Source of the DNA: Tessaracoccus flavescens | GTDB lineage: Bacteria > Actinomycetota > Actinomycetes > Propionibacteriales > Propionibacteriaceae | Assembly (NCBI RefSeq): GCF_001998865.1 | Contig: NZ_CP019607.1 | Span: 1,240,001 to 1,304,000 of the forward strand | Direction: 5' to 3' | Length of the DNA: 64,000 nucleotides | Shown here: one piece after another, positions 1 to 64,000 of the stretch | Numbering within the stretch: the stretch's first letter is position 1 | Layout of the letters: each line of letters starts with the position of its first letter | Notes under the pieces: generated by a model | What the model was told of the DNA's origin: nothing | Database searches by the model: none | The model's input: the letters and a program-made list of their open reading frames with translations, nothing else | Made by a program: the position numbers and the translations under genes

Positions 1-1
1 C

Positions 2-1261
2 GAATGGGACGTCCGAAGCGACGTCCTCGCGCGCGCCGTCCGACTGATCGACGACGGGGTGGTCGACCGCGAAGGCGTCGCCGGGCTCGCCTCGCGGCTT
101 GGCTACTCGACGCGACAGGTGCAGCGGTTGCTGACCGACGGCACCGGCGCCGGCCCCCTCGCACTGGCGCGGGCGCGACGCGCCCAGACGGCCCGCACCC
201 TCCTGGAGGCCACCGAACTCTCCCACGCCGAGATCGCCTTCGCGGCGGGCTTCAGCAGCGTGCGCTCCTTCAACGCGACGATGCAGGAGGTCTACGCGAC
301 GACACCGCGCGAGCTGCGCAACCGGTCGACGAGACGTCGCACGGCGGCCGACGGCGGCCTGACGTTCATCGACCTGGAGCTGCCCGTGCGGCAGCCGTTC
401 TGCCCGTGCAACGTCTTCGGCCACCTGATCGCCACCTCGATCGACGGCGTCGAGTCGTTCCACGACGGCGCCTACCACCGCACGCTGCGGCTGCCCGTCG
501 GCCACGCCGTCGTGTCGCTGCGGCCGGGTCATGGCGGGGTGTCGGCGCGGATCGGGCTGAGCGACCTCGGCCAGTTGCCGACCGTCGTGTCGCGGGTCCG
601 GCGGCTTCTCGACCTGGACGCCGACCCGGTCGCGATCGACGGCTTCCTCGCGGAGGACCCGGTGTTCGCGCCGCTGGTGGCGGCGCATCCCGGACGGCGA
701 ATCCCGCGCGGGGTCGACGGCGACGAGATGGCCTTCCGCATTCTGCTCGGCCAGCAGGTCTCGACGGCCGCGGCACGCACGCACGGGGCGAGGCTCGTCT
801 CCGCCGTCGGCGACCAGGTCGACAGCCCGGTCGCCGGGCTGACCCATCTCTTCCCGACCGCCGAGCAGATCCTCACGGCGGGCGACGAGACGTTCGCCTT
901 GCCTCAGTCGCGCCGCGACACGATCCGCCGCACCGCGCTCGCACTCGCGGAGGGCGACCTCGACCTCGGCGTCGGCGTCGACAGGGACGAGGCTCGCGCG
1001 AAGCTCGGTGCGTTGAAGGGGATCGGCCCGTGGACCGTCGAGATGATCGCCATGCGCGGCCTCGGCGACCCCGACGCCTTCCCCGCCACCGATCTCGGCC
1101 TGATCCGCGCCGCCGCCGAACTCGGCGTCGACAAGCTCGAGGCCCATTCCCAGGCGTGGCGCCCGTGGCGCTCCTACGCCACCCAGCACCTGTGGGCCAT
1201 GACCCCGCACGCCGTCAACACCATCCCCGGGCATCCGGGCTGCTCTGAGGAGGCAGCATGA
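2..1261 (+). CDS. alkA: Ada/AlkA-type regulator and 3-methyladenine DNA glycosylase (5' end outside window)
   Basis: The reading frame is open from the first bases of the window, so the gene starts upstream. The visible part begins with an AraC-type helix-turn-helix (residues such as EGVAGLASRLGYSTRQVQRL), followed by an AlkA N-terminal domain and a HhH-GPD glycosylase domain. The hairpin motif LKGIGPWTVEMIAMRG is followed by ATDLGL, which carries the catalytic aspartate of this family. In related actinobacterial proteins an Ada zinc/methyl-acceptor domain precedes the HTH; that part would lie outside the window. The enzyme excises alkylated bases and probably senses methyl damage. Its stop overlaps the ATG of ogt by 4 bp, so the two repair genes are translationally coupled. 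Confidence 0.9.
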   Translation, partial: EWDVRSDVLARAVRLIDDGVVDREGVAGLASRLGYSTRQVQRLLTDGTGAGPLALARARRAQTARTLLEATELSHAEIAFAAGFSSVRSFNATMQEVYATTPRELRNRSTRRRTAADGGLTFIDLELPVRQPFCPCNVFGHLIATSIDGVESFHDGAYHRTLRLPVGHAVVSLRPGHGGVSARIGLSDLGQLPTVVSRVRRLLDLDADPVAIDGFLAEDPVFAPLVAAHPGRRIPRGVDGDEMAFRILLGQQVSTAAARTHGARLVSAVGDQVDSPVAGLTHLFPTAEQILTAGDETFALPQSRRDTIRRTALALAEGDLDLGVGVDRDEARAKLGALKGIGPWTVEMIAMRGLGDPDAFPATDLGLIRAAAELGVDKLEAHSQAWRPWRSYATQHLWAMTPHAVNTIPGHPGCSEEAA

Positions 1262-1743
1262 GTTACCGCACCATCGACTCCCCGATCGGCGAGCTGACCA
1301 TCGTCGAACGCGACGGCGCCCTCGCCGGTCTGTACATGACCGAACACAAGCCAGCGCCCGACCCGGCGAGCTTCGGCGAACGCGACGACACCGTCCTCCC
1401 GGAGGTCGAACAGCAGCTCGGCGAGTACTTCGCAGGACGCCGCACGACGTTCGATCTGCCCCTCGGCCCCCACGGAACCCCCTTCCAGGAGAAGGTCTGG
1501 GCGGCGCTGCGCTCCATCCCCTACGGCGAGACCTGGACCTACGGACAGCTCGCCACCTCGATCGGGCAGCCAGGCGCCTCGCGCGCCGTCGGACTCGCCA
1601 ACGGGCGCAACCCGATCAGCATCGTCGTGCCGTGCCACCGGGTGGTCGGCTGGACGGGGAAGCTGACCGGTTACGCGGGCGGCACGGAGCGCAAGTCCTA
1701 CCTGCTCGCGCTGGAGCGGGGCGAGACCCCGATCGTCGCCTGA
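1258..1743 (+). CDS. ogt: Methylated-DNA--protein-cysteine methyltransferase
   Basis: 161 residues, the usual length for Ogt. It transfers the methyl group from O6-methylguanine in DNA to its own cysteine in a one-shot repair reaction. The acceptor motif PCHRVV is present with the cysteine at about residue 126, preceded by the helix-turn-helix segment TYGQLATSIGQPGASRAVG that binds DNA. The ATG overlaps the stop of the upstream alkA-type gene (ATGA), which places both in one alkylation-repair operon. Nothing is missing from the catalytic region. Confidence 0.95.
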   Translation: MSYRTIDSPIGELTIVERDGALAGLYMTEHKPAPDPASFGERDDTVLPEVEQQLGEYFAGRRTTFDLPLGPHGTPFQEKVWAALRSIPYGETWTYGQLATSIGQPGASRAVGLANGRNPISIVVPCHRVVGWTGKLTGYAGGTERKSYLLALERGETPIVA

Positions 1744-1786
1744 CCGACGCCCGCCAGGCCGAGGCGCCGACCGGTCGGATGAATGC

Positions 1787-2227
1787 TCAGTGGCGGGGAG
1801 CGGTCAGCCCCAACCAACGCGCGATCGTGATCCCGAAGCCCCGCGCTGCGGGCTTCGACAGGTCGTTCAGCACCGCAAGGGCCTCGTCGACGCGCGGGGT
1901 CGGGATGAGCAGGTGGTCATGGTGGAAGCCGGCGAGCAGGTTGCAGGAGATCCCGGCCCGCGCCAGCGCCGTCGACACGGCCGCGGTCAGACCGACGGCC
2001 TCGAGTGACGAGTGCACCTCGAGGGTGATCCAGCCGAAGGTCGCCTCGTAGGTCAGACCGTGGTCTTCGGCTGTCTCGCGTCGCAGCACCAGGGTGACGC
2101 CCTCACGCTCGACGATCCTGGCCTCGGCCGGCACCTCGGAGCCCGTGGTGACGTAGACGAACTCGCCCTCGCGGCGTCGCGGGCTGAGGTCGCGCAGCAG
2201 CACGTCGAGGTCCGTGATTCCAGCCAT
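1787..2227 (-). CDS. ACT-domain protein
   Basis: 146 residues starting MAGITDLDVLL. The frame stays open further upstream but that extension runs into the tRNA-Ser gene, so the ATG at 2227 is chosen. It also has a TANNNT box (TATCGT, 2235-2240) seven bases upstream. The central and C-terminal part (EVHSSLEAVGLTAAVSTALARAGISCN then HHDHLLIPTPRVDEAL) has the look of ACT-type ligand-binding domains, in which a small molecule such as an amino acid binds at a beta-alpha interface. No enzyme domain is attached, so the partner is unknown. It is convergent with ogt, with only about 40 bp between them. Confidence 0.75.
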   Translation of the reverse strand: MAGITDLDVLLRDLSPRRREGEFVYVTTGSEVPAEARIVEREGVTLVLRRETAEDHGLTYEATFGWITLEVHSSLEAVGLTAAVSTALARAGISCNLLAGFHHDHLLIPTPRVDEALAVLNDLSKPAARGFGITIARWLGLTAPRH

Positions 2228-2234
2228 GGGGCAC

Positions 2235-2240
2235 ACGATA
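2235..2240 (-). promoter_or_regulatory. Leaderless-type -10 box of the ACT-domain gene
   Basis: On the minus strand TATCGT lies 7 bases before the ATG at 2227, so transcription would begin at or next to the start codon. The same TANNNT-to-start arrangement recurs at several other genes of the window. Confidence 0.5.
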
Positions 2241-2257
2241 TAGGTGGTCAGACGCGA

Positions 2258-2284
2258 ACGACGCCCCGGGATCCGGGGCGTCGT
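2258..2284 (-). terminator. Hairpin terminator downstream of tRNA-Ser(GCT)
   Basis: A perfect inverted repeat (ACGACGCCCCGG / CCGGGGCGTCGT, 3-base loop) begins 6 bases after the encoded CCA of the minus-strand tRNA. There is no U-tract, as is common in high-GC actinobacteria. Confidence 0.75.
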
Positions 2285-2290
2285 CACGAC

Positions 2291-2384
2291 TGGCGGAGGT
2301 GGCGGGATTTGAACCCGCGATGGGGTTGAAGCCCCAAACCCGCTTAGCAGGCGGGCGCCATAGACCGTACTAGGCGACACCTCC
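2291..2384 (-). tRNA. tRNA-Ser(GCT)
   Basis: On the minus strand the 7-bp acceptor stem GGAGGTG/CACCTCC is followed by discriminator G and an encoded CCA. The anticodon loop reads CTGCTAA (anticodon GCT). The T-arm is GCGGGTTCAAATCCCGC. A long variable arm (TTGGGGCTTCAACCCCAT) is typical of serine tRNAs. Confidence 0.95.
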
Positions 2385-2437
2385 AGTGCCGGTCCAGACT
2401 AGCCGAGCGGGTAGTGCGGCAGCAAACGCGCTGCACA

Positions 2438-2443
2438 TAAACT
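2438..2443 (+). promoter_or_regulatory. Putative -10 element of the first LCP gene
   Basis: TAAACT lies 17 bases before the ATG at 2461, followed by a leader containing AGGAGG. The second LCP gene has TAGACT at exactly the same distance with a near-identical Shine-Dalgarno leader, so the promoter-leader block appears to have been duplicated with the gene. Confidence 0.5.
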
Positions 2444-2460
2444 GGAGGGCAGGAGGTTAC

Positions 2461-4134
2461 ATGAACGACAGCGGAGCGCCCCGGCGCGCGGCCGACCCGG
2501 CCGACACCCCGTTCACGTCCTGGGACCTGGACGACGGAGACGGTGCGCCCGACGAGACGGCCGCACCGGAGAGCCGCCGTCGCCACCTCCGCAGCTCGAT
2601 CCTCCTCACCCTCGCCTCGGCCGTCCTGCCCGGTTCGGGCCTGCTCGGCGCTCCTCGTCGTGGGCTCAAGATCCTCGGCGCGGTGACGGCGGCCCTCGCG
2701 CTCGTCGCGGGCGTGACGCTGGCCTACTTCGCCCTCACCGACATGCCTCGCGTGGCGCGCTTCGCGGCCAACACCCGCTTCCTGACCCTCGCCACCACCG
2801 GGCTCGCGGTCGGTGCCGTGGTGTGGGTCGCGCTGATCGCGCTCACCCACATCGTCACCCGGCCCGCCGGGCTGCGCGGAGGCAAGCGTGCGCTCGGCGC
2901 CGTCGTCGTCACGGCGCTGGCGTTCGGCGTTGCCGCCCCGACCGCGGTGGCCGCCCGCTACTCCCGGGACACGACCCTCGCCCTGTCGAGCGTGCTGCAG
3001 AGCGGCGACGACGTGAAGTCGAACAACAGGCCGAGCATCGTGGCCAACGCGCCAGACCCGTGGGCCAACCAGGCACGGGTCAACATCCTCCTGCTCGGCG
3101 GAGACGGCAGCGCCTCGCGGGCCGACGCCGTCGCGAAGTACTCGATCCGCACCGACACGATCATGGTCGCCTCCATCGACACGAAGACCGGTGAGACGAC
3201 GCTCATCCAGATCCCCCGCAATCTGCAGTACACCCCGTTCCCGGACGGCTCGGAGATGGCGGCCGCCTTCCCCGACGGCTTCCGCGGCGAGGGCGACGCG
3301 GGTGAGTGGTTCGTCAACACCATCTGGTCGCACGTCGAACTCGACTACCCGAACCTGATGACGGGCAGCACCCACCGCGGCGCCGATGCGCTGAAACAGG
3401 GCGTCGAGGGGATCACCGGCCTGCAGATCAACCAGTTCGTGCTGCTCAACATCGACGGCCTCGAGTCGCTGATCGACGCGATGGGCGGCGTCACCGTCAA
3501 CATCAACGAGGAACTGGCCATCGGTGGCGACACCGCAAAGGGAATCAGCCCGAAGGAGTTCCTGCAGCCAGGGCCCAACCAGCACCTCATGGGTCGCGAC
3601 GCCATGTGGTACGCCCGCAGCCGCTACAACACCGACGACTACAACCGCATGGCCCGCCAGTCCTGCCTGATCAACGCCATCGTCGACCAGGCGAACCCGC
3701 AGACCCTGTTCACGAACTTCGAGCCGATCGCAGATGCGTCGTCCGAGATGCTGCTGACCGACATCACCGACGACCAGCTCGGCGCCTACATCGACCTCGC
3801 GTTCCGGATGAAGGACGGCGGCACCATCAAGCGGGTCGTGTTCAGTAACGGCAAGTTCGGCTACAGCTACGCCGATCCCGACTTCGAGAAGATGCACCAG
3901 GTGGTTCAGGCGGCCATCGCCCCGGCCCCGACGCCCGCCGCCACGGCCACGAGCGCGGCGCCGACGGCTCCCGCGACCGCCTCGGCTCCGGCCACAGCGT
4001 CGGCTCCCGCAACCGCGTCGGCACCGGCGACGCCCGCGACCCCGACCTCAGCCCCGGCGACCGCCGCCACCCCCAACGACGCCGAGGGCGTCCAGACCGT
4101 CGCCGACGCCTGCGCCTACAACCCGCAGAGCTAG
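2461..4134 (+). CDS. LytR-CpsA-Psr (LCP) family glycopolymer ligase, copy 1
   Basis: 557 residues. The ATG at 2461 follows AGGAGGTTAC and matches the N-terminus of the neighbouring paralogue; the frame is open further upstream but without a ribosome site. Hydrophobic segments lie at about residues 45-60, 71-92, 108-132 and 143-163, and the extracellular LCP domain starts near 207 (VNILLLGGDG). The family's conserved acidic/arginine signature is visible at 230-240 (RTDTIMVASID), followed by IQIPRN. The last 60 residues are a low-complexity Ala/Pro/Thr tail. LCP proteins transfer lipid-linked glycopolymers such as teichoic acids to peptidoglycan outside the membrane. This fits the large glycan export locus downstream. 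Confidence 0.9.
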   Translation: MNDSGAPRRAADPADTPFTSWDLDDGDGAPDETAAPESRRRHLRSSILLTLASAVLPGSGLLGAPRRGLKILGAVTAALALVAGVTLAYFALTDMPRVARFAANTRFLTLATTGLAVGAVVWVALIALTHIVTRPAGLRGGKRALGAVVVTALAFGVAAPTAVAARYSRDTTLALSSVLQSGDDVKSNNRPSIVANAPDPWANQARVNILLLGGDGSASRADAVAKYSIRTDTIMVASIDTKTGETTLIQIPRNLQYTPFPDGSEMAAAFPDGFRGEGDAGEWFVNTIWSHVELDYPNLMTGSTHRGADALKQGVEGITGLQINQFVLLNIDGLESLIDAMGGVTVNINEELAIGGDTAKGISPKEFLQPGPNQHLMGRDAMWYARSRYNTDDYNRMARQSCLINAIVDQANPQTLFTNFEPIADASSEMLLTDITDDQLGAYIDLAFRMKDGGTIKRVVFSNGKFGYSYADPDFEKMHQVVQAAIAPAPTPAATATSAAPTAPATASAPATASAPATASAPATPATPTSAPATAATPNDAEGVQTVADACAYNPQS

Positions 4135-4187
4135 TCAGCGGCGCGACGACGCCTGATGCGGGTGTGGGCCGACGCGGGTCCGCAACG

Positions 4188-4193
4188 TAGACT
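4188..4193 (+). promoter_or_regulatory. Putative -10 element of the second LCP gene
   Basis: TAGACT lies 17 bases before the ATG at 4211, with AGGAGG in the leader. The spacing is identical to that at the first LCP gene. Confidence 0.5.
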
Positions 4194-4210
4194 GACCGCC
4201 AGGAGGTCAC

Positions 4211-6424
4211 ATGAACGACGCCGAACGACCACGCCGCGCCCTTGGCCCGCAGGGCGAGCCGTCGCCCGCGCACGCAGCCGACGGGGCCGACGAGGCCGAG
4301 CAGACCGTCGTCCGGAAGCAGAAGTTCAGCTACGACGACCTCCTGTACCGTCGGCCGCCCTCGCAGGGCGGCATGGATCCGTGGCCGAGCGGCGAGCGTC
4401 CGCGCCCCGAGCAGGTCGCCCCCGGCACCGCGCTCGGCAGGTCGAAGGACGCGCCGAAGGACGATGCCACTGAGGCGAAGCCGGCGGCAACGGAATCGAC
4501 GTCCTCGTCCGCGCAAGCCAAGTCGGCAGCGGAGTCGAAGGCCGGCGCAGCGGAGCCGAAGGCCGGGGCCTCGGAGTCGGCAAAGGCGGGCGCCGCGATC
4601 TCGGATGCCGAGTCCCCCGCCGCGTCAGCAACGCAGTCGACCGCGCCTGACGCGGCGGCACAGCGCCCGTCCGACCGGCCCGCGACCGCGGCGAGCGCCG
4701 CCGTCCCCTCGGGCGACTGGTTCCGGCCGGAGCCGAAGACCACCCCTGCGCCCAAGGCAGGCGACGGCGGTGGGAACACCCCCGTCGATCCGCCTGCACA
4801 TGCGCTCGGCAAGGAGCCGGACGAGTCGTCCGACAAGGCCGTGCCTGACGAGGCGAACACGGGTCGCCTGCGTCGTTCGCTGCTGCTCACCCTCGCCTCG
4901 GCCGTCGTCCCGGGTTCCGGGCTGCTCGGCGCTCCGCAGCGCGGGCTGAAGGCGCTCGGCGCCGTCACCACGGCCGTGTTCGTCCTCGCGATCGGTTACC
5001 TCGGGATCTCGGCGCTGACCGATCTGTCGAAGCTGACCCAGGCCGCGCAGCGCGAGTCCACCCTCACCCAGGCCACCTTCGGCCTCGTCATCGTCGCCGT
5101 TGTGTGGGTCGCGCTGATCGCGCTCACCCACATCGCCACGCGACCCGAACACACCACGCAGGGACGGCGGATCCTCGGCGCCGTCGTCGTGACCGCCCTC
5201 GCCTTCGGAGTGGCGGCCCCCACCGCCGTCGCGGCCCGCTACTCGCGCGACGCCTACCTGATGCTCGACCAGATCCTCCCCCAGGCCTCAGACATCAAGG
5301 CGAGCAACCGCGAGGAGATCGCGGCAAGCAACGCCCCTGACCCCTGGGCCGACACGGAACGTGTCAACATCCTGCTCCTCGGCGCCGACGGCAACGAGGC
5401 ACGCAAGGAGAACGTGGAGATGTTCGGCGTGCGGACCGACACGATCATGGTCGCCTCGATCGACACGAAGACCGGCAACACCACCCTGATCCAGATCCCG
5501 CGCAACGTGCAGTACACGCCGTTCCCCGAAGGTTCCGTCATGGCCGAGGAGTTCCCGGACGGCCTGCGCGGCGAGGGCGGCGAGGGCGAATGGTTCGTCA
5601 ACACCATCTGGGAGAAGACCTCCGAGGGCGGCGACTACGCGCACCTGTTCGAGGGCACGACCTTCCCGGGCGCCGAGGCGCTCAAGGAGGGGGTGCAGGG
5701 CATCACCGGGCTCAAGATCGACCGCTTCGCCATGCTCAACATCGACGGGCTGAGCAACCTGATCAACGCCATGGGCGGCGTGACGGTCAACGTCAACAAC
5801 CGGCTTCCGATCGGCGGCAACAAGTCGAAGGGCATCCGCCCGAGCGGCTACATCGAGGTCGGCAAGGAACAGAAGCTCGACGGGTACCACGCCATGTGGT
5901 ACGCCCGCAGCCGCTACGACTCGTCCGACTACGACCGGATGGCCCGCCAGTCCTGCCTCGTCGACGCCATCATCAACCAGGCGAACCCCGAGACGCTCGT
6001 GACATCGTTCGAGCCGATCGCGGCCGCCTCGGCCGACATGGTCTCCACCGACATCACCCGCGACGAGTTCGGGGCCTTCATCGACCTGGCCTTCCGGGTC
6101 AAGGACGGCGGAACCGTCAACCGGCTCGTCTTCGCCCCCGGCAAGAACGGCTACTCCTACGCCGACCCGGACTTCGAGGCGATGCGCGAGGCCGTTCAGA
6201 CGGCCATCGGCAACCCGGCCAAGTCAACCGCCTCCCCTGCCCCGCCCAGCGCGGCTCCGACCTCCAGCCCGACGGCCTCCGAGGCCTCAGCCGAGCCGAA
6301 GGAGACGCAGTCCAGCGAGCCTGGGGAGAGCGAGTCCGCGAAGCCCACCCCGACCACGGACGAGCAGAAGCTCACCGACGGCAGCCAGAACGTCGGCGAC
6401 GCCTGCGCCTGGCAGGGCAACTGA
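4211..6424 (+). CDS. LytR-CpsA-Psr (LCP) family glycopolymer ligase, copy 2
   Basis: 737 residues, a paralogue of the preceding gene with the same start context (AGGAGGTCACATG). It differs by an N-terminal disordered cytoplasmic region of roughly 215 residues rich in Ala, Glu, Lys, Ser and Pro. This is followed by the same block of hydrophobic segments (LLLTLASAVVPGSGLLGAP onward) and an LCP domain with RTDTIMVASIDTKTG and IQIPRN. A Ser/Glu/Pro-rich tail closes the protein. Both copies end with a conserved Cys near the C-terminus (GDACAW here, ADACAY in copy 1). The likely role is anchoring of exported glycopolymer to the wall; two copies may serve the two exporters found downstream (inference). 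Confidence 0.9.
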   Translation: MNDAERPRRALGPQGEPSPAHAADGADEAEQTVVRKQKFSYDDLLYRRPPSQGGMDPWPSGERPRPEQVAPGTALGRSKDAPKDDATEAKPAATESTSSSAQAKSAAESKAGAAEPKAGASESAKAGAAISDAESPAASATQSTAPDAAAQRPSDRPATAASAAVPSGDWFRPEPKTTPAPKAGDGGGNTPVDPPAHALGKEPDESSDKAVPDEANTGRLRRSLLLTLASAVVPGSGLLGAPQRGLKALGAVTTAVFVLAIGYLGISALTDLSKLTQAAQRESTLTQATFGLVIVAVVWVALIALTHIATRPEHTTQGRRILGAVVVTALAFGVAAPTAVAARYSRDAYLMLDQILPQASDIKASNREEIAASNAPDPWADTERVNILLLGADGNEARKENVEMFGVRTDTIMVASIDTKTGNTTLIQIPRNVQYTPFPEGSVMAEEFPDGLRGEGGEGEWFVNTIWEKTSEGGDYAHLFEGTTFPGAEALKEGVQGITGLKIDRFAMLNIDGLSNLINAMGGVTVNVNNRLPIGGNKSKGIRPSGYIEVGKEQKLDGYHAMWYARSRYDSSDYDRMARQSCLVDAIINQANPETLVTSFEPIAAASADMVSTDITRDEFGAFIDLAFRVKDGGTVNRLVFAPGKNGYSYADPDFEAMREAVQTAIGNPAKSTASPAPPSAAPTSSPTASEASAEPKETQSSEPGESESAKPTPTTDEQKLTDGSQNVGDACAWQGN

Positions 6425-6644
6425 TCTCTCGCCACACCGGCCGCGGCGGCGTCGGTCGAGCGGCCACGGCGTCTCCGTCGGGTGGCTGCGCAGTGGCTGA
6501 TGGTGTGCACAGACCTACAAGGAGCGCGGCTCGTGCCAATAGATGCACCGGTCGCGCTCACCGTAGAACTGTGCACGGGCCTCCGCGCCAGACGACCAGA
6601 TGGGACGGAGTCGCTGGTCGACGGTCGGCGGGGTCGGCCAGGAC
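6425..6644. other. Intergenic stretch without a recognisable gene
   Basis: About 220 bp between the LCP pair and a convergent small membrane protein gene. Short open frames here have no start signal or recognisable sequence. I see no tRNA, clear hairpin or repeat. Confidence 0.5.
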
Positions 6645-7076
6645 CTACCGGCGCGACTCCAGCCGGCCCTTGATGTCGTCGAGGACGCGGTCGATCTCCG
6701 CGTCGGGCCGGGAGAACAGCAGGTGCGTTCGGCGGACCGAGCCGTGATAGATCGTCACGTGCACGCCGTCCTCGGACTGCGTGACCTTGCTCACGTCGGC
6801 CCACTCACCCTCGTGGTCGTCGCCCGGGCCGACGAGGCGGTAGCCGTCGTCGTCGAGCGTGAGGTGGACGGCGAGGCGCTGCATCGACATGAATGCCACG
6901 ATCAGCAGCGCGACACCTGCGGCGAGCAGGACGCCGCCGAGGATGGCGACGACGAGGTGCCAGCCCTGGGCGATCGCGAGGACGAGCAGCAGCGCCCCGA
7001 GCAGGGCCCCCACCGCGGCGATGACGAACGCCCGCACCGGCGGGCGGGACTGGATCGTGTAGGTCGTCTCGGCCAT
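6645..7076 (-). CDS. Small membrane protein with PH-like C-terminal domain
   Basis: 143 residues. Two adjacent hydrophobic helices (about residues 15-36 and 41-63) are followed by a soluble region (LAVHLTLDDDGYRLVGPGDDHEGEWADVSKV) that resembles bacterial PH-like domains by pattern only. A TAGGCT box sits six bases before the ATG (7083-7088 on the minus strand), so the message is probably leaderless. I do not recognise a specific function. The gene is convergent with the second LCP gene and probably monocistronic. Confidence 0.65.
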   Translation of the reverse strand: MAETTYTIQSRPPVRAFVIAAVGALLGALLLVLAIAQGWHLVVAILGGVLLAAGVALLIVAFMSMQRLAVHLTLDDDGYRLVGPGDDHEGEWADVSKVTQSEDGVHVTIYHGSVRRTHLLFSRPDAEIDRVLDDIKGRLESRR

Positions 7077-7082
7077 GGCCCG

Positions 7083-7088
7083 AGCCTA
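7083..7088 (-). promoter_or_regulatory. Leaderless-type -10 box of the PH-like membrane protein
   Basis: TAGGCT on the minus strand, 6 bases before the ATG at 7076. Confidence 0.5.
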
Positions 7089-7167
7089 CCGGCGCACCCG
7101 CCTCCGTCCCGGGTGGCCCCGCCGAGGACCCAGAGGATCGAGGTTCGCGCTAGCATGGTCCCGCACT

Positions 7168-7252
7168 GGCGAGGTCGCATAGTGGACTAGTGCAGCCGCC
7201 TTGAAAGCGGCCGAGGGGCAACTCTCCGTGGGTTCGAATCCCACCCTCGCCG
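7168..7252 (+). tRNA. tRNA-Ser(TGA)
   Basis: Acceptor stem GGCGAGG/CCTCGCC with discriminator G at 7252. The anticodon loop is CTTGAAA (anticodon TGA), the T-arm is GTGGGTTCGAATCCCAC, and there is a long variable arm. Unlike the tRNA at 2291-2384, no CCA is encoded (CTC follows). Confidence 0.93.
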
Positions 7253-7458
7253 CTCCAGCGGAAGGCCGATGGTCGTCCCTCCATCGCCGGGGGGCCGAAG
7301 GTTCGCGAACACCCCGGCACCGACAGGCATGCAGGCTCCCGGCACCTCGGTCGGCGTCTCCACTCAGAGACCCACCCCCACGATGACCCAAGCCTGGCCG
7401 ACCTGGTGCGCCCCCACCGAGCCAGGAACCGCGCGAGGCCTCCCCGCCCTGGCGCGGT
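7253..7458. other. Intergenic stretch after tRNA-Ser(TGA)
   Basis: About 200 bp. A weak hairpin (CGATGG/CCATCG, about 7267-7287) follows the tRNA and may end its transcript. Otherwise nothing recognisable. Confidence 0.35.
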
Positions 7459-7464
7459 TATCCT
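7459..7464 (+). promoter_or_regulatory. Leaderless-type -10 box of the RluA-family gene
   Basis: TATCCT six bases before the GTG at 7471. Confidence 0.5.
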
Positions 7465-7470
7465 TGCCCG

Positions 7471-8385
7471 GTGCCTCCCAAGTCTCCGCTGCCGCCCCGA
7501 CACGGGCTCCAGGCCGCGTGGGTCCGCACGCCCGACCGCGACCCGGCCAACCCGCTGCCTTGGCCGACCATGCGTGACTGGCTGGTGCACAAGCTGGCCC
7601 CCGCGCCCGAGGACGTCGACGAGATGCTCGACGCCGGCGCGTTCGTCGACGACAAGGGCCGACCCTGGACCGGGCGCGAGATCTACCGCCCCCACACGTT
7701 CGTCTGGTTCCATCGCACGCTCCGCGAGGAGGCGGAGGTGCCGGGAGAGCTTCGGGTGCTGCACCGCGACGAGCGGATCGTCGTGCTGGACAAGCCGCAC
7801 TTCCTGTCCACCATCCCGCGCGGCAGGCACGTCGTCCAGAGCGCCGTCGTCAAGGCCCGTCAACAGCTCGACCTGCCCGAGCTGTCCGCGGCGCACAGGC
7901 TCGACCGGGGCACAGCGGGCGTCCTCCTCATGACGACTCAGAAGCGGTGGCGGGCCGCCTACCATTCGGTCTTCACCGAGCGGACGGTCACGAAGGTCTA
8001 CCGCGCGATCGCCCCGTTCGACGAGACCCTGACGTTCCCACGGAAGGTCGAGTCGCATCTGGTCAAGCGCGTGGGAACCATGCAGGCGGAGACGCTCGAC
8101 CTGCCGCCCAACGCCTTCACCGAGATCGACCTGCTCGAGCGCCGAGGCGACCTGGCGCTGTACGAGGTGCGTCCGCTCACCGGGAAGACGCACCAGATCC
8201 GCGCCCACTTCGACCAGCTCAGCATCCCGCTGCTCGGCGATCCGCTGTACCCGGAGGTCCTGCCGACCCCTATCGACGACTTCTCCACTCCCCTGCGCCT
8301 GCTCGCCTACAGTCTCGCCTTCCCCGACCCCGTCGACGGCACGCAGCGACACTTCACCTCCGGCCATATCCTCAGCTGGACTTAG
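7471..8385 (+). CDS. RluA-family RNA pseudouridine synthase
   Basis: 304 residues from a GTG start. The catalytic motif HRLDRGTAG is at residues 142-150, with Asp145 as the predicted nucleophile. The conserved LTGKTHQIRAHF segment follows, along with the core motif GELRVLHRDERIVVLDKPH near residues 92-110. Members isomerise specific uridines in rRNA or tRNA; the target cannot be told from sequence. The N-terminal 90 residues are an accessory segment that lacks a clear S4 domain. A TATCCT box six bases before the start suggests a leaderless message. Confidence 0.9.
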   Translation: MPPKSPLPPRHGLQAAWVRTPDRDPANPLPWPTMRDWLVHKLAPAPEDVDEMLDAGAFVDDKGRPWTGREIYRPHTFVWFHRTLREEAEVPGELRVLHRDERIVVLDKPHFLSTIPRGRHVVQSAVVKARQQLDLPELSAAHRLDRGTAGVLLMTTQKRWRAAYHSVFTERTVTKVYRAIAPFDETLTFPRKVESHLVKRVGTMQAETLDLPPNAFTEIDLLERRGDLALYEVRPLTGKTHQIRAHFDQLSIPLLGDPLYPEVLPTPIDDFSTPLRLLAYSLAFPDPVDGTQRHFTSGHILSWT

Positions 8386-8416
8386 CCGTCGTCTGCAGCT
8401 GACTCCTCGCGGCTGT

Positions 8417-8422
8417 TAGGTT
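8417..8422 (+). promoter_or_regulatory. Putative -10 element of the M15 peptidase gene
   Basis: TAGGTT lies 16 bases before the ATG at 8439, followed by GGAGGAGG as ribosome site. Confidence 0.3.
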
Positions 8423-8438
8423 GACGGAGGAGGCAGGC

Positions 8439-10391
8439 ATGAATCGACGACGCATCATCGGCATTCTCATCGGAACCGCGCTCATCGCGGGGCTCTTCAC
8501 CCACAGCCCAGCGCAACCCGCGCAAGCGCTGGACGTATACACGACGCCGGGAACCCACCACGTCAACGGACGCGTCTGGCGGACGACCTGCGAGAAGTAC
8601 TCCTCGACGGTCGAGCGGTGCCGCACCGAGATCCAGGCCACGACGATCACCTACTCGCGCGGCCGCTACGTCGAAAAGTTCGGCTGGACGTTCAACAACC
8701 TCACCTACAAGCCGAGCCGCCGCGCGCAGTGGACGAGCAACGTGCTCGCCACGCCCGGCGAACACGTCAGCGGCGGGCGCAGGTGGAAGACGGAGTGCGA
8801 CAGCGCCTGGACCGGCCGCAACGCCTGCCGCTCCTCCATCCTGACCACGACCTACCGCCGCTCCGGCAACGGATATGCGCAGGGCTCGACGTGGGTGTTC
8901 AACAACATCGTGCACTTCTCCGACTCCAGCCCCACCACCTTCTGCGTGCCGGGCGGATCAGCCAGCGCTGGGGTCGCGGCCATGCCCGCGAACGACGACA
9001 TTGTCGTCCCCGGCGAGGAACCGACTCCGACCCCGAGACACTCCCCCGAGGCCACGGCGGCTCCCGACGACCCGACGCCCGCACCGAGCCTCAGCCCGAG
9101 CCCGTCTCCCTCTCCGTCTCAGAGCCCATCCCCATCTCCGTCTCAGGGCTCCTCCCCGGAGACGCCCACCCCGTCTCCGAAGCCGGACCCGACCGTCACC
9201 GAATCACCGACGCCCAGCCCCTCCCTCACCGCCCCCGTCACGCAGAGCGAGCCGAGGCCGCTTTCCGTCGAGCCGGCCGCGGCAACCGTCACGCTCGGCC
9301 GGATCCAGCACCCCGACCACCCCGTCGGGGTGCTCTACGACCGCCTCGGCGCCTTCCGCGTCGAGGGCTCCGCGGCCGGGGCGACTCAGGTGAAGGTCGA
9401 ACTGATCGACGCCACGGGGAAGGTCCGCTCGAGCGCCACCGTCGTCGTCGCATCCTCCGGCGCATTCGCGGCCTCACTCAAGGGCGGGTTCGCCGGGAAG
9501 GCGACGGTCAAGGCGACCGCAGCAAACGCGACCGCGAGCCGCGCCGTCGAGCTGCGCAAGGCGGGGATCACGCAGTCGACGCCGACGCGCATCGACCCGC
9601 TCACCACGTCGAAGGTCACCGGAACGCTCACCCCGGGGATCGGCAACGTGCTGGTCACCGCCTACGTCTCCACGTCGTCCGGCTGGGTGGCAGCCGGGTC
9701 CGCCCGTACCGCGAGCGACGGCGACTACAGCATCCCCTTCGCCTACGGGAAGGGCACGCTCGGCACGTGGCAGGTGCGAACCTGCGCCACGCTCACCTGG
9801 GGCCCGACGATCCCGGCAGCCGCGTCGTCGGGCGTGACCCGGGCTCGGATCGCCAACCCGGTGATCACGAACACGACGGCCGCGGAGGTCGCCTCGACGT
9901 ACCGGTCCGGCTGCCCCGTCGGGCCGTCCGGGCTGAGCACCATCCGGATCAACCAGCAGTCCATGGACGGGCGGGTCTACCGCGGCGAGATCATCGTGCG
10001 CCGCGGCCGGGCAAGCGACGTCGCGCAGGTCTTCGCGAAGACGTTCGAGGGCGGCTTCCCCGTGTTCCAGATGACCAACCCCAATGCCTTCGGCGGCGAC
10101 GACATCAAGTCGATGGCTGCCAACAACACCTCGGCGTTCAACTGCCGCAAGGTCGTCGGCAACCCCTACGCCCTCTCCCCGCACAGCTACGGCTACGCCG
10201 TCGACGTGAATCCGTGGCAGAACCCGTACCGCGACCCGCAGGGCCGCTGGCACCCGAGCACCCAGCACGTCAGCCGAACCCCGGTCGTTCCCGGCATGCT
10301 GACCACCGGCAGCGTCCCGGTGCGCGAGTTCAAGGCCCGCGGCTGGGAGTGGTTCTCGGGGTGGGACTGGCACCACTTCGAGAAGAAATGA
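8439..10391 (+). CDS. Secreted M15-family peptidoglycan peptidase with repeat and Ig-like modules
   Basis: 650 residues; the ATG at 8439 follows GGAGGAGGCAGGC. A signal peptide ends near AQPAQALD (residues 1-32). Two related modules of about 60 residues follow, each with the pattern TPG...W.T.C and a closing W.FNN. A long Ser/Pro linker and two beta-rich Ig-like stretches come next. The C-terminus carries the zinc-peptidase signature SPHSYGYAVDVNP (His582, Asp589) and WDWHHFEKK (His645/646), as in D-Ala-D-Ala carboxypeptidases or L-Ala-D-Glu endopeptidases of family M15. It probably trims wall peptides outside the cell. Its stop overlaps the lipoprotein ATG (ATGA). Confidence 0.85.
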   Translation: MNRRRIIGILIGTALIAGLFTHSPAQPAQALDVYTTPGTHHVNGRVWRTTCEKYSSTVERCRTEIQATTITYSRGRYVEKFGWTFNNLTYKPSRRAQWTSNVLATPGEHVSGGRRWKTECDSAWTGRNACRSSILTTTYRRSGNGYAQGSTWVFNNIVHFSDSSPTTFCVPGGSASAGVAAMPANDDIVVPGEEPTPTPRHSPEATAAPDDPTPAPSLSPSPSPSPSQSPSPSPSQGSSPETPTPSPKPDPTVTESPTPSPSLTAPVTQSEPRPLSVEPAAATVTLGRIQHPDHPVGVLYDRLGAFRVEGSAAGATQVKVELIDATGKVRSSATVVVASSGAFAASLKGGFAGKATVKATAANATASRAVELRKAGITQSTPTRIDPLTTSKVTGTLTPGIGNVLVTAYVSTSSGWVAAGSARTASDGDYSIPFAYGKGTLGTWQVRTCATLTWGPTIPAAASSGVTRARIANPVITNTTAAEVASTYRSGCPVGPSGLSTIRINQQSMDGRVYRGEIIVRRGRASDVAQVFAKTFEGGFPVFQMTNPNAFGGDDIKSMAANNTSAFNCRKVVGNPYALSPHSYGYAVDVNPWQNPYRDPQGRWHPSTQHVSRTPVVPGMLTTGSVPVREFKARGWEWFSGWDWHHFEKK

Positions 10392-11089
10392 GGTTCGTCG
10401 CCGCGGCGCTCGGGGCGGTCGTCCTCGCAGGATGCGCGCCCGCACCGACCCCGACCGAAACACCGTCGGCCCCTCCACGCCCGACAGTGGGCGTCCCGTC
10501 CCAGCCTTCATCCGCTCCCGCATCGGCAGCCTCGACGACGCCGTCGCCCGAGCCGGCGCTGCCGCCGCAGGAGCCGCCGCCGGCGCCCGTCTCCCCGGCG
10601 CCCAGCACCGCGGGTTCCCTCGGGGAGACCGACGTCGCCCGGGCCGAGGGCTGGACGCCGACCGCGAGGCCGGGCTCGTCGGAGGAGGGCTATCTCGGCA
10701 ACGGGACCTGGGTGCACGCCGTCTCCGCCGAGCACTCGGCCTACGCAGCGATCGCGCTCGGCTGCGCGGACCTCGGCGCCTATCCGCAGCCGACCGCAGC
10801 GCTCGAGGGCACCCTCGCGGGCCCGGAGGGGCGGCCCGGGGTCGGCGTGACCCTCGAGTTCGCCGGAGCCGACGAGGCGCGCGGCTACTTCGGCGAATGG
10901 GTTCGCCAGGCCAAGGCCTGTGAGGGGACGGCGACCGAGCTGCTCTCGCTCGATGCCGATACCTGGGTGGGCAGGCGCAACCTCGAGACCCTCTGGTCGG
11001 AGACGGTCGGGGTGCGGGGCGAGCGGGTCGTCCTGCTCATCGTCGACCAGGCCGACGCCGACCTTTCGGGGGCAATCCCGGCCCCCTGA
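10388..11089 (+). CDS. Lipoprotein, function unknown
   Basis: 233 residues beginning MRFVAAALGAVVLAGC, a short signal with lipobox LAGC, so Cys16 should be lipidated and the protein held on the outer face of the membrane. A Pro/Ser/Thr-rich linker to about residue 75 precedes a globular domain with two or more cysteines (GCADLG, AKACEG), which I do not recognise. The ATG overlaps the stop of the M15 peptidase gene, so the two are translationally coupled. It may be an accessory of that enzyme (inference from context only). Confidence 0.8.
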   Translation: MRFVAAALGAVVLAGCAPAPTPTETPSAPPRPTVGVPSQPSSAPASAASTTPSPEPALPPQEPPPAPVSPAPSTAGSLGETDVARAEGWTPTARPGSSEEGYLGNGTWVHAVSAEHSAYAAIALGCADLGAYPQPTAALEGTLAGPEGRPGVGVTLEFAGADEARGYFGEWVRQAKACEGTATELLSLDADTWVGRRNLETLWSETVGVRGERVVLLIVDQADADLSGAIPAP

Positions 11090-11098
11090 GCCGGGCAC

Positions 11099-11104
11099 TA
11101 GGGT
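11099..11104 (+). promoter_or_regulatory. Leaderless-type -10 box of the quinone oxidoreductase gene
   Basis: TAGGGT six bases before the ATG at 11111. Confidence 0.5.
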
Positions 11105-11110
11105 GGCTGC

Positions 11111-12076
11111 ATGCGAGCTGTCATCGTTGAGACCCCAGGCGACGTCGATGCCCTGACCATCGGCGAGATCGACACCCCCACCCCGGGAGCGGGCGAGATC
11201 CTCGTGCGCACCGTCGCGTCGGGGGTCAACCGCGCCGACGTCCTGCAGCGTCAGGGCCACTATCCGCCGCCCCCCGGCGTCACCGACACCATCGGGCTCG
11301 AGGCCTCCGGGGTGATCGAGGAGGTCGGCGAGGGCGTGACGCGCTGGAAGAAGGGTGACGAGGTGGTCGCCCTCCTCGCCGGGGGCGGCTACGCGGAGTT
11401 CTTCTGCGTCCCGGAGGGTCAGGCGATCGCGCCGCCGCCAGGGATCGACCTCGTCTCGGCCGCCGGGGTGCTCGAGGTTGCCGCGACGGTGGTGTCGAAC
11501 GTCCGGGTCGGCTGCCTCAAGGCCGGGCAGGTGTTCCTCGTCCATGGCGGGGCAGGCGGCATCGGGACCTTCGCGACCCAGTACACCAAGGCCCTCGGCG
11601 CCATCGTCGCGGCCACCGCGGGCAGCCAGGCGAAGCTGGAGCACTGCCGCGAGTTCGGCGCCGACTTCGCCTTCGACTACCACGAGGACTGGGTCGACGC
11701 GCTGAAGGAGGCCACCGGCGGGGCGGACATGATCCTCGACATCATCGGAGCCAAGTACCTCGAGCAGAACGTGAAGGCCCTCAAGAAAGGTGGCCACCTC
11801 GTCGTGATCGGCCTGCAGGGCGGCGTGAAGGGAACGCTCAACCTCGGCCTGCTGCTGAACAAGGGCGCCTCCGTGGCGGCGACGTCGCTGCGCTTCCGTC
11901 CCGCGGAGGAGAAGGCCGCGATCTGCCGGGCCGTCGAGGACGAGGTCTGGCCGATGCTCGCCGACGGCCGGATCCGCCTCTCCCCCGAGACGAGGATCCC
12001 CTTCGACGACGTGCGCAGGGCCCACGAGCAGCTCGTCGGCGGCGACAACGTCGGCAAGATCGTGCTGGTGCACTGA
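11111..12076 (+). CDS. NAD(P)H-dependent quinone oxidoreductase (MDR superfamily)
   Basis: 321 residues, full length for the zinc-independent quinone oxidoreductase/PIG3 branch of medium-chain dehydrogenases. GVNRADVLQRQGHYPPPPG near the N-terminus and the nucleotide-binding motif VHGGAGGIGTFATQ near residues 145-158 are diagnostic; no structural zinc cysteine cluster is seen. It would reduce quinones or quinone-like electrophiles with NADPH in the cytoplasm. TAGGGT six bases before the ATG suggests a leaderless transcript. No functional link to its neighbours is evident. Confidence 0.9.
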   Translation: MRAVIVETPGDVDALTIGEIDTPTPGAGEILVRTVASGVNRADVLQRQGHYPPPPGVTDTIGLEASGVIEEVGEGVTRWKKGDEVVALLAGGGYAEFFCVPEGQAIAPPPGIDLVSAAGVLEVAATVVSNVRVGCLKAGQVFLVHGGAGGIGTFATQYTKALGAIVAATAGSQAKLEHCREFGADFAFDYHEDWVDALKEATGGADMILDIIGAKYLEQNVKALKKGGHLVVIGLQGGVKGTLNLGLLLNKGASVAATSLRFRPAEEKAAICRAVEDEVWPMLADGRIRLSPETRIPFDDVRRAHEQLVGGDNVGKIVLVH

Positions 12077-12108
12077 GCGGATCACCCTCACCCGATAGGC
12101 CGCTCGAG

Positions 12109-12774
12109 GTGAACCACTCGACAGTCACGGCCGGGCGAACCGTCACCGTCTCCGGCGAGGGTTGCGGCGGCGAGGGCACCTACATCGCGAGCGTGGCCGT
12201 GGAATTCGGCGGCGACACCTATCACGTCGACACGAGGGGCCAGTGGTCCACCGTCTTCCAGGTGCCCGAGAACATGTCCGGCCCGCAAGAGGTGAAGGCC
12301 AGCTGCGGCTGGACCTACGCAAGCTCGACCATCGAGGTGGTCGCGGACGGTGCCGAGGGCCTCGACCCACGCGGCGTGCTGCTGGTCACCGACGCGGTTG
12401 TGTCGGTCGGGCGCTACTTCAACGTCTACGGGGCGGGTTGCGCGGCCGGGTCGACGATCGAGTTCACGTTCGGCAGCCAGGCCACGACGCTCGAGGAACG
12501 TTGGGGCCAGACCTGGGCGGGCGGCCCGATCCAGGCCCCGCCCGCCGACCTTGGCGAGCAGACGGTGACGGCCACCTGTTCCGGCCCGGGCGGCACCTGG
12601 ACCCATCCGCCGGTGGCGATCTCCGTGGTCGAGCGCGGCGATCATGGCGCCTCGACCCCAGGGCTGCCGGTCTGTACCGGCAGCCCGCAAGACGATCGGT
12701 ACGGCTCCTGCCCGTCGACCTACAGCCCGACGCCGTCCCCGACGAAGCCCGGGCTCCCGAGCACCGGCGGCTGA
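12109..12774 (+). pseudogene. Remnant of an LPXTG surface protein (lacks signal peptide and membrane anchor)
   Basis: An open frame of about 220 codons encodes two related Ig-like modules. Each starts with a V(T/S).GR pattern (TVTAGRTVTVSGEGC and AVVSVGRYFNVYGAGC) and contains a paired cysteine. A Pro/Thr linker follows and the frame ends in LPSTGG directly before the stop. A working sortase substrate needs an N-terminal signal peptide and, after LPXTG, a hydrophobic helix and basic tail; none is present. Only about 30 bp separate it from the upstream gene, and the GTG start has no convincing ribosome site. I read it as a gene fragment decayed at both ends; a cytoplasmic product is the less likely alternative. 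Confidence 0.6.
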
Positions 12775-12779
12775 TCGAC

Positions 12780-15620
12780 TCAGTCGGCGTCGACGACCAC
12801 CATCGGCGGGAAGCCGGCCTCCGGCGCCCGGTGTTCGTAGCCGGTGAGGCGGTCATAGACAGCGAGCAGGCCGTCCTCGAGACCCTGCCACGTGCGCTCG
12901 GCGGCCTTCTCCGCGAGCAGGTCCGCCGGGACGGGCGAGGCCAGGTTCTGCCGGACGGCGCGCAGGTAGTCCTGCAGGTCGCCGCTGCGGAACACCGTCC
13001 CGGTGCCGTGCTTGCGGGTGAACGCCCGCATCGCAGCCGCGTCGGCGTGCACGAGCGGCAGGCGGGCGTGCAGGTACTCGAACAGCTTGTTCGGCAGCGC
13101 GAGATCGTGGTTCGGTGAGCCCTTCGGGATGGCGGAGACGGCGACGTCTGCGCCAGACAGGTAGTAGGCGAGCTCGTGCTGCTCGACCGGCGGGGCGAAG
13201 TGCAGCCTCTCCTGGGCCACATCCGCGGCCTCTGCGACCTTGCGCAGCTCGGCCTCCTGCGGGTGCGGGAAGGGGACGGCGACCAGCACCAGGTGCACGT
13301 CGTCGGGCAGTTCGGCGAGCCCGCGGATCAGCAGGTCGAGGTTGCGGGCCCGGCTGAGCACGCCGGAGTAGACGAGCAGCTTGACGTCATCTCCCACGCC
13401 GACGGCGTCGCGGACGGTGCGCTCCCCCTCCAGCGGGTATTCGGCCGGGTAGTGCAGCGCGACCAAGGGACGGCGCGGCAGGCGGAAGCGCTGCTTCAGC
13501 TCGTCGGCGAGCGGCTCGGCGACGGTCAGCACGGCGTCGGCATGGACGATGCCGTCGGCCTCGGCCTTGACGAGCATCTCGTGCTGGGCGCGGACGCCCT
13601 GCTCGACCCCCGGCAGCCCCGCCCAGTTCTCGCGGGCGTCGTAGACGAGCCGCACCCCGTCACCGAGGCGTCGCTCAGCGGCGAGGGCGGCGTCGAACAC
13701 GTAGGGGTGGTGCACGTGCAGCACGTCGGGCTTCAGCTCGACCAGGAGGTCGGCGAGGGTGTCGGTGTGCTCGGCGATCACCACGTCGGGCCGTTCGGAC
13801 GGCGGGGTGACGAGGTTGCGCACACGGGCGGGCGCGTCGCGCTGCAGCTTGCCGATCACGCGCTCGCGCAGGTTCCGCGGCGCGGCCTTCGCCGGGCGTA
13901 CGGTGCGCTTCAGCGGGACGCGGAGGATCCGGACGTCACCCATCGACGCCTCGCCCGGCTCGGTTCCCGGCTGCTCGACGGAGACGACGGTGACCCGGTA
14001 GCCACCGCGGCTGAGCGTCGTGGCGATCTTCTTGGCGCGGGTGTCGAGGTCGATGGGGGCGTGCCGGAACAGCACGACGTGGGGCGCGTCGGTGCGCGAC
14101 CCGGGCGCGCGGAAGGGCGCGTCCTGCGGGATCAGCTGCGCGTCACCGGTGCGCGGATCCTCGATGGCGAGATGTGCGAGCCGACGGAAATCGGTGAGGA
14201 TCGACTCCTCGTTGTTCTGCCACGAGTAGCGCTCGGCGAGCCCGCGCAGATGCTCGGCTGGGACGGGATCGGCGAGCGCGGCGGTCAACTGGCGGCCGAG
14301 GTCGACGGGGTCGTTGCTGCGGAAGACGCGCCCCATGCCGTTGGTGGTGACGAAGTCGGCGAGCAGCTTCGCGTCGGAGGTGACGAAGGTCAGCTCGGCG
14401 TGCAGGTACTCGAACAGCTTGTTCGGCATCGCCTGGTCGTGGTTCGGCGAGCCTCCCGGCATCGGGTGCACGGCGACATCGGCGCCCGACAGGTAGTGGA
14501 TCAGCTCGCTCTGGTCGACCGGGGGGACGAAGTGGATCCGGTCGGCGACGCCGAGCGCCTCGGCCTGCTCGGTCAGCTCGGGCATCATCGGGTGCGGCAT
14601 CGGCATGGTGACGATGGCGAGGTGGGCGTCGGAGGGGACGTGGGCCATGGCGTCGATCAGGGTGTCCATGCCTCGGGCGCGGCTCATCACGCCGGAGTAG
14701 ACGATCAGCGGGACCCCGTCGTCGAGGCCCGCCTCCTCGCGCACCGTGCGGCGGCCCTCGCTCGGACCGAGCATCGGGTAGTTGCGCAGCGCGATAGCGG
14801 GGCGCGGCAGCTGGTAGTCGGCGGTGATCAGGTCGGCGATCGGCTCGTTGACCGAGGTGACGTAGTCGGTGAACGGCATGAACCGACGCTGCATCTCGAC
14901 CATCGTGCGGTGTCCGGTGACGTCGCCGATCTCCTTCTCGGGCAGGCCGGAGAAGTTCTCCCGCACGTCGTAGGAGATCCGCACGGGATGACCGCCGCGG
15001 CGCAGCTCGTCCATGGCGTGCCAGGCTGCGGGGATCACGTTCGGGTGGTGCGCGTGCAGGATGTCGGGCCGCAGCGAGATCAGCAGGTCGCGCAGCGTGT
15101 AATCGGTGTGGTCGGCGATGGGAAGGTTGTTCGGCAGGTCGAGATCGAGGAACGGATCCTCGCCCTTGCCGCGCAGGTACCAGGCCTTCTGCACGAGCGA
15201 GCGGGCCCCGCGCGCGATGCGGCCGGGGGTGTCGCCCAGGTCGTGCGGCAGCAGCTGGGCGCTGAGCTTCGCGACGTGCAGTGCGGCCTTCGCGGACCCG
15301 GCGTTGGGGCCGGTGATCCTGCTCCGGTAGGCGGCCCGTCGACGGCGCAAGGCCCCGACGTGCTCGGGTTCCTTCTGCACGGGTGCCGCGGCGTCCAGAC
15401 GCCCGAGGTCTTCCTGCGGGCGGAAGGTCAGCGGCACGCGGATCACGCGGATGGCGCCGTCGAGTAGGAACTCCTCGCTCCTGCCGCCTGCCGGCTCGAC
15501 GGAGATGACGATCGGCTCGAAGCCGCCGCGGAGCAGGGTGCCCGCGAGGCGCTTCGCGCGCGAATCGAAGTCGATCGGCGCATGGCGGAAGATCACGACG
15601 CGGGGCTTGCCAACGGTCAC
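12780..15620 (-). CDS. Tandem two-module GT4-type glycosyltransferase
   Basis: 946 residues made of two related GT-B modules. Module 1 (about 1-490) starts with VVIFRHAPIDFDSRAKRLA and module 2 (about 505-946) with VVLFRHAPIDLDTRAKKIA. Both carry the C-terminal donor-site pattern SPNHD.A.PNKLFEYLHA and a YSGV.SRAR loop. GT4 enzymes move sugars from nucleotide donors to growing glycans at the inner membrane face. The duplication suggests two linkages made by one polypeptide, or one catalytic and one structural half. The GTG start follows GAAAGG; a TAGAGT box lies at 15651-15656. It is convergent with the surface-protein remnant. Confidence 0.85.
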   Translation of the reverse strand: MTVGKPRVVIFRHAPIDFDSRAKRLAGTLLRGGFEPIVISVEPAGGRSEEFLLDGAIRVIRVPLTFRPQEDLGRLDAAAPVQKEPEHVGALRRRRAAYRSRITGPNAGSAKAALHVAKLSAQLLPHDLGDTPGRIARGARSLVQKAWYLRGKGEDPFLDLDLPNNLPIADHTDYTLRDLLISLRPDILHAHHPNVIPAAWHAMDELRRGGHPVRISYDVRENFSGLPEKEIGDVTGHRTMVEMQRRFMPFTDYVTSVNEPIADLITADYQLPRPAIALRNYPMLGPSEGRRTVREEAGLDDGVPLIVYSGVMSRARGMDTLIDAMAHVPSDAHLAIVTMPMPHPMMPELTEQAEALGVADRIHFVPPVDQSELIHYLSGADVAVHPMPGGSPNHDQAMPNKLFEYLHAELTFVTSDAKLLADFVTTNGMGRVFRSNDPVDLGRQLTAALADPVPAEHLRGLAERYSWQNNEESILTDFRRLAHLAIEDPRTGDAQLIPQDAPFRAPGSRTDAPHVVLFRHAPIDLDTRAKKIATTLSRGGYRVTVVSVEQPGTEPGEASMGDVRILRVPLKRTVRPAKAAPRNLRERVIGKLQRDAPARVRNLVTPPSERPDVVIAEHTDTLADLLVELKPDVLHVHHPYVFDAALAAERRLGDGVRLVYDARENWAGLPGVEQGVRAQHEMLVKAEADGIVHADAVLTVAEPLADELKQRFRLPRRPLVALHYPAEYPLEGERTVRDAVGVGDDVKLLVYSGVLSRARNLDLLIRGLAELPDDVHLVLVAVPFPHPQEAELRKVAEAADVAQERLHFAPPVEQHELAYYLSGADVAVSAIPKGSPNHDLALPNKLFEYLHARLPLVHADAAAMRAFTRKHGTGTVFRSGDLQDYLRAVRQNLASPVPADLLAEKAAERTWQGLEDGLLAVYDRLTGYEHRAPEAGFPPMVVVDAD

Positions 15621-15650
15621 GCAAACGGCCTTTCACTTGGAACCAGGGTC

Positions 15651-15656
15651 ACTCTA
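15651..15656 (-). promoter_or_regulatory. Putative -10 element of the tandem glycosyltransferase gene
   Basis: TAGAGT on the minus strand, about 30 bases before the GTG at 15620, in the divergent region shared with the epimerase gene. Confidence 0.4.
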
Positions 15657-15782
15657 CCGGCCGGCACTCCACGGTCGGCCCTCTGGCATGCCCCTCATCC
15701 GCACGGCGGCGCCCGCCGTTGTGCGCGTAGCCTGGGCGTCCGAGAGGACGGTCGGGGGCCGGGCTTGTGCCAGACTGACCAC

Positions 15783-16847
15783 GTGAAGATCATGAGCGTC
15801 GTCGGAGCCCGCCCGCAGTTCGTCAAGCTCGGCCCCATCGTCAGGGCCTGTGAGCAGCACGCGGAGCTCGAACACATCATCGTGCACACCGGTCAGCACT
15901 ACGACCCGCTGCTCTCGGATGTCTTCTTCCGCGACCTCGGCATCCCCGCCCCGAACGCACACCTCGGCGTCGGCTCCGGCTCGCACGGCCGACAGACGGG
16001 CGCCATGCTCGCGGCCATGGACGGCGTCCTGGAGGAGTACCAGCCCGACTGGGTCCTCGCCTACGGCGACACCAACTCGACGGCGGCCGCCGCGCTAGCC
16101 GCGGTCAAGCAGCACATCAAGCTCGCCCACCTCGAGGCGGGCCTGCGCTCCTTCAACCGCCGCATGCCCGAGGAGCACAACCGGATCGTCACCGACCACG
16201 TCGCCGACCTGCTCCTGGCGCCGACCCAGGTCGCCGTCGACCACCTCGCCGCGGAGGGCCTCGCCGAGCGGACGCTGCTGGTCGGCGACGTGATGACCGA
16301 CGTCTGCCTTGCCACCCGCGACGCGGTGCGCGACGACGCCGTCACCCTCCCCGCGGGGGTCGATCCGGAGGCCCCGTTCGTGCTCGCCACGATTCACCGC
16401 GCCGACAACACCGACGATCCGTCCCGGTTGCGCGAGATCCTCGATGCGCTGAAGGGCGCACCCGTCCCCGTGGTGCTGCTTGCGCATCCGCGCCTCGCGG
16501 CCCTCGCGAAGAAGCACGGCGTGTCGCTGACCGCCGGGTCGCTCGTCGCGTCGGAGCCCCTCGCCTACCCTCAGATGGTGCGCGCCGTCATGGCCGCCGC
16601 CGGCGTCGTCACCGACTCCGGGGGCCTGCAGAAGGAGGCGTTCCTGCTGGAGACGCCGACCACGACGATCCGCACCGAGACCGAATGGGTCGAGACCCTC
16701 GAGGACGGCTGGAACATCCTCGACCCCGGCCTCACCCAGCTCGCCGAGGTGATGGTGCGGCCCCGCCCCGAAGGGGCCCAGGCGCAGCCCTACGGTGACG
16801 GGCACGCCGCCGAGCACGCCGTCCAGGCCCTGGTCGACCGGGCCTGA
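15783..16847 (+). CDS. UDP-sugar 2-epimerase, WbpI-like
   Basis: 354 residues from GTG (VKIMSVVGARPQFVKL); the frame is open upstream but the family N-terminus fixes the start. Motifs GARPQFVK, YGDTNST, HLEAGLRSFNRRMPEE and SGGLQKEAF are those of non-hydrolysing 2-epimerases. The wording GARPQF.K and the length of 354 residues resemble WbpI (UDP-2,3-diacetamido-2,3-dideoxyglucuronate 2-epimerase) more than WecB, which begins FGTRPEA. That fits the WbpA/B/E/D-like genes at 23-28 kb. The specificity is inference from motif and context. CAGACT lies six bases before the start. Confidence 0.85.
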   Translation: MKIMSVVGARPQFVKLGPIVRACEQHAELEHIIVHTGQHYDPLLSDVFFRDLGIPAPNAHLGVGSGSHGRQTGAMLAAMDGVLEEYQPDWVLAYGDTNSTAAAALAAVKQHIKLAHLEAGLRSFNRRMPEEHNRIVTDHVADLLLAPTQVAVDHLAAEGLAERTLLVGDVMTDVCLATRDAVRDDAVTLPAGVDPEAPFVLATIHRADNTDDPSRLREILDALKGAPVPVVLLAHPRLAALAKKHGVSLTAGSLVASEPLAYPQMVRAVMAAAGVVTDSGGLQKEAFLLETPTTTIRTETEWVETLEDGWNILDPGLTQLAEVMVRPRPEGAQAQPYGDGHAAEHAVQALVDRA

Positions 16848-16868
16848 GGGCAACAGCTCAGACGAGGC

Positions 16869-17363
16869 TCAGAGACCGCCGCGCAGCCGGTCGATCTCGC
16901 GTCGGATCGCCTCGACCTCTTCCGAGTGGAACGCGACACCGAGCCGCTGCGACAGCGCTCGCAGCAGGTCGACGGAGTGTGTCTCCGTCATGGTCGGGAG
17001 CACGTTGAAGAGCGTGCGTGACCGGCTCGTTCCGAGGAGCCTTCCCGAGTGCTGCAGGAAGTGCGGATACAGCCGGTGCGTGCGGACGATGCCGCGGATC
17101 CCGGTGAGTGCCACCGGACGGCGCAGCGGGCGATGCAGGTGGGTGTCGGACAGCCACACCACCGACTGGCTGCCCACGGCCCAGGCGAGCTGGCCGCAGC
17201 ACAGCGAGACGAAGGCGAAGAAGATGGCCGGCCAGAACGGGTGCTCGAACCGGTGGGGCTGCAGCAGCGCGATGCCGAAGGTCGCGAAGGCCACGGCGGC
17301 GAGGACGAACGCCACGACGGCGACCACCACTGCACTGACCGAAACGAACACCCGGCGCGACAT
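16869..17363 (-). CDS. Membrane protein of unknown function (paralogue of the broken gene at 17455-17906)
   Basis: 164 residues. Two hydrophobic segments lie at about 6-35 and 45-65, followed by VGSQSVVWL and a soluble C-terminal region of about 95 residues (FNVLPTMTETHSVDLLRALSQRLGV). The neighbouring disrupted gene shares the same order of features and even the bases before the start codon (CACACTTGG...ATG), so the pair arose by tandem duplication. I do not recognise the family; the amphipathic C-terminus may be cytoplasmic. It is convergent with the epimerase gene. Confidence 0.6.
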   Translation of the reverse strand: MSRRVFVSVSAVVVAVVAFVLAAVAFATFGIALLQPHRFEHPFWPAIFFAFVSLCCGQLAWAVGSQSVVWLSDTHLHRPLRRPVALTGIRGIVRTHRLYPHFLQHSGRLLGTSRSRTLFNVLPTMTETHSVDLLRALSQRLGVAFHSEEVEAIRREIDRLRGGL

Positions 17364-17454
17364 GGTCCAAGTGTGCAGCAGTCGATGCCGCGAAACCGCC
17401 CGACGCGGCGACCTGAGACCACAGGTTCTTCCTCGACGCCGCCGGGCGGACGGG

Positions 17455-17906
17455 TCACGCCAGACGAGCCTCGAGCAGAGGAACGTCGAGGGCCTCCGCC
17501 AGCAGCGCGAGCCTCAGCTCCGAGCGCCACGCCGTCGTCATGGGCAGCACGTCGAAACCCAATGCTGACGAACCGACCCCGACCAGCAGGCCTGAGAAGC
17601 TCAGCCCCGGCCGAAGGGTCGGCGGATCCGTTGCACCGCCTCCATCTGCTCGCGAGGCACCGGGCGTCGCATGGGACGGCGAAGCTCGGTCGCCGTCACC
17701 GTCACGACGCTCTGGCTCCCGACCACCCAGAAGGCGGATCCACACAACGCAGCGATGACCACGAACTGGACGAGGGTGCCGAGGACGCCCGGCACGTCCT
17801 CCTGTGTGAGCGCCACGACCGTCACCCCGAGCGCGAGCAGAGTCATGACGAGCATCAGCGCCGCAACGCCGACGGCGGCCCATGAGACGAATCGCTGCTG
17901 CACCAT
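17455..17906 (-). pseudogene. Frameshifted paralogue of the membrane protein at 16869-17363
   Basis: From the ATG at 17906 the first frame gives two hydrophobic segments, VGSQSVVTV and a C-terminus ending RRPFGRG followed by a stop at 17601. The homologous C-terminal region (GFDVLPMTTAWRSELRLALLAEALDVPL, compare FNVLPTMTETHSVDLLRALSQRLGV in the neighbour) continues in the -1 frame to a stop at 17455. Adding one G to the four-base G run (17605-17608 on the plus strand) restores a single frame. So either a one-base deletion inactivated the gene or the tract was misread. The shortened 101-residue product could still insert in the membrane. Confidence 0.6.
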
Positions 17907-17996
17907 TGCCCAAGTGTGCAGCACATGACACCTGTCACACCAAGGCCGTGACAGCGCCCCCTGCCGCGAAACCGCATCCCGGGCGAGGGTTGGTAC

Positions 17997-18878
17997 ATGA
18001 ACACGCCAGGCATCCAGCTCACCAACCTCACCAAGCGCTACGGCTCACTGACGGCCGTCGACGATCTCGATCTCGAGGTCCCCGCGGGCCAGATCCTGGC
18101 CCTGCTCGGCCCCAACGGCGCCGGGAAGTCGACCACCACCGAAATGGTGCTCGGCATCACGAAGCCCGACGCCGGCACCGTCCGCGTGTTCGGCAACGAC
18201 CCGACCACGGCCATCCGCCGCGGTGACTCGGGAGCGATGCTGCAGAACGGCGCGCTGCTCTGGGACACCAGCGTCGGCCGCCTGATCAAGGCCATGCACG
18301 CCGTCCATCTCCGGCCGCTCCCGCTCGGCGAGGTGATCGACCGGGCCGACATCGGCGCCATCCTGAAGACCAACACCAACAGGCTCTCCGGCGGCCAGGC
18401 ACAGCGCGTCCGTTTCGCGCTGGCCATCATGGGCGATCCCCGGCTGCTCGTGCTCGACGAGCCAACCGTCGGCCTCGACGTCGACGCTCGTCGCCACTTC
18501 TGGTCGAACATGGGCGACCTGGCGGCAACCGGGCGAACCGTCGTGTTCGCCACCCACTACCTGGACGAGGCAGACGAGTTCGCCGACCGGATCGTCGTGG
18601 TCGACAACGGTCGCCTCGTGGCCGACGGCTCCGGCGCCGAGATCAAGCGGATCGTCGGCAACAAGCTGGTCAGCTTCACCGGGCCGGTACGCGACTGGAC
18701 GGCCCTTCCCGGCGTCGTCTCGGCCGAGACCCTCGACGGGAAGACCCAGCTGACCTGCTCCGACTCCGACGCGACACTGCGCGCCCTGCTCACCGACCCC
18801 AGTCTCGATGTGTCCGACATCGAGGTCTCCTCCCCCAGCCTCGAGGACGCGTTCCTCACGATCACGAAGGCGGCCTGA
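17997..18878 (+). CDS. ABC transporter ATP-binding protein (drug-export type)
   Basis: 293 residues. Walker A GPNGAGKST at residues 38-46, signature LSGGQAQRVRFALA, Walker B RLLVLDEPTVGLD and the switch histidine in FATHYLDEADEFADR are all intact. A C-terminal extension of about 80 residues is typical of DrrA-like exporters. It should power the permease encoded one base downstream of its stop. A sensor kinase and response regulator follow, a common arrangement in actinobacteria and Firmicutes in which the two-component pair controls the exporter. The substrate is unknown (antibiotic, peptide or lipid are typical). Confidence 0.92.
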   Translation: MNTPGIQLTNLTKRYGSLTAVDDLDLEVPAGQILALLGPNGAGKSTTTEMVLGITKPDAGTVRVFGNDPTTAIRRGDSGAMLQNGALLWDTSVGRLIKAMHAVHLRPLPLGEVIDRADIGAILKTNTNRLSGGQAQRVRFALAIMGDPRLLVLDEPTVGLDVDARRHFWSNMGDLAATGRTVVFATHYLDEADEFADRIVVVDNGRLVADGSGAEIKRIVGNKLVSFTGPVRDWTALPGVVSAETLDGKTQLTCSDSDATLRALLTDPSLDVSDIEVSSPSLEDAFLTITKAA

Positions 18879-18879
18879 C

Positions 18880-19683
18880 ATGACCACCGCGACCTTGACC
18901 ACCACGACGACCCGAGAGGCGACCACCCAGCGCGGCGCCCTCACCCGGCTCTGGAACTACTTCACCTTCAGCCTCGGCTCGATGGTGCGGGACTGGAGCT
19001 TCCTCGCCTTCATCATCGCCATGCCCGTGACGATGTACCTGTTCTTCGCGGGCATCTACGGCGGAGACATGACCGATCACGGCCCGGAGATCGCCGCAGG
19101 GATGATGATCTCGATGGCGACCTACGGCGGCCTCGGCGCTGCGATGAACGCAGGCGCCACCATCCAGGCGGAGCGCTCCTCCGGCTGGTTCCGCAACCTG
19201 ATGCTCACCCCACTCACGCCGGGCGAGTTCATCGCCGCGAAGGTCCTGACTGCCGTGTGTGCCATGGTGCCTGCGCTCGGCGCCGTCTTCGTCGCGGGAA
19301 TCGTCCGCGGGGTCCGGATGGACGTCGCCACCTGGTTCGCCGTCCTCGGTCTGCTGCTGGTCGCCCTCCTGCCGATGGTGCTGCTCGGGCTCGTGATCGG
19401 GCTCTGGTTCAAGCAGCAGACCGCGAGCGCCGTCACGACGCTGACCATGCTCGCGCTGTCGATGATCGGCGGCCTGTTCGTCCCGCTCGACCTGATGCCC
19501 CAGTTCATGCAGACCCTCGGCAAGGCCGTCCCCTCCTACTGGGCGGGTCAGATCGGGCTGTGGCCGCTCGCCGGAGGCGACTTCCCCTGGGAGGGCGCAA
19601 TGGTGATCGGAATCTGGGCGGTGGTGCTGCTGATCATCGGCGCACTCGGCTACCGTCGAGCCATCCGCACGTCGCGTCGCTGA
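18880..19683 (+). CDS. ABC-2 type transporter permease
   Basis: 267 residues from the ATG at 18880, one base after the stop of the ATPase gene. Six hydrophobic segments begin at about residue 35 (FLAFIIAMPVTMYLFFAGIY), and the ABC-2 motif region ERSSGWFRNLMLTPLTPGEF is followed by a YWAGQIGLWPLAG turn. It forms the membrane channel of the exporter. The stop is 22 bp before the sensor kinase start, so ATPase, permease, kinase and regulator probably share a transcript. Confidence 0.9.
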   Translation: MTTATLTTTTTREATTQRGALTRLWNYFTFSLGSMVRDWSFLAFIIAMPVTMYLFFAGIYGGDMTDHGPEIAAGMMISMATYGGLGAAMNAGATIQAERSSGWFRNLMLTPLTPGEFIAAKVLTAVCAMVPALGAVFVAGIVRGVRMDVATWFAVLGLLLVALLPMVLLGLVIGLWFKQQTASAVTTLTMLALSMIGGLFVPLDLMPQFMQTLGKAVPSYWAGQIGLWPLAGGDFPWEGAMVIGIWAVVLLIIGALGYRRAIRTSRR

Positions 19684-19705
19684 CGCCGTCGGGAGAGGGG
19701 AGGAC

Positions 19706-20815
19706 ATGGACACACGGGCCCCGGCCTACAACGCCGACGTCGCCGAGTGCGGCTTCTGGCGGCGCGGCTTCGCCCAGGGGGCCGGCTACGCCCTTCCCGG
19801 GTTGAGCTTCCTGATCATCCCCATGCTCTTCGCGTGGGGCTCCCCGCTTCCCCAGCTCCTGCTGCTCGGCGGGCTGCTGCTGACGCTCGGCGTGCTGGCG
19901 GTCGGCTGGGCCTGGGCCACCCACTGGCCGGAATGGGCCCGGTGGCTCTGGGTCCTCGCGCTCACGGTGGTCATCTCGGCGGTGGCGTTCGTGACCGACA
20001 GCCCCGGCATCCTCGGCTACTACTCGGTCTACGTGACGATGGCCGCTGCCACCCTGCTCCCGTGGCTGATGGCCAGGATCGTGATCATCGCGGTCGCGGT
20101 CGCCGCGGCCGGCGTCTCGCTGATGGACGCACAGCCGCTCGCGGTCATGATGGCGATCCTCGCGCTCGCCATGGGACTGATGGTGGGGCTTGTGCTCGAG
20201 TCCGAGCACAAGGACCGGCAGCTGCGCCAGGCCGAGCAGCGCACCGCGGTGTTCGCCGTCGCCGCCGAGCGGGAACGGATCGGGCGCGACCTGCACGACA
20301 TCCTCGGTCACTCCCTCACCACGATCGCCGTCAAGGCCGATCTCGCCACAAGGCTCGTCGGGCGCGACGACGACGCCGCCCTCGCCGAGGTGCAGGCGCT
20401 CGCCTCCATCGCCAGGCAGGCGCTGAGCGACGTCCGTTCCACCGCTTCCGGCATGCGCGAGGTGCGCCTCGCCAACGAGATCGCCTCGGCCCGGTCCGTG
20501 CTGCTTGCGGCGGGCGTCGAGGCCGTCGTGCCGAGCGCTCTTCCTCCGCTCACCGACGAGCGGGCCGAACTGTTCGGCTACGTCGTGCGGGAGGCGGTCA
20601 CCAATGTCGTGCGGCACGCGGGAGCCACCACCTGCACCATCGAATGCGACGAGTCGTCGGTGACTGTGCGCGACGATGGTGAGGGGATCACCCGGGGCGG
20701 CGGCGGAAGCGGCCTCAAGGGGCTTGGGCAGCGCGTCGAGGAGGCGGGCGGATCCCTCGCGGTCGACTCGTCCGCGGCAGGCACCACCGTCACGGCACGC
20801 ATGGAGGACGCATGA
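19706..20815 (+). CDS. Sensor histidine kinase, NarL-partner (HisKA_3) type
   Basis: 369 residues. Five or so hydrophobic segments in residues 25-165 form a membrane sensor with almost no extracellular domain, as in DesK-like kinases or intramembrane sensors. The HisKA_3 motif ERIGRDLHDILGHSL places the phosphorylated histidine at residue 197. The HATPase domain follows with REAVTNVVRHAG (N box) and VRDDGEGI then GSGLKGLGQRV (G boxes). It overlaps the response regulator ATG by 4 bp. It probably senses stress on the membrane or the exporter's substrate. Confidence 0.92.
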   Translation: MDTRAPAYNADVAECGFWRRGFAQGAGYALPGLSFLIIPMLFAWGSPLPQLLLLGGLLLTLGVLAVGWAWATHWPEWARWLWVLALTVVISAVAFVTDSPGILGYYSVYVTMAAATLLPWLMARIVIIAVAVAAAGVSLMDAQPLAVMMAILALAMGLMVGLVLESEHKDRQLRQAEQRTAVFAVAAERERIGRDLHDILGHSLTTIAVKADLATRLVGRDDDAALAEVQALASIARQALSDVRSTASGMREVRLANEIASARSVLLAAGVEAVVPSALPPLTDERAELFGYVVREAVTNVVRHAGATTCTIECDESSVTVRDDGEGITRGGGGSGLKGLGQRVEEAGGSLAVDSSAAGTTVTARMEDA

Positions 20816-21432
20816 CCGGCATCGTCATCGCCGATGACCAGACCCTGATCCGCAGCGCCCTCGCGACCATGCTCGACCTCGAGGCCGACCTGAGCGTCCT
20901 CGGCCAGGCAGGCGACTGCGCTGGCACCGTCGCCGCGGTCGAGGAGCACCGGCCCGACGTCCTGCTGCTCGACGTCCAGATGCCAGACGGCGGGCTCGGC
21001 GTCGACGACGGGCTCGACGCACTCCCCCAGATCCTGCGCGCCTCACCCGCGACGAGGGTGATCGTGCTGACCACCTTCGGTCGGCCCGGCTACCTGCGCC
21101 GCGCCCTCGAGTCGGGAGCCGTCGGGTTCCTGGTGAAGGACACCCCGGTCGACCGGCTGATCGAGGCGATCCGCCGGGTCGCGCAGGGGCTCCGCGTCGT
21201 CGACCCGGAACTGGCGGCCGCCTCGCTCTCGATCGGCGCCTCCCCGCTCAGCGCGAAGGAGGCCCTCGTCCTCGCCGCCTCGGCAGGCGGGGCAAGCACA
21301 GAGGAGATCGCGGCGACGGTGTTCCTGTCCGAGGGCACGGTCCGCAACTACCTCAGCTCCGCGATCGGCAAGCTCGGCGCCCGCAACCGCGCCGAAGCCC
21401 TGCGCACCGCCACCGAGAACGGTTGGGTCTAG
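20812..21432 (+). CDS. LuxR/NarL-family response regulator
   Basis: 206 residues. The receiver domain has the acidic pocket DD at residues 8-9, phospho-acceptor Asp54 (VLLLDVQMPDGG) and Lys in FLVKDTP. The C-terminal LuxR-type HTH is LSAKEALVLAASAGGASTEEIAATVFLSEGTVRNYLSSAIGKLG. It is coupled to the kinase by ATGA overlap and likely controls the upstream ABC exporter operon. Its last 4 bp overlap the end of the convergent MFS gene. Confidence 0.93.
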   Translation: MTGIVIADDQTLIRSALATMLDLEADLSVLGQAGDCAGTVAAVEEHRPDVLLLDVQMPDGGLGVDDGLDALPQILRASPATRVIVLTTFGRPGYLRRALESGAVGFLVKDTPVDRLIEAIRRVAQGLRVVDPELAAASLSIGASPLSAKEALVLAASAGGASTEEIAATVFLSEGTVRNYLSSAIGKLGARNRAEALRTATENGWV

Positions 21433-22730
21433 CCCTGGCCTGCGGGTTGCTGCTCGGGGGTCGTGGCCTCAGCCGCCTCCGCAGGAGTCCCGTTGGCGAC
21501 GGCGTGGGCGACCCAGCCCGACTCAGCGGGCAACTCCCTGAGGCTCCTCGTCGACGCGGCGAGCCCGGCCGCCGCCAGGCAGATGGCCGCGGTCGCCACG
21601 AGCGTCCAGGTGCGGCCGACCAGCCCGAGGCCGAGCCCGGCGACGAGCGGGGCGAGCGGCATCGCGCCCGAGGCGAAGACGGTGACTGCCCCCGTCGCGC
21701 GTCCGATCAGGTTGGGCGGCGTGGCGACCATGAAGTAGCCGAGGAGGCCCGCGTTCAGCGCCGGGCCGCCGACGATCGACAGCGCCATCACGACGGTGAT
21801 CCCGAGCGGATGCGTGACGAGGGGCAGCGCGAGGGCCGCCGCGCACATCACAAGGAGCCCGAGGATGGTCAGCACCCCTGCCCGCACCCGTGAGACCAGC
21901 AGCGGCGCGAACGCAGCCCCGACGAGCATGCCGATCCCGAGTCCGCCCGAGACGAGGCCGATCACGGCGGGCGAGGCACCGTCCTGCTGCATCGAGTAGA
22001 CGACGGTGCTGATCGCGGCGTTGAAGCCGAGGTTGACGAGGGTGCTGACCAGCAGGGCGCCACGCAGGTCGGCCCGGGCAAAGACCCAGCGGAACCCGGT
22101 CGCCAGCTCGCCGAGGAAGCGGCGCTCCCCCAGTTCCTCGACGTGGGGTCGCGCCCATCTGGGCAGGAGGGCAGCCGTCGCGAGGGCCACCGTCTGGCAG
22201 ACGAGCATGGCGAGGCCGACGACGGGGGCGCCGACGCCGAGCAGCAGCCCGCCTAGCGGGGCTCCGGCCAGGCCGAGCAGCGCGTCGCGGCCCTGGTTGG
22301 ACGCCTGGGCGCGGCCGAGCGCGTCGGAGGCGACCAGGTCCTTCAGCGCCGCCTGGGTCGCGGTCCCGAACAGACCGTTGCGTAGCGCCATGGCGATGTT
22401 GAGCACGAGCAGCACCGCGAACCCGAGGCTCGTCATGGCGGCCCAGGTGAACAGCGCGGCGAGGACGAGTCCCACGGCGGCGCCGAGCACCACCAGCCGG
22501 ACGCGGCTGTGCCGGTCTGCGAGCACGCCGCCGACGAGCGAAGCGAGCACCCGGGCGGCGATCCCCGTCGCGCCGATCACGCCGGCGAGGATCGGGTCGT
22601 CGGTGACCATCAGGGCGAGCAGCGGGATCGCGAAGCCGGCCAGGGCGCCGGAGAGTTCGAAGGCTGTGTCGCTGACCAGCCAGGTGGAGTAGCCGGCGGT
22701 CCAGAGCCGCGACTTTCGCGTGATGTGCAT
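21429..22730 (-). CDS. MFS transporter
   Basis: 433 residues from the ATG at 22730 (MHITRKSRLWTAGY). Twelve hydrophobic segments are discernible, with the MFS loop 2-3 pattern GGVLADRHSRVRL near residue 65-80. This is the type of single-component efflux carrier for drugs or metabolites. TATGGT lies six bases before the ATG (22737-22742, minus strand). It is divergently transcribed from an ArsR-like regulator, with only 80 bp and a repeated TTGCGCA box between them. This suggests it is the regulated target. Confidence 0.88.
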   Translation of the reverse strand: MHITRKSRLWTAGYSTWLVSDTAFELSGALAGFAIPLLALMVTDDPILAGVIGATGIAARVLASLVGGVLADRHSRVRLVVLGAAVGLVLAALFTWAAMTSLGFAVLLVLNIAMALRNGLFGTATQAALKDLVASDALGRAQASNQGRDALLGLAGAPLGGLLLGVGAPVVGLAMLVCQTVALATAALLPRWARPHVEELGERRFLGELATGFRWVFARADLRGALLVSTLVNLGFNAAISTVVYSMQQDGASPAVIGLVSGGLGIGMLVGAAFAPLLVSRVRAGVLTILGLLVMCAAALALPLVTHPLGITVVMALSIVGGPALNAGLLGYFMVATPPNLIGRATGAVTVFASGAMPLAPLVAGLGLGLVGRTWTLVATAAICLAAAGLAASTRSLRELPAESGWVAHAVANGTPAEAAEATTPEQQPAGQG

Positions 22731-22736
22731 GGAAGA

Positions 22737-22742
22737 ACCATA
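22737..22742 (-). promoter_or_regulatory. Leaderless-type -10 box of the MFS gene
   Basis: TATGGT on the minus strand, 6 bases before the ATG at 22730. Confidence 0.5.
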
Positions 22743-22757
22743 GATCCGCAACATCTT

Positions 22758-22779
22758 TTGCGCACCTATTCTTGCGCAA
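22758..22779. promoter_or_regulatory. Candidate operator: repeated TTGCGCA boxes in the divergent region
   Basis: TTGCGCA at 22758-22764 and the palindrome TTGCGCAA at 22772-22779 lie 14 bases apart, between two divergent TANNNT promoters. A likely binding site for the adjacent winged-helix regulator (inference). Confidence 0.45.
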
Positions 22780-22798
22780 TGATTTTCGCGGGATGGTC

Positions 22799-22804
22799 TA
22801 GGCT
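22799..22804 (+). promoter_or_regulatory. Leaderless-type -10 box of the winged-helix regulator gene
   Basis: TAGGCT six bases before the ATG at 22811, just downstream of the TTGCGCA boxes. Confidence 0.5.
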
Positions 22805-22810
22805 TCGAGC

Positions 22811-23383
22811 ATGGCTGATCTGGAGTCCCGCCTGCGCGCCCCGTCCATGTCGACGGAGGTGCTGAAGGCGCTGGCCAACCCCCTGCGGAGGCAGGTGTGG
22901 AACGAGGTGATCAAGCTGCGCTACGCCCGGGCCGCCGATCTGGCCGGGCGTCTCGATCAGCCCGCCAACTCGCTCAGCTTCCACCTGCGCGTCCTCGCCG
23001 AGGCCGGGCTCATCGAGGAGGCCCCCGAGAAGGCCCGCGACAAGCGCGACCGCGTCTGGAAGCCGACCCATGGTGCCCGCTCGCTCGGCTCCCCCGAGGA
23101 TCCTGTGGCCGACGAGGCGCTCGGCAACGCCGTCATGGCCGGATACGTCGCCGAACACCAGCAACTGCTCGCACGGGTCACCGGCTGGGCGAGCAAGTAC
23201 GTCACCGGCGAGGACCCCGTCGAGAAGGGCACCCACACCACCTACTCACTCCGGTTGAAGCGGGAGCGCTTCGTGGAGCTGATCGAGGAACTCGACGCCG
23301 TGATCAACCGTTACGAGCGCGACGATGACGACGACTCGCTGGTGTGGACGCTGACGATGCTCGCGGCGAGCGAGGAGATCTGA
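22811..23383 (+). CDS. ArsR-like winged-helix transcriptional regulator
   Basis: 190 residues. The N-terminal 90 residues form an ArsR/GntR-like winged helix (EVLKALANPLRRQVWNEVIKLRYARAADLAGRLDQPANSLSFHLRVLAEAGLI) with a wing EKARDKRDRVWKPT. The C-terminal half is helical (KRERFVELIEELDAVINRYERDDDDDSLVWTL) and lacks metal-binding cysteines, so the signal is probably an organic ligand. It is divergent from an MFS transporter gene and probably represses it and itself through the TTGCGCA boxes. Confidence 0.85.
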   Translation: MADLESRLRAPSMSTEVLKALANPLRRQVWNEVIKLRYARAADLAGRLDQPANSLSFHLRVLAEAGLIEEAPEKARDKRDRVWKPTHGARSLGSPEDPVADEALGNAVMAGYVAEHQQLLARVTGWASKYVTGEDPVEKGTHTTYSLRLKRERFVELIEELDAVINRYERDDDDDSLVWTLTMLAASEEI

Positions 23384-23426
23384 GCGCTCGGCTCGGTGTG
23401 CGAAAGGTCACACCTGACAACGCACG

Positions 23427-23456
23427 ACGCGGCGCCACCCAGAGGTGACGCCGTGT
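23427..23456. terminator. Bidirectional hairpin between convergent genes
   Basis: Arms ACGCGGCGCCACC and GGTGACGCCGTGT around a 4-base loop, with two imperfect pairs. Lies between the stops of the regulator gene (plus) and the nucleotide-sugar dehydrogenase gene (minus). Confidence 0.65.
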
Positions 23457-23469
23457 CCACGGGGTCGGG

Positions 23470-24759
23470 TCAGCCGAGGCCGATGACGAGGATCTCGACG
23501 CCGGGGAAGCCGGCGGGGTCGAGGCTGCGGCGACCGTCGACGATGGTCGTCACGCCCGGAAGGTCCTTCGCCGCGAGGGTGCGGTACTCGGCATGGTCGG
23601 TCTGCAGGATGGCGAGGTCGGCCTCGTCGCCCAGGTGGTACGGGGACCAGCCGAACCTCGCGATCTCCTCGTCGGTGTACATCGGGTCGTGAACGGCGAT
23701 GTCGGCTCCGCGCTCGCGCAGCTCGGCGACGACCGGGAAGACGCCGGAGAACGCCGTCTCCTTCACGCCTCCGCGGTAGGAGGCGCCGAGCACGGCCACC
23801 CGCTTGCCCGTCAGGTCGCCGACGGCGTCCGCGGCGAGCTGGACTGCGAACGCGGGCATCCCTGCGTTGGCCTTGCGGGCGGTCTCGACGACTGTGGCCT
23901 CAGGGTCGGTCCACAGGTAGAGCCGCGGGTAGATCGGGATGCAGTGGCCACCGACGGCGATGCCGGGGCGGTGAATGTGGCTGTACGGCTGCGAGTTGGA
24001 GGCCTCGATCACCTGGTAGACGTCGATCCCGGACTTGCCCGCGAACTTGGCGAACTCGTTGGCGAGTCCGATGTTGACGTCTCGGTAGGTCGTCTCGGCG
24101 AGCTTCGCCATCTCGGACGCCTCAGCCGAGCCGAGGTTCCAGACGCCGTTGGCGCGCTCCAGGTCGGGCCGCTCGTCGAAGGTGAGCACGGCCTCGTAGA
24201 AGGCCTTCGCCCGCTCGGCTCCGGCCTCGGACAGGCCGCCGATGAGCTTGGGGTACTTGCGCAGGTCCGCGAAGACGCGTCCGGTGAGCACGCGCTCGGG
24301 CGAGAAGACCAGGTGGAAGTCGGTCCCCTCGGTGAGGCCCGACAGCTCCTCGAGCATGGGCTTCCACCGGTTGCGCGTGGTGCCGACGGGAAGGGTCGTC
24401 TCGTAGCTGACCAGGGTTCCGGGCTTCAGGCCCTTCGCGATGTTGCGGGTCGCCTCGTCCATCCAGCCAAAGTCGGGGACGCCCTCCTCGTTGACGAACA
24501 GCGGGACGACCACCACGACGGCGTCCGACTCGGCGACGGCGGCCGCGGTGTCGGTGGTCGCGCGGAGGCGACCGGCGGGTACCAGCTCGGAGAGCTTCTC
24601 CTGCAGGTGGGCCTCACCCGGGAAGGGTTCGGTGCCCTGGTTGACCAGGTCGACGACCGACTGATTGACGTCGGCCCCGATGACCTCATGCCCGGCGTCG
24701 GCGAACTGCACGGCCAGCGGCAGCCCGATCTTGCCCAGCGCAACGACGGCGATCTTCAC
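23470..24759 (-). CDS. UDP-N-acetylglucosamine 6-dehydrogenase, WbpA-like
   Basis: 429 residues from a GTG preceded by GAGGAAAC. The N-terminal Rossmann motif VALGKIGLPLAVQFADAGH binds NAD. The active-site cysteine is in GGHCIPIYPRLY, and the C-terminal UDP-binding domain contains GASYRGGVKETAFS. The family oxidises C6 of a UDP-hexose twice to the uronic acid. With the WbpB-, WbpE- and WbpD-like genes upstream and the WbpI-like epimerase, the probable substrate is UDP-GlcNAc (inference; UDP-ManNAc or UDP-Glc remain possible). TAAGGT at 24797-24802 (minus strand) is a candidate -10. Confidence 0.87.
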   Translation of the reverse strand: MKIAVVALGKIGLPLAVQFADAGHEVIGADVNQSVVDLVNQGTEPFPGEAHLQEKLSELVPAGRLRATTDTAAAVAESDAVVVVVPLFVNEEGVPDFGWMDEATRNIAKGLKPGTLVSYETTLPVGTTRNRWKPMLEELSGLTEGTDFHLVFSPERVLTGRVFADLRKYPKLIGGLSEAGAERAKAFYEAVLTFDERPDLERANGVWNLGSAEASEMAKLAETTYRDVNIGLANEFAKFAGKSGIDVYQVIEASNSQPYSHIHRPGIAVGGHCIPIYPRLYLWTDPEATVVETARKANAGMPAFAVQLAADAVGDLTGKRVAVLGASYRGGVKETAFSGVFPVVAELRERGADIAVHDPMYTDEEIARFGWSPYHLGDEADLAILQTDHAEYRTLAAKDLPGVTTIVDGRRSLDPAGFPGVEILVIGLG

Positions 24760-24796
24760 GTGTTTCCTCCTCGCGGCACCCTGTGCACCGAGCGCA

Positions 24797-24802
24797 ACCT
24801 TA
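24797..24802 (-). promoter_or_regulatory. Putative -10 element of the nucleotide-sugar dehydrogenase gene
   Basis: TAAGGT on the minus strand about 40 bases before the GTG at 24759. It separates this gene from the operon ending at 24973. Confidence 0.35.
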
Positions 24803-24933
24803 CCTCCGGGGGGCGGCACTGATCACATCAGTGGTGCGGCCCGTTCACGTCGGCTGCCTCGGGCCGTCGCCCACACCCGGTCGGCTGAACGGGCGTCATC
24901 CGCACACCGCGCCACTCGCCGCGAGATGCGAGA

Positions 24934-24961
24934 CGGCCCGCCCTCCGGAGAGGACGGGCCG
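24934..24961 (-). terminator. Hairpin terminator of the Wbp-like operon
   Basis: Inverted repeat CGGCCCG...CGGGCCG starting 12 bases beyond the stop of the Gfo/Idh/MocA gene on the minus strand; the inner CTCCGGAG extends the stem. Confidence 0.6.
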
Positions 24962-24972
24962 CAGCGTGAGGC

Positions 24973-25980
24973 TCAGCGGGTGCCGGTGAGGTCGACGAAG
25001 TGGCCGGTCTCGGCCGACTCGATCATGGCCTCGCAGACCTCGACGACCCGTGCGCCCTGCTCCATGGTGACGATGTCCGCGTCCTTGCCGAGCACCGCGT
25101 CGCGGAAGTTCTCGTGCTCGGTGCGCAGCGGCTCGGGCTTGGCGATGTTGAACCGCGTCACGTCGCCCTCGGTGACGCCGCCGAACTGGGCGATGTCCTC
25201 CCAGCTGGTCTCGTGCACCATGCCGTTGGCGTAGTACGTGAGGTCGGCGGTGAGGGTGTCCGCGATGAACATGCCCTTCTCGCCCGTGATGATCGTCAGA
25301 CGCTCCTTGGTGGGAGTCAGCCAGTTGACGAGGTGGGAGCTCATCAGCCCACCCTCGAGTTGGCAGGTCGACGCGACCATGTCCTCGTAGTCACGACCTG
25401 CTTTGGAGACGGTGCGGGCGGCGACGAGCTCGTAGTTGCGCTGCGTCACCCAGCTCGTCAGGTCGATGTCGTGGGAGGCGAGATCCTTGATCACGCCGAC
25501 GTCGGCGATGCGGGCCGGGAAGGGACCCTGGCGGCGCGTGGAGATCTGGTAGAGGTCTCCGAGGTCGCCGTTCTCGAGGCGCACCCGAGCGCTCTGCAGC
25601 GCCGGGTTGTAGCGCTCGATGTGGCCGGTGGCCCCGATCAGGCCGGCCGAGGCGAAGGCCTCGGCCAGGCGACGCGCGGCGCCGGTGTCGGCGGCGAGCG
25701 GCTTCTCGATCAGGGCGTGGATGCCCGCCACGGCGAGCGCGAGGCCGATCTGCTCGTGGAACTTCGTCGGCGTCGCGACGACGACATAGTCGGGCTTCTG
25801 CGCGATGAGGGCCTCGATGTCGGGGAGCACGTCGAGGCTGCCAGCCACACCGAACGAGTCGCCTGCCGGGTCGGCGACGGCGATCAGGTCGACGCCGTCG
25901 ATGGCGCGGAGGTTACGGGCGTGGTGGCGCCCCATGGAGCCGAGGCCGATCAGGCCTGCGCGAAGGTTGGCCACGGTCAC
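24973..25980 (-). CDS. Gfo/Idh/MocA-family oxidoreductase, WbpB-like
   Basis: 335 residues. NAD-binding motif GLIGLGSMGRHHARNLRA at the N-terminus, then EKPLAADTGAARRLAEAF, where the Lys of EKP is the family's catalytic residue, and GHIERYNPA. The family member WbpB oxidises C3 of UDP-N-acetylglucosaminuronate to the 3-keto sugar. Its start overlaps the stop of the DegT aminotransferase gene by 4 bp, which supports the pairing, since the aminotransferase uses that keto product. Confidence 0.87.
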   Translation of the reverse strand: MTVANLRAGLIGLGSMGRHHARNLRAIDGVDLIAVADPAGDSFGVAGSLDVLPDIEALIAQKPDYVVVATPTKFHEQIGLALAVAGIHALIEKPLAADTGAARRLAEAFASAGLIGATGHIERYNPALQSARVRLENGDLGDLYQISTRRQGPFPARIADVGVIKDLASHDIDLTSWVTQRNYELVAARTVSKAGRDYEDMVASTCQLEGGLMSSHLVNWLTPTKERLTIITGEKGMFIADTLTADLTYYANGMVHETSWEDIAQFGGVTEGDVTRFNIAKPEPLRTEHENFRDAVLGKDADIVTMEQGARVVEVCEAMIESAETGHFVDLTGTR

Positions 25981-27065
25981 GCACCGGCCTTGACGAGGGC
26001 GTTGACCGCCTCGACGACGCGCTCGAGGTCACCCTGGGACAGCGACGGGTGCACCGGCAGCGACAGCGCCTCCTGGGCGGCCTGCTCGGTGTTGGGGAGG
26101 TGGATGTCGCGCGCGAACGGCTTGAGGCGGTGGTTCGGCACGGGGTAGAACATGCCGGAGCCGACGTTGTACTCGTCCTTCAGCGCCTTCGACAGGCCGT
26201 CGCGGTCGCCCTCGACGCGGATCGTGTACTGGTGGTAGACGTGCACGGCACCGTCTGCGACCGACGGGACGACGACGCCCTCGAGGTTCGACGACAGGAA
26301 GGCGGCATTGTCCTGGCGCTGCTTCGTCCAGGCGCCGACCTTCGTCAACTGGACGCGGCCGATGGCGGCGTGGATGTCGGTCATCCGGTTGTTCAGCCCG
26401 ACGACCTCGTTGTGGTACTGCTGCAGCATGCCCTGGTTGCGGTAGAGGCGCAGGTTGCGCTCGACCTCGTCGTTGGCCGCGGAGACCATGCCACCCTCAC
26501 CCGAGGTCATGTTCTTGGTCGGGTAGAGCGAGAACATCGCGAAAGTGCCGAACGCGCCGACCGGGGTGCCGTTCAGCGAGGCGCCATGCGCCTGCGCGGC
26601 GTCCTCGAACAGCATCAGGCCGTGCTTGTCGGCGATGGCCTGGAGCTCGGCCATCTTCGCGGGGTGACCGTAGAGGTGCACCGGCATGATCGCCTTGGTC
26701 TTGTCGGTGATCGACGCTTCGACCGAAGCGGGGTCGAGGGTGAAGTCGTCGAGCGCGATGTCGGCGAAGACCGGGGTGGCGCCGGTAAGCGCGACCGAGT
26801 TCGCCGTCGCGGCGAAGGTGAACGAGGGAACGATGACCTCGTCACCGGGGCCGATCCCGGAGCTGAGCAGGCCGAGGTGCAGGCCGGAGGTGCCGGAGTT
26901 GACCGCGACGCACGCGCGGCCGAGGCCGAAGTGCTCGGAGAACTCCTCCTCGAATGCCTTGACCTCTGGGCCCTGGGCGATCATGCCGGAGCGCAGGACG
27001 CGGTCGACCGCTTCGCGCTCCTCGTCACCGATGATCGGCTTTGCCGGGGGGATGAAGTCGTTCAC
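25977..27065 (-). CDS. DegT/DnrJ/EryC1-family sugar aminotransferase, WbpE-like
   Basis: 362 residues. PLP-dependent fold with the Schiff-base lysine in SLYPTKNMTSGEGGMV, the aspartate of FEDAAQAHGA and the N-terminal FIPPAKPIIGDEE typical of this group. WbpE transfers the amino group of glutamate to C3 of the keto-uronic acid on UDP. The gene lies directly after the acetyltransferase gene (no gap) and overlaps the oxidoreductase by 4 bp. Confidence 0.9.
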   Translation of the reverse strand: MNDFIPPAKPIIGDEEREAVDRVLRSGMIAQGPEVKAFEEEFSEHFGLGRACVAVNSGTSGLHLGLLSSGIGPGDEVIVPSFTFAATANSVALTGATPVFADIALDDFTLDPASVEASITDKTKAIMPVHLYGHPAKMAELQAIADKHGLMLFEDAAQAHGASLNGTPVGAFGTFAMFSLYPTKNMTSGEGGMVSAANDEVERNLRLYRNQGMLQQYHNEVVGLNNRMTDIHAAIGRVQLTKVGAWTKQRQDNAAFLSSNLEGVVVPSVADGAVHVYHQYTIRVEGDRDGLSKALKDEYNVGSGMFYPVPNHRLKPFARDIHLPNTEQAAQEALSLPVHPSLSQGDLERVVEAVNALVKAGA

Positions 27066-27659
27066 TTAGGAAACCTCCACGAGGATGTCGTCTTGTTCTT
27101 GGTACTTCTGGCCGGATTCGGGGCACACCCAGGCGCCCTCACCTTCGCCGGGTTCGAGCGGGACGCCGACGCGTCCGACCCAGCGGATGCGCTTGGCGGG
27201 AACGCCCGCCACCAGCGCGAAATCGGGAACGTCCTTTGTCACGACGGCGCCGGCCGCGACCATGGCCCAGCGGCCGATGGTGACGGGGGCGACGCACACC
27301 GCGCGGGCGCCGATCGAGGAGCCGGTGCGGCAGGTGACGCCGACCGCCTCCCAGTCGTCGCCACGCTTGAGGTTGCCTTCCGGGTCGACGGAACGCGGGA
27401 AGTGGTCATTGGTGAACACGACGGCGGGTCCGACGAAGACGCCGTCCTCCAGCACCGCGGGTTCGTAGACGAGGGCGTAGTTCTGCAGCTTGCAGTTGTC
27501 GCCCATCGTGACGCCGGTGCCGACATAGGCTCCGCGGCCGACGATGCAGTTCTCACCGAGGACCGCCTGCTCGCGGACCTGAGCCAGGTGCCATACGGAG
27601 GATCCTTCACCGATCACTGCGTCGGGCGAAACGTCTGCGCTTTCCTGAATGCGGACCAT
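27066..27659 (-). CDS. Left-handed beta-helix N-acetyltransferase, WbpD-like
   Basis: 197 residues. Hexapeptide repeats run through most of the chain (VIGEGSSVWHLAQVREQAVLGENCIVGRGAYVG), with the loop VVFTNDHFPRS, a hallmark of the WbpD/WlbB group. These enzymes acetylate the 3-amino group of UDP-GlcNAc(3NH2)A with acetyl-CoA. It is the first gene of the acetyltransferase-aminotransferase-oxidoreductase operon and has AAGGGA before its ATG. Together with the epimerase at 15783, the pathway would give UDP-ManNAc(3NAc)A. Confidence 0.88.
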   Translation of the reverse strand: MVRIQESADVSPDAVIGEGSSVWHLAQVREQAVLGENCIVGRGAYVGTGVTMGDNCKLQNYALVYEPAVLEDGVFVGPAVVFTNDHFPRSVDPEGNLKRGDDWEAVGVTCRTGSSIGARAVCVAPVTIGRWAMVAAGAVVTKDVPDFALVAGVPAKRIRWVGRVGVPLEPGEGEGAWVCPESGQKYQEQDDILVEVS

Positions 27660-27826
27660 CCAACAGTTCCCTTCGATCGCTGAGAGCGAGCATACCGTTT
27701 GGACATGCGAACGGCGCGCCCACCCTTTGACACGCCCTTTCGCGCCGGGCCAGATGCCTCCGCAGAGGCAAGGGGCCTGCGGCCGATCGCATGGAGGTGT
27801 CCTGACCGAGGTCCAGATTGGCCCGC

Positions 27827-28375
27827 ATGACAGCGCTCCAGCCCTACGTCACCCTCCCGGGCAATACGCGCGAAGCTCTGCCCACCTACCAGTCGATCTT
27901 CGGTGGCGACCTCGCCCTCTTCACGCTCGCCCAGTTCAACCGCACAGACGGCCCCGCAGAGGCCATCGCACACGGTGACCTCTCCGGTGCCGTGTCCCCC
28001 GCCGGCTCCGATGCCGTCGGCGACCAGCCGAGCGTCCGGGTCGAGGGCCTGATGCTCGCCCTGCTGGGCACCGCCCAGCCGGAGACCCTCCACACGTGGT
28101 TCGAGCGGCTCGCGGACGGCGGCCGGGTAGTCGATCCACTCGGCCCCAAGCCGTGGGGCGCCTCTGACGGCCAGGCGGTGGACCGGTTCGGCCTGCACTG
28201 GCTGATCGGTTGCGAGGCCTCCTGGCCCAGGCATACCGAGGCGCTAGGCGAGCTCGACGATCCGCCTCGCGGCCTCGTCATAGGGGCTGGGGCGGTAGCG
28301 CAGCCGCTCCCCCGCCACCCGGGCACCCGTGATCAGGTGCCATCGGAACTGGTCGTCGCCGATGAAACGGCGTAG
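27827..28375 (+). CDS. Glyoxalase/PhnB-like VOC-fold protein
   Basis: 182 residues from the ATG at 27827. The first 135 residues show the PhnB pattern: PYVTLPGNTREALPTYQSIFGGDLALFT, LALLGTAQPETLHTWFERLADGG and DRFGLHWLIG. The family usually ends soon after that last motif. Here the frame continues for about 45 residues into the opposite strand of the glycosyltransferase gene, a 132-bp convergent overlap, so the tail may be non-functional. VOC proteins bind metal or small ligands; no enzyme activity can be assigned. CAGATT lies seven bases before the start. Confidence 0.7.
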   Translation: MTALQPYVTLPGNTREALPTYQSIFGGDLALFTLAQFNRTDGPAEAIAHGDLSGAVSPAGSDAVGDQPSVRVEGLMLALLGTAQPETLHTWFERLADGGRVVDPLGPKPWGASDGQAVDRFGLHWLIGCEASWPRHTEALGELDDPPRGLVIGAGAVAQPLPRHPGTRDQVPSELVVADETA

Positions 28376-29326
28376 CGCCGCGGTGGTCGCGTCCGCGTCC
28401 TCCACGATGACGCCCGCTTCCTCGTCCTCCAGCAGCCGCCGCACCCTCGGCAAGGCAGTGGCGATCGTCGGCAGACCCATCGCCAGGTACTCGTAGACCT
28501 TCGACGGCATGGCCTCACGGAAGGCGGCCGTGTCTGCGAGCAGGCACATGCCAACCGAAGCGTGGGAGGCCAACCGCCAGGCGTCACGGGGCGGCTGACG
28601 GTCGTGGAAGGTGATCAGCCGGGCGTCTGGTTCACGAAGGCGCGCATCGAACCAGTCCCGGTCGCCTGTGGCAACCGGGCCCACCAGATCGAGATGCCAT
28701 GGCACCTCGTCGTCGGCGGTCGCGGCGACCGCCTCGATCATGACGCGAAGCCCGCGGCTCGTGCGGTTGTCGCCGATGTACAGCGCCCTCGGTGCCTCCG
28801 TGCCCGGCGCCTCGGCTGGCATCGGCGGCAGCACGGTGACGTCTGGCTCGTTGCGCATGACGAACCGGTTCTTCGCGTCGCGCGGCGGGACGTGTTCGTC
28901 TGCGACGAGCACGAGGTCGGCCCGCGCGATCACGCGGTTCAGGAAGGAGACGAAGGACCGCACGAAGGCGAGCATCGCCGGGCGGACCCAGCTGCGGTCG
29001 CGCACGAGCTCGCGGTAGTCCTCGTGGACGTCGGCCACCCAGCGTCCGCCCCGCAGGCGCGTCGCGAGGCGCGCGGCGGGCGCGGTGTCCGGGTCGATGG
29101 TGAGCAGGATGTCTGCGCGCCCCTTCCAGGGCCAGGTGAGCGAGCGGAGGTAGCGCTTGAACCTTCCCGTGCGCGGGGAGGTCGTGACCTTCGCGTCGAC
29201 GGGTCCCTTCGCGGGATCGCCGAGCCCGTGTACCCAGACCTCGGCCCCGGCGCGCCGCAGCGCGGCGACTGTCCGGTGGAGCCGGGCGTCTGCGACATCG
29301 TGGCCGGTGGTGACGATCCCGACCAC
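28244..29326 (-). CDS. GT4-type glycosyltransferase
   Basis: 360 residues with a two-Rossmann GT-B layout: N-terminal VGIVTTGHDVADARLHRTVAALRRAGAEV and C-terminal EAMPSKVYEYLAMGLPTIA, the donor-binding signature of GT4. It is the last gene of a five-gene operon that runs from 34791 (two glycosyltransferases, ABC permease, ABC ATPase, this gene), so it probably builds the glycan exported by that transporter. The acceptor and sugar are unknown. Confidence 0.85.
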   Translation of the reverse strand: MVGIVTTGHDVADARLHRTVAALRRAGAEVWVHGLGDPAKGPVDAKVTTSPRTGRFKRYLRSLTWPWKGRADILLTIDPDTAPAARLATRLRGGRWVADVHEDYRELVRDRSWVRPAMLAFVRSFVSFLNRVIARADLVLVADEHVPPRDAKNRFVMRNEPDVTVLPPMPAEAPGTEAPRALYIGDNRTSRGLRVMIEAVAATADDEVPWHLDLVGPVATGDRDWFDARLREPDARLITFHDRQPPRDAWRLASHASVGMCLLADTAAFREAMPSKVYEYLAMGLPTIATALPRVRRLLEDEEAGVIVEDADATTAALRRFIGDDQFRWHLITGARVAGERLRYRPSPYDEAARRIVELA

Positions 29327-29337
29327 GATCCCGCGGC

Positions 29338-30207
29338 TCAGACGTCCTCCATCACGATGGACTCGTCGCCGACCTTGAGGAACTCAAGGTAGGCGTCGCA
29401 GACCAGCTTGGGGTCGCCTCGCTTGATCAGGCGTCCCTTGTGCAGCCAGATCACCTCGTCGGAGAGGTTCTGGATGGTCCCGAGCGCGTGGGAGACCAGC
29501 AGCATCGTGCCCGCGTGATCCATGAGCTCGGCCATCTTGGCGTTGGCCCGGTCCTTGAACTTCGCGTCGCCCGCCGAGAGCGCCTCGTCGATGATCAGGA
29601 TGTCCGGGTTCATGTGCACCGCCACCGCGAAGGCGAGGCGGGAGAACATGCCGGAGGAGTAGGTGCGCATCGGCATGTCGATGAAGTCGCCGAGATCGGA
29701 GAAGTCGGCGATCTCGTCGAACTTCTCGTTGACCTCCGCGCGGGTCAGGCCTGCGGCGAGGCCGCCGAGCATGACGTTCTCGCGGCCGGTGAGGGCCGAG
29801 TTGAAGCCGACGCCCAGCGCGAGCAGCGTCGAGACCTTCCCGTCGATCGTGATGCTGCCGGAGGTGGGAGGCAGGATGCCCGCGACGGCGCGCATCAGCG
29901 TCGACTTGCCCGCGCCGTTTGCCCCGATGATGCCGGTGCACTGCCCCTTGGGCACGTCGAAGGAGACGCCGCGGATGGCGCGCACCTCGCGGTAATTCTG
30001 CTTCTCGCGGCGAAGCCCCTTGACCAGGGCGTTCTTCAGCGAGGCCTTGCGCTCGAGGTTGACCTTGTAGGTGATGTGCAGGTCGTAGATGGAGATCGCG
30101 GGGTCGAGTAGCCGCTTGTCCGCCGAGACCGACTCGTCGGCCTCGGGCTCGGCGGCGCCGGGGTCGCGCTCCAGGAACTGGGATTCAGAGGCGGACAGCG
30201 AAATCAC
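29338..30207 (-). CDS. Polysaccharide ABC exporter, ATP-binding subunit (system 1)
   Basis: 289 residues from the GTG at 30207, which overlaps the permease end by 23 bp; a TTG 33 bp further upstream is possible. Walker A IIGANGAGKST, signature region RTYSSGMFSRLAFAVA and Walker B DILIIDEALSAGD are the Wzt/TagH-type forms. About 55 residues precede the ATPase core. There is no C-terminal carbohydrate-binding domain, unlike Wzt of O9a, so export need not depend on recognition of a modified chain end. It pairs with the permease at 30185-31048. Confidence 0.9.
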   Translation of the reverse strand: MISLSASESQFLERDPGAAEPEADESVSADKRLLDPAISIYDLHITYKVNLERKASLKNALVKGLRREKQNYREVRAIRGVSFDVPKGQCTGIIGANGAGKSTLMRAVAGILPPTSGSITIDGKVSTLLALGVGFNSALTGRENVMLGGLAAGLTRAEVNEKFDEIADFSDLGDFIDMPMRTYSSGMFSRLAFAVAVHMNPDILIIDEALSAGDAKFKDRANAKMAELMDHAGTMLLVSHALGTIQNLSDEVIWLHKGRLIKRGDPKLVCDAYLEFLKVGDESIVMEDV

Positions 30208-31048
30208 GCTCCCTCGAGACGAAGTACAAAGTGCCTCCAATGCTCAGCACCAGCGCCCACGCGACCGCCACGAGCAGGTAGGTCATGTTCGGCCACTGGC
30301 CGTGCAGTGCATCTCCCCACACCCCCAGCATTCCGAACACCGGGTTCAGCAGGATCCACTCACCGGTGAATTTACCGATCGCGCTGGAGTTCAGGAAGTA
30401 CTCGCCCGTGTACAGCACCGGGGAGGAATAGAGCCAGATCCGGATCACATAGGGCAGGAACTGGGCGGTGTCGCGGAAGTAGACCTGCCACGTCGCGACG
30501 AAGCAGCCGATCCCCATCCCGATCAGCAGAGCGAGGAGCACCACCAGCGGCATCCACAGCATCTGCAACGACCAGACGCTTCCGGGCCAGATCAGATGGA
30601 TGAAGAAGTAGACGATCATCGTGGGGATGAACCGGCGGAACGCGAGATACGTGTGCGACAGGATCAGCAGCATCCGCGGGAAGTTCATGTTGAGGATCAG
30701 GCTGCCCGCCGTGGTCACCGAGGTGGCGCAGGCCTGGATGATCCCGGAGACGAGGAAGAACAGGAACAGTCCACTTGCGATCTGGGGGAAGTCCACGTCT
30801 GCAGGGTGCTTGCCCGACAACACGACGACCAGCAGGAAGTAGACACCCGCCAGCAGCAGCGGGTTGAGCACCAGCCAGGCCTGTCCGAGCACCGTGTTGG
30901 TGTTGCCCGCGCGCATGTTGGTCTCGCTGAGTTCCTTCGCGAAGTCGCGGCGCCGCCACAACTCGCCGAAGTACTCCCGCAGATTCGGCAGCCCCGCCTT
31001 GTGCGGGGTGTAGACCCGCACCGAGGACTTCACAGCATCCTTGGCCAC
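30185..31048 (-). CDS. Polysaccharide ABC exporter, permease (system 1)
   Basis: 287 residues, GTG start directly following the stop of the preceding glycosyltransferase gene. Six hydrophobic segments, and the N-terminal amphipathic segment LREYFGELWRRRDFAKELSE found in Wzm/TagG permeases. LGQAWLVLNPLLLAGVYFLL opens the first transmembrane helix. It moves lipid-linked glycan or teichoic acid across the cytoplasmic membrane. The operon order is GT, GT, permease, ATPase, GT. Confidence 0.9.
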   Translation of the reverse strand: MAKDAVKSSVRVYTPHKAGLPNLREYFGELWRRRDFAKELSETNMRAGNTNTVLGQAWLVLNPLLLAGVYFLLVVVLSGKHPADVDFPQIASGLFLFFLVSGIIQACATSVTTAGSLILNMNFPRMLLILSHTYLAFRRFIPTMIVYFFIHLIWPGSVWSLQMLWMPLVVLLALLIGMGIGCFVATWQVYFRDTAQFLPYVIRIWLYSSPVLYTGEYFLNSSAIGKFTGEWILLNPVFGMLGVWGDALHGQWPNMTYLLVAVAWALVLSIGGTLYFVSRERDFAVRL

Positions 31049-32221
31049 TTAACCTTCTCCCCGAGCGTCCGTCCGGGCGCTCAGCCCAACGTAGACCGCC
31101 CGCAGCCGGGCGGCGTCGGCAGGCCAACTCAGCGCTGCCCGTGCCGCATCGAGATTACACTTCAGCTCCGGGAAACCCTCAACGGCACGGCGCACCGCGG
31201 CCACCAGGGACTGCGGATCGCCCGGCGTGTAGAGCGTCCCCAGCCCGTACTCGCGCACCGTCTTGCCGAGTTCCCCGACGTCGGTCGCGACCACGGGAAG
31301 GCCGAGGCTCACCGCGTGGAACAGCTTGTTCGGCAGCGCGAGCCGGTGGTTGACCCAGCGGTCGGAGTGGGTGACCAGACACAGCCCAGCCTCGACCATG
31401 AGCGCCGACGCCTCATCAAGCGGAAGGGCCCCGAGCACCTCCGCCCTTCCCGGGTCGAAGGACGACAACCAGGTCTGATCGGCGGGACCGCAGAGCGTGA
31501 TCGGCAGGTCGATCTGGCGGCTCGCGGCGGCGATCGTCTCCAGTTCACGGTACGCGGCGAGCCGACCGGCGTAGACCAGTCCGCGGGGCCGCTCCGGCAG
31601 TGCCGGCCGCTCCTCGACGAGGGGGAAGGTGTTGCGCACCACGTGGACGTGGTTCCAGCCGTGCACGTCGCGCAGCGCGTCCGCGACCCCCTGACCGACC
31701 GTGAGCACCGCGGCGGCCCGCCCACCGAGCTCCGCCTCTTCGCGCTTCTCGCGGCGGTCGGCGAGCGGAGTCGGACGGTGTTCGCGCGGCAGCCCCGTCC
31801 ACAGCTCGTGCGAGTCGTAGATCAGGGGAACGTCGCGGCTGCGGGCGAGTTCCTCGCCCGCAGCGAGGGCGGTGAAGTCGTGCGCGTGCACCACGTCGAA
31901 CTCCCGCCCCTCTGCATCCTCGACCGCCCCGGCGGCCCAACGGCCGAACGCGGAACGCCGATGTTGCGGGAGCAGCGCCCAACGGGCGAGCCGGACGGGT
32001 GCGGGCAGCTTCCTGCCCGCGAGCGACGGCCTGCCCTCGGACCGGAACACCGATGACGTGCCGACGCTGGAGACGGTGACGCCTGCCGGAGGCTCGAAGT
32101 CCTCGGGCACCGAGCGTCCGATGATGTGGACGGTGTGCCCGTAGTCGACGAGGGTGGTCGCCTCCCGCAGCACCCTCGTGTCGGTGGCGACCGAGGTGGC
32201 CACCAGCATCAGCACCTTCAT
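31049..32221 (-). CDS. GT4-type glycosyltransferase
   Basis: 390 residues. N-terminal MKVLMLVATSVATDTRVLREATTLVDYGH is the usual opening of this glycosyltransferase group; HAHDFTALAAGEELA and ALPNKLFHAVSLGLPVVATDVG (acceptor and donor lobes) follow. Its ATG overlaps the stop of the upstream two-module glycosyltransferase by 4 bp and its stop abuts the permease start, so it is firmly within the exporter operon. Confidence 0.88.
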   Translation of the reverse strand: MKVLMLVATSVATDTRVLREATTLVDYGHTVHIIGRSVPEDFEPPAGVTVSSVGTSSVFRSEGRPSLAGRKLPAPVRLARWALLPQHRRSAFGRWAAGAVEDAEGREFDVVHAHDFTALAAGEELARSRDVPLIYDSHELWTGLPREHRPTPLADRREKREEAELGGRAAAVLTVGQGVADALRDVHGWNHVHVVRNTFPLVEERPALPERPRGLVYAGRLAAYRELETIAAASRQIDLPITLCGPADQTWLSSFDPGRAEVLGALPLDEASALMVEAGLCLVTHSDRWVNHRLALPNKLFHAVSLGLPVVATDVGELGKTVREYGLGTLYTPGDPQSLVAAVRRAVEGFPELKCNLDAARAALSWPADAARLRAVYVGLSARTDARGEG

Positions 32222-34791
32222 CGACGCGCGAGGCCCATGAAGTCGGAGAGCACCTCGGCCGCGTGATGTCCGTCGTGCCAGCGACGGGCGTAGCTGCGGC
32301 CTGCGCGGGAGAGTTCGGCGCAGCGGATCGGGTCGGCCACCAGCCCCAGGATGACCTGACGAAGCGACTGTGCGTCGGCCTCGACGATCGGCACCTCGCC
32401 GTCGATGCGCTGGCGAACCCGATCGGCGACGTGCCCGATCACCACCCGGCCCGCGGACATGCCCTCGACGGCGGTGAGGCCGTAGTCGCCGATCCGGATC
32501 TGGTCGATCACGATGTCTGCACTCAGCATGTCCCGAAGCATCTCATCCCGCGACAGTTCGAAGCCGGCGAGGTAGGTGATGAGTCCCTCATCTGCGAGCT
32601 GTCTGCAGACGGCGTCGATGTCCTCGGAGCCCTTCATCGAGCGCCGGGAGGGGACGTGGAACACCACGGGTGGGCCCTCATGCTGCAGCGGAACCGTCTC
32701 GCTCGCCCAGAGGTTGGTGTCGATCACGACCGGAAGCCAGGTGGCGTGGGGCAGGTAGTCGAGCAGGTCGTTGGTGGTCACGAAGACCGGGCCGTCGAAG
32801 TCGAGCACGTGGGGGGTGAGCTCATCGACCTGCTTCTGCAGCACGGCCGTCAGTTCTTCGTGCGGGTCGGCGAAGGGTGAGTCCTTCTCAAGGGAGGCAT
32901 GCACCTTCGGGTTGCGGATGTCGGAGCCGTGGAAGACGAGGCCGAGCCTGATCCCCGTCTCGGTGAAGAAGTCGAGTTCCTCGTGGAAGTAGGCGCCGTA
33001 CTTGGCGCCGACCACGCTGCGCCCGGACTCGGTCAGCACGTGGGTGACCCGGTTGCGCAGCTTCGCGGCCAGCTTCTTCTGCCAGGCGGGTGAGACCCAT
33101 TCCTGGTAGAGGACCGTCTCGTCGACGGGGAAGGTGAGGTTCTGCTCGCGGTGGCGCCAGACCGACTCGACGATCACCTCGGGATGCTCGCGCATCAGCG
33201 CATCGGCCCATAGCAGCGGAAGACCGCCGGTGTTTGCGCAGCCGATCCGCAGCCATGGCCGCTCACCGAAGAGCTCGGCGTCGGCCAGCGGGACGCGCTG
33301 GCGCATCATGTCGGCCCGGATGGCCCCGAGGTTCTCCGTCAGGGGGCTCGGCCGCAGCCCCTCGAGCAGCGCCGGTTCGACGATCGAGTTGGCCACCCGC
33401 ACCACGACCGGCTCGTAGTGCTCGAAGGTGTGTTCCTCGACCACCCCGGGGGTCAGGTTTGCCCGGTAGTGGTCGAGGTTGCCGAGGAGCTTCTTCGTGG
33501 CGGCGACCACCGAGGCAGGGTTGGAGTGTTCGAACACCTCCCCGATGCCGTAGCGGTTGATCCGCTCGCTGAGCCATTCCATGTCGGAGGTCAGGATGGG
33601 CAGCCCAGCCTGGACGGCCTCGAAGTACTTGTTCGGGGCGGCCCAGTTGTGGTTGCCGACCGGCAGGAACGGGATGATCGCGGCGGTCGCGGACGAGAGG
33701 TACTCGGCGACCTCGTGGGTCGGCGCGAACGGGACGAAGTGGACGCGCGCGGTGACGTTCTTCTGCTTCGCGAGCTGCTCCAGCTCGTCGGTGTAGGAGC
33801 TACCGCGTCGCGCTCCGATGGCAAGGTGCACCCCGGGCAGTTGGGGCAGCGCCGCGATCACGTCGTGCACGCCGCGGTGGTAGCTGAGCCCGCCCGCGTA
33901 GACGAGCAGCGGGGCGTCATCGGGCAGTTCGACGAAGTCACGGATGGTGATCGGCCTTCCGACCTCCGGCAGCGTCGCGATCGGGGCGTTTGGCACCAGT
34001 TCCGGCACCACGGGAAGGTCGTACTGGCGGGCAAGGAAGTCGGCGATGGGTTCGCAGACGGTGAAGGTCGCATCGACCTTCGGCATGTACTCGGTCTCGA
34101 GCGCCGGGAAGCCTCGGGTGATGTTCGGGTCGTCGCTGGCCAGTCCGTAGACGTACTCGCGCGCGTCGTAGAGCAGGCCCATCCTGCGGCCCTTCGCGGC
34201 CTGCGCCTCGGCGACCTCGACTCCGAGCGGAAGCAGGTGGACGTCGGTGACGATCAGGTCGGGGTCGAGCCCGATGATGACGTCGCGCATGGCGTCGACC
34301 ATCACGGGCACGTGCGGAAGAGCCTTGCGCCAGTCGAACGGGGCGTTGGGATCCTCAGCGGGTGCCTCGACCTGGCGCCCGCCGCGGCGGATCCGCTCGA
34401 CCCCCTTGCCGATCAGGCCCTTCGCGGGCCGCACTACCCGCTTGTCCGCCTGCTTCACGACGGCGCCGGCCGTCTCCTCAACCCGCGCGATGGCCTTGGC
34501 GACCTTCTGCGGTGGGCGGCGTCGCAGCGTCAGGTGGAAGGCCTTGCGGACGAGTCGGTACAGGATCGACGGTGGCTTCGGCCCGGTCGGCGCGGGACGG
34601 CCCCCGACCGGCTTGGCCTGGGTGAGTCGGTAGGGCATGCCTGCGATGACACCCTCGTTGGGGATGCCGGTGCCGAAGCCGACCATGGTGACGCGGTATC
34701 CGGCCGCGACGAGGGCGAGCCCGTTGCGCTGGGCGCGGGCGTCGATCTCGATGTTGTTCGGTAGCGCTATCACCGCATGCGGTTGCCGCAT
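32218..34791 (-). CDS. Two-module glycosyltransferase (GT4 plus second GT-B-like module)
   Basis: 857 residues. Module 1 (about 1-470) opens with VIALPNNIEIDARAQRNGLALVAAGY and has the donor motif HNWAAPNKYFEAVQAGLPIL. Module 2 (about 490-857) is a different, shorter GT-like domain with HGSDIRNPKVH, VPSRRSMKGSEDIDAV and AVEGMSAGRVVIGHV. A similar C-terminal module is found in the 808-residue protein at 42406-44832, which suggests a shared architecture specific to this locus. It is the first gene of the operon and has GGAGGACAG before its ATG. The specific sugars cannot be predicted. Confidence 0.82.
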   Translation of the reverse strand: MRQPHAVIALPNNIEIDARAQRNGLALVAAGYRVTMVGFGTGIPNEGVIAGMPYRLTQAKPVGGRPAPTGPKPPSILYRLVRKAFHLTLRRRPPQKVAKAIARVEETAGAVVKQADKRVVRPAKGLIGKGVERIRRGGRQVEAPAEDPNAPFDWRKALPHVPVMVDAMRDVIIGLDPDLIVTDVHLLPLGVEVAEAQAAKGRRMGLLYDAREYVYGLASDDPNITRGFPALETEYMPKVDATFTVCEPIADFLARQYDLPVVPELVPNAPIATLPEVGRPITIRDFVELPDDAPLLVYAGGLSYHRGVHDVIAALPQLPGVHLAIGARRGSSYTDELEQLAKQKNVTARVHFVPFAPTHEVAEYLSSATAAIIPFLPVGNHNWAAPNKYFEAVQAGLPILTSDMEWLSERINRYGIGEVFEHSNPASVVAATKKLLGNLDHYRANLTPGVVEEHTFEHYEPVVVRVANSIVEPALLEGLRPSPLTENLGAIRADMMRQRVPLADAELFGERPWLRIGCANTGGLPLLWADALMREHPEVIVESVWRHREQNLTFPVDETVLYQEWVSPAWQKKLAAKLRNRVTHVLTESGRSVVGAKYGAYFHEELDFFTETGIRLGLVFHGSDIRNPKVHASLEKDSPFADPHEELTAVLQKQVDELTPHVLDFDGPVFVTTNDLLDYLPHATWLPVVIDTNLWASETVPLQHEGPPVVFHVPSRRSMKGSEDIDAVCRQLADEGLITYLAGFELSRDEMLRDMLSADIVIDQIRIGDYGLTAVEGMSAGRVVIGHVADRVRQRIDGEVPIVEADAQSLRQVILGLVADPIRCAELSRAGRSYARRWHDGHHAAEVLSDFMGLARR

Positions 34792-34837
34792 GATCTGTCC
34801 TCCTCGGTCGGCACCATCAAGGCCTGATGCAGTCTAG

Positions 34838-36358
<1,521 letters not shown>

Positions 36359-36374
36359 CCGGTCAGGCCGGTGC

Positions 36375-36380
36375 TACCGT
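36375..36380 (+). promoter_or_regulatory. Leaderless-type -10 box of the coiled-coil gene
   Basis: TACCGT six bases before the GTG at 36387, 17 bp after the argG stop. Confidence 0.45.
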
Positions 36381-36386
36381 GGGCCC

Positions 36387-36770
36387 GTGAACCCCACTGA
36401 GCAGGATCTACGCAGCCAGGTTCAGGCCAATGAACGAATCCGTAAAGCCGCGATTTCCGAGTTGGAACAGACCCGCGACGAGTATTCTGCACTCCTGACC
36501 GAACTGACGGTCGCCCGCAACGATGCCCGTGAGATGGCGAAGCGCCTCGCCGAACGTGAAGCGGAGCTGATCCAGCTCCACGCCGATCATGAGGCAGCCC
36601 TCACGGGGCTGCGGGAGGAACTCGCGGCGGCTAACGCCGCGGTCAGAGAGCTCAATGCGCCGCCGGCGCCCCAGGCACCGCCACGCAGCGCTCGACGCGC
36701 GTCCACCGTTGCGAAGCGGGCGCTCCGGCGGCTCGGTCTGGCGCCAAGGCGAACCCGGCCCAATGCCTGA
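36387..36770 (+). CDS. Small coiled-coil protein
   Basis: 127 residues from GTG. Residues 8-90 are strongly predicted coiled coil by heptad pattern (ISELEQTRDEYSALLTEL, EREAELIQLHADHEAALTGL). A Pro-rich hinge and a very basic tail (ARRASTVAKRALRRLGLAPRR) follow. I do not recognise a family. Its stop lies within the next glycosyltransferase gene (8-bp overlap), so it may scaffold or set chain length for that enzyme, as coiled coils do in some capsule systems (inference). Confidence 0.65.
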   Translation: MNPTEQDLRSQVQANERIRKAAISELEQTRDEYSALLTELTVARNDAREMAKRLAEREAELIQLHADHEAALTGLREELAAANAAVRELNAPPAPQAPPRSARRASTVAKRALRRLGLAPRRTRPNA

Positions 36771-37920
36771 AGGGCTACAGGGGCTGCTGTCGGGCCGTGA
36801 CTTCGCACTGGTGACAGCGAACTACCCGACGAAGCTCCGCCCGGGAGGTGAGTTCGTCCGGTCCCGTGTCCGCGCGTACGAAGACGCCGGGCTCAGCGGC
36901 ATCGTCCTCGTGCCATGCGGCTCGGGCGGGGCGTCGTATCTCGATCGAGGTACGCCTGTGGTCGAGGTTCATCACGATGAGATGCAGCAGGTGCTCGGGG
37001 ATCTGCGTCGGCTTTCGATCCCGGTTCTCGTTCACTCCCCGACCCCGCAACTGTCGGCCGCGCTGGCAGCCGAGGCAGGCAGGCAACCGATCGCCGTCTG
37101 GTATCACGGCTACGAGGTCCGCGATTACCGTCGTCTGTCGACGAACTACTCCCGGGCCGATCTGGTGGCCCATGGCAGGAGTCTCGACGGCTTGAATGCG
37201 CGCAGGTTCGAGACCGCCCGGCCGATGTTCGAGTCACCGGACATAGCAGTGGTCTTCGTCTCGCAGTTCCAGAAGACGATGAGCGAGTTCGATGTCGGAG
37301 CCGAGGCGACAAACTCGCACATCATCCCCAACCACATCGACAACACGATCTTCGCCCCACGGGTGCGCACCGCGGATGACGCCCGGGACATTCTCCTTCT
37401 GCGCAGCTTCTCTCAACGCAACTACGGCAACGACATCGCTGTTGAGGCACTGCGCCAGCTTGGCCGTGAACCCTGGTTCAGGGAACTGAGGGTGACGATC
37501 CGCGGCTTTGGACGGCTGTTCGACTCCGTGGTGGCTCCCCTGCGGGAGCTGCCCAACGTCGTACTTCAGAACCGTTACTCGACGATTCCGGAGATGATGG
37601 CACTCCACCACGACAACGGCGTGATGCTCTGCCCCACCCGGTACGACACTCAGGGGGTCGTGCTCGGTGAGGCCATGGCCAGCGGCATGGTCACCATCAC
37701 CAACCCCGTCGCCGCGATCCCGGAGTACACCGACGAGACCTGCAGTCTCCTGCCTCGCCCGGACGACCCACGTGCCTTCGCCAATGCGATCCGACACCTC
37801 TTCCACAATCCGGATCTGATGCCCTCCTACTCACGCAACGCCGCAGAACGGGTCGCCGAGCAGTGCGGTCTGGCCGCAACCATCGGCCGTGAACTCGACC
37901 TCATCGGGAGCCTCTCATGA
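36763..37920 (+). CDS. GT4-type glycosyltransferase
   Basis: 385 residues from the ATG at 36763 (MPEGLQGLLSGRDFALVTANYPTK). The motifs of GT4 are seen: RSRVRAYEDAG in the N-lobe and CPTRYDTQGVVLGEAMASGMVTITNPVAAIPE in the C-lobe, where the glutamates contact the donor nucleotide. It overlaps the coiled-coil gene by 8 bp and the following gene by 4 bp (ATGA), forming a three-gene plus-strand operon. Confidence 0.87.
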   Translation: MPEGLQGLLSGRDFALVTANYPTKLRPGGEFVRSRVRAYEDAGLSGIVLVPCGSGGASYLDRGTPVVEVHHDEMQQVLGDLRRLSIPVLVHSPTPQLSAALAAEAGRQPIAVWYHGYEVRDYRRLSTNYSRADLVAHGRSLDGLNARRFETARPMFESPDIAVVFVSQFQKTMSEFDVGAEATNSHIIPNHIDNTIFAPRVRTADDARDILLLRSFSQRNYGNDIAVEALRQLGREPWFRELRVTIRGFGRLFDSVVAPLRELPNVVLQNRYSTIPEMMALHHDNGVMLCPTRYDTQGVVLGEAMASGMVTITNPVAAIPEYTDETCSLLPRPDDPRAFANAIRHLFHNPDLMPSYSRNAAERVAEQCGLAATIGRELDLIGSLS

Positions 37921-39080
37921 CGGCAAGACTGCACACACCTGTCGTCGTCTCCGAGGACCAGGAGATCAGAAGCGAGGCTCTGCGACGCGGTTGGCGGGTG
38001 GTCACGCGCCACCCGGCCAACCCACAGGTCCTGATGCTCAGCGGCTGCGGCACTCCCTGTGGCATACCCCAGCCCACGATGTCGATCTTCCATGGCTCAC
38101 TCGACCCGGAGTCGTTGCCCGTCTGGCGCTACGTGCTGAACTGGCTCACTCGCTTCGTTCACAATCCCCTCCTCGTGGTTCAGGCGGACGACTATCTGAC
38201 CGACCTCGCCCTGTGGGCGTCGGCGACGCGGAACTGGCCGATCGGCGCGATCGTCACCCACCCACTGTCACAAAGTGCGCAGGCGTATGCCCTGCACGGT
38301 TCGGCCGTCGGTTTCCTGTCTCTGGCTGGGACCGGTCTTGAGCCGGAACTGGAGGACGAGCCGCTGGTACTCGTGCAGTCAACTGCGGACATGAGGGAGC
38401 CGGAGCAGGCAGGAACCATTCAGCGTGACCACACACGAGTGCTCGTCGTGGGCTACCCGACCACCGACGACCCGGAGAGTTCACGCACCTTTCAATGGGC
38501 ACGGGAACTCTCCGCAAGGGGGCTGGACACAGACCTCGCCCTGCCGGGCCGAAAGCGTTCTTCTACCGAGGGGCGCATCCACAGGATCCCAGATCTGGGG
38601 CAGGCGAACCTCGTCACGAGCGAAGCGCCCCTTTCGGCCTCGCTGGACCAGTTCGTCAGGTTCGAGCAGAGTCGGCCATTCCAGATCCGCGAGACGGTGG
38701 GAGGCATGTGGGGCTGGGCCTTCGAGCGCTACTTCGACCGGAGACGCGATGAGTACGACGTGGTAATCATCGTCGGCCCCCCGTGCGGGTACTTCGACAT
38801 CGCGAGCTACGCCCACCGCAAGTGGTATGCGAGGGTCGTCCTCGATTACGAGAGCCCACTTCCTGAGGTCGTCGATCCCGCAGTGTCAGAAGATGCCCGC
38901 GACGTCGCGAAGGGGTGGAACTTCAATGCCGACCTGATCGTGGTTCGTGATCGTCCGGCGGCAGAGGCCGTGGTCCGCAGCAGTCCTGACCAGCGTGTGG
39001 AAGTGCCAGATCATGCGGATCTGGGCGGCTGGATGGAGTCACGCGTCACCGGGCTGGCGGCGCACACCTTCTTCGGCTAA
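37917..39080 (+). CDS. Unknown protein of the glycan locus, glycosyltransferase-like
   Basis: 387 residues. I do not recognise the family. The C-terminal half (HTRVLVVGYPTTDDPESSRTFQWARELSARG, then DVVIIVGPPCGYFDIASYAHRKWYARVVLDYESP) has the spacing of a GT-B N-lobe. The usual E..E donor motif is not obvious, and the N-terminal half has its own alpha/beta pattern (QVLMLSGCGTPCG). No signal or membrane segment. It is translationally coupled to the GT4 gene upstream and overlaps the end of the convergent GT2 gene by 4 bp, so a role in glycan assembly is likely but unproven. Confidence 0.6.
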   Translation: MTARLHTPVVVSEDQEIRSEALRRGWRVVTRHPANPQVLMLSGCGTPCGIPQPTMSIFHGSLDPESLPVWRYVLNWLTRFVHNPLLVVQADDYLTDLALWASATRNWPIGAIVTHPLSQSAQAYALHGSAVGFLSLAGTGLEPELEDEPLVLVQSTADMREPEQAGTIQRDHTRVLVVGYPTTDDPESSRTFQWARELSARGLDTDLALPGRKRSSTEGRIHRIPDLGQANLVTSEAPLSASLDQFVRFEQSRPFQIRETVGGMWGWAFERYFDRRRDEYDVVIIVGPPCGYFDIASYAHRKWYARVVLDYESPLPEVVDPAVSEDARDVAKGWNFNADLIVVRDRPAAEAVVRSSPDQRVEVPDHADLGGWMESRVTGLAAHTFFG

Positions 39081-40171
39081 CGCCGCGACAGCCGGATCGC
39101 CGCGTCGCTGCCCCTGCGCAGGATCCTCGCTGCCTTGTTCAGCAGCCGATATCGGAGTCCACGCGCGACTTCGGGATGTCCCGCCTCCCTGGCTGGATCC
39201 TGCGTGTGCGGCTCCCCTTCGGTATGCGGTCGCGCGGGTGCGGGCTCGTGGCCAGCGGGTGAGCGGTCGGGCGAGCCCTCGTCCGGTGTCACGGACGTCT
39301 CGGGACCGGCCGCCCCCAGCTCAGAGTCCTGCCGCTGCGCCGGAGCAGTCTCCGCGGCAACCGACGGAGCAGTCTCCGCGGCAACCGACGGAGCAGCCTC
39401 CGTGGGCGGCGCCGGCTTCGGAGCGACATACGGAGGTGGGTCTCCGGGCAGGTGCCCGAGCCGCTCGAGTACGAGAGTGCGGATGGCCGCATTGGATCGG
39501 GTCCGCAGCTCCCGGTCCCGTTCCGAGTAGGCAGCCTTGGAGATGTTCGTGTCATGGCGGCGGTACAGCCACGTCGGCTCTTCAACAATCGCGAACCGTG
39601 CGTCGCTGAGCATCACGTGGGCCCACATGGGCGGCAGCATGTGGGCTTCAAGGGCCACATCCAACTCGACACCCTGGATGAGGCTGGACCGGAGGAAAGA
39701 ACCGTCATTGAGCCGCGTGTGGCCGGCGATGATGTCCCTGATGCCTGTCGGCTTCAGGATCACGGTGCTTGTGACGTTCAGCTCGGAGTCCGTGATGTGG
39801 AAGGAGTTGGACACGACGTCTGCCCCTTCGCCGATCAGATCGAGGGCACTGCGGAAATGCCGGGGAAGCGTGATGTCGTCGTCGCCGAAGAGCGTCTGGA
39901 ACTCGGTGTCGATCCGTGAGAAGCCGAGCTTGATGGCAGCCCCTGGATCGAGTCGGCCATCATGCTCGACGACGCGTAGGTAGTCCACGCCGAGTTGGCG
40001 CGCGAGATCCCGGGTGTCCTCATTGTCGGGGGCATCGTCGACAACGACGATCCGGACCCCGTGCCTTGTCCCTCGGACGGCTTCAGAGGCTGCTGACTGG
40101 ACGGAGCGCAGCGTCGTGTCGAGGAGGGCCGAGCGGTTCCGGGTCGGAATGACGACAGTCACCTCAGTCAT
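39077..40171 (-). CDS. GT2-family glycosyltransferase with repetitive C-terminal tail
   Basis: 364 residues. N-terminal GT-A domain: TEVTVVIPTRNRSALLDTTLRSV, VVVDDAPDNEDTRDLA and the DxD-like FGDDDITLPRHF. From about residue 245 the chain is Pro/Ala/Glu-rich, containing a directly repeated VAAETAPS unit, and closes with a basic segment (RLLNKAARILRRGSDAAIRLSRR) that could bind membrane. Before the IS3 insertion its ATG lay 17 bp after the stop of the glycosyltransferase gene now at 42406, with TGGAGG as ribosome site. The element now separates it from its presumed promoter. Confidence 0.85.
   Translation of the reverse strand: MTEVTVVIPTRNRSALLDTTLRSVQSAASEAVRGTRHGVRIVVVDDAPDNEDTRDLARQLGVDYLRVVEHDGRLDPGAAIKLGFSRIDTEFQTLFGDDDITLPRHFRSALDLIGEGADVVSNSFHITDSELNVTSTVILKPTGIRDIIAGHTRLNDGSFLRSSLIQGVELDVALEAHMLPPMWAHVMLSDARFAIVEEPTWLYRRHDTNISKAAYSERDRELRTRSNAAIRTLVLERLGHLPGDPPPYVAPKPAPPTEAAPSVAAETAPSVAAETAPAQRQDSELGAAGPETSVTPDEGSPDRSPAGHEPAPARPHTEGEPHTQDPAREAGHPEVARGLRYRLLNKAARILRRGSDAAIRLSRR
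39342..39401. repeat. 24-bp direct repeat inside the GT2 gene
   Basis: Two identical 24-bp units at 39342-39365 and 39366-39389 plus a partial third copy encode the SVAAETAP repeats of the GT2 tail. They keep the frame, so copy number could vary without breaking the gene. Confidence 0.85.
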
Positions 40172-40220
40172 GGTCGTGCCTCCAGAAAGGGTCCGCTGAA
40201 GGTTTGGTTAACCTCCGGGT

Positions 40221-40433
40221 TTATGCCGCCAGTGTAGCGGTTGGTTTCATGGTGAGTTCGAACTCGAGTGGGGTGAGTTTCCCGAGTCGGCGTTGGCGGC
40301 GTTTGCGGTGGTACTTCCCCTCGATCCAGGACACGATGGCCAACCGCAACTCGTCTCGTGAGGCCCAGGTTCGACGGTCGAGGACGTTCTTCTGCAGGAG
40401 CGCGAAGAACGACTCCATTGCCGCGTTGTCAGC
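40221..40433 (-). pseudogene. IS3 transposase orfB, 3' fragment
   Basis: Encodes ADNAAMESFFALLQKNVLDR and the C-terminal RRQRRLGKLTPLEFE, the last part of the IS3 integrase-like DDE domain including the catalytic glutamate of AAMESF. It is cut off from the rest of orfB by the nested insert and has no start signal of its own. Confidence 0.85.
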
Positions 40434-40436
40434 GTA

Positions 40437-40450
40437 TTAACCGGCTAATC
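40437..40450 (+). repeat. Terminal inverted repeat, left
   Basis: TTAACCGGCTAATC, a 14-bp perfect inverse match to 41392-41405. Confidence 0.9.
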
Positions 40451-40484
40451 TGTGCTGATTTTGCGGTGATGGAGGTGTCTGGTT

Positions 40485-41309
40485 TCATCCGGCGTTCGGG
40501 CGTGTCGTGGCGGTGTCGATGAGGGTGTTGAGCCGGGTGATGAGTTTGAGGTGGCGCTCAGTTTCGCTGTCCCATCCGCGGTGTTGTGCGTCGTCGGCCA
40601 AGACCGCGGCGGTGTCGCGTTGCCGGGTCAGGATGGGGATGTCTTGGATCGTGGTGTGGAAGCTGGGGCAGTGTTCGCAGATGTTGGCGTAGGTGCAGGC
40701 CTGTTGCGCGGGGGCGCGGAGGCAGTGCCCGCCCGCCAGGGCGGTCTTGATCGTCGGCCCAGTCAACCAAGTCGTGGCGGGCTCGACGGTGTCAGTGCGC
40801 AGCCGTAGCCGGGATCGTGGTGCCGGTCGTCGGCGGGTATGGACCAGCATGCCGGTGCGCTCCCCGGTCGCGAACCAGGACGAGGGCTTGCCCTTGGGGA
40901 TCGGGGAACGCATTCCCGGGTCCCGCATCGACAAGAACTCGAACATCCCGGCGACGGCGGCCAGCCGCAGGTTCACCGACGCTGGTGCGAGCCGGTCTGT
41001 GGGTCGGCCCGCCAGGTCGACCACGTTGGGCCCTGGTCGGCCCGGGATCGTTTCTTGTCGACACGCGCTCAGGAAGCCCAGCACGTCGTCGGTGACGACG
41101 TCGCCAACACTCAACCCAACGTGATGGAGCCATCGGTGGAAGGCCAGCAGGCCGTAGCCGTAGGTGCGAACCGTTCGTGGCGAGTAGTTCCGGTCCGCGA
41201 GGTACCCCAGATAGGCGTTGGCCTGCGACACCAACTCGGGGTTGCTGTCACACCTGAGTCGCCACGACTGAGCGTCGCGTTCAAGGAGGAGAACATCATC
41301 GTTGTCCAT
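40485..41309 (-). CDS. Internally deleted tyrosine recombinase
   Basis: 274 residues. The N-terminal SAM-like core-binding domain is complete (QANAYLGYLADRNYSPRTVRTYGYGLLAFHRWL). A C-terminal Cys-rich tail (GGHCLRAPAQQACTYANICEHCPSF) of the kind found at the end of long Tn554/RIT-type recombinases is also present. The catalytic domain that should lie between them, with R..HxxR..Y, is absent: the frame passes from RSRLRLR directly to VEPATTW. The deletion is in frame, so a DNA-binding but non-catalytic protein could be made. GAGGAG-type pairing before the ATG is not evident. Confidence 0.7.
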   Translation of the reverse strand: MDNDDVLLLERDAQSWRLRCDSNPELVSQANAYLGYLADRNYSPRTVRTYGYGLLAFHRWLHHVGLSVGDVVTDDVLGFLSACRQETIPGRPGPNVVDLAGRPTDRLAPASVNLRLAAVAGMFEFLSMRDPGMRSPIPKGKPSSWFATGERTGMLVHTRRRPAPRSRLRLRTDTVEPATTWLTGPTIKTALAGGHCLRAPAQQACTYANICEHCPSFHTTIQDIPILTRQRDTAAVLADDAQHRGWDSETERHLKLITRLNTLIDTATTRPNAG

Positions 41310-41391
41310 ACCCCCATGCCTACGCCAAACCGCTCACCAAATCCAGCATGCCTGACCGCATCACCGCGCCCTTGACTACCCCCAACGCCCC

Positions 41392-41405
41392 GATTAGCCG
41401 GTTAA
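41392..41405 (-). repeat. Terminal inverted repeat, right
   Basis: GATTAGCCGGTTAA, inverse of 40437-40450. Confidence 0.9.
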
Positions 41406-41408
41406 CAG

Positions 41409-42079
41409 GCATGCCCCCACGCGGCCCATGGAGCCGGTCGGCGGTGTCGTTTCAAGGCCCTCAGGAAGCGGCGCGACCGGAATTGGGACCCGCGGTCGGA
41501 ATGGACGACCACCCCGGTGGGCCGGCCTCGGTGAGCCACTGCCATCTCGAGCGCGTTGACGGCGATCCGGGCCTTCATCCTGGAGTCGATCGAGTAGCCC
41601 ACGATCCGGTTGGAGAACACGTCCTTGATCGCACACAGATAGACCTTGCCCTCGCGGGTGCGGTGCTCGGTGATATCGGTCAACCACAGCTCGTTGGGGC
41701 CGTCGGCGCTGAACTTCCTGTTGACCAGGTCATCGTGGACAGGTGCGCCGGCCTTCTTGTAGCGGGTCTTGCGCGTGGTGAACACCGATTGGATGCCTGC
41801 GATCCGGCACAGCCGCCACACTCTGCGCTCCGACAGCTGGTAGCCCAGCTCGGCGATGTCGTCGGCCAGGACGCGGTAGCCGCCTTCTGGATCGTCTTCG
41901 TGGAGCTCGCGTAGCACGGCGATCAGCTCACGCTCTTCGGCCGCGCGAGCCGAGACCGGCTGCTTGAGCCACTTGTAGTAGCCCTGTTTGGAGAATCCCA
42001 AGACCCGGCACGCGACCGCCACCGGCACCCTGACCCGGGCACCCGGGGCGGCCATCTCCTTCACGAGCGGGTAGACCAT
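41409..42079 (-). pseudogene. IS3 transposase orfB, 5' part with frameshift
   Basis: From the ATG at 42079 (MVYPLVKEMAAPGARV) it reads through the HTH_21 segment CRVLGFSKQGYYKW and the DDE integrase core LTDITEHRTREGKVYLCAIKDVFS and VVHSDRGSQF, giving the first two catalytic aspartates. Near 41436-41445 a one-base deletion shifts the frame: the expected GSMGRVGAC appears in the next frame. The nested element then interrupts the gene. orfA and orfB overlap by 19 bp, with an A-rich slip site (CCCCAAAATGG) fitting programmed -1 frameshifting in the intact ancestor. Confidence 0.85.
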
Positions 42080-42369
42080 TTTGGGGGCGTGATGTGAGCC
42101 TGCGACAGATACGCCGCCGCTCGCCGCAGCACCTCGTTCTCCATCTCCAACTCGCGGATCCTCCGCAACGCCTGCGACATGTCCCTGCGCTGCTCCGGAT
42201 CGGTGGTCGGAGTCATCCCCTGGGACTGAAAACGAGCGTCGCGGACCCACGCCTGCAGAGTGGTCTTGGCCATCCCCATGTCTTCGGCGACCTGCTTCTG
42301 CGGGATGCCAGAGGCGACCAGCGCGACCGCGTCACGCTTGAACTCGTCGGTGTAGGTGATCCTCGGCAT
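42061..42369 (-). CDS. IS3 transposase orfA
   Basis: 102 residues (MPRITYTDEFKRDAVALVASGIPQKQVAEDMGMAKTTLQAWV), a HTH of the IS3/IS911 OrfA type with a leucine-zipper-like C-terminal helix (RRIRELEMENEVLRRAAAYL). It is intact, and an ATG 9 bp upstream is also possible. OrfA alone would bind the IS ends and may repress related copies elsewhere. Confidence 0.88.
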   Translation of the reverse strand: MPRITYTDEFKRDAVALVASGIPQKQVAEDMGMAKTTLQAWVRDARFQSQGMTPTTDPEQRRDMSQALRRIRELEMENEVLRRAAAYLSQAHITPPKWSTRS

Positions 42370-42405
42370 GGATGCCATCCTTCCAGCACAACCCCCTTCC
42401 AGAGA

Positions 42406-44832
42406 TCATGCGGTCTTGGAGTCAACCAAACCCTCGGCAGTCCCGAAAAACGCCTGCAGGACCGACCGCGTGGCGTCGCCGAGATGCCAGCGTTTCACGA
42501 AGTCCGGCCCCTTTTCGGCGATCTGTCTGGCCCGCTCTGGCTCCTCGACGACCTCTCGAATGCGCGACTCAAGGTCGCAGGGGACGGTCTCCATGATGGG
42601 AACGTCATCGTCAATGGCGCCTCTGATCTCATCCCCGAGCCTTCCGATCACGAGAGTGCCTGCCGCAAGTGCCTCCAGTGCCTCGAGTCCGTACCCCTGG
42701 CGATCAAGATCGTCGACGAAGACGTCTGCGAGGCGCCTGAGTCTCGCCAACGTCGACGCAGTGGCCGCCTCCACAAGCAGCAACTCGATCACGCCCTGTT
42801 CATCGAGTTTGCGCAGTGTCGACCCCGATTCGGTTCCGGCGCTCCCGGCAAAGAGCACAACGGGCACCCGATCCCTCAGAATCGCCCGCCTGTCGGTGCC
42901 CGATGAGGGCTCGACGACCATCGGGACCCAGATCGAACCGGGAATCGACGCCCGAAGCTCCGGCGAGGTCACGAACCGGGGCAGCCCCAACCACTTGGCG
43001 GTCTCGACGATCTCGTACACCCGCTCGGGAGGGTTCCGCTCGTCGAGGTCATCGGCATGGAAGACCTGTCCGACCAGGACGCCCGCCTCTTCGAGCCGTT
43101 CAACCTGTTGGCCGATGCTCAGAGGTTGTGTCGAGGCTCCGGTCACGGTCCTGCCGGACTCGAGCAGGACGTGGCTGAAGCCGCCACACAGATGACTGAG
43201 CAGCGCCTCGATGAACTCCGGGTCCCCGATCTCGTGGTCTGCGATGGCCAGCTCGCCTGCTCGCCCGAAGGTCATGGCGTTCTCAAGTTGGGCGGCCCAG
43301 TCCGCCGATGGCGAGCCTGGATCAGCCGCCCCGACAGCAAGTGACGGCCTTCCCACCGGCGGAGTTGGGAAGCTGCTCACCTGCCCGGGATCTCCTTCAA
43401 CATGTGCGCCATGCACCCCGCCTGCTCGGGTCTTCGGGGGGTTATGGAGTCCTGTCGCCAACCGGTCGTAGACAGCAACGAGCTTCACTGCCTGGGCGTC
43501 CCAGGTCCAGTGGCTCTTCAACTCCTCGGTGATGGCCGCCCGATACCTCTGCAGGTCGCCGAGCACCGCCTCGACCGCCCGGGCCATGTCATCGGCGCTG
43601 TCTGCCTCGAAGCTCTCTCCGATCCCTGTCGCCTTGACGAACGCCGCGAGTTCCCGCTGATCCGAGACCACCTGAGGCAGTCCTGCGGCGAGGAACTCAT
43701 AGGTCTTGCTGGGAAGCGAGTCCTGGACGTTTTCCGTATGCCGCAGCGGGACGAGCCCGATGTCGGCGCCGGAGAGGAACTCGACGAGATGCTCTGGACG
43801 GACGTACCTGGTCAGATGGAACCGATCGAGCACCCCGCGTTCGGTCGCCCTCTCCTTTAAAGCCTCCATCACGTTGCTGGTCGGGTGCGACACCACCAAC
43901 GCGACATGCACCTCGGGCAGCATCGCCATCACGTCGACGAGATGCGTGAGTGCGCGGGACCCACCAACCGATCCCGAGTAGACGAGCAGCGCAACATCGT
44001 CTCCGAGGCCGAGCCGTTGCCGGAGGTTACGCCCGGGAGCCCTGCTCGACGATGCGACGGGGGCGTTGACCACAACGGTTGGAACCTCCGGCAGGCCGTG
44101 GTCCCTCTGCATCCGAAGGGCGAGCGCGTCGGAAACGCTGATCACCGCGTCGGCGACATCAATGTTGCGCGACTCGATCATCGTCGCGGCCCGCAGCCGG
44201 TTTTCACCGATCTCGTTGAGGCCGGGCACGTACTCATGCGCGTCGTAGACGATGCGCACGGTCCGTCCGCGCCGCTCGAGCTCCGTTCTGGCCGCGGCTG
44301 CGGCGGGCAGCGTTCTGTAATCGTGCACATGGATGATGTCGGGCTCGGCGTCGACAAGGGCCTCGACGATCCCTCGGTTCAGCCCCGCCACGTGCGGATC
44401 AAGGTGCTCCCACACTCCCCACCGGTCGGCGAGGCGCTGGCTCTTGGCAGCGAGTCTGTAGGTCTGGTCCAACTCGCGGGGACCGTAGCCAGCGAACCGG
44501 TTCAGGCGCCACCGGGCAGCGACCGTGGCGCGGGAGACGACGCGACGCAGCGCACTCTGCTCTCGCGCACGGGCCCGGTAGGCCCGAATGTCGCCTGGAT
44601 CCATGGCGACGTTGCGAAGCGCCCACCGGAGGACGGATGACTCCCTCTGCGCAGGCTTTCCTGGGACCAGCAGGGCATCAACACCTGCAATGTCTGGCTG
44701 ACTGGTTCCGTACCCGATGACAAGGACGTCATATCCTGCTTCGCGCGCACTTCGTGCTGACTTGATGACGCGGGAGTCGCCCACCACCCCGTTGTCCACG
44801 GTCATGACAATGCGCAACGCGGCCCGATCCAC
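42406..44832 (-). CDS. Two-module glycosyltransferase (GT4 plus second GT-B-like module)
   Basis: 808 residues from the GTG at 44832 (AAGGGAACA upstream); the frame is open a further 370 bp but without a plausible start. Module 1 (about 1-410): RIVMTVDNGVVGDSRVIKSARSAREAG, VHDYRTLPAAAAART and the donor motif SLPSKTYEFLAAGLPQVV. Module 2 (about 430-808) resembles the C-terminal half of the 857-residue protein: ERNPPERVYEIV, VPVVLFAGSAGTESG and YGLEALEALAAGTLVIGRL. The stop is two bases from the inferred IS3 target repeat, so the gene is whole but is now cut off from the GT2 gene downstream. Confidence 0.82.
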   Translation of the reverse strand: MDRAALRIVMTVDNGVVGDSRVIKSARSAREAGYDVLVIGYGTSQPDIAGVDALLVPGKPAQRESSVLRWALRNVAMDPGDIRAYRARAREQSALRRVVSRATVAARWRLNRFAGYGPRELDQTYRLAAKSQRLADRWGVWEHLDPHVAGLNRGIVEALVDAEPDIIHVHDYRTLPAAAAARTELERRGRTVRIVYDAHEYVPGLNEIGENRLRAATMIESRNIDVADAVISVSDALALRMQRDHGLPEVPTVVVNAPVASSSRAPGRNLRQRLGLGDDVALLVYSGSVGGSRALTHLVDVMAMLPEVHVALVVSHPTSNVMEALKERATERGVLDRFHLTRYVRPEHLVEFLSGADIGLVPLRHTENVQDSLPSKTYEFLAAGLPQVVSDQRELAAFVKATGIGESFEADSADDMARAVEAVLGDLQRYRAAITEELKSHWTWDAQAVKLVAVYDRLATGLHNPPKTRAGGVHGAHVEGDPGQVSSFPTPPVGRPSLAVGAADPGSPSADWAAQLENAMTFGRAGELAIADHEIGDPEFIEALLSHLCGGFSHVLLESGRTVTGASTQPLSIGQQVERLEEAGVLVGQVFHADDLDERNPPERVYEIVETAKWLGLPRFVTSPELRASIPGSIWVPMVVEPSSGTDRRAILRDRVPVVLFAGSAGTESGSTLRKLDEQGVIELLLVEAATASTLARLRRLADVFVDDLDRQGYGLEALEALAAGTLVIGRLGDEIRGAIDDDVPIMETVPCDLESRIREVVEEPERARQIAEKGPDFVKRWHLGDATRSVLQAFFGTAEGLVDSKTA

Positions 44833-44861
44833 GACTGTTCCCTTCGCTGGCGACGCATCGC

Positions 44862-44867
44862 AATATA
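44862..44867 (-). promoter_or_regulatory. Putative -10 element of the 808-residue glycosyltransferase gene
   Basis: TATATT on the minus strand about 30 bases before the GTG at 44832, one of the few AT-rich hexamers in this divergent region. Confidence 0.4.
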
Positions 44868-45184
44868 GCGAACAGGACCCGCCGGGCCCAGATCGTGTGA
44901 CCCTCCCGTGAGCAATGATGGGCTGCACAGCCACGGCGGCGTTGACCTGAGTACTCACTGCGGCCGGGATGGCGAATGCCACGCAGGGCGACAGCCCTTG
45001 TCGGAAGCCGTTCGCTCGATCGGTTGTCTCCCGCCGTGAGTGCGGGTACTCATTTGCTGCTACTGCAGATACCCAGGAAAGACGGGTAGATCCCCCCACG
45101 ATTTTGGGGTCACAAGCCGAAGGTTTACCGCCACTCTTGTTAGGGACGGAGTTCACACCGGACTTCGAGGAAAGAGGGCAAGAG
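44868..45184. other. Long divergent intergenic region upstream of the WhiB-like gene
   Basis: Roughly 320 bp with no convincing gene between two divergent start sites. The last 15 bases hold AGAGGGCAAGAG as ribosome site. The length leaves room for several regulator sites; I see no strong palindrome. Confidence 0.4.
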
Positions 45185-45733
45185 ATGACCACCGGAGCCA
45201 CCACCGCATGCGTGACCTACTCGAACGTCTTCCTGCACCCTCTGCTGGACGACGGTGCGGCCCCCAGCAGCCGTGGTGAGCGTCGCGAGCAGCAGATGCT
45301 CCGCTCCCAGGCCGAGAAGATGTGCGCCGAGTGCCCGATGCTCGCCCAGTGCCTCAGCGACGCCGTCACCAAGTTCGACGTGGCGGGCTACGTCGCGGGC
45401 ACCACCAAGCGCCAGCGCCAGGAGATCCGCGGCCGCCTCGGCGTCCAGGTCGATCCTGAGGACTTCGACACCTTCGCGGGCGTCAACTCCGGCCGTCAGT
45501 TCGACCGCTACGAGATCCACCGCATGCGCACCGCCAACCCCGACCAGCCGCTCAGCGTGATCGCCTCGAAGATCGGCTGCTCCGTCTCGACCGTCAAGCG
45601 CCACCTGCGCCGCATCGAGGAGGAGAACGGCGTGGTGCGCCCCCGCAAGAAGGCCGTCCCCTCGCCCGCGGCCGTGCTCGCCGTCGCCGAAGAGGTCAAG
45701 GGAGGCGCGGTCCAACGCGCCGTCGCCGCCTGA
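45185..45733 (+). CDS. WhiB-like Fe-S transcription factor with C-terminal helix-turn-helix
   Basis: 182 residues from the ATG at 45185. Four cysteines (Cys9, Cys47, Cys50, Cys56; C-x37-C-x2-C-x5-C) match the WhiB [4Fe-4S] pattern. The usual GVWGG turn is replaced by GYVAGTT, followed by a basic KRQRQEIRGRLG stretch. Unlike short Wbl proteins (80-130 residues), it has an extra C-terminal domain with LSVIASKIGCSVSTVKRHLRR, a clear HTH. It may respond to oxygen, nitric oxide or redox state. It lies inside the glycan locus next to two divergent gene blocks, so local control is possible. Confidence 0.82.
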   Translation: MTTGATTACVTYSNVFLHPLLDDGAAPSSRGERREQQMLRSQAEKMCAECPMLAQCLSDAVTKFDVAGYVAGTTKRQRQEIRGRLGVQVDPEDFDTFAGVNSGRQFDRYEIHRMRTANPDQPLSVIASKIGCSVSTVKRHLRRIEEENGVVRPRKKAVPSPAAVLAVAEEVKGGAVQRAVAA

Positions 45734-45754
45734 CCACAACCACCGCTTCGAGTC

Positions 45755-45786
45755 GAGGCCGCCCCGGGGAGTCCCGGGGCGGCCTC
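45755..45786 (+). terminator. Strong hairpin terminator after the WhiB-like gene
   Basis: A perfect 14-bp stem (GAGGCCGCCCCGGG / CCCGGGGCGGCCTC) with a 4-base loop, 22 bases after the stop codon; no U-tract. Confidence 0.85.
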
Positions 45787-45855
45787 GCCGTTTCAGCGGG
45801 CCGGGCACTAGTGTTGAGCGCACCGTCGTGCGACGGTCGGCGGAAAGGGGCAGGC

Positions 45856-47193
45856 ATGAAGCGGGTCATCACCTACGGGACCTTCGACCTGTTCCACGAC
45901 GGGCACCGCAGGCTCCTCGAACGGGCCCGGGAACTCGGCGACCACCTCACCGTCGGAGTCACCGCATCCACCTACGACGACGCTCGCGGCAAGCTCAACG
46001 TGCGCCAGTCCCTCGTGGAGCGCATCGGCAACATCGTGGACTCGGGTCTCGCCGACGAGGTCATCGTCGAGGAGTACGAGGGTCAGAAGATCCACGACAT
46101 CCAGCGCCTGAAGATCGACACCTTCGTCATCGGCTCCGACTGGGTCGGGAAGTTCGACTATCTGAGCGACTACTGCGAGGTCGTCTACCTCGAGCGCACA
46201 AAGGGCATCTCCAGCACGGGCCTGCGTGAGGCGCGCGGCGTCATCCGGCTCGGGGTGGTCGGAGCGGGAAGGATCACCCGCAGGTTCGTGCGCGAGGCGA
46301 GGTTCGTCTCCGGCGTCAGCGTCGAGGCCGTCTGGACCCGCGACCACGCCAAGGCGACCGCCTTCGCCGACGAGTTCGAACTCACCTGGGCGAACGAGAC
46401 GCTCGACATCCTGCTCGAACACGTCGACGCCGTCTACATCGCGACCCCCCACGAGACGCATGTGGAGTTCGCGCGGAAGGCACTCGAGGCCGGCGTCCAC
46501 GTCCTCTGCGAAAAGCCTGTCGCCCTCTCCGTCCCCGAACTGGAGGACCTCTACGCCCTCGCCGACGCGCGTTCGCTCGTCCTGCTCGAGGCAATGAAGA
46601 CGGCGTTCGCGCCCGGATTCCAACGCATGGTCGCCATCGCCCGCAGCGGCACACTCGGCAGCATCAGGGCGGTCGACGCCACCTTCACCAAGCTCATCAC
46701 CGAGGGCCGCGAGCTCGACTCCCCCGTCGGCGGCGCCCTGACCGAACTCGGCACCTACCCCTTCCTCGCCATCGTGAAGCTGCTCGGCGAGAAGCCGACC
46801 GATGTCTCGTCCCGGGTGCTGCGCAAGGGTGAGGACGGGGTCGACCTTTTCGCCCGCGTCAACGTCGACTACCCACACGCCGTCGCCTCCGCAACCGTCG
46901 GCATCGGCGTGAAGTCAGAGGGCGACCTCGTCGTCTCGGGCACGCTCGGCTACCTGTACGTGCCCGCCCCGTGGTGGCTGACCGAGTACTTTGAGACCCG
47001 CTTCGAGGATCCTCGCAACAACCGCAAGTACTACACGACCTACGACGGCGACGGCCTGCGCTACGAGCTGGCGGAGTTCGTCTCGATGATCCTCGACCAG
47101 ACGCCGGAGTCGTTCAAGCTGCGCCGCTCGGAGTCGCTGGCGGTCGCCTCGCTGCTCGAGCGCGCCCGCCGCGACGCCCGCTCCTTCGGGTGA
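45856..47193 (+). CDS. Fusion: TagD-like cytidylyltransferase plus Gfo/Idh/MocA oxidoreductase
   Basis: 445 residues from the ATG at 45856 (GGCAGGC upstream). Residues 1-128 are a glycerol-3-phosphate cytidylyltransferase-like domain: GTFDLFHDGH (His14, His17 for CTP) and RTKGISSTGLR at 114-124. Residues 131-445 are an NAD-dependent oxidoreductase with RLGVVGAGRI, EKPVALS and an intact C-terminal domain. The first domain would make a CDP-alcohol (CDP-glycerol or a relative); the second would oxidise or reduce a sugar or polyol, perhaps making the alcohol that is then activated. Its stop overlaps the next gene by 4 bp, coupling it to a Stealth sugar-phosphate transferase. Confidence 0.85.
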   Translation: MKRVITYGTFDLFHDGHRRLLERARELGDHLTVGVTASTYDDARGKLNVRQSLVERIGNIVDSGLADEVIVEEYEGQKIHDIQRLKIDTFVIGSDWVGKFDYLSDYCEVVYLERTKGISSTGLREARGVIRLGVVGAGRITRRFVREARFVSGVSVEAVWTRDHAKATAFADEFELTWANETLDILLEHVDAVYIATPHETHVEFARKALEAGVHVLCEKPVALSVPELEDLYALADARSLVLLEAMKTAFAPGFQRMVAIARSGTLGSIRAVDATFTKLITEGRELDSPVGGALTELGTYPFLAIVKLLGEKPTDVSSRVLRKGEDGVDLFARVNVDYPHAVASATVGIGVKSEGDLVVSGTLGYLYVPAPWWLTEYFETRFEDPRNNRKYYTTYDGDGLRYELAEFVSMILDQTPESFKLRRSESLAVASLLERARRDARSFG

Positions 47194-48542
47194 GCGGCGT
47201 GAAGGGCCCCGTCAGCACAGCGCTGCACCTGACCCGGAGGGCGGCCGAGTCGGCGGTCGAACGGCTCGGGCACGCGGTCTCGCGCCTGCGCGACAGGGGC
47301 ACGCATGGCCGCCACGCGGTGCGGGTTTCTTTCCGGGGCCGCAGCCTCGCCGCTCTGCCGTGGCGATCGGCGGAGACGGCCTTCGACGCGACCCTCACGC
47401 GCTGCCATGACGTCCTCGGCGAGAGCAGGCTCGAGACGGTGCGGCGAGGCTGGGAACGGCCCGCGATCGTGGTCGACGACCTCCCGGCCACCCGCGCCAC
47501 GCTGCGCGCCACCCCCGGCCTCTACCTGGAGGGCGACCGGGTCTTCCACGCCTGGGAGAGTTCGGGACGGTTCGTCGCTGGGCCGGACGTCGGCGTCGAC
47601 CTGGTCACCTCGTCACCCGCACCCGCGTTCTCCGGCGAGATCGATCTCGTCTTCACCTGGGTAGACGGCACCGATCCGGCATGGCTGGAGCGACGCCGGA
47701 GCAGGCTCGGGCAGGATGCCGCGACACTCCACCCCAGCGCCGCGAACGACGCCCGTTTCGTCCAGATCGATGAGCTCCGCTTCGCGCTGCGCGCCGTCGA
47801 GCGGTTCGCCCCCTGGCGCCGCCGCGTGTTCCTCGTCACAGACGGGCAGTCGCCCGACTGGCTGGCCGACGAGTTCCCGCACGTCGCGCTGGTGGGCCAC
47901 GAGCAGCTCTTCGACGATCCGGAGGCGCTGCCGACGTTCAACTCGCACGCCATCGAGTCGCGCCTGCACCGCATCCCGGGGCTCGCCGAGCACTGGATCT
48001 ACCTCAACGACGACGTCTTCCTCGGTGGCTACAGCCCACCGTCGAGATTCTTCGACGCGGAGGGTCGGGCCCGCGTCTTCCTGGCCGACGAGGCGATCCC
48101 GGACGGTCCCGTCACCGCCTCCGACCAACCCGTCGTCGCTGCCGCGAAGCGCAACCGCGAACTGCTGGCGAGGCTGACCGGCGCACGACTCGAGCGAAAG
48201 CTCAAGCACGTCCCGCACCCCCAGCTACGCTCGGTCACCGAAGAGCTCGAACGGCTGGCGCCGGCGGAGTTCCGCTCGACCGGACGATCCGCGTTCCGGC
48301 ACCCCGACGATCTCTCGGTCGCCTCCTCACTGGCCCCGCATTACGCCCTCGCTACCGGGCGGGCGGTTCCCGGTCGGATCTCGCACTTCTACGCCGACGT
48401 CGCCTCGCCCGAGCTGCGGTGGCGCCTGCCGCGCCTGCTGGAGTGGCGCGACGCCGACGTGATCTGCCTCAACGCAACCGACGCCGCGCCCGACGCAAAC
48501 CGGGCGCGGCTGGTCGACTTCCTCAGCCGCTACTTCTTCTGA
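47190..48542 (+). CDS. Stealth-family sugar-phosphate transferase
   Basis: 450 residues. The Stealth conserved regions are in order: CR1 EIDLVFTWVDGTDPAW (150-165), CR2 IDELRFALRAVERFAPW with FLVTDGQSPDWL and LPTFNSHAIESRLHRIPGL and YLNDDVFLG, CR3 LKHVPHPQLRSV and CR4 near the C-terminus. Characterised relatives in capsule loci (for example of meningococcal serogroup A and Xanthomonas) transfer sugar 1-phosphate, creating phosphodiester links. The first 145 residues are a separate N-terminal module. Coupled to the cytidylyltransferase fusion by GTGA overlap; its 3' end overlaps the convergent gene by 13 bp. Confidence 0.88.
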   Translation: MSGVKGPVSTALHLTRRAAESAVERLGHAVSRLRDRGTHGRHAVRVSFRGRSLAALPWRSAETAFDATLTRCHDVLGESRLETVRRGWERPAIVVDDLPATRATLRATPGLYLEGDRVFHAWESSGRFVAGPDVGVDLVTSSPAPAFSGEIDLVFTWVDGTDPAWLERRRSRLGQDAATLHPSAANDARFVQIDELRFALRAVERFAPWRRRVFLVTDGQSPDWLADEFPHVALVGHEQLFDDPEALPTFNSHAIESRLHRIPGLAEHWIYLNDDVFLGGYSPPSRFFDAEGRARVFLADEAIPDGPVTASDQPVVAAAKRNRELLARLTGARLERKLKHVPHPQLRSVTEELERLAPAEFRSTGRSAFRHPDDLSVASSLAPHYALATGRAVPGRISHFYADVASPELRWRLPRLLEWRDADVICLNATDAAPDANRARLVDFLSRYFF

Positions 48543-51235
48543 GCCTCGTCCGACACCTCGTATGGAGAGGGCCAGGGCAGGATGTCGTTCAGGAAATCGC
48601 GAAGCTCCTCATTGGTGTCGAACTGCTCCTCGCCAGCTGAGTTCTCGCCGATTGCGAAGGACCGCAGATTGCGGTCGCCACGGATCGCCTTCATCCGGTC
48701 GATGGTGGTGGGCGCGTTGAGCTGCAGGTAGGAATACCTCGTCGCTCCCTCGATGTATTCACCCGTGAAGTAGCCGTAGTACTGGGCGAGGCCGCTGCAC
48801 ATGGAGACGTCTCGTTCATGCCGGAACCGTGAGGCGCGCGTGGCAGCGATCTCCCCCTCGAACTCCTGTTCAAGCTGCTGCAGTACCGACCGGCGATGGG
48901 GGTGGGGCGTGTGCAGAAAGGCCTGCGACGTGGTCTTCCCGAACCGTTCCTGAATCAGGCGACGGTTGTTCTGCGCCGACTGGATGTGCGGCGGGGAGTC
49001 GGGCAGATCGTTGACCTTGACCGGCGACAGGAAGAACCGCGCCTGGCCGGCGGAGGTGAAGTAGTTGCCCTTCGTGGCCGACCGCGTGAGGATCACGTCG
49101 TCGTTCATCACGATGAAATGCTCACTCAGCCCAGGAATCCTGTGCAGGCACGCCTCGATCGCCTGCGAGTTGAAGGTCGGCAGTGCGCTCGGATCCGGGA
49201 AGATGTCGCGGTGGTCGACCACCTGGATCCGCTCGTCCGAGGTGTCCAGCCACGAGGGACGCTGGTTGTCGGTGACCAGGAAGATCTTATTCACCCACGG
49301 CGCATAGGCATGCAGCGAGCGCAGGCTGTAGCGCAGTTCCTGGCGATCGGTGAATCGGGTCACGTCGGTCGCCTCAGCGTGATACTCGCCGGGCGCCTCG
49401 GAGAACTCGGCCCGCTTGCGCAGCCATTCGGGATCCTGCCCGTCGACCCACATGTAGACGACGTCGACCGGGAAATCGGGGACTGACCACAACCCGGAGA
49501 CCGACTCGGCGAGGCTGGCGAGGCTCTGCTCGGGACGCGTGGCGAAGAAGTTCTCCTCCACGAGGCTCGCCCAGCGGTTGTGCCGCGGGCAAGCGTAGGT
49601 GCCGTCCGGTTGCGTGGTCCAGACCTCCAATTCGACGAAGGCCCCAGGATCGCTCACCTTCGCCTGGTCGAGCGGAACGTCGAGCATGAGCCCGAACACC
49701 CGGGAGGCACTCCAGCGCATCACCGATCCGACGCTCGCGGCGCCGTTGGACCAGCGCGCATCCTTGCGGCGCGGCTCGACGAAGCGGGCGACGACCTCCC
49801 CTTCGAGATGAGCGAGCGTCCGTCCCACCTCAGGGACATCCACGTCGCGCACAGCGATCACGGGGCACTCGCCGTAGCCAGCGATCGGTGCCCAGCCGAT
49901 CCCTTCCTCCGCCAAGGCAGCAGTGAGTCGTCGCAGGGTGCGCTCGGCAGCAACGCTCGGAACGGCCGGGACCACCGAAGGCGGTGTCACGGCGGGGGCA
50001 GCCTCGTCGACAGGCAATGGGGGAACCGGCCTCGGAAGGGCCTCCAGACGCTCGGAACGCTTCGCGCCTGTAAGGTGCCAGAACAACTCCTCCCACTGGT
50101 CGGTCACGACCTGCTCCGAGTAGCGCTCGGAGGATGCACGCGCGTTAGCCCCCATCGCGATCCTCAGGTCTTCATCCGCCATCAGGGTGCGCAGACGCTG
50201 CGCGAAGGCATGCGTGTCTTCAGCCGGGACGAGGTAGCCGTTGACTCCGTCCTCGATGATCTCGGCCGGCCCGGTCGGGATGTCGTAGGACACGAACGGG
50301 ATACCGGTGGCGACCGCTTCGAGGCCTACGAGCGGCAGCCCCTCAAAGATGGAGGTCATCGCGGCGATGGACGCCTTAGACATCTCGAGGCGGAGATCCT
50401 GAACGAATGGGAAGAGGTGGATCTGGTCTCCGAGCCCGGCCTCCTCAATCACCGTCTGGATCCGCCCCTTGTACGGGCCCTCCCCGAAGATCCGAAGTTC
50501 CCAGTCCGGGAACTCCTCGGCGACCATCGAGAATGCCTCGACAAGGTGCTCGAACCTCTTCTGTGGAGCGTGACGCCCTGCCGCAATGATGACCTTGGAC
50601 CGGCATGACGACTGCGCGTAGAAACCGTTCGGGTTCATGTTGGGGATGGTGGGCAACATTGGGCTGCCCGTGAGGTTCTCCGTCAGCCAGGTCGTCGAAC
50701 GCTCGGTGAGAGATACGAGCGCGTCGATCCGATCGCTGAACTCGTTGATCTTGTTGAAGGCTCCCCTGGCGCGGAAGGCCGTCGGCCGATGCTCCTGCTG
50801 GACAATGGCCACCTTCGGGCAGAAGAGAGTGGCGTACGCGACAAGCGGCGGGGTGGGTGCAACGATGATCTCGGCCCTAGAGCGCCGCAGTAGCGGAGGA
50901 AGAACGAGATCGCACAGAGCCGTGAACTGTACATCCCAACCGGGGGGGGAGATGGCCGAGCCCTGCTTATGGAGCCAGACGGGATCGGGGATCTGGCTTG
51001 CCACCCAACGGTGAGGCCTGATCCTGTCATCCCGTCGATCGATTGCGTAGGTGACCTGCACCTTCGGGTGGATGTGGAAATGCGGACGGTCCGCGTCACG
51101 GAAGACGCTGATGATGCTGACTGTATGTCCACGCCGAGCCAGCGCATTGGCCTGATGGATGATCGCCTGTTCGGTTCCACCGACCAGGTCAGCAGTCATC
51201 AGGAGGTACTGGATGTTGAGTTTCTTCATGCTCAC
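48530..51235 (-). CDS. Fusion: GT4 glycosyltransferase plus Stealth sugar-phosphate transferase
   Basis: 901 residues. The GTG at 51235 overlaps the preceding stop (GTGA); an ATG two codons later is also possible. Residues 1-395 are a GT4 enzyme (LLMTADLVGGTEQAIIHQANALARRGH, then EGLPLVGLEAVATGIPFVSYD). Residues 405-590 are a linker region of unknown fold. From about 590 the Stealth domain follows: VDVVYMWVDGQDPEW, FTDRQELRYSLRSLHAYAPW, LPTFNSQAIEACLHRIPGL, VMNDDVIL. One chain would therefore add a sugar and a sugar phosphate, that is, a repeat unit with a phosphodiester bond. It is the last gene of the operon that starts at 57116. Confidence 0.87.
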   Translation of the reverse strand: MSMKKLNIQYLLMTADLVGGTEQAIIHQANALARRGHTVSIISVFRDADRPHFHIHPKVQVTYAIDRRDDRIRPHRWVASQIPDPVWLHKQGSAISPPGWDVQFTALCDLVLPPLLRRSRAEIIVAPTPPLVAYATLFCPKVAIVQQEHRPTAFRARGAFNKINEFSDRIDALVSLTERSTTWLTENLTGSPMLPTIPNMNPNGFYAQSSCRSKVIIAAGRHAPQKRFEHLVEAFSMVAEEFPDWELRIFGEGPYKGRIQTVIEEAGLGDQIHLFPFVQDLRLEMSKASIAAMTSIFEGLPLVGLEAVATGIPFVSYDIPTGPAEIIEDGVNGYLVPAEDTHAFAQRLRTLMADEDLRIAMGANARASSERYSEQVVTDQWEELFWHLTGAKRSERLEALPRPVPPLPVDEAAPAVTPPSVVPAVPSVAAERTLRRLTAALAEEGIGWAPIAGYGECPVIAVRDVDVPEVGRTLAHLEGEVVARFVEPRRKDARWSNGAASVGSVMRWSASRVFGLMLDVPLDQAKVSDPGAFVELEVWTTQPDGTYACPRHNRWASLVEENFFATRPEQSLASLAESVSGLWSVPDFPVDVVYMWVDGQDPEWLRKRAEFSEAPGEYHAEATDVTRFTDRQELRYSLRSLHAYAPWVNKIFLVTDNQRPSWLDTSDERIQVVDHRDIFPDPSALPTFNSQAIEACLHRIPGLSEHFIVMNDDVILTRSATKGNYFTSAGQARFFLSPVKVNDLPDSPPHIQSAQNNRRLIQERFGKTTSQAFLHTPHPHRRSVLQQLEQEFEGEIAATRASRFRHERDVSMCSGLAQYYGYFTGEYIEGATRYSYLQLNAPTTIDRMKAIRGDRNLRSFAIGENSAGEEQFDTNEELRDFLNDILPWPSPYEVSDEAQKK

Positions 51236-52104
51236 CGGTTCCTCACCTTCAGCGACAGGTTTCCGCTGAGAGTCCAGTAGGGACGCACCAGCAGCGTGTG
51301 TTCCGAGTCCACCACCGTGTGGGGCAGGAATGTCTGATAGTTCCTGGGCACTCGAAGCCAGGGGTCTGGATGCGAAATGCCACCGTGTGCTCCTTCCGTG
51401 GTGACCTCGATGTCCATCAGAACCGGCCCCACGTGGCCAGTCGGGCAGAGTCGTGCGAGCAGGTCGGCCGTCACGACGAGTCCCGGTCCGGCGGTTGGGA
51501 TTGCAACGCTCTCTCCGTCCTCGTCCCTCGCGCGCAGTGAGGCGGCGGAGAGCACGAGATCTGTTGAGATCACGAGTGCCGACGGCTCATCGGTCCACGT
51601 GAGGCTGCCAAGCAACGGGGCTTGGAGCTTCCTCTGCTTCCCCTCCTCGATGAGCAGCGCGCCGTTTCCCTTCCTGACCACAAGCCGGTCGATCAGCGGG
51701 TAGCTCTTGTCCCGGGTCTGCCGCACCTTCATGGATGAGAGTGAGACCTCCCCCTGGTCAGTCATGACGCGGATCTTCGTCCCGGGAACCAGGCGGCTGT
51801 CCTGCGACAGCTTGGCGAGCACGAACGATCTCCCATCCTGGTCGTAACGCAGGAGCTCCTGCAGTTCGCTGGAAGTCGTGCCGGCCGCAGCTTCGACCTG
51901 AGCCGACAGTTGGGCAACGGGAGCCTTGGACGAGATGAGAAAGGTCAGGACATGTTCATCGGCGATGGCCACGTCCGTCAGCGCCGGTCCACTGGTCGCA
52001 GGACCAGCAGGCGTGCGGATCCCCTCCACACGGGCCACCAGCTTTCTGCGCAGCCTCTTCGCCGCAGGCCGCATCGCCTCCGGCACCAGATCCTTCATCG
52101 CCAT
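51232..52104 (-). CDS. Unknown protein of the glycan locus
   Basis: 290 residues. A short basic N-terminus (RPAAKRLRRKLVARVEG) is followed by a predominantly beta-type sequence ending HTLLVRPYWTLSGNLSLKVRNR. There is no signal peptide, membrane helix or catalytic motif that I can name. The beta-rich pattern could be a carbohydrate-binding or oligomerisation domain of the type attached to some wall glycosyltransferases (inference). It is coupled by a 4-bp overlap to the GT4-Stealth gene, making that protein the most likely partner. Confidence 0.6.
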   Translation of the reverse strand: MAMKDLVPEAMRPAAKRLRRKLVARVEGIRTPAGPATSGPALTDVAIADEHVLTFLISSKAPVAQLSAQVEAAAGTTSSELQELLRYDQDGRSFVLAKLSQDSRLVPGTKIRVMTDQGEVSLSSMKVRQTRDKSYPLIDRLVVRKGNGALLIEEGKQRKLQAPLLGSLTWTDEPSALVISTDLVLSAASLRARDEDGESVAIPTAGPGLVVTADLLARLCPTGHVGPVLMDIEVTTEGAHGGISHPDPWLRVPRNYQTFLPHTVVDSEHTLLVRPYWTLSGNLSLKVRNR

Positions 52105-52160
52105 CTGCAGTCCCTCTCATTCACCTGTTCTGGTCCACGCTGCCTCACGTGGGTGGTTCC

Positions 52161-53816
52161 TCACAACTCGAAGCCGCTCGCAACGGGGAAATAACGCCGA
52201 AGGTAAGCGTCGAAGGCCTTGGCCTTGGCGTCGTCGAGCGCGGTTCCCGTGTCATTGAGGCAGAACACCGCGAACTGCCTGGATCGCAGCCATCGGGCGA
52301 GCACCTGCTCGATGTCGGGGCGGCTGATGTCTGCGTAGTTGTAGGCGATCCGGGACACGACTGCCCGCCCCGTCGCCGCCCCGTACCGCTGGGCGAGCCC
52401 TGACACCACCGAGTGATCGGTGTGTGAGCGGAATCTGGCCCGCACGTTGCCCTCGAAGACCTCAGGGAACCGCTCCTCGAGCTCATTGAGCAGAGAGACG
52501 AGTTGGGCGTGCGGCGTGTGCTTCAGCTTCGTCGTGATGGTCCGTCCGAGCGCCCGCTCCAGGAGGTCGCGGTTGTTCTTCGCGGCACTCGTCACCGAAA
52601 CGTCGTCCGGACGGCTCGGCCCAGGGTCGATCGTCGCCCTGCTGGGGAAGAACCGCGCCTGTCCTGCACCCGTGTAGAAATCCTCAGGCCACACGGTCGA
52701 GCCGAAGAAGACGTCGTCGTTGAGATAGATGAAGCGCTCGGAGAGCCCGGGGATGTGGTGCAGCCTCGATTCGATGGCGTGCGAGTTGAACAGGGGGACC
52801 TCATCCTCGGTGAAGAGGTCGCGGTGGTCGACGACGGTGAGTCGCGGATGCTCGCGGTTGAGCCACTCGGGCACCTGGGCGTCGGTGACGAGGTAGAGGT
52901 GGTTGAACCAGTTGGCGTACATCTCGACGGACCGCAGCGAGTAGCGCAGTTCGTCGTGGCTCACGAACCGGGACGCCAGCTGGGCGTCCACCGTGAACCC
53001 CGTTCCCTCCCAGCGTGCCCGCTTCTCCAGCCACGCGAGATCGGAGCCGTCGACCCACGTGTAGACCAGGTCGACCGGTTCCGTGACGGCGTCGATCGAT
53101 GGCAAGCGCACGGCGTCGGTGCCTGGAACAAGCGTCGCCCGCACCGCGGGGCTGAGCTCTGAGGCGTATCCGTTCGGCTCCAATTCGCCACGAAGGAGGG
53201 TTCCGATCTCGTGCTCTCCACCGTCGACGCGGCGCACCCCTCGCTGCGTCACCTCGCTCCACCGTTCGAGGCAGACATGCATGGATTCGTCGGCCAGCAC
53301 GTGGCCACCGGGGGCGACGAGCCTGCGGAAGAGCAGGCACTCCGCACCGGCCGGGGCTTCGGCTGCGTCGGAGACGGGAACGGCGCGGCGTCGCCCCTCG
53401 GCTGCCCAGAGCGAGCGGGTCCGAGGGTCGCCGGCGAGCAACGTCCAGGCCCTGGACCAGTCGTTGTCGCTGACGACGAGAACGCAGGGCCGAACACCTG
53501 GCAGCTCGTGAACTGGGACGGTGCCCTCGCTGAGGACCTCGACGATCCGGCCGCGTAGGTCTTCGAGGTGGGCGTGGGCATCGAAGCTGGTGGCGATCTC
53601 GGCACGGTGGGGATGCAGCAGCGATCCGCCGAGCTGATCGCCTTCCCCCGGAACTCCGAGCGAGCCGGCCCGCAGCGTGCGGACGCGCTCGACGAGGCGT
53701 CGCTGGGCATCGGTCTCGCCATGGATGATCGCCGAGACGCCTCGACGCCCACCGGCCGGCAGGGCACGGTAGAGGCGCTGCGCAAGCTCACCGACCCGCT
53801 TCTTCAGGCCACCCAC
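52161..53816 (-). CDS. Stealth-family sugar-phosphate transferase
   Basis: 551 residues from GTG. CR1 PVDLVYTWVDGSDLAWLEKRARWEG is near residue 240; CR2 (HDELRYSLRSVEMYANWFNHLYLVTD, LFNSHAIESRLHHIPGLSERFIYLNDDVF), CR3 LKHTPHAQLVSLLNEL and CR4 follow. The first 230 residues form an extra N-terminal module. It is one of three Stealth proteins in this locus, and only this one and the 450-residue one share a similar free-standing layout. It likely forms a phosphodiester in the exported polymer. Confidence 0.88.
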   Translation of the reverse strand: MGGLKKRVGELAQRLYRALPAGGRRGVSAIIHGETDAQRRLVERVRTLRAGSLGVPGEGDQLGGSLLHPHRAEIATSFDAHAHLEDLRGRIVEVLSEGTVPVHELPGVRPCVLVVSDNDWSRAWTLLAGDPRTRSLWAAEGRRRAVPVSDAAEAPAGAECLLFRRLVAPGGHVLADESMHVCLERWSEVTQRGVRRVDGGEHEIGTLLRGELEPNGYASELSPAVRATLVPGTDAVRLPSIDAVTEPVDLVYTWVDGSDLAWLEKRARWEGTGFTVDAQLASRFVSHDELRYSLRSVEMYANWFNHLYLVTDAQVPEWLNREHPRLTVVDHRDLFTEDEVPLFNSHAIESRLHHIPGLSERFIYLNDDVFFGSTVWPEDFYTGAGQARFFPSRATIDPGPSRPDDVSVTSAAKNNRDLLERALGRTITTKLKHTPHAQLVSLLNELEERFPEVFEGNVRARFRSHTDHSVVSGLAQRYGAATGRAVVSRIAYNYADISRPDIEQVLARWLRSRQFAVFCLNDTGTALDDAKAKAFDAYLRRYFPVASGFEL

Positions 53817-53850
53817 GTCGTTGTCCTCCCTCGTCTGTTTCGCCCCATGC

Positions 53851-54732
53851 TCACACCACCGGTGGCCGTCCGTGGACCGCCATCCTCCAGTGCGTGGACC
53901 ACTTGAGCTTCTTTCTCCGCGCCCCGGCCCAGGGGCGTTCGCTCCATCCGTCTCCCCAACCGTCCCACCACACGCGGTCGTCGGTCTCGGGCAGGTCGCG
54001 GATCAGGTGCTGCAGCGTCCATGCGGAGACGTACAGCCAGGAGAATGGCCAGTGCAGGCATCGCCGCGCCAGCCAGACCCGGTTACGGGCGTTCATGTAG
54101 TGCAGTTCGCGGTGTCTCGACTGGTCGATCACCGGGTGCGCGACGCTGAGGTCGCCGCGGTACTCGACCCGCTGGCCCAGGTCCCAGACCCGCCACGCGA
54201 GCTCGATGCCCTCGTGCGCGTAGAAGAACTCGTCCGGCCATCCCCCGGTCGCATCGAAGGTGGAGCGGGGAAGCACGACCGCGGTCTCCAGCACCGAAAA
54301 GACCTCGCTGCTGCGCGCCGGGTCGCCCTTGCGCAACCGCGGGATCCAGCGCCTCGGCTCCTCGCCGCGTCGGTCGGGGTCGATGATCCGTGGCTGGATC
54401 ATGCCGAGGGTGGGGTCGGTGCGGAGCATGCCGATGGCGTCGCTCAGGAAGGTGTCGGAGAGGAGCCAGGAGTCGTCGTCGAGGAAGAAGATGTACTCGC
54501 CGCCGACCTGTGCGACGCCGGCGTTGCGTCCTGCGGGGATGCCGAGGTTCTCTCCGAGCCGGTGCACCCTGACCCCCTCGGGCACCTCCACCGGATCCGA
54601 ACCGTTGACCACGACCACCGCGTCGAGCTCGACCCCCTGCTGGGAGACCAGCGAGCCGAGCGCCCGCTGGAGTTCCTCACGACGGTTTCCCATCGTGAGG
54701 ATGACTGCCCCGACCGTGATCGGGGCGCTCAT
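53851..54732 (-). CDS. GT2-family glycosyltransferase
   Basis: 293 residues. GT-A fold with GAVILTMGNRREELQRALGSLVSQQG, VVNGSD, FLDDDSWLL (DxD-type metal site) and GWPDEFFYAHEGIELAWRVWDLGQ, the acceptor-side ED motif typical of rhamnosyl- or galactofuranosyl-type GT2 enzymes. It overlaps the CDP-alcohol phosphotransferase gene by 4 bp and belongs to the operon of exporter system 2. Confidence 0.88.
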   Translation of the reverse strand: MSAPITVGAVILTMGNRREELQRALGSLVSQQGVELDAVVVVNGSDPVEVPEGVRVHRLGENLGIPAGRNAGVAQVGGEYIFFLDDDSWLLSDTFLSDAIGMLRTDPTLGMIQPRIIDPDRRGEEPRRWIPRLRKGDPARSSEVFSVLETAVVLPRSTFDATGGWPDEFFYAHEGIELAWRVWDLGQRVEYRGDLSVAHPVIDQSRHRELHYMNARNRVWLARRCLHWPFSWLYVSAWTLQHLIRDLPETDDRVWWDGWGDGWSERPWAGARRKKLKWSTHWRMAVHGRPPVV

Positions 54733-55526
54733 CGTGCGGCCAGTCTCGGCGACACCCAGATCGCGATGAAGTGGCCGACGATGACCGGCCAGATCAGCAC
54801 GGCGAGCGCAACGACGTACCAGGGCCAGACGGCGGGGATGAACAGAGCGACGACGGCCACGGCCAGTGAGACGAGGGTCAGCTCGATGGAGTGGAACATC
54901 CGGTGGAACGGGACGAAGCGCGCGACGCGACGCAGCCGGGCGAGCAGCGAGCCACCGGAGATGGCTCGGACCGCCGGCTGGTCGGGCAGCCGCTCGAGGC
55001 CCGAGTTGGTGCGCGCGAGCGTCACCATCATGTTGAGCGACTTGTTGAACCAGATGCCTGCCGCCAGCGCGGCCCCGATGAACATGAAGCGCCAGTCGAC
55101 GGGCTCACCGAACCAGGAGAACGCGACCGAGACACCGAGGAAGGCGCCGATGGAGCCCTCGGCCACGTAGTGGCCGATCTGGTCGAGGAAGATCCCGCGC
55201 GGGCTCATGGTCTCGCGCCACCGCGCGACCTCCCCGTCGCAGCAGTCGAGCAGCATCTGGAACTGGGCGAGCAGGGCGGCGACCAAGGGTCCCCAGAGCC
55301 CCGGAATCAGAAGCGCAGGCCCGGCGAGGCCGCCCGCGATGATCATGAGCCAGGTCACGCCGTTGGCCGTGATCGGGGTGCGCACCAGAAGCCAGGTCAG
55401 ATAGATCGACAGCCGACGCATGTACAGCGTGCCCGTCCAGTGCTCGGCCGAGCGCTCCATCACCCAGTCCGGCTGGACGACGGCGCGCAGTTCCCCCAGG
55501 GTGGGGGCGGCTGGGCGGGCGGTCAT
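54729..55526 (-). CDS. CDP-alcohol phosphotransferase homologue with altered motif
   Basis: 265 residues, about six hydrophobic helices. The family signature DxxDGxxAR(x8)GxxxDxxxD is present as D94-CC-D97-G98, A101-R102, G111, D115, but the last aspartate, thought to be the catalytic base, is His119 (GIFLDQIGHY). The family joins a CDP-linked donor to an alcohol in the membrane, for example in phospholipid synthesis. Placed between an exporter ATPase and a GT2 gene, it probably makes the lipid anchor or adds a phospho-alcohol to the glycan. It would pair naturally with the TagD-like enzyme at 45856 (inference). Confidence 0.82.
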   Translation of the reverse strand: MTARPAAPTLGELRAVVQPDWVMERSAEHWTGTLYMRRLSIYLTWLLVRTPITANGVTWLMIIAGGLAGPALLIPGLWGPLVAALLAQFQMLLDCCDGEVARWRETMSPRGIFLDQIGHYVAEGSIGAFLGVSVAFSWFGEPVDWRFMFIGAALAAGIWFNKSLNMMVTLARTNSGLERLPDQPAVRAISGGSLLARLRRVARFVPFHRMFHSIELTLVSLAVAVVALFIPAVWPWYVVALAVLIWPVIVGHFIAIWVSPRLAAR

Positions 55527-56278
55527 GTGCGGCCGGCCTCGTAGGCCTTCACGACCTCGTCGGTCGGCCCGTCCATGACCAGCTCGCCCTTGTTGATCCA
55601 GATGGTGCGCTTGCAGGTGTCGCGGATCGACGACATGGAGTGAGAGACGAGGAAGATGGTCCCCGCCTCGGTCGCGAGTTCCCGGATCCTGGCCTCGGAG
55701 CGCTTGCGGAACCGCTTGTCGCCGACGGCGAGCGCCTCGTCAATGATCAGGATGTCGTGGCTGCGGGCTGCCGCGATCGAGAACTTGAGCCTTGCCTGCA
55801 TGCCCGAGGAGTACGTCCGCATCGGCAGGTCGATCGAGTCCCCTAGTTCGGCGAACTCGGCGATGTCGGCCTTGAGCTGCTCGACCTCATCCCGGGAGAA
55901 CCCCATGGCGAGGCCGCCGAGCACTATGTTGCGCGACCCGGAAAGGTTCGGCAGCAGGGCTGCACCCACGCCGAGCAGGTTGGGGCGCGACCGGGCGTAG
56001 ACGGCGCCGGCCGCGGGCGGCGTCAGACCCGTCAGCGCGCGCATCAGCGTCGACTTGCCGGAGCCGTTCGAGCCGATCACGCCGATGGTCTCGTTCTCGT
56101 AGGCGGTGAAGGAGACACCCTTGAGCGCGTGCACCTCACGGATGCCGCGCGTCATGTTGAGCAGCCCGCTGCGCGCCGCGCCCGCGGCCTTGCCGGACGC
56201 GAAGACGCGGTACTTGACGTGCAGATCGTCCACGACGACGACGGGGACGCGGGCCTCACCCTGGTTTGCCTCAGTCAC
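55523..56278 (-). CDS. Polysaccharide ABC exporter, ATP-binding subunit (system 2)
   Basis: 251 residues from the GTG at 56278, overlapping the permease end by 8 bp; a GTG 42 bp upstream is an alternative start. Walker A VIGSNGSGKST, signature RTYSSGMQARLKFSIA and Walker B HDILIIDEALAVGD are TagH/Wzt-like. It lacks a C-terminal glycan-binding domain, as does system 1. It is related to but clearly distinct from the ATPase at 29338, so the locus has two exporters. Its stop overlaps the phosphotransferase gene by 4 bp. Confidence 0.9.
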   Translation of the reverse strand: MTEANQGEARVPVVVVDDLHVKYRVFASGKAAGAARSGLLNMTRGIREVHALKGVSFTAYENETIGVIGSNGSGKSTLMRALTGLTPPAAGAVYARSRPNLLGVGAALLPNLSGSRNIVLGGLAMGFSRDEVEQLKADIAEFAELGDSIDLPMRTYSSGMQARLKFSIAAARSHDILIIDEALAVGDKRFRKRSEARIRELATEAGTIFLVSHSMSSIRDTCKRTIWINKGELVMDGPTDEVVKAYEAGRT

Positions 56279-57116
56279 GTCCGTACCGCTCTTCCGCCCG
56301 CCAGAAGAAGATGGCTCCACCGAGGAAGATCACCACAGAGCTGACCGCGAGCACCGCCCAGTAGTAGTTGGGGTAGGCATTCCCACCGATCAGGTGATGG
56401 CGCGCGATCACCAGCACCTGGTAGAGCGGGTAGAAGTCGAAGATCCGGAGCACGACCGGGTGGTTGGCAAGGATCTTGTCCACCGCGAAGAGCACGCCGG
56501 AGCTGTAGAACAGCAGCCGGCTGATGAACGGCAGCAGCTGCGTCAGGTCCGAGACGTGCACCGTCAGCCGTGCCGTGATCAGCGCGATCCCCGCGTTGAA
56601 GAGCGTGAAGCACAGGATCAACGGGATCATCAGCAGCCATTCCCACCTCGGGAAATGGCCGAAGAGCATCAGGATGGGGATGAGTACCACCATCATGATC
56701 AGGAACTGCAGGAACCGTTCGACGGTGGCAGCCAACGGAAGCGTCATCCGCGGGAAGGCGAGCGACTGCACCAGGTTGCGGTTGCCGCTGATCGCCTTCG
56801 AGCCGTCGTTGAAGCAGCCCTGGAAGAACTCGAACAGGAAGACGCCGATCACGACGAAAGCCGGGTAGTCAGGCGGCCGGTTGCCCGCCTGGAGCAGCCC
56901 GAAGATGACGCCGTAGATGCCGGCGTTGAGGATCGGACGCAGCACCACCCAGGCCAGGCCGAGCCGGTTGCTCTCCAGGCTGGCGCGCATCCGGAAGCGG
57001 GCCATGGTAGCGATGAAGTCGCGACGGCGCCACACCTCCGCCAGATAGCTGGGGAACGATGGTCGCGCACCGACCCGCGGCAGGTTCCATTCCTGCACAA
57101 GGGGGGGCAGTGTCAC
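56271..57116 (-). CDS. Polysaccharide ABC exporter, permease (system 2)
   Basis: 281 residues from GTG with GAAAGGTGCC upstream. The N-terminal segment YLAEVWRRRDFIATMARFRMRASLESNRLG precedes six hydrophobic helices of the ABC-2 (TagG/Wzm) type. First gene of a seven-gene minus-strand operon: permease, ATPase, phosphotransferase, GT2, Stealth, unknown, GT4-Stealth. A possible -10 (TAACAT) lies at 57209-57214, leaving a leader of about 90 bases that contains a GTGGAG/CTCCAC hairpin. Confidence 0.88.
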   Translation of the reverse strand: MTLPPLVQEWNLPRVGARPSFPSYLAEVWRRRDFIATMARFRMRASLESNRLGLAWVVLRPILNAGIYGVIFGLLQAGNRPPDYPAFVVIGVFLFEFFQGCFNDGSKAISGNRNLVQSLAFPRMTLPLAATVERFLQFLIMMVVLIPILMLFGHFPRWEWLLMIPLILCFTLFNAGIALITARLTVHVSDLTQLLPFISRLLFYSSGVLFAVDKILANHPVVLRIFDFYPLYQVLVIARHHLIGGNAYPNYYWAVLAVSSVVIFLGGAIFFWRAEERYGRD

Positions 57117-57272
57117 GTCCGAGGCACCTTTCGAGAGCGGTCAGGGGTGGCGGGGAGGTCGACGCGGGCGTGCCGCCCGCGTGGAGGACACTCCACGCAC
57201 ATCGAGTCATGTTACCCCCGGGGCACGGGGGCGTGCCGGACGGCGTACCCGTGAGAGTGTCGTGAGTGAACC

Positions 57273-58079
57273 TCAGGAGGCGGCCGCATCGGCCGGTGGG
57301 AACCACCTGGAGAGTTCGTCGACGGTGCCGAGGTCGGCGAAGTCGCCGGTCACGTCGTCGGCGACGGCCTTGACCTCGTCCGGAGCGTCACCCATGGCGA
57401 CACCGCGGCCTGCCCACTCGAGCATCTCGATGTCGTTTCGCCCGTCGCCGAGCGCGAGGACGTCGCCCGCCGCGATGCCCAGCTGATCGCACACGATCTG
57501 CAGACCGTGCGCCTTGTCCACCCCCTGCGGGGCGATGTCGAGCCAGGCCGACCAGCCGATGAAGTAGGCGACCTCGTGCAGCCCGAGCTGCTTGACCAGC
57601 TCGGAGAACTTCTCCTCGGTCGACTCCGGATCGCGGATGATGACGCGGGACACGTCGCGGGAGGCGAGCTCCTCGAGGGTCTCGATCGAGGTCTCACCGA
57701 GCAGCTCCCCCTCGGGGAACTCCCGGCTGACCCGCCAGTGCAGCCCGTCCTGGACCGCGATCCTCGCGTCTGGGGCGAGCTCGGCGACCCTGCGCACGAC
57801 CGGCGCGGGATCGAACCGGGTCTCGTGGTGGATCTCGAACGGAGGGTAGGTCACCACCATGGCGCCGTTGGACGACACCGCCCAGCCGTCCGGGAGCCCG
57901 AGCTCGTCGAAGACAGTCTTCGTCGCAAGCCAGGAGCGACCGGTCGAAAGGACGACGGGCACCCCGGCGTCGACGACCCGACGCACGGCGGCGTGCACCT
58001 CAGGTGGCATGACTCCGAACCCGTCGACCAGGGTGCCGTCGATGTCGAGGGCGACCAGCTTCGGGGTGAACGTGGGCAT
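57273..58079 (-). CDS. HAD-superfamily (Cof-type) phosphatase
   Basis: 268 residues from the ATG at 58079, which follows GAAAGGCTGAG. Motif I VALDIDGTLVDG, motif II LSTGRS, and motif IV LALGDGRNDIEMLEWAGRGVAMGDA are those of Cof/YbjI-like phosphatases with a C2 cap, acting on sugar phosphates or other small phosphomonoesters in the cytoplasm. The gene lies 49 bp after serS on the same strand and may be cotranscribed with it. Confidence 0.9.
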   Translation of the reverse strand: MPTFTPKLVALDIDGTLVDGFGVMPPEVHAAVRRVVDAGVPVVLSTGRSWLATKTVFDELGLPDGWAVSSNGAMVVTYPPFEIHHETRFDPAPVVRRVAELAPDARIAVQDGLHWRVSREFPEGELLGETSIETLEELASRDVSRVIIRDPESTEEKFSELVKQLGLHEVAYFIGWSAWLDIAPQGVDKAHGLQIVCDQLGIAAGDVLALGDGRNDIEMLEWAGRGVAMGDAPDEVKAVADDVTGDFADLGTVDELSRWFPPADAAAS

Positions 58080-58128
58080 CTCAGCCTTTCGTCGTGGGCG
58101 CCTCAGGAACCGATCCAACCAGCGCACG

Positions 58129-59403
58129 TCAGGCGACCGGCTCCAGCACCTCGCGGCCGCCGAGGAAGGGCCGCAGTGCCTCGGGAACCCGCACCGACCC
58201 GTCGGCCTGCTGATGGTTCTCCAGCAGCATGATGATGATGCGGGTCATCGCGCAGAGGGTGCCGTTGAGCGTCGCCACCGGGCGCACACCGTCCTCGAAC
58301 CGGCCGCGGATGTTGAGCCTGCGGGCCTGGAACTCGGTGCAGTTCGACGTCGAGGTGACCTCGCGGTAGCGCTGCTGCGTCGGCAGCCACGCGTAGCAGT
58401 CGTACTTGCGGGCGGCGCTGAGGCCGAGGTCGCCGGAGGCCACGTCGAGCACCTGGAACGGCAGCTCGAGTTCGGTGAGGAACTCCTTTTCGTAACCGAG
58501 CAGCTTCTGGTGCCAGTCCTCGGCATCTGCCGGGTCGCAGTAGACGAACATCTCGACCTTGTCGAACCAGTGCACGCGGAAGATGCCGCGGGTGTCCTTG
58601 CCGTAGGAGCCCGCCTCCCGGCGGAAGCACGGCGAGTAGGCGGCGTACTGGCGCGGCAGCGAGCCACCGTCGAGGATCTCGTCGGAGTGGTACGCCGCGA
58701 GCGCGACCTCGGAGGTGCCTACGAGGTACAGGTCGTCGGCCTCGAGGTGGTAGACGTCCTGGGCGGCCTGCCCGAGGAAGCCGGTGCCCTCCATCGCGGA
58801 CGGCTTGACCAGCGCGGGCGGGATCATCGGGGTGAACCCCCACGACGTCGCCTTGTTCATGGCGAAGTTCAGCAGCGCGATCTCGAGCTGCGCACCGATA
58901 CCGGTGAGGACGTAGAAGCGCGAGCCGGAGATCTTGGTGCCGCGCTCCATGTCGATGGCGCGCAGCCCCTCGCCGAGTTCGAGGTGGTCCTTCGGTTCGA
59001 AGCCCTCGGCGGCGAAGTCGCGCGGGGTGCCGATGGTCTCGAGGATGGAGCCCTCGTCCTCGCCGCCCTCGGGGACGCCGTCGATGACGAGATTGCCGAG
59101 CTGGGACATCAGCTCGGCATAGCGGGACTCGGCCTCACCGGTCGCAGCCTGGGACGCCTTGACGTCTGCGGCCAACTGCTTGGTCGCCGCGAGGAGCGCC
59201 GCCTTCTCGTCGCCCTTGGCCTGAGCCACCTGCTTGCCGAGCGACTTCTGCTCGGCCCGTTGGGTCTCGGAGGCGAGGATGGCGGCACGGCGGGACTCGT
59301 CCGCCGCGATCAGCTCGTCGACGAGCTCGACCGAGGCGCCGCGGGCGGCCTGGGAGCGTCGGACGCGATCGGGATCGACACGCAGCCACTTGGGATCAAT
59401 CAT
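58129..59403 (-). CDS. serS: Seryl-tRNA synthetase
   Basis: 424 residues, the usual length. The N-terminal antiparallel coiled coil for tRNA-Ser (residues 30-100), class II motif 2 [25 protein letters not shown] with [15 protein letters not shown], and motif 3 [19 protein letters not shown] are present. TAGAGT lies seven bases before the ATG (59411-59416 on the minus strand), so the message is probably leaderless. Two tRNA-Ser genes also lie in this window. Confidence 0.97.
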
Positions 59404-59410
59404 GTGGCCA

Positions 59411-59416
59411 ACTCTA
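59411..59416 (-). promoter_or_regulatory. Leaderless-type -10 box of serS
   Basis: TAGAGT on the minus strand, 7 bases before the ATG at 59403. Confidence 0.5.
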
Positions 59417-59469
59417 CCGATCCCGACGGCCTTGGCCGCAGCCGCTCCGGGCGCGTCCGGAGCCGCGGC

Positions 59470-59475
59470 TATGGT
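59470..59475 (+). promoter_or_regulatory. Leaderless-type -10 box of the MFS gene
   Basis: TATGGT six bases before the GTG at 59482, divergent from serS. Confidence 0.5.
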
Positions 59476-59481
59476 GGCCGG

Positions 59482-60663
59482 GTGCGAGCGACGAGGAGAC
59501 AGCCGATTCCGGCCGAGATCTGGGTGCTGGTCGCTGCGGCTCTGCTGATCGCGCTCGGGTACGGTCTCGTCGCCCCGATCCTGCCCCAGTTCGCGCAGTC
59601 CTTCGATGTAGGCGTGATGGCCGCGTCGGCGATCGTGTCCATCTTCGCCTTCGTCAGGCTGGTGTTCGCCCCTGCCGGGGGCGCCCTCGTGTCGAAGTTC
59701 GGCGAGCGGCGGATCTACCTGATCGGGCTCAGCATCGTCGCGCTCTCGAGCGCGCTCAGCGGCCTCGCCGACAGTTACTGGATGCTGCTCGTCTTCCGCG
59801 GGCTGGGCGGCGTCGGCTCGGTGATGTTCACCGTCTCGTCCATGGGCCTGCTGGTGCGGCTGTCACCGCCTGCACAGCGCGGGCACACGTCGTCGCTGTA
59901 CGGCACGGCCTTCCTGCTCGGCAACATCCTCGGCCCGATCCTCGGCTCGGCGCTCTCGGGTCTCGGCCAACGGATGCCGTTCTTCCTCTACGCGGGCGCC
60001 GTCGCCATCGCCGTGCTCGTCGTGATGATCTTCCTGCGCGGCGGCGCGGGCGGGCGTCCGGCGCCAGGGGTGGTGCAGGAGCGGATGACCCTCCAGGAGG
60101 CGCTGGGGCTTCCCTACTACCGGGCGCTACTGGTCACGGGCTTCGCCCACGGCTGGTCCAACTTCGGCGTGCGGATCGCGCTGCTTCCGCTGATGGCCGC
60201 GGCCGTTCCCGCGATCGGGAGCGCGGCCGCAGGCATCGCGTTGACGCTGTTCGCGCTGGGCAACGCGGTCACCCAGCAGGCGACGGGAAGGCTGATCGAC
60301 AGACGGGGACGGCGTCCCTTCCTGGTGCTCGGGCTGGTGATCTCGGCCGCGGCGACCCTCCCCTTCGGTTGGCTGGACACGCTGCCCTGGTTCCTCGGGT
60401 TGTCCGTCGTGGCGGGAGCCGGAGCGGCGTTCATCGCCCCCGCCTCGCAGGCCCTGCTCGCCGACCTGATCGGCTCCAACCGCAACGGCGGCCAGGCTCT
60501 CTCCACCTACTCGATGGCGACCGACCTCGGGTCGATCGCCGGAACGCTGCTGGCCGGCGCCATCGCCGACATGGTGGGGTTCGGCTGGGCCTTCGCGGTG
60601 ACCGGCATCATCATGGCCATCGCGGCAGTGCCGTGGTTCATGGTCAAGCGGCGGTTGGCCTGA
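59482..60663 (+). CDS. MFS transporter
   Basis: 393 residues from GTG. The frame is open far upstream across serS, but the family N-terminus ([28 protein letters not shown]) and the TATGGT box fix the start. Twelve hydrophobic segments, the loop 2-3 motif [14 protein letters not shown] and the loop 8-9 motif [16 protein letters not shown] identify the drug:H+ antiporter branch of MFS. Five bp separate it from the acetyltransferase gene, so they are probably one transcript. Confidence 0.9.
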
Positions 60664-60667
60664 CCCC

Positions 60668-61375
60668 ATGCCTCACCCCACCGCGTTCACCAGGTTCTGG
60701 CTCGAGCGGTTTCCGAGAGATTCGGCACCCGACGGAACGTGGTTCGTCGGCCTGCGTGAGGACCTGACGCATGCGATCCAGACGATCCTGACCCTCGACG
60801 GGCGACGACTGGTCGCGGCCTCGCCCGCCTTCGCCGCCCGCGCCAGTCTGGTCGACGGCGCCAGGCTCGATGACGACGCGCTGGTCGAGGCCGTAGCACG
60901 GGCAGGGGCGAGGCTCAACGGGCCAGACCACATCTTCGGTTTCGACGACGCCCACCTGCCACGCCTGATGGGTGAAGGAAACGCGGCGTCGATCCGTCGA
61001 CTCGGCCCCGCAGACGCCGACCGCTTCGCCCGCCTCACGGACACCTGCAGCCCCTCCGAGGTGGACGAGGCCTACGTGGAGGTCGACCATTGGGCCGCCT
61101 TCGGGCTGTTCGATGGCGACGAGATCGTCTCCGCGGCCAGCGCCTACCCATGGCGGGACTCGGTGGTGGCCGACATCGGCATCCTCACCCGCCCCGATCA
61201 CCGTGGCCGGGGTCACGCCCGGGCGGTGGTGCGGGCGATAAGCAGGCACATCGTCGATGAGGGGTACCAGCCGCTCTACCGCTGCCAGGTGGACAACCTC
61301 GCCTCTGCAGCGACCGCGAGACGCTCCGCAATGACCCGGTTCGCCCTCTGGGACGTGATCCCGGACGACACCTGA
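60668..61375 (+). CDS. GNAT-family N-acetyltransferase
   Basis: 235 residues. The C-terminal half has the acetyl-CoA binding signature ADIGILTRPDHRGRGHARAVV (R-G-x-G-x-A) and the preceding strand VVADIG; the N-terminal 100 residues are less conserved and may recognise the substrate. The acceptor is unknown. It follows the MFS gene by 4 bp, which suggests an efflux-plus-modification pair. Confidence 0.85.
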   Translation: MPHPTAFTRFWLERFPRDSAPDGTWFVGLREDLTHAIQTILTLDGRRLVAASPAFAARASLVDGARLDDDALVEAVARAGARLNGPDHIFGFDDAHLPRLMGEGNAASIRRLGPADADRFARLTDTCSPSEVDEAYVEVDHWAAFGLFDGDEIVSAASAYPWRDSVVADIGILTRPDHRGRGHARAVVRAISRHIVDEGYQPLYRCQVDNLASAATARRSAMTRFALWDVIPDDT

Positions 61376-61456
61376 GGGCTGCCTGACGAGGGCCGTCGAC
61401 GGGATGTTCTGCCGACGCCGTGGGCGTCAGCGCGCTCAGCGTGGGAGAATCGTGGG

Positions 61457-62956
61457 ATGCTCCGCCGCGCCATCCCCTCCGTCGTGACGCTGCTGCTCGG
61501 GGTCGCGGTCGTTGCGTGGACGGTGTGGCTGCCCACCTCGCTCGACGCCCTGTGGCCGTGGCGACCTGTCACCGAGGGTTCGACCGGCGGGCTGCTCGCG
61601 GTCATCTGGGCCAACGTCCTCCAGCCCGTCGTCGCCTACATCATCATGTTCTTCCTCGTCGGGGCGCTCTTCCGACATCGTTGGCGCGACCTCTCCGGTT
61701 CGATGCTCCTCGCGATCGGCCTGACGGTCTCGATCACCACCGTGCTGAAGTCCCTCGTCGGCCGCACGCGTCCCGACATGATCGGACATCTCGACGCCCT
61801 CGCTTCCTACCCCTCCGGGCATGCCGCCGCGGGAACGGCCCTGGCGATCGGGATCGTCCAGACCACCTGGGCGCTCTCCCGGCACCTCCGCACCACGGTG
61901 CTCGTCGCGGTGGCCTCGGCCCTGCTGGCCGCGGCCGTTGCCATCGGGCGGCTCGTGCTCTCCGTCCACCACGTCAGCGACGTCCTCGGCGGCGCGATCG
62001 TGGCCCTCTTCTCCGCCGCGCTGGCTGCGACGGTGACCGGCGCGTGGAACACCACCCCGCCGATCCAGAACCCACGGACGATCCACGTGGTGTGGCATCC
62101 GGGCCGGGTGCGCGGTCGCCGCTCGCTCGAGCGCTTCCTGTCCCGCGAGACGGCCAGGCGCGGCTGCCCGCCACCCGTATGGATCCCCACCACGGCCGAG
62201 GACCACGGCGCGGGAATCGCACGCGAGGCGGCTGTCGACGGTGCCGACCTGCTGCTGACGGTCGGCGGCGACGGCACGACCCGGGAGGTGCTCGGCGCGC
62301 TCGCCGGGAACCCTGTGCCGGTCGGGCTCATCCCCTCAGGCAGCGGCAACCTGCTCGCCACAAACCTTTCCCTCCCCCTCGACGCCGCTCGCGCGGTGCG
62401 GGTCGCGCTGGCCTCGCCGGCACGCCCGCTCGACCTGCTCCGCGTCGAGGTCGACGGCGACGCCCCGCGCTGGGCGGTCGCGATGGTCGGCGCAGGCGCC
62501 GACGCCGCCGTCCTGCGCGACACCTCCGAACGGGCCAAGCGTGCGGTTGGGCCGTTCGGCTACCTGCTCGCCGGGCTCCGGCACGTCGACGTGGACCCGG
62601 TCGCCACGACGGTGACCCTCGACGGTGACACCGACCGGCTGGACGCGTCGCTCCTCCTGGTGGGCAATGTCGGGTCGCTGCACCCCGGTGTCACCCTGCT
62701 CCCGGCCGCCGATCCCTCGGACGGTCGGCTGGATCTGCTCGTGGCCACCCCGAGCGTCCGCTCCGAGGTGCTCGCCATGATCTCCGGGGTGCTGACCCGG
62801 CGCCGCGACATCGCGGGGCTGGAGCGGCGTTCCGGCCACGAGGTCGCCATGCTCGCGGAGCACCCCGTGCCGTTCCAGATCGACGGGGACGTGGTTGGCG
62901 ACGTGACCCGGGTGCGGGTCACCGTCTCCCAGGGAGCAGCGCTGATCGTCGCCTGA
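61457..62956 (+). CDS. Fusion: PAP2-type phosphatase plus diacylglycerol-kinase-like domain
   Basis: 499 residues. Residues 1-200 form a six-helix PAP2 phosphatase with the three motifs KSLVGRTRPD, YPSGHAAAG and SVHHVSDVLGG. From about 225 a DAGK/YegS-like lipid kinase follows with LLLTVGGDGTTREVLGALAG and LIPSGSGNLLATNLSLP. The two activities, lipid dephosphorylation and lipid phosphorylation, are opposed on paper, so they may act on different substrates (for example undecaprenyl pyrophosphate and diacylglycerol) or form a recycling cycle. GAGAAT lies six bases before the ATG. A strong hairpin ends the gene. Confidence 0.88.
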   Translation: MLRRAIPSVVTLLLGVAVVAWTVWLPTSLDALWPWRPVTEGSTGGLLAVIWANVLQPVVAYIIMFFLVGALFRHRWRDLSGSMLLAIGLTVSITTVLKSLVGRTRPDMIGHLDALASYPSGHAAAGTALAIGIVQTTWALSRHLRTTVLVAVASALLAAAVAIGRLVLSVHHVSDVLGGAIVALFSAALAATVTGAWNTTPPIQNPRTIHVVWHPGRVRGRRSLERFLSRETARRGCPPPVWIPTTAEDHGAGIAREAAVDGADLLLTVGGDGTTREVLGALAGNPVPVGLIPSGSGNLLATNLSLPLDAARAVRVALASPARPLDLLRVEVDGDAPRWAVAMVGAGADAAVLRDTSERAKRAVGPFGYLLAGLRHVDVDPVATTVTLDGDTDRLDASLLLVGNVGSLHPGVTLLPAADPSDGRLDLLVATPSVRSEVLAMISGVLTRRRDIAGLERRSGHEVAMLAEHPVPFQIDGDVVGDVTRVRVTVSQGAALIVA

Positions 62957-62957
62957 A

Positions 62958-62990
62958 CGACGGCGACCCTCCGGCGGAGGGCCGCCGTCG
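62958..62990. terminator. Bidirectional hairpin terminator
   Basis: CGACGGCG-ACCCTCC / GGAGGG-CCGCCGTCG around GGC, one mismatch, starting 2 bases after the stop of the PAP2-DAGK gene. It would also end the minus-strand remnant at 62995. Confidence 0.75.
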
Positions 62991-62994
62991 AGGT

Positions 62995-63090
62995 TCACTT
63001 CCTGCCGAAGACGGGACGGAGGACCGCAGTTGCACCCATCCGTCGTTCCACCTGGGCGGATGCCCTGATCGCGGCGGAGCCTGGTAAATC
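62995..63090 (-). pseudogene. 3' end of a minus-strand gene cut by the ISL3 element
   Basis: On the minus strand a frame runs from the IS boundary to a stop at 62995 and would give about 31 residues ending VERRMGATAVLRPVFGRK. It is an amphipathic, protein-like tail with high-GC codon choice, and the stop is directly followed by the hairpin at 62958-62990. I do not recognise the protein. The rest of the gene, if real, lies beyond the IS element outside the window. Confidence 0.4.
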
Positions 63091-64000
63091 GGCTCTTCAC
63101 AGAAGGCAGTGGGTTGAAGGGGAGCGTTTGAGCGACTGCTGACCCGGGGCCCTGCAGCGTTGGTGGGGCCGGGGTGGGGTGGGGGCCCTCGGGTTGGCAG
63201 GATGAAGGTGTCTACGCCTCATCTGATCACCCAAGGGCCCTTATGCGAAACGCTACCCCACCTTCCCTTGACATGTTCTGCCGGCTCGACCGTCTCGGGC
63301 TGACCGTGACCGCGCAACGGGTCGAACCCGACCACACGGTCCTGCGCTGCCGGCCCACCACCGCGCCCGCGCCATGCCTCGGCTGCGGCGAGCGCGGAAT
63401 CCGCCACGACTCGGTACTACGGCGCCTGGCGCACGTGCCGTACGGCTGGAAGCCCACAATCCTGGAGATCGTCGTTCCCCGCTACCGCTGCCTGGAATGC
63501 CGCCGGATCTGGCGACACGACATCCGGGCCGCAGCTCCGTCGAAGGGGAAACTCTCCCGCGACGCGATCATGATGGCGGTCAAGTCCATCGTGGTTGACC
63601 GCATGTCGATCGCGAGGGTCGCAGCCAATCTCGCAGTGGCGTGGAACACGGCCTGCGACGCGATCCTGGCCGCCGGCGCCGAGCTGCTCATCGACACCCC
63701 AGGCCGGCTGGATGGGGTCACCGCGATCGGGGTGGATGAGCACGTGTGGCGCCATACCCGCCGCGGCGACAAGTACGTCACCGTGATCATCGATCTTACT
63801 CCGACAAGGACCGGAACCGGCCCTTCGCGGTTACTGGCCGTGATCGAGGGCCGATCCAAGCAGGTGTTCAAGGACTGGCTCGAGGCCCGGACGCAGGCGT
63901 TTCGAGACTCGGTGGAGGTGGTCGCGATGGACGGGTTCACCGGCTACAAGTCAGCCGCCGTCGAAGCGATCGACACCGTCGTCACCGTGATGGATCCCTA
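63091..64000 (+). mobile_element. ISL3-family insertion sequence, left part
   Basis: The transposase at 63243 is ISL3-type. GGCTCTTCACAG at 63091 resembles ISL3 terminal repeats, which usually start GGCTCTTC or similar, so the left end is set there. The segment 63091-63242 holds the end and promoter region (a G-rich tract and a GGGCCC hairpin). The right end, and the 8-bp target duplication expected of this family, lie outside the window. Confidence 0.65.
63243..64000 (+). CDS. ISL3-family transposase (3' end outside window)
   Basis: From the ATG at 63243 the frame is open to the window edge (about 252 codons). The N-terminal zinc-binding part CLGCGERGIRHDSVLRR with YRCLECRRIW, the helix SIARVAANLAVAWNTA and the start of the DDE domain GVDEHVWRH...VTVIIDLTP with VVAMDGFTGYKSA (first and second aspartates) are all typical of ISL3 transposases. 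No frameshift is seen, so this copy could be active. Confidence 0.92.
   Translation, partial: MRNATPPSLDMFCRLDRLGLTVTAQRVEPDHTVLRCRPTTAPAPCLGCGERGIRHDSVLRRLAHVPYGWKPTILEIVVPRYRCLECRRIWRHDIRAAAPSKGKLSRDAIMMAVKSIVVDRMSIARVAANLAVAWNTACDAILAAGAELLIDTPGRLDGVTAIGVDEHVWRHTRRGDKYVTVIIDLTPTRTGTGPSRLLAVIEGRSKQVFKDWLEARTQAFRDSVEVVAMDGFTGYKSAAVEAIDTVVTVMDP

Follow-up and report, generated by a model that had tools for sequence, protein, structure and literature searches.

Two neighbouring glycan modules, one with a TagD-MocA fusion beside Stealth proteins, in a chromosomal island of Tessaracoccus flavescens

A chromosomal island of Tessaracoccus flavescens, at 12780..57116 (~44 kb) of the 64,000-nucleotide stretch analysed here (the window), holds two neighbouring glycan modules together with unrelated genes. 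Module A (~12.8-45.2 kb) encodes WbpA/B/E/D/I-like enzymes, GT4 glycosyltransferases and its own TagGH-like exporter. Module B (45.8-57.1 kb) encodes a TagD-MocA fusion, three Stealth proteins, a GT2 glycosyltransferase, a CDP-alcohol phosphotransferase homologue and a second exporter. Gene content, order and domain make-up are read directly from the DNA. On balance, we favour the view that these are two wall-glycan modules in a single chromosomal slot, from the LCP side to HAD-serS, each with its own polymer. The new part is module B, whose fusion family lacks a described member in the literature searched. Actinobacterial wall glycans act as phage and toxin receptors, as described for Streptomyces griseus (PMC13274773; this and the other papers are cited from excerpts), and few of their gene sets have been worked out. 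Among the papers listed by a literature search on Tessaracoccus walls, none names the genus.

Layout of the island

A first-pass annotation, made from the sequence alone, had treated the 44-kb span as one glycan locus. Every gene class it named is present by Pfam, NCBIfam and solved-structure matches, but the span proved to be two modules with non-glycan genes interspersed. These comprise a DrrAB-type ABC pair with a two-component system (17997-21432), an MFS gene with a regulator (21429-23383), housekeeping argG (34913..36358, + strand; NF003779, 826 bits, over cut-off), and integrase and IS transposase fragments (40485..42250, -; PF02899, PF00665, PF13276). The fragments sit between two glycosyltransferase genes that adjoin in the relative G084. 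A third glycan exporter at 17997 was ruled out by the DrrAB type and the two-component system. ArgG as a sugar-modifying enzyme was also ruled out, as it passes the argininosuccinate synthase equivalog cut-off and lies outside the pathway. Some mechanical ORF starts, such as those of the epimerase at 15582 and the 932-aa GT4 protein at 42406, are probably too early.

The two LCP (LytR-CpsA-Psr) glycopolymer ligases annotated just upstream were found at 2386..4134 (+; PF03816, E 2.5e-22) and 4211..6424 (+; PF03816, E 1.9e-23), and would attach the products of both modules to peptidoglycan. This attachment, like all the reactions and the chemistry of both polymers given below, is predicted from sequence. 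Both TagGH-like exporters, the pairs 29338/30185 and 55523/56271, lack a glycan-binding domain as annotated, with no Wzt C-terminal domain given by Pfam. Each pair combines an ABC-2 permease with a polysaccharide-type ATPase, which predicts ABC-dependent export, with the ATPases scoring below the NCBIfam equivalog cut-offs. Consistent with the annotated lack of a Wzx/Wzy pair, a Pfam scan of 40 proteins gave no match to a Wzx flippase or Wzy polymerase family.

Module A encodes a candidate UDP-ManNAc3NAcA pathway

The UDP-ManNAc3NAcA pathway of Pseudomonas aeruginosa runs WbpA-B-E-D-I, and all five enzyme classes are encoded together in module A. The WbpI-like UDP-diNAcGlcA 2-epimerase (15582..16847, +) is closest to 8sxv (E 2e-101), and its top five solved matches are all UDP-2,3-diacetamido-2,3-dideoxy-glucuronic acid 2-epimerases (E 2e-101 to 1e-100). 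The sixth is a chain named UDP-GlcNAc 2-epimerase (1e-66), and the others of the 24 matches lie at 4e-47 or weaker. As the PDB match begins at residue 68, the true start is probably further in. The WbpD-like hexapeptide N-acetyltransferase (27066..27659, -) likewise matches a pathway enzyme best among solved structures (3mqg, E 2.5e-39; second match 1.3e-22).

The other three enzymes, unlike these two, are not nearest to a characterised Wbp member among solved structures. The WbpA-like UDP-HexNAc 6-dehydrogenase (23470..24819, -; PF03721/00984/03720; TIGR03026, 319 bits, over cut-off) is nearest to the UDP-ManNAcA dehydrogenase 4r16. The WbpB-like UDP-HexNAc 3-dehydrogenase of the Gfo/Idh/MocA type (24973..25980, -; PF01408) has UDP-GlcNAc 3-dehydrogenase as its top NCBIfam model, at 190.7 bits under a cut-off of 450. 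The WbpE-like DegT aminotransferase (25977..27065, -; PF01041, E 1e-118) matches 7b0d (2e-82) better than the WbpE structures 3nyu/3nu7 (6e-60). Together, the enzymes would make UDP-GlcNAc3NAcA and then, via the epimerase, UDP-ManNAc3NAcA, and they fit a teichuronic-type polymer containing ManNAc3NAcA, in line with the diacetamido-uronic-acid chemistry first proposed. The exact uronic acid is left tentative, because the epimerase also exceeds the NCBIfam wecB cut-off (244.9 bits vs 210.15) and the dehydrogenase has UDP-ManNAc enzymes as its closest matches.

The predicted chain would be built by GT4 and GT2 enzymes. On the left lies a two-headed GT4 protein of 946 aa (12780..15620, -), with GT4 Pfam models in two stretches and full-length relatives in G119 and G084 (74-75% identity). 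Two GT4 enzymes (28244..29326, -, PF13692; 31049..32221, -, PF13439) flank the exporter that would export the chain, a TagH/Wzt-like ATPase (29338..30240, -; PF00005) and an ABC-2 permease (30185..31048, -; PF01061, E 8e-5). The best NCBIfam models of this ATPase, all below cut-off, are teichoic acid and galactan exporters. A two-headed GT4 protein of 857 aa follows (32218..34791, -; PF00534 at residues 283-438), and its residues 450-857 match residues 575-932 of the 42406 protein (phmmer, E 5e-28), linking the second halves of the two. The right arm contains a GT4 enzyme (36589..37920, +; PF13692) with the same neighbours in G084, a protein with no Pfam match (37917..39080, +), a GT2 enzyme (39077..40171, -; PF00535) and the two-headed GT4 protein, 932 aa as called (42406..45204, -; PF00534). 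The match of the last in G084 starts at residue 124, placing its start probably near 44835. The 37917 protein has relatives of 36-41% identity beside argG in G084 and G124, and is perhaps a divergent GT-B enzyme.

That diaminouronic acids occur in propionibacteria, which the annotation had put forward for verification, is real: ManNAc3NAcA is part of the wall and matrix polysaccharide of Cutibacterium acnes, in a repeat with Gal, Glc and GalNAc (PMC6598116). The likeness to module A, within the same family of bacteria, is one of predicted sugar composition. A comparable gene set is described for the utr locus of S. griseus, where glycosyltransferases accompany the UDP-ManNAc3NAcA enzymes, namely a dehydrogenase, an oxidase, an aminotransferase, an N-acetyltransferase and a 2-epimerase (PMC13274773). 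Its ManNAc3NAcA teichuronic acid is joined to a polyol-phosphate chain, being built on ribitol teichoic acid. Calling the T. flavescens product undescribed was too strong for module A, and such teichuronic-teichoic joining has been described as well.

The two modules occur apart in relatives

Among the ten Tessaracoccus loci read, module A stands alone in three, module B alone in three, and both are present in four. G084, G119 and G124 carry module A with no fusion, Stealth, TagF or CDP-alcohol-enzyme match. Module B without A is found in G095 (no WbpI/WbpE match), G138 (locus only) and T. caeni (a 59-kb contig, no WbpI match). Both occur in T. flavescens itself (G000), T. bendigoensis and T. 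coleopterorum, with a variant in G131 (Wbp genes, no match like the module A exporter ATPase). The two gene sets are separable.

One polymer with both teichoic and teichuronic features, as originally read from a single 44-kb locus, is weakened by the separate exporters and the separate occurrence, and two polymers are likelier than one. We regard it as unlikely that the teichuronic chain of module A is built on, or joined to, the phosphodiester chain of module B. A conjugate of this kind is made by S. griseus, and four of the ten loci have the modules next to each other, which makes such a hybrid conceivable. Against it, three loci carry each module without the other, and module A has its own exporter, whereas the utr locus as described in the excerpts lists none (PMC13274773).

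WbpI and the fusion co-occur in none of the other 126 sampled genomes (3.8 expected). We dropped this exclusion as proof, since WbpI is a poor marker of module A: T. bendigoensis, T. coleopterorum and G131 have module A genes with no WbpI homologue of the same grade, T. coleopterorum having no match and T. bendigoensis one of just 36%.

A TagD-MocA fusion heads module B

The TagD-type domain named by the annotation is present at 45811..47193 (+), but its fusion to a Gfo/Idh/MocA oxidoreductase had been missed. The protein (PF01467, 5.8e-15; PF01408, 1.8e-25) is a predicted CDP-alcohol synthase, with the TagD structure 1coz (9e-30) and the oxidoreductase 4had (1e-31) as solved matches and a mean pLDDT of 90.9 in the structure model. 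The PF01467 fold and HxGH motif are present, with a TIGR01518 score of 92.3 bits under the TagD equivalog cut-off of 165.4. Its reductase half would turn a keto- or aldo-sugar phosphate, or a CDP-linked sugar, into an alditol, giving a CDP-alcohol that would enter the module B chain or sit at its base.

At least 80 genome contigs carry the fusion; they come from several phyla and include an archaeon, with family identity checked by Pfam on four cluster representatives. Should the fusion prove to make a CDP-alditol, a single enzyme assay would account for all these loci. TagF- or LicD-like genes lie within 10 kb in 59 of 80 loci and directly adjoin it in 34 of the 77 with the fusion ORF called. 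PF04464 (TagF) is encoded in all 19 other fusion-bearing genomes of the family sample (5.9 expected, kinship ignored), the T. flavescens genome being the sole exception among the 20. These associations argue that the fusion makes a CDP-alcohol, probably the building block of the module B polymer.

CDP-alditols are made elsewhere by a cytidylyltransferase and a reductase, as in the CDP-6-glucitol pair HS5.17/HS5.18 of Campylobacter jejuni and Mnp1/Mnp2 of Streptococcus pneumoniae (PMC10918830). Kinship with these was ruled out, since they combine PF01128 with PF01370 (SDR) and, as Pfam classes them, are homologous to the fusion in neither half. Judged by title, the literature on this two-domain combination yielded no characterised fusion member.

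Stealth proteins without TagF or LicD

Neither PF04464 nor PF04991 (LicD) has a match in the whole T. flavescens genome, so module B lacks the polymerase of a classical TagF-type teichoic acid pathway. Moreover, a phmmer search of eleven unannotated pieces of module proteins against the analysis proteins revealed no hidden TagF domain. The three Stealth proteins that had been annotated are a phosphotransferase at 47190..48542 (+; PF11380, 1.8e-38), a 901-aa GT4-Stealth polymerase candidate at 48530..51235 (-; PF00534, 2.7e-35; PF11380, 5.1e-44; solved match CpsY 8j2n, E 8e-53) and a phosphotransferase with CR1-CR4 at 52161..53816 (-; PF11380, 1e-42; PF17103). CR1-CR3 score over cut-off in all three, and CR4 is reported in one. 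By sugar-1-phosphate transfer these proteins, with GT4/GT2 enzymes, would build a chain with phosphodiester links, and module B fits a phosphodiester polymer, as was first suggested. The 48530 protein resembles two-domain TagF-like capsule polymerases and Bcs3 in pairing a glycosyltransferase with a phosphotransferase, but its halves are GT4 and Stealth (PMC5974469, PMC10299916).

We consider it very unlikely that the fusion is a remnant of a polyol pathway that has no transferase left in this strain and has ceased to matter. The missing TagF and LicD matches would suit such a loss, but the 460-aa frame is intact, the invariant residues of both domains are kept, GC3 is high (0.92), and the gene is coupled to the intact Stealth gene 47190 through a GTGA overlap.

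A slightly likelier but still improbable proposal is that a module B Stealth protein replaces TagF and uses the fusion-made CDP-alcohol as its donor. T. coleopterorum also has no PF04464 or PF04991 match, and both species keep the fusion with an adjoining Stealth gene; the absence in T. coleopterorum counts for less, since its genome is rated 60% complete and frameshifts break up its genes. In T. bendigoensis a GT2-TagF protein occupies the GT4-Stealth slot of T. flavescens, and this natural swap makes the Stealth donor range directly testable. The same Stealth neighbour coexists there with the TagF domain, so adjacency is no proof of donor use. Furthermore, described Stealth polymerases move hexose-1-phosphate and TagF-like ones polyol-phosphate (PMC10299916, PMC5974469), the excerpts examined report no CDP-polyol donor for Stealth, and the module may simply make a polymer that no longer contains the polyol.

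A CDP-alcohol phosphotransferase homologue with an altered motif

The motif of CDP-alcohol phosphotransferases is D-x2-DG-x2-AR-x8-G-x3-D-x3-D, with the last Asp as the catalytic base of the family. The homologue at 54729..55526 (-; PF01066, 3.8e-5; model pLDDT 89.1) keeps every motif residue except this one, which is His in it and in 120 of the 120 relatives listed, whereas the aligned 4o6m has Asp; activity of the usual type is therefore uncertain. The annotation had the enzyme classes of the module right, but overlooked this change along with the fusion and the genome-wide lack of TagF and LicD. The gene lies between the GT2 glycosyltransferase (53851..54732, -; PF00535) and the exporter that would export the module B chain, a TagH-like ATPase (55523..56320, -; PF00005; TagH is its top NCBIfam model, at 178.7 bits under a cut-off of 320) and an ABC-2 permease (56271..57116, -; PF01061, 1.7e-11).

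In T. flavescens, the user of the CDP-polyol would be either a Stealth protein or this enzyme. The latter is possible, if still doubtful: the membrane protein would consume the CDP-alcohol, for instance in priming or anchoring the chain, with Stealth performing ordinary sugar-1-phosphate transfer. In the six other Tessaracoccus loci with module B, the gene sits beside the GT2 gene and the ATPase gene. Each of the 17 further family-sample genomes with the enzyme has PF04464 matches (weak in G023, G029 and G045), and G029 carries the enzyme gene close to a free-standing TagD-type gene. Besides the uniform His, 11 of these 17 genomes lack the fusion, which counts against this role. A combined scheme, in which the fusion makes a new CDP-alditol normally for TagF/LicD, Stealth acts here as a CDP-polyol phosphotransferase, and a His-centre CDP-alcohol subfamily primes or anchors chains, appears as improbable as Stealth replacing TagF.

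Module B also encodes a 290-aa orphan protein (51232..52104, -) with no Pfam match, whose only two relatives at E <= 0.001 are 95-96% identical.

Gene content of the island

The source genome is 3.65 Mb long and 100% complete, and the window corresponds to bases 1240001-1304000 of its contig. Searches against Pfam, NCBIfam and the PDB bore out all the gene classes named in the first-pass annotation. The 44-kb span also carries genes with other roles: a DrrAB-type ABC pair and its accompanying two-component system, an MFS transporter and a regulator, argG and fragments of mobile elements. The DrrAB-type pair and, after it, a HisKA_3 kinase and a LuxR-type regulator (17997-21432) lie between the epimerase and the remaining Wbp-like genes. 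A true argG (34913-36358) is located within the glycan island, and argG also adjoins genes of module A (WbpA/B/E/D/I-like) or module B (phosphodiester) in the relatives G084, G095, G124, G131, G138, T. bendigoensis, T. coleopterorum and T. caeni. An integrase N-terminal fragment and an IS transposase fragment (40485-42250) separate two glycosyltransferase genes that adjoin each other in G084, and an ISL3-type transposase gene (63174-63998) continues past the window end.

Module A and its likely sugar

The order of module A in G084, GT4(932)-GT2-37917-GT4-argG-GT4(857)-GT4-permease-ATPase-GT4-WbpD-E-B-A-WbpI-GT4(946), matches that of the window, minus the mobile fragments (lengths in brackets are those, in residues, of two-headed GT4 proteins). 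There, the module lies between HAD-serS and the zinc dehydrogenase gene 11111. Most of module A is also present in G119 and G124. Since the genomes of G084, G119 and G124 gave no match for the TagD-MocA fusion, Stealth, PF04464 (the TagF polymerase family) or the CDP-alcohol enzyme of module B, module A does not depend on the phosphodiester module.

Judged from its sequences, the enzyme set of module A fits the synthesis of UDP-ManNAc3NAcA, with caveats. By PDB score the epimerase is much nearer to UDP-diNAcGlcA 2-epimerases than to others, yet it lies above the NCBIfam wecB cut-off, and the nearest matches of the dehydrogenase, oxidase and aminotransferase are not the P. aeruginosa enzymes. 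Among the 127 genomes of the family sample, WbpI occurs in 26 and WbpE in 38; of the other 25 genomes with WbpI, 23 also have WbpE. Because ManNAc3NAcA is already described from C. acnes (PMC6598116) and S. griseus (PMC13274773), module A belongs to a known kind. The earlier interpretation of the locus is partly supported, "undescribed" being too strong a word for this module. Near the island, T. bendigoensis (locus L160, 4861) and G119 (locus L154, 9386-10735) have additional genes resembling epimerases and dehydrogenases (31-36% identity), perhaps for another aminouronic acid.

The TagD-MocA fusion of module B

The new part of the locus is module B, notable for its TagD-MocA fusion (45811..47193, plus strand, 460 aa) and its missing TagF. 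The TagD-type domain noticed at first is present but forms only the N-terminal 140 residues of a protein with two domains, the remainder being a Gfo/Idh/MocA oxidoreductase; the structure model shows high confidence in both halves, with a flexible link between them. The nearest named proteins come from Tessaracoccus, and the best 120 of 7885 protein database matches all carry PF01467 and PF01408 under generic names. Of the 127 genomes sampled from the family, 20 have the fusion, as do 7 of 39 Tessaracoccus genomes. A scan of genomes found a relative encoded in 195 stretches; we kept 80 of these, each matching nearly the whole protein. These loci, several of them metagenome bins, span Actinomycetota, Bacillota, Bacteroidota, Campylobacteraceae, one spirochaete and the archaeon Methanosalsum.

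With our own profiles, built partly from the same 80 loci, TagF-like genes were detected in 42 and LicD-like genes (PF04991) in 28; 59 loci have at least one of the two, and 21, some of which are short, have neither. A TagF- or LicD-like gene directly adjoins the fusion in 34 of the 77 loci with a called fusion ORF. Short-chain dehydrogenases are also common nearby (clusters in 15 and 14 loci). CDP-alcohols are the substrates of TagF and LicD (PMC10299916, PMC11666461). Since these frequent neighbours use CDP-alcohols, the predicted product of the fusion is very probably a CDP-alcohol. The CDP-alditol pathways that we found in print (PMC10918830) employ protein families different from those of the fusion.

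Missing TagF and the middle of module B

PF04464 was matched at E 4e-48 or better in 19 of the 20 fusion genomes of the family sample, the sole exception being the T. flavescens genome, in which LicD has no match anywhere either. Among the Tessaracoccus fusion genomes, those of T. bendigoensis and T. caeni (by Pfam), G095, and G131 and G138 (by our own profile only) have TagF at the locus; it was not found in T. flavescens or T. coleopterorum. The latter absence weighs less, because of that genome's split genes and its completeness rating of 60%. In T. coleopterorum (L158, L156, L062) many island genes are broken into two or three frames, perhaps through sequencing errors in the assembly.

In T. 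bendigoensis, an 898-aa GT2-TagF lies between two Stealth genes, where the window has a 901-aa GT4-Stealth protein and an orphan, while the remainder of module B keeps the window's order, at 63-91% identity. G131 has a TagF-like frame at the same slot, and T. coleopterorum has GT2 and FkbM methyltransferase genes at the slot of GT4-Stealth. In the window's module B, the genes in the middle have a GC3 of 0.78-0.84, below the 0.89-0.92 of its flanks, as in an exchanged cassette. The orphan (51232-52104, 290 aa) overlaps the GT4-Stealth gene by 4 bases; the protein search gave two near-identical relatives of it.

One polymer or two

Across 126 genomes, a set that omits T. bendigoensis, T. coleopterorum and G131 (all with A-type genes beside module B), WbpI and the fusion occur together in none versus 3.8 expected, and WbpE and the fusion in one versus 5.6, kinship being ignored. 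In the ten Tessaracoccus loci that we fetched, which are not a census, module A stands alone in three, module B alone in three, and both are present in four. Two separate polymers are favoured by the loci with a single module and by the separate exporter of each module; one polymer combining both is favoured by the four loci with the two together, with the S. griseus conjugate (PMC13274773) as a precedent.

The CDP-alcohol enzyme

The CDP-alcohol phosphotransferase homologue (54729..55526, minus strand) is a weak PF01066 match (E 3.8e-5). In an alignment to 4o6m, its His119 aligns with the last motif Asp, which we take to be the catalytic base of CDP-alcohol phosphotransferases. Of 978 relatives with E 1e-10 or better, 120 were listed, and all of these have His at this position. 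The enzyme occurs in 17 further genomes of the family sample, each of them with PF04464 matches, although in three these are only weak. Within the genus, its gene accompanies GT2 and ABCb, the exporter ATPase gene of module B.
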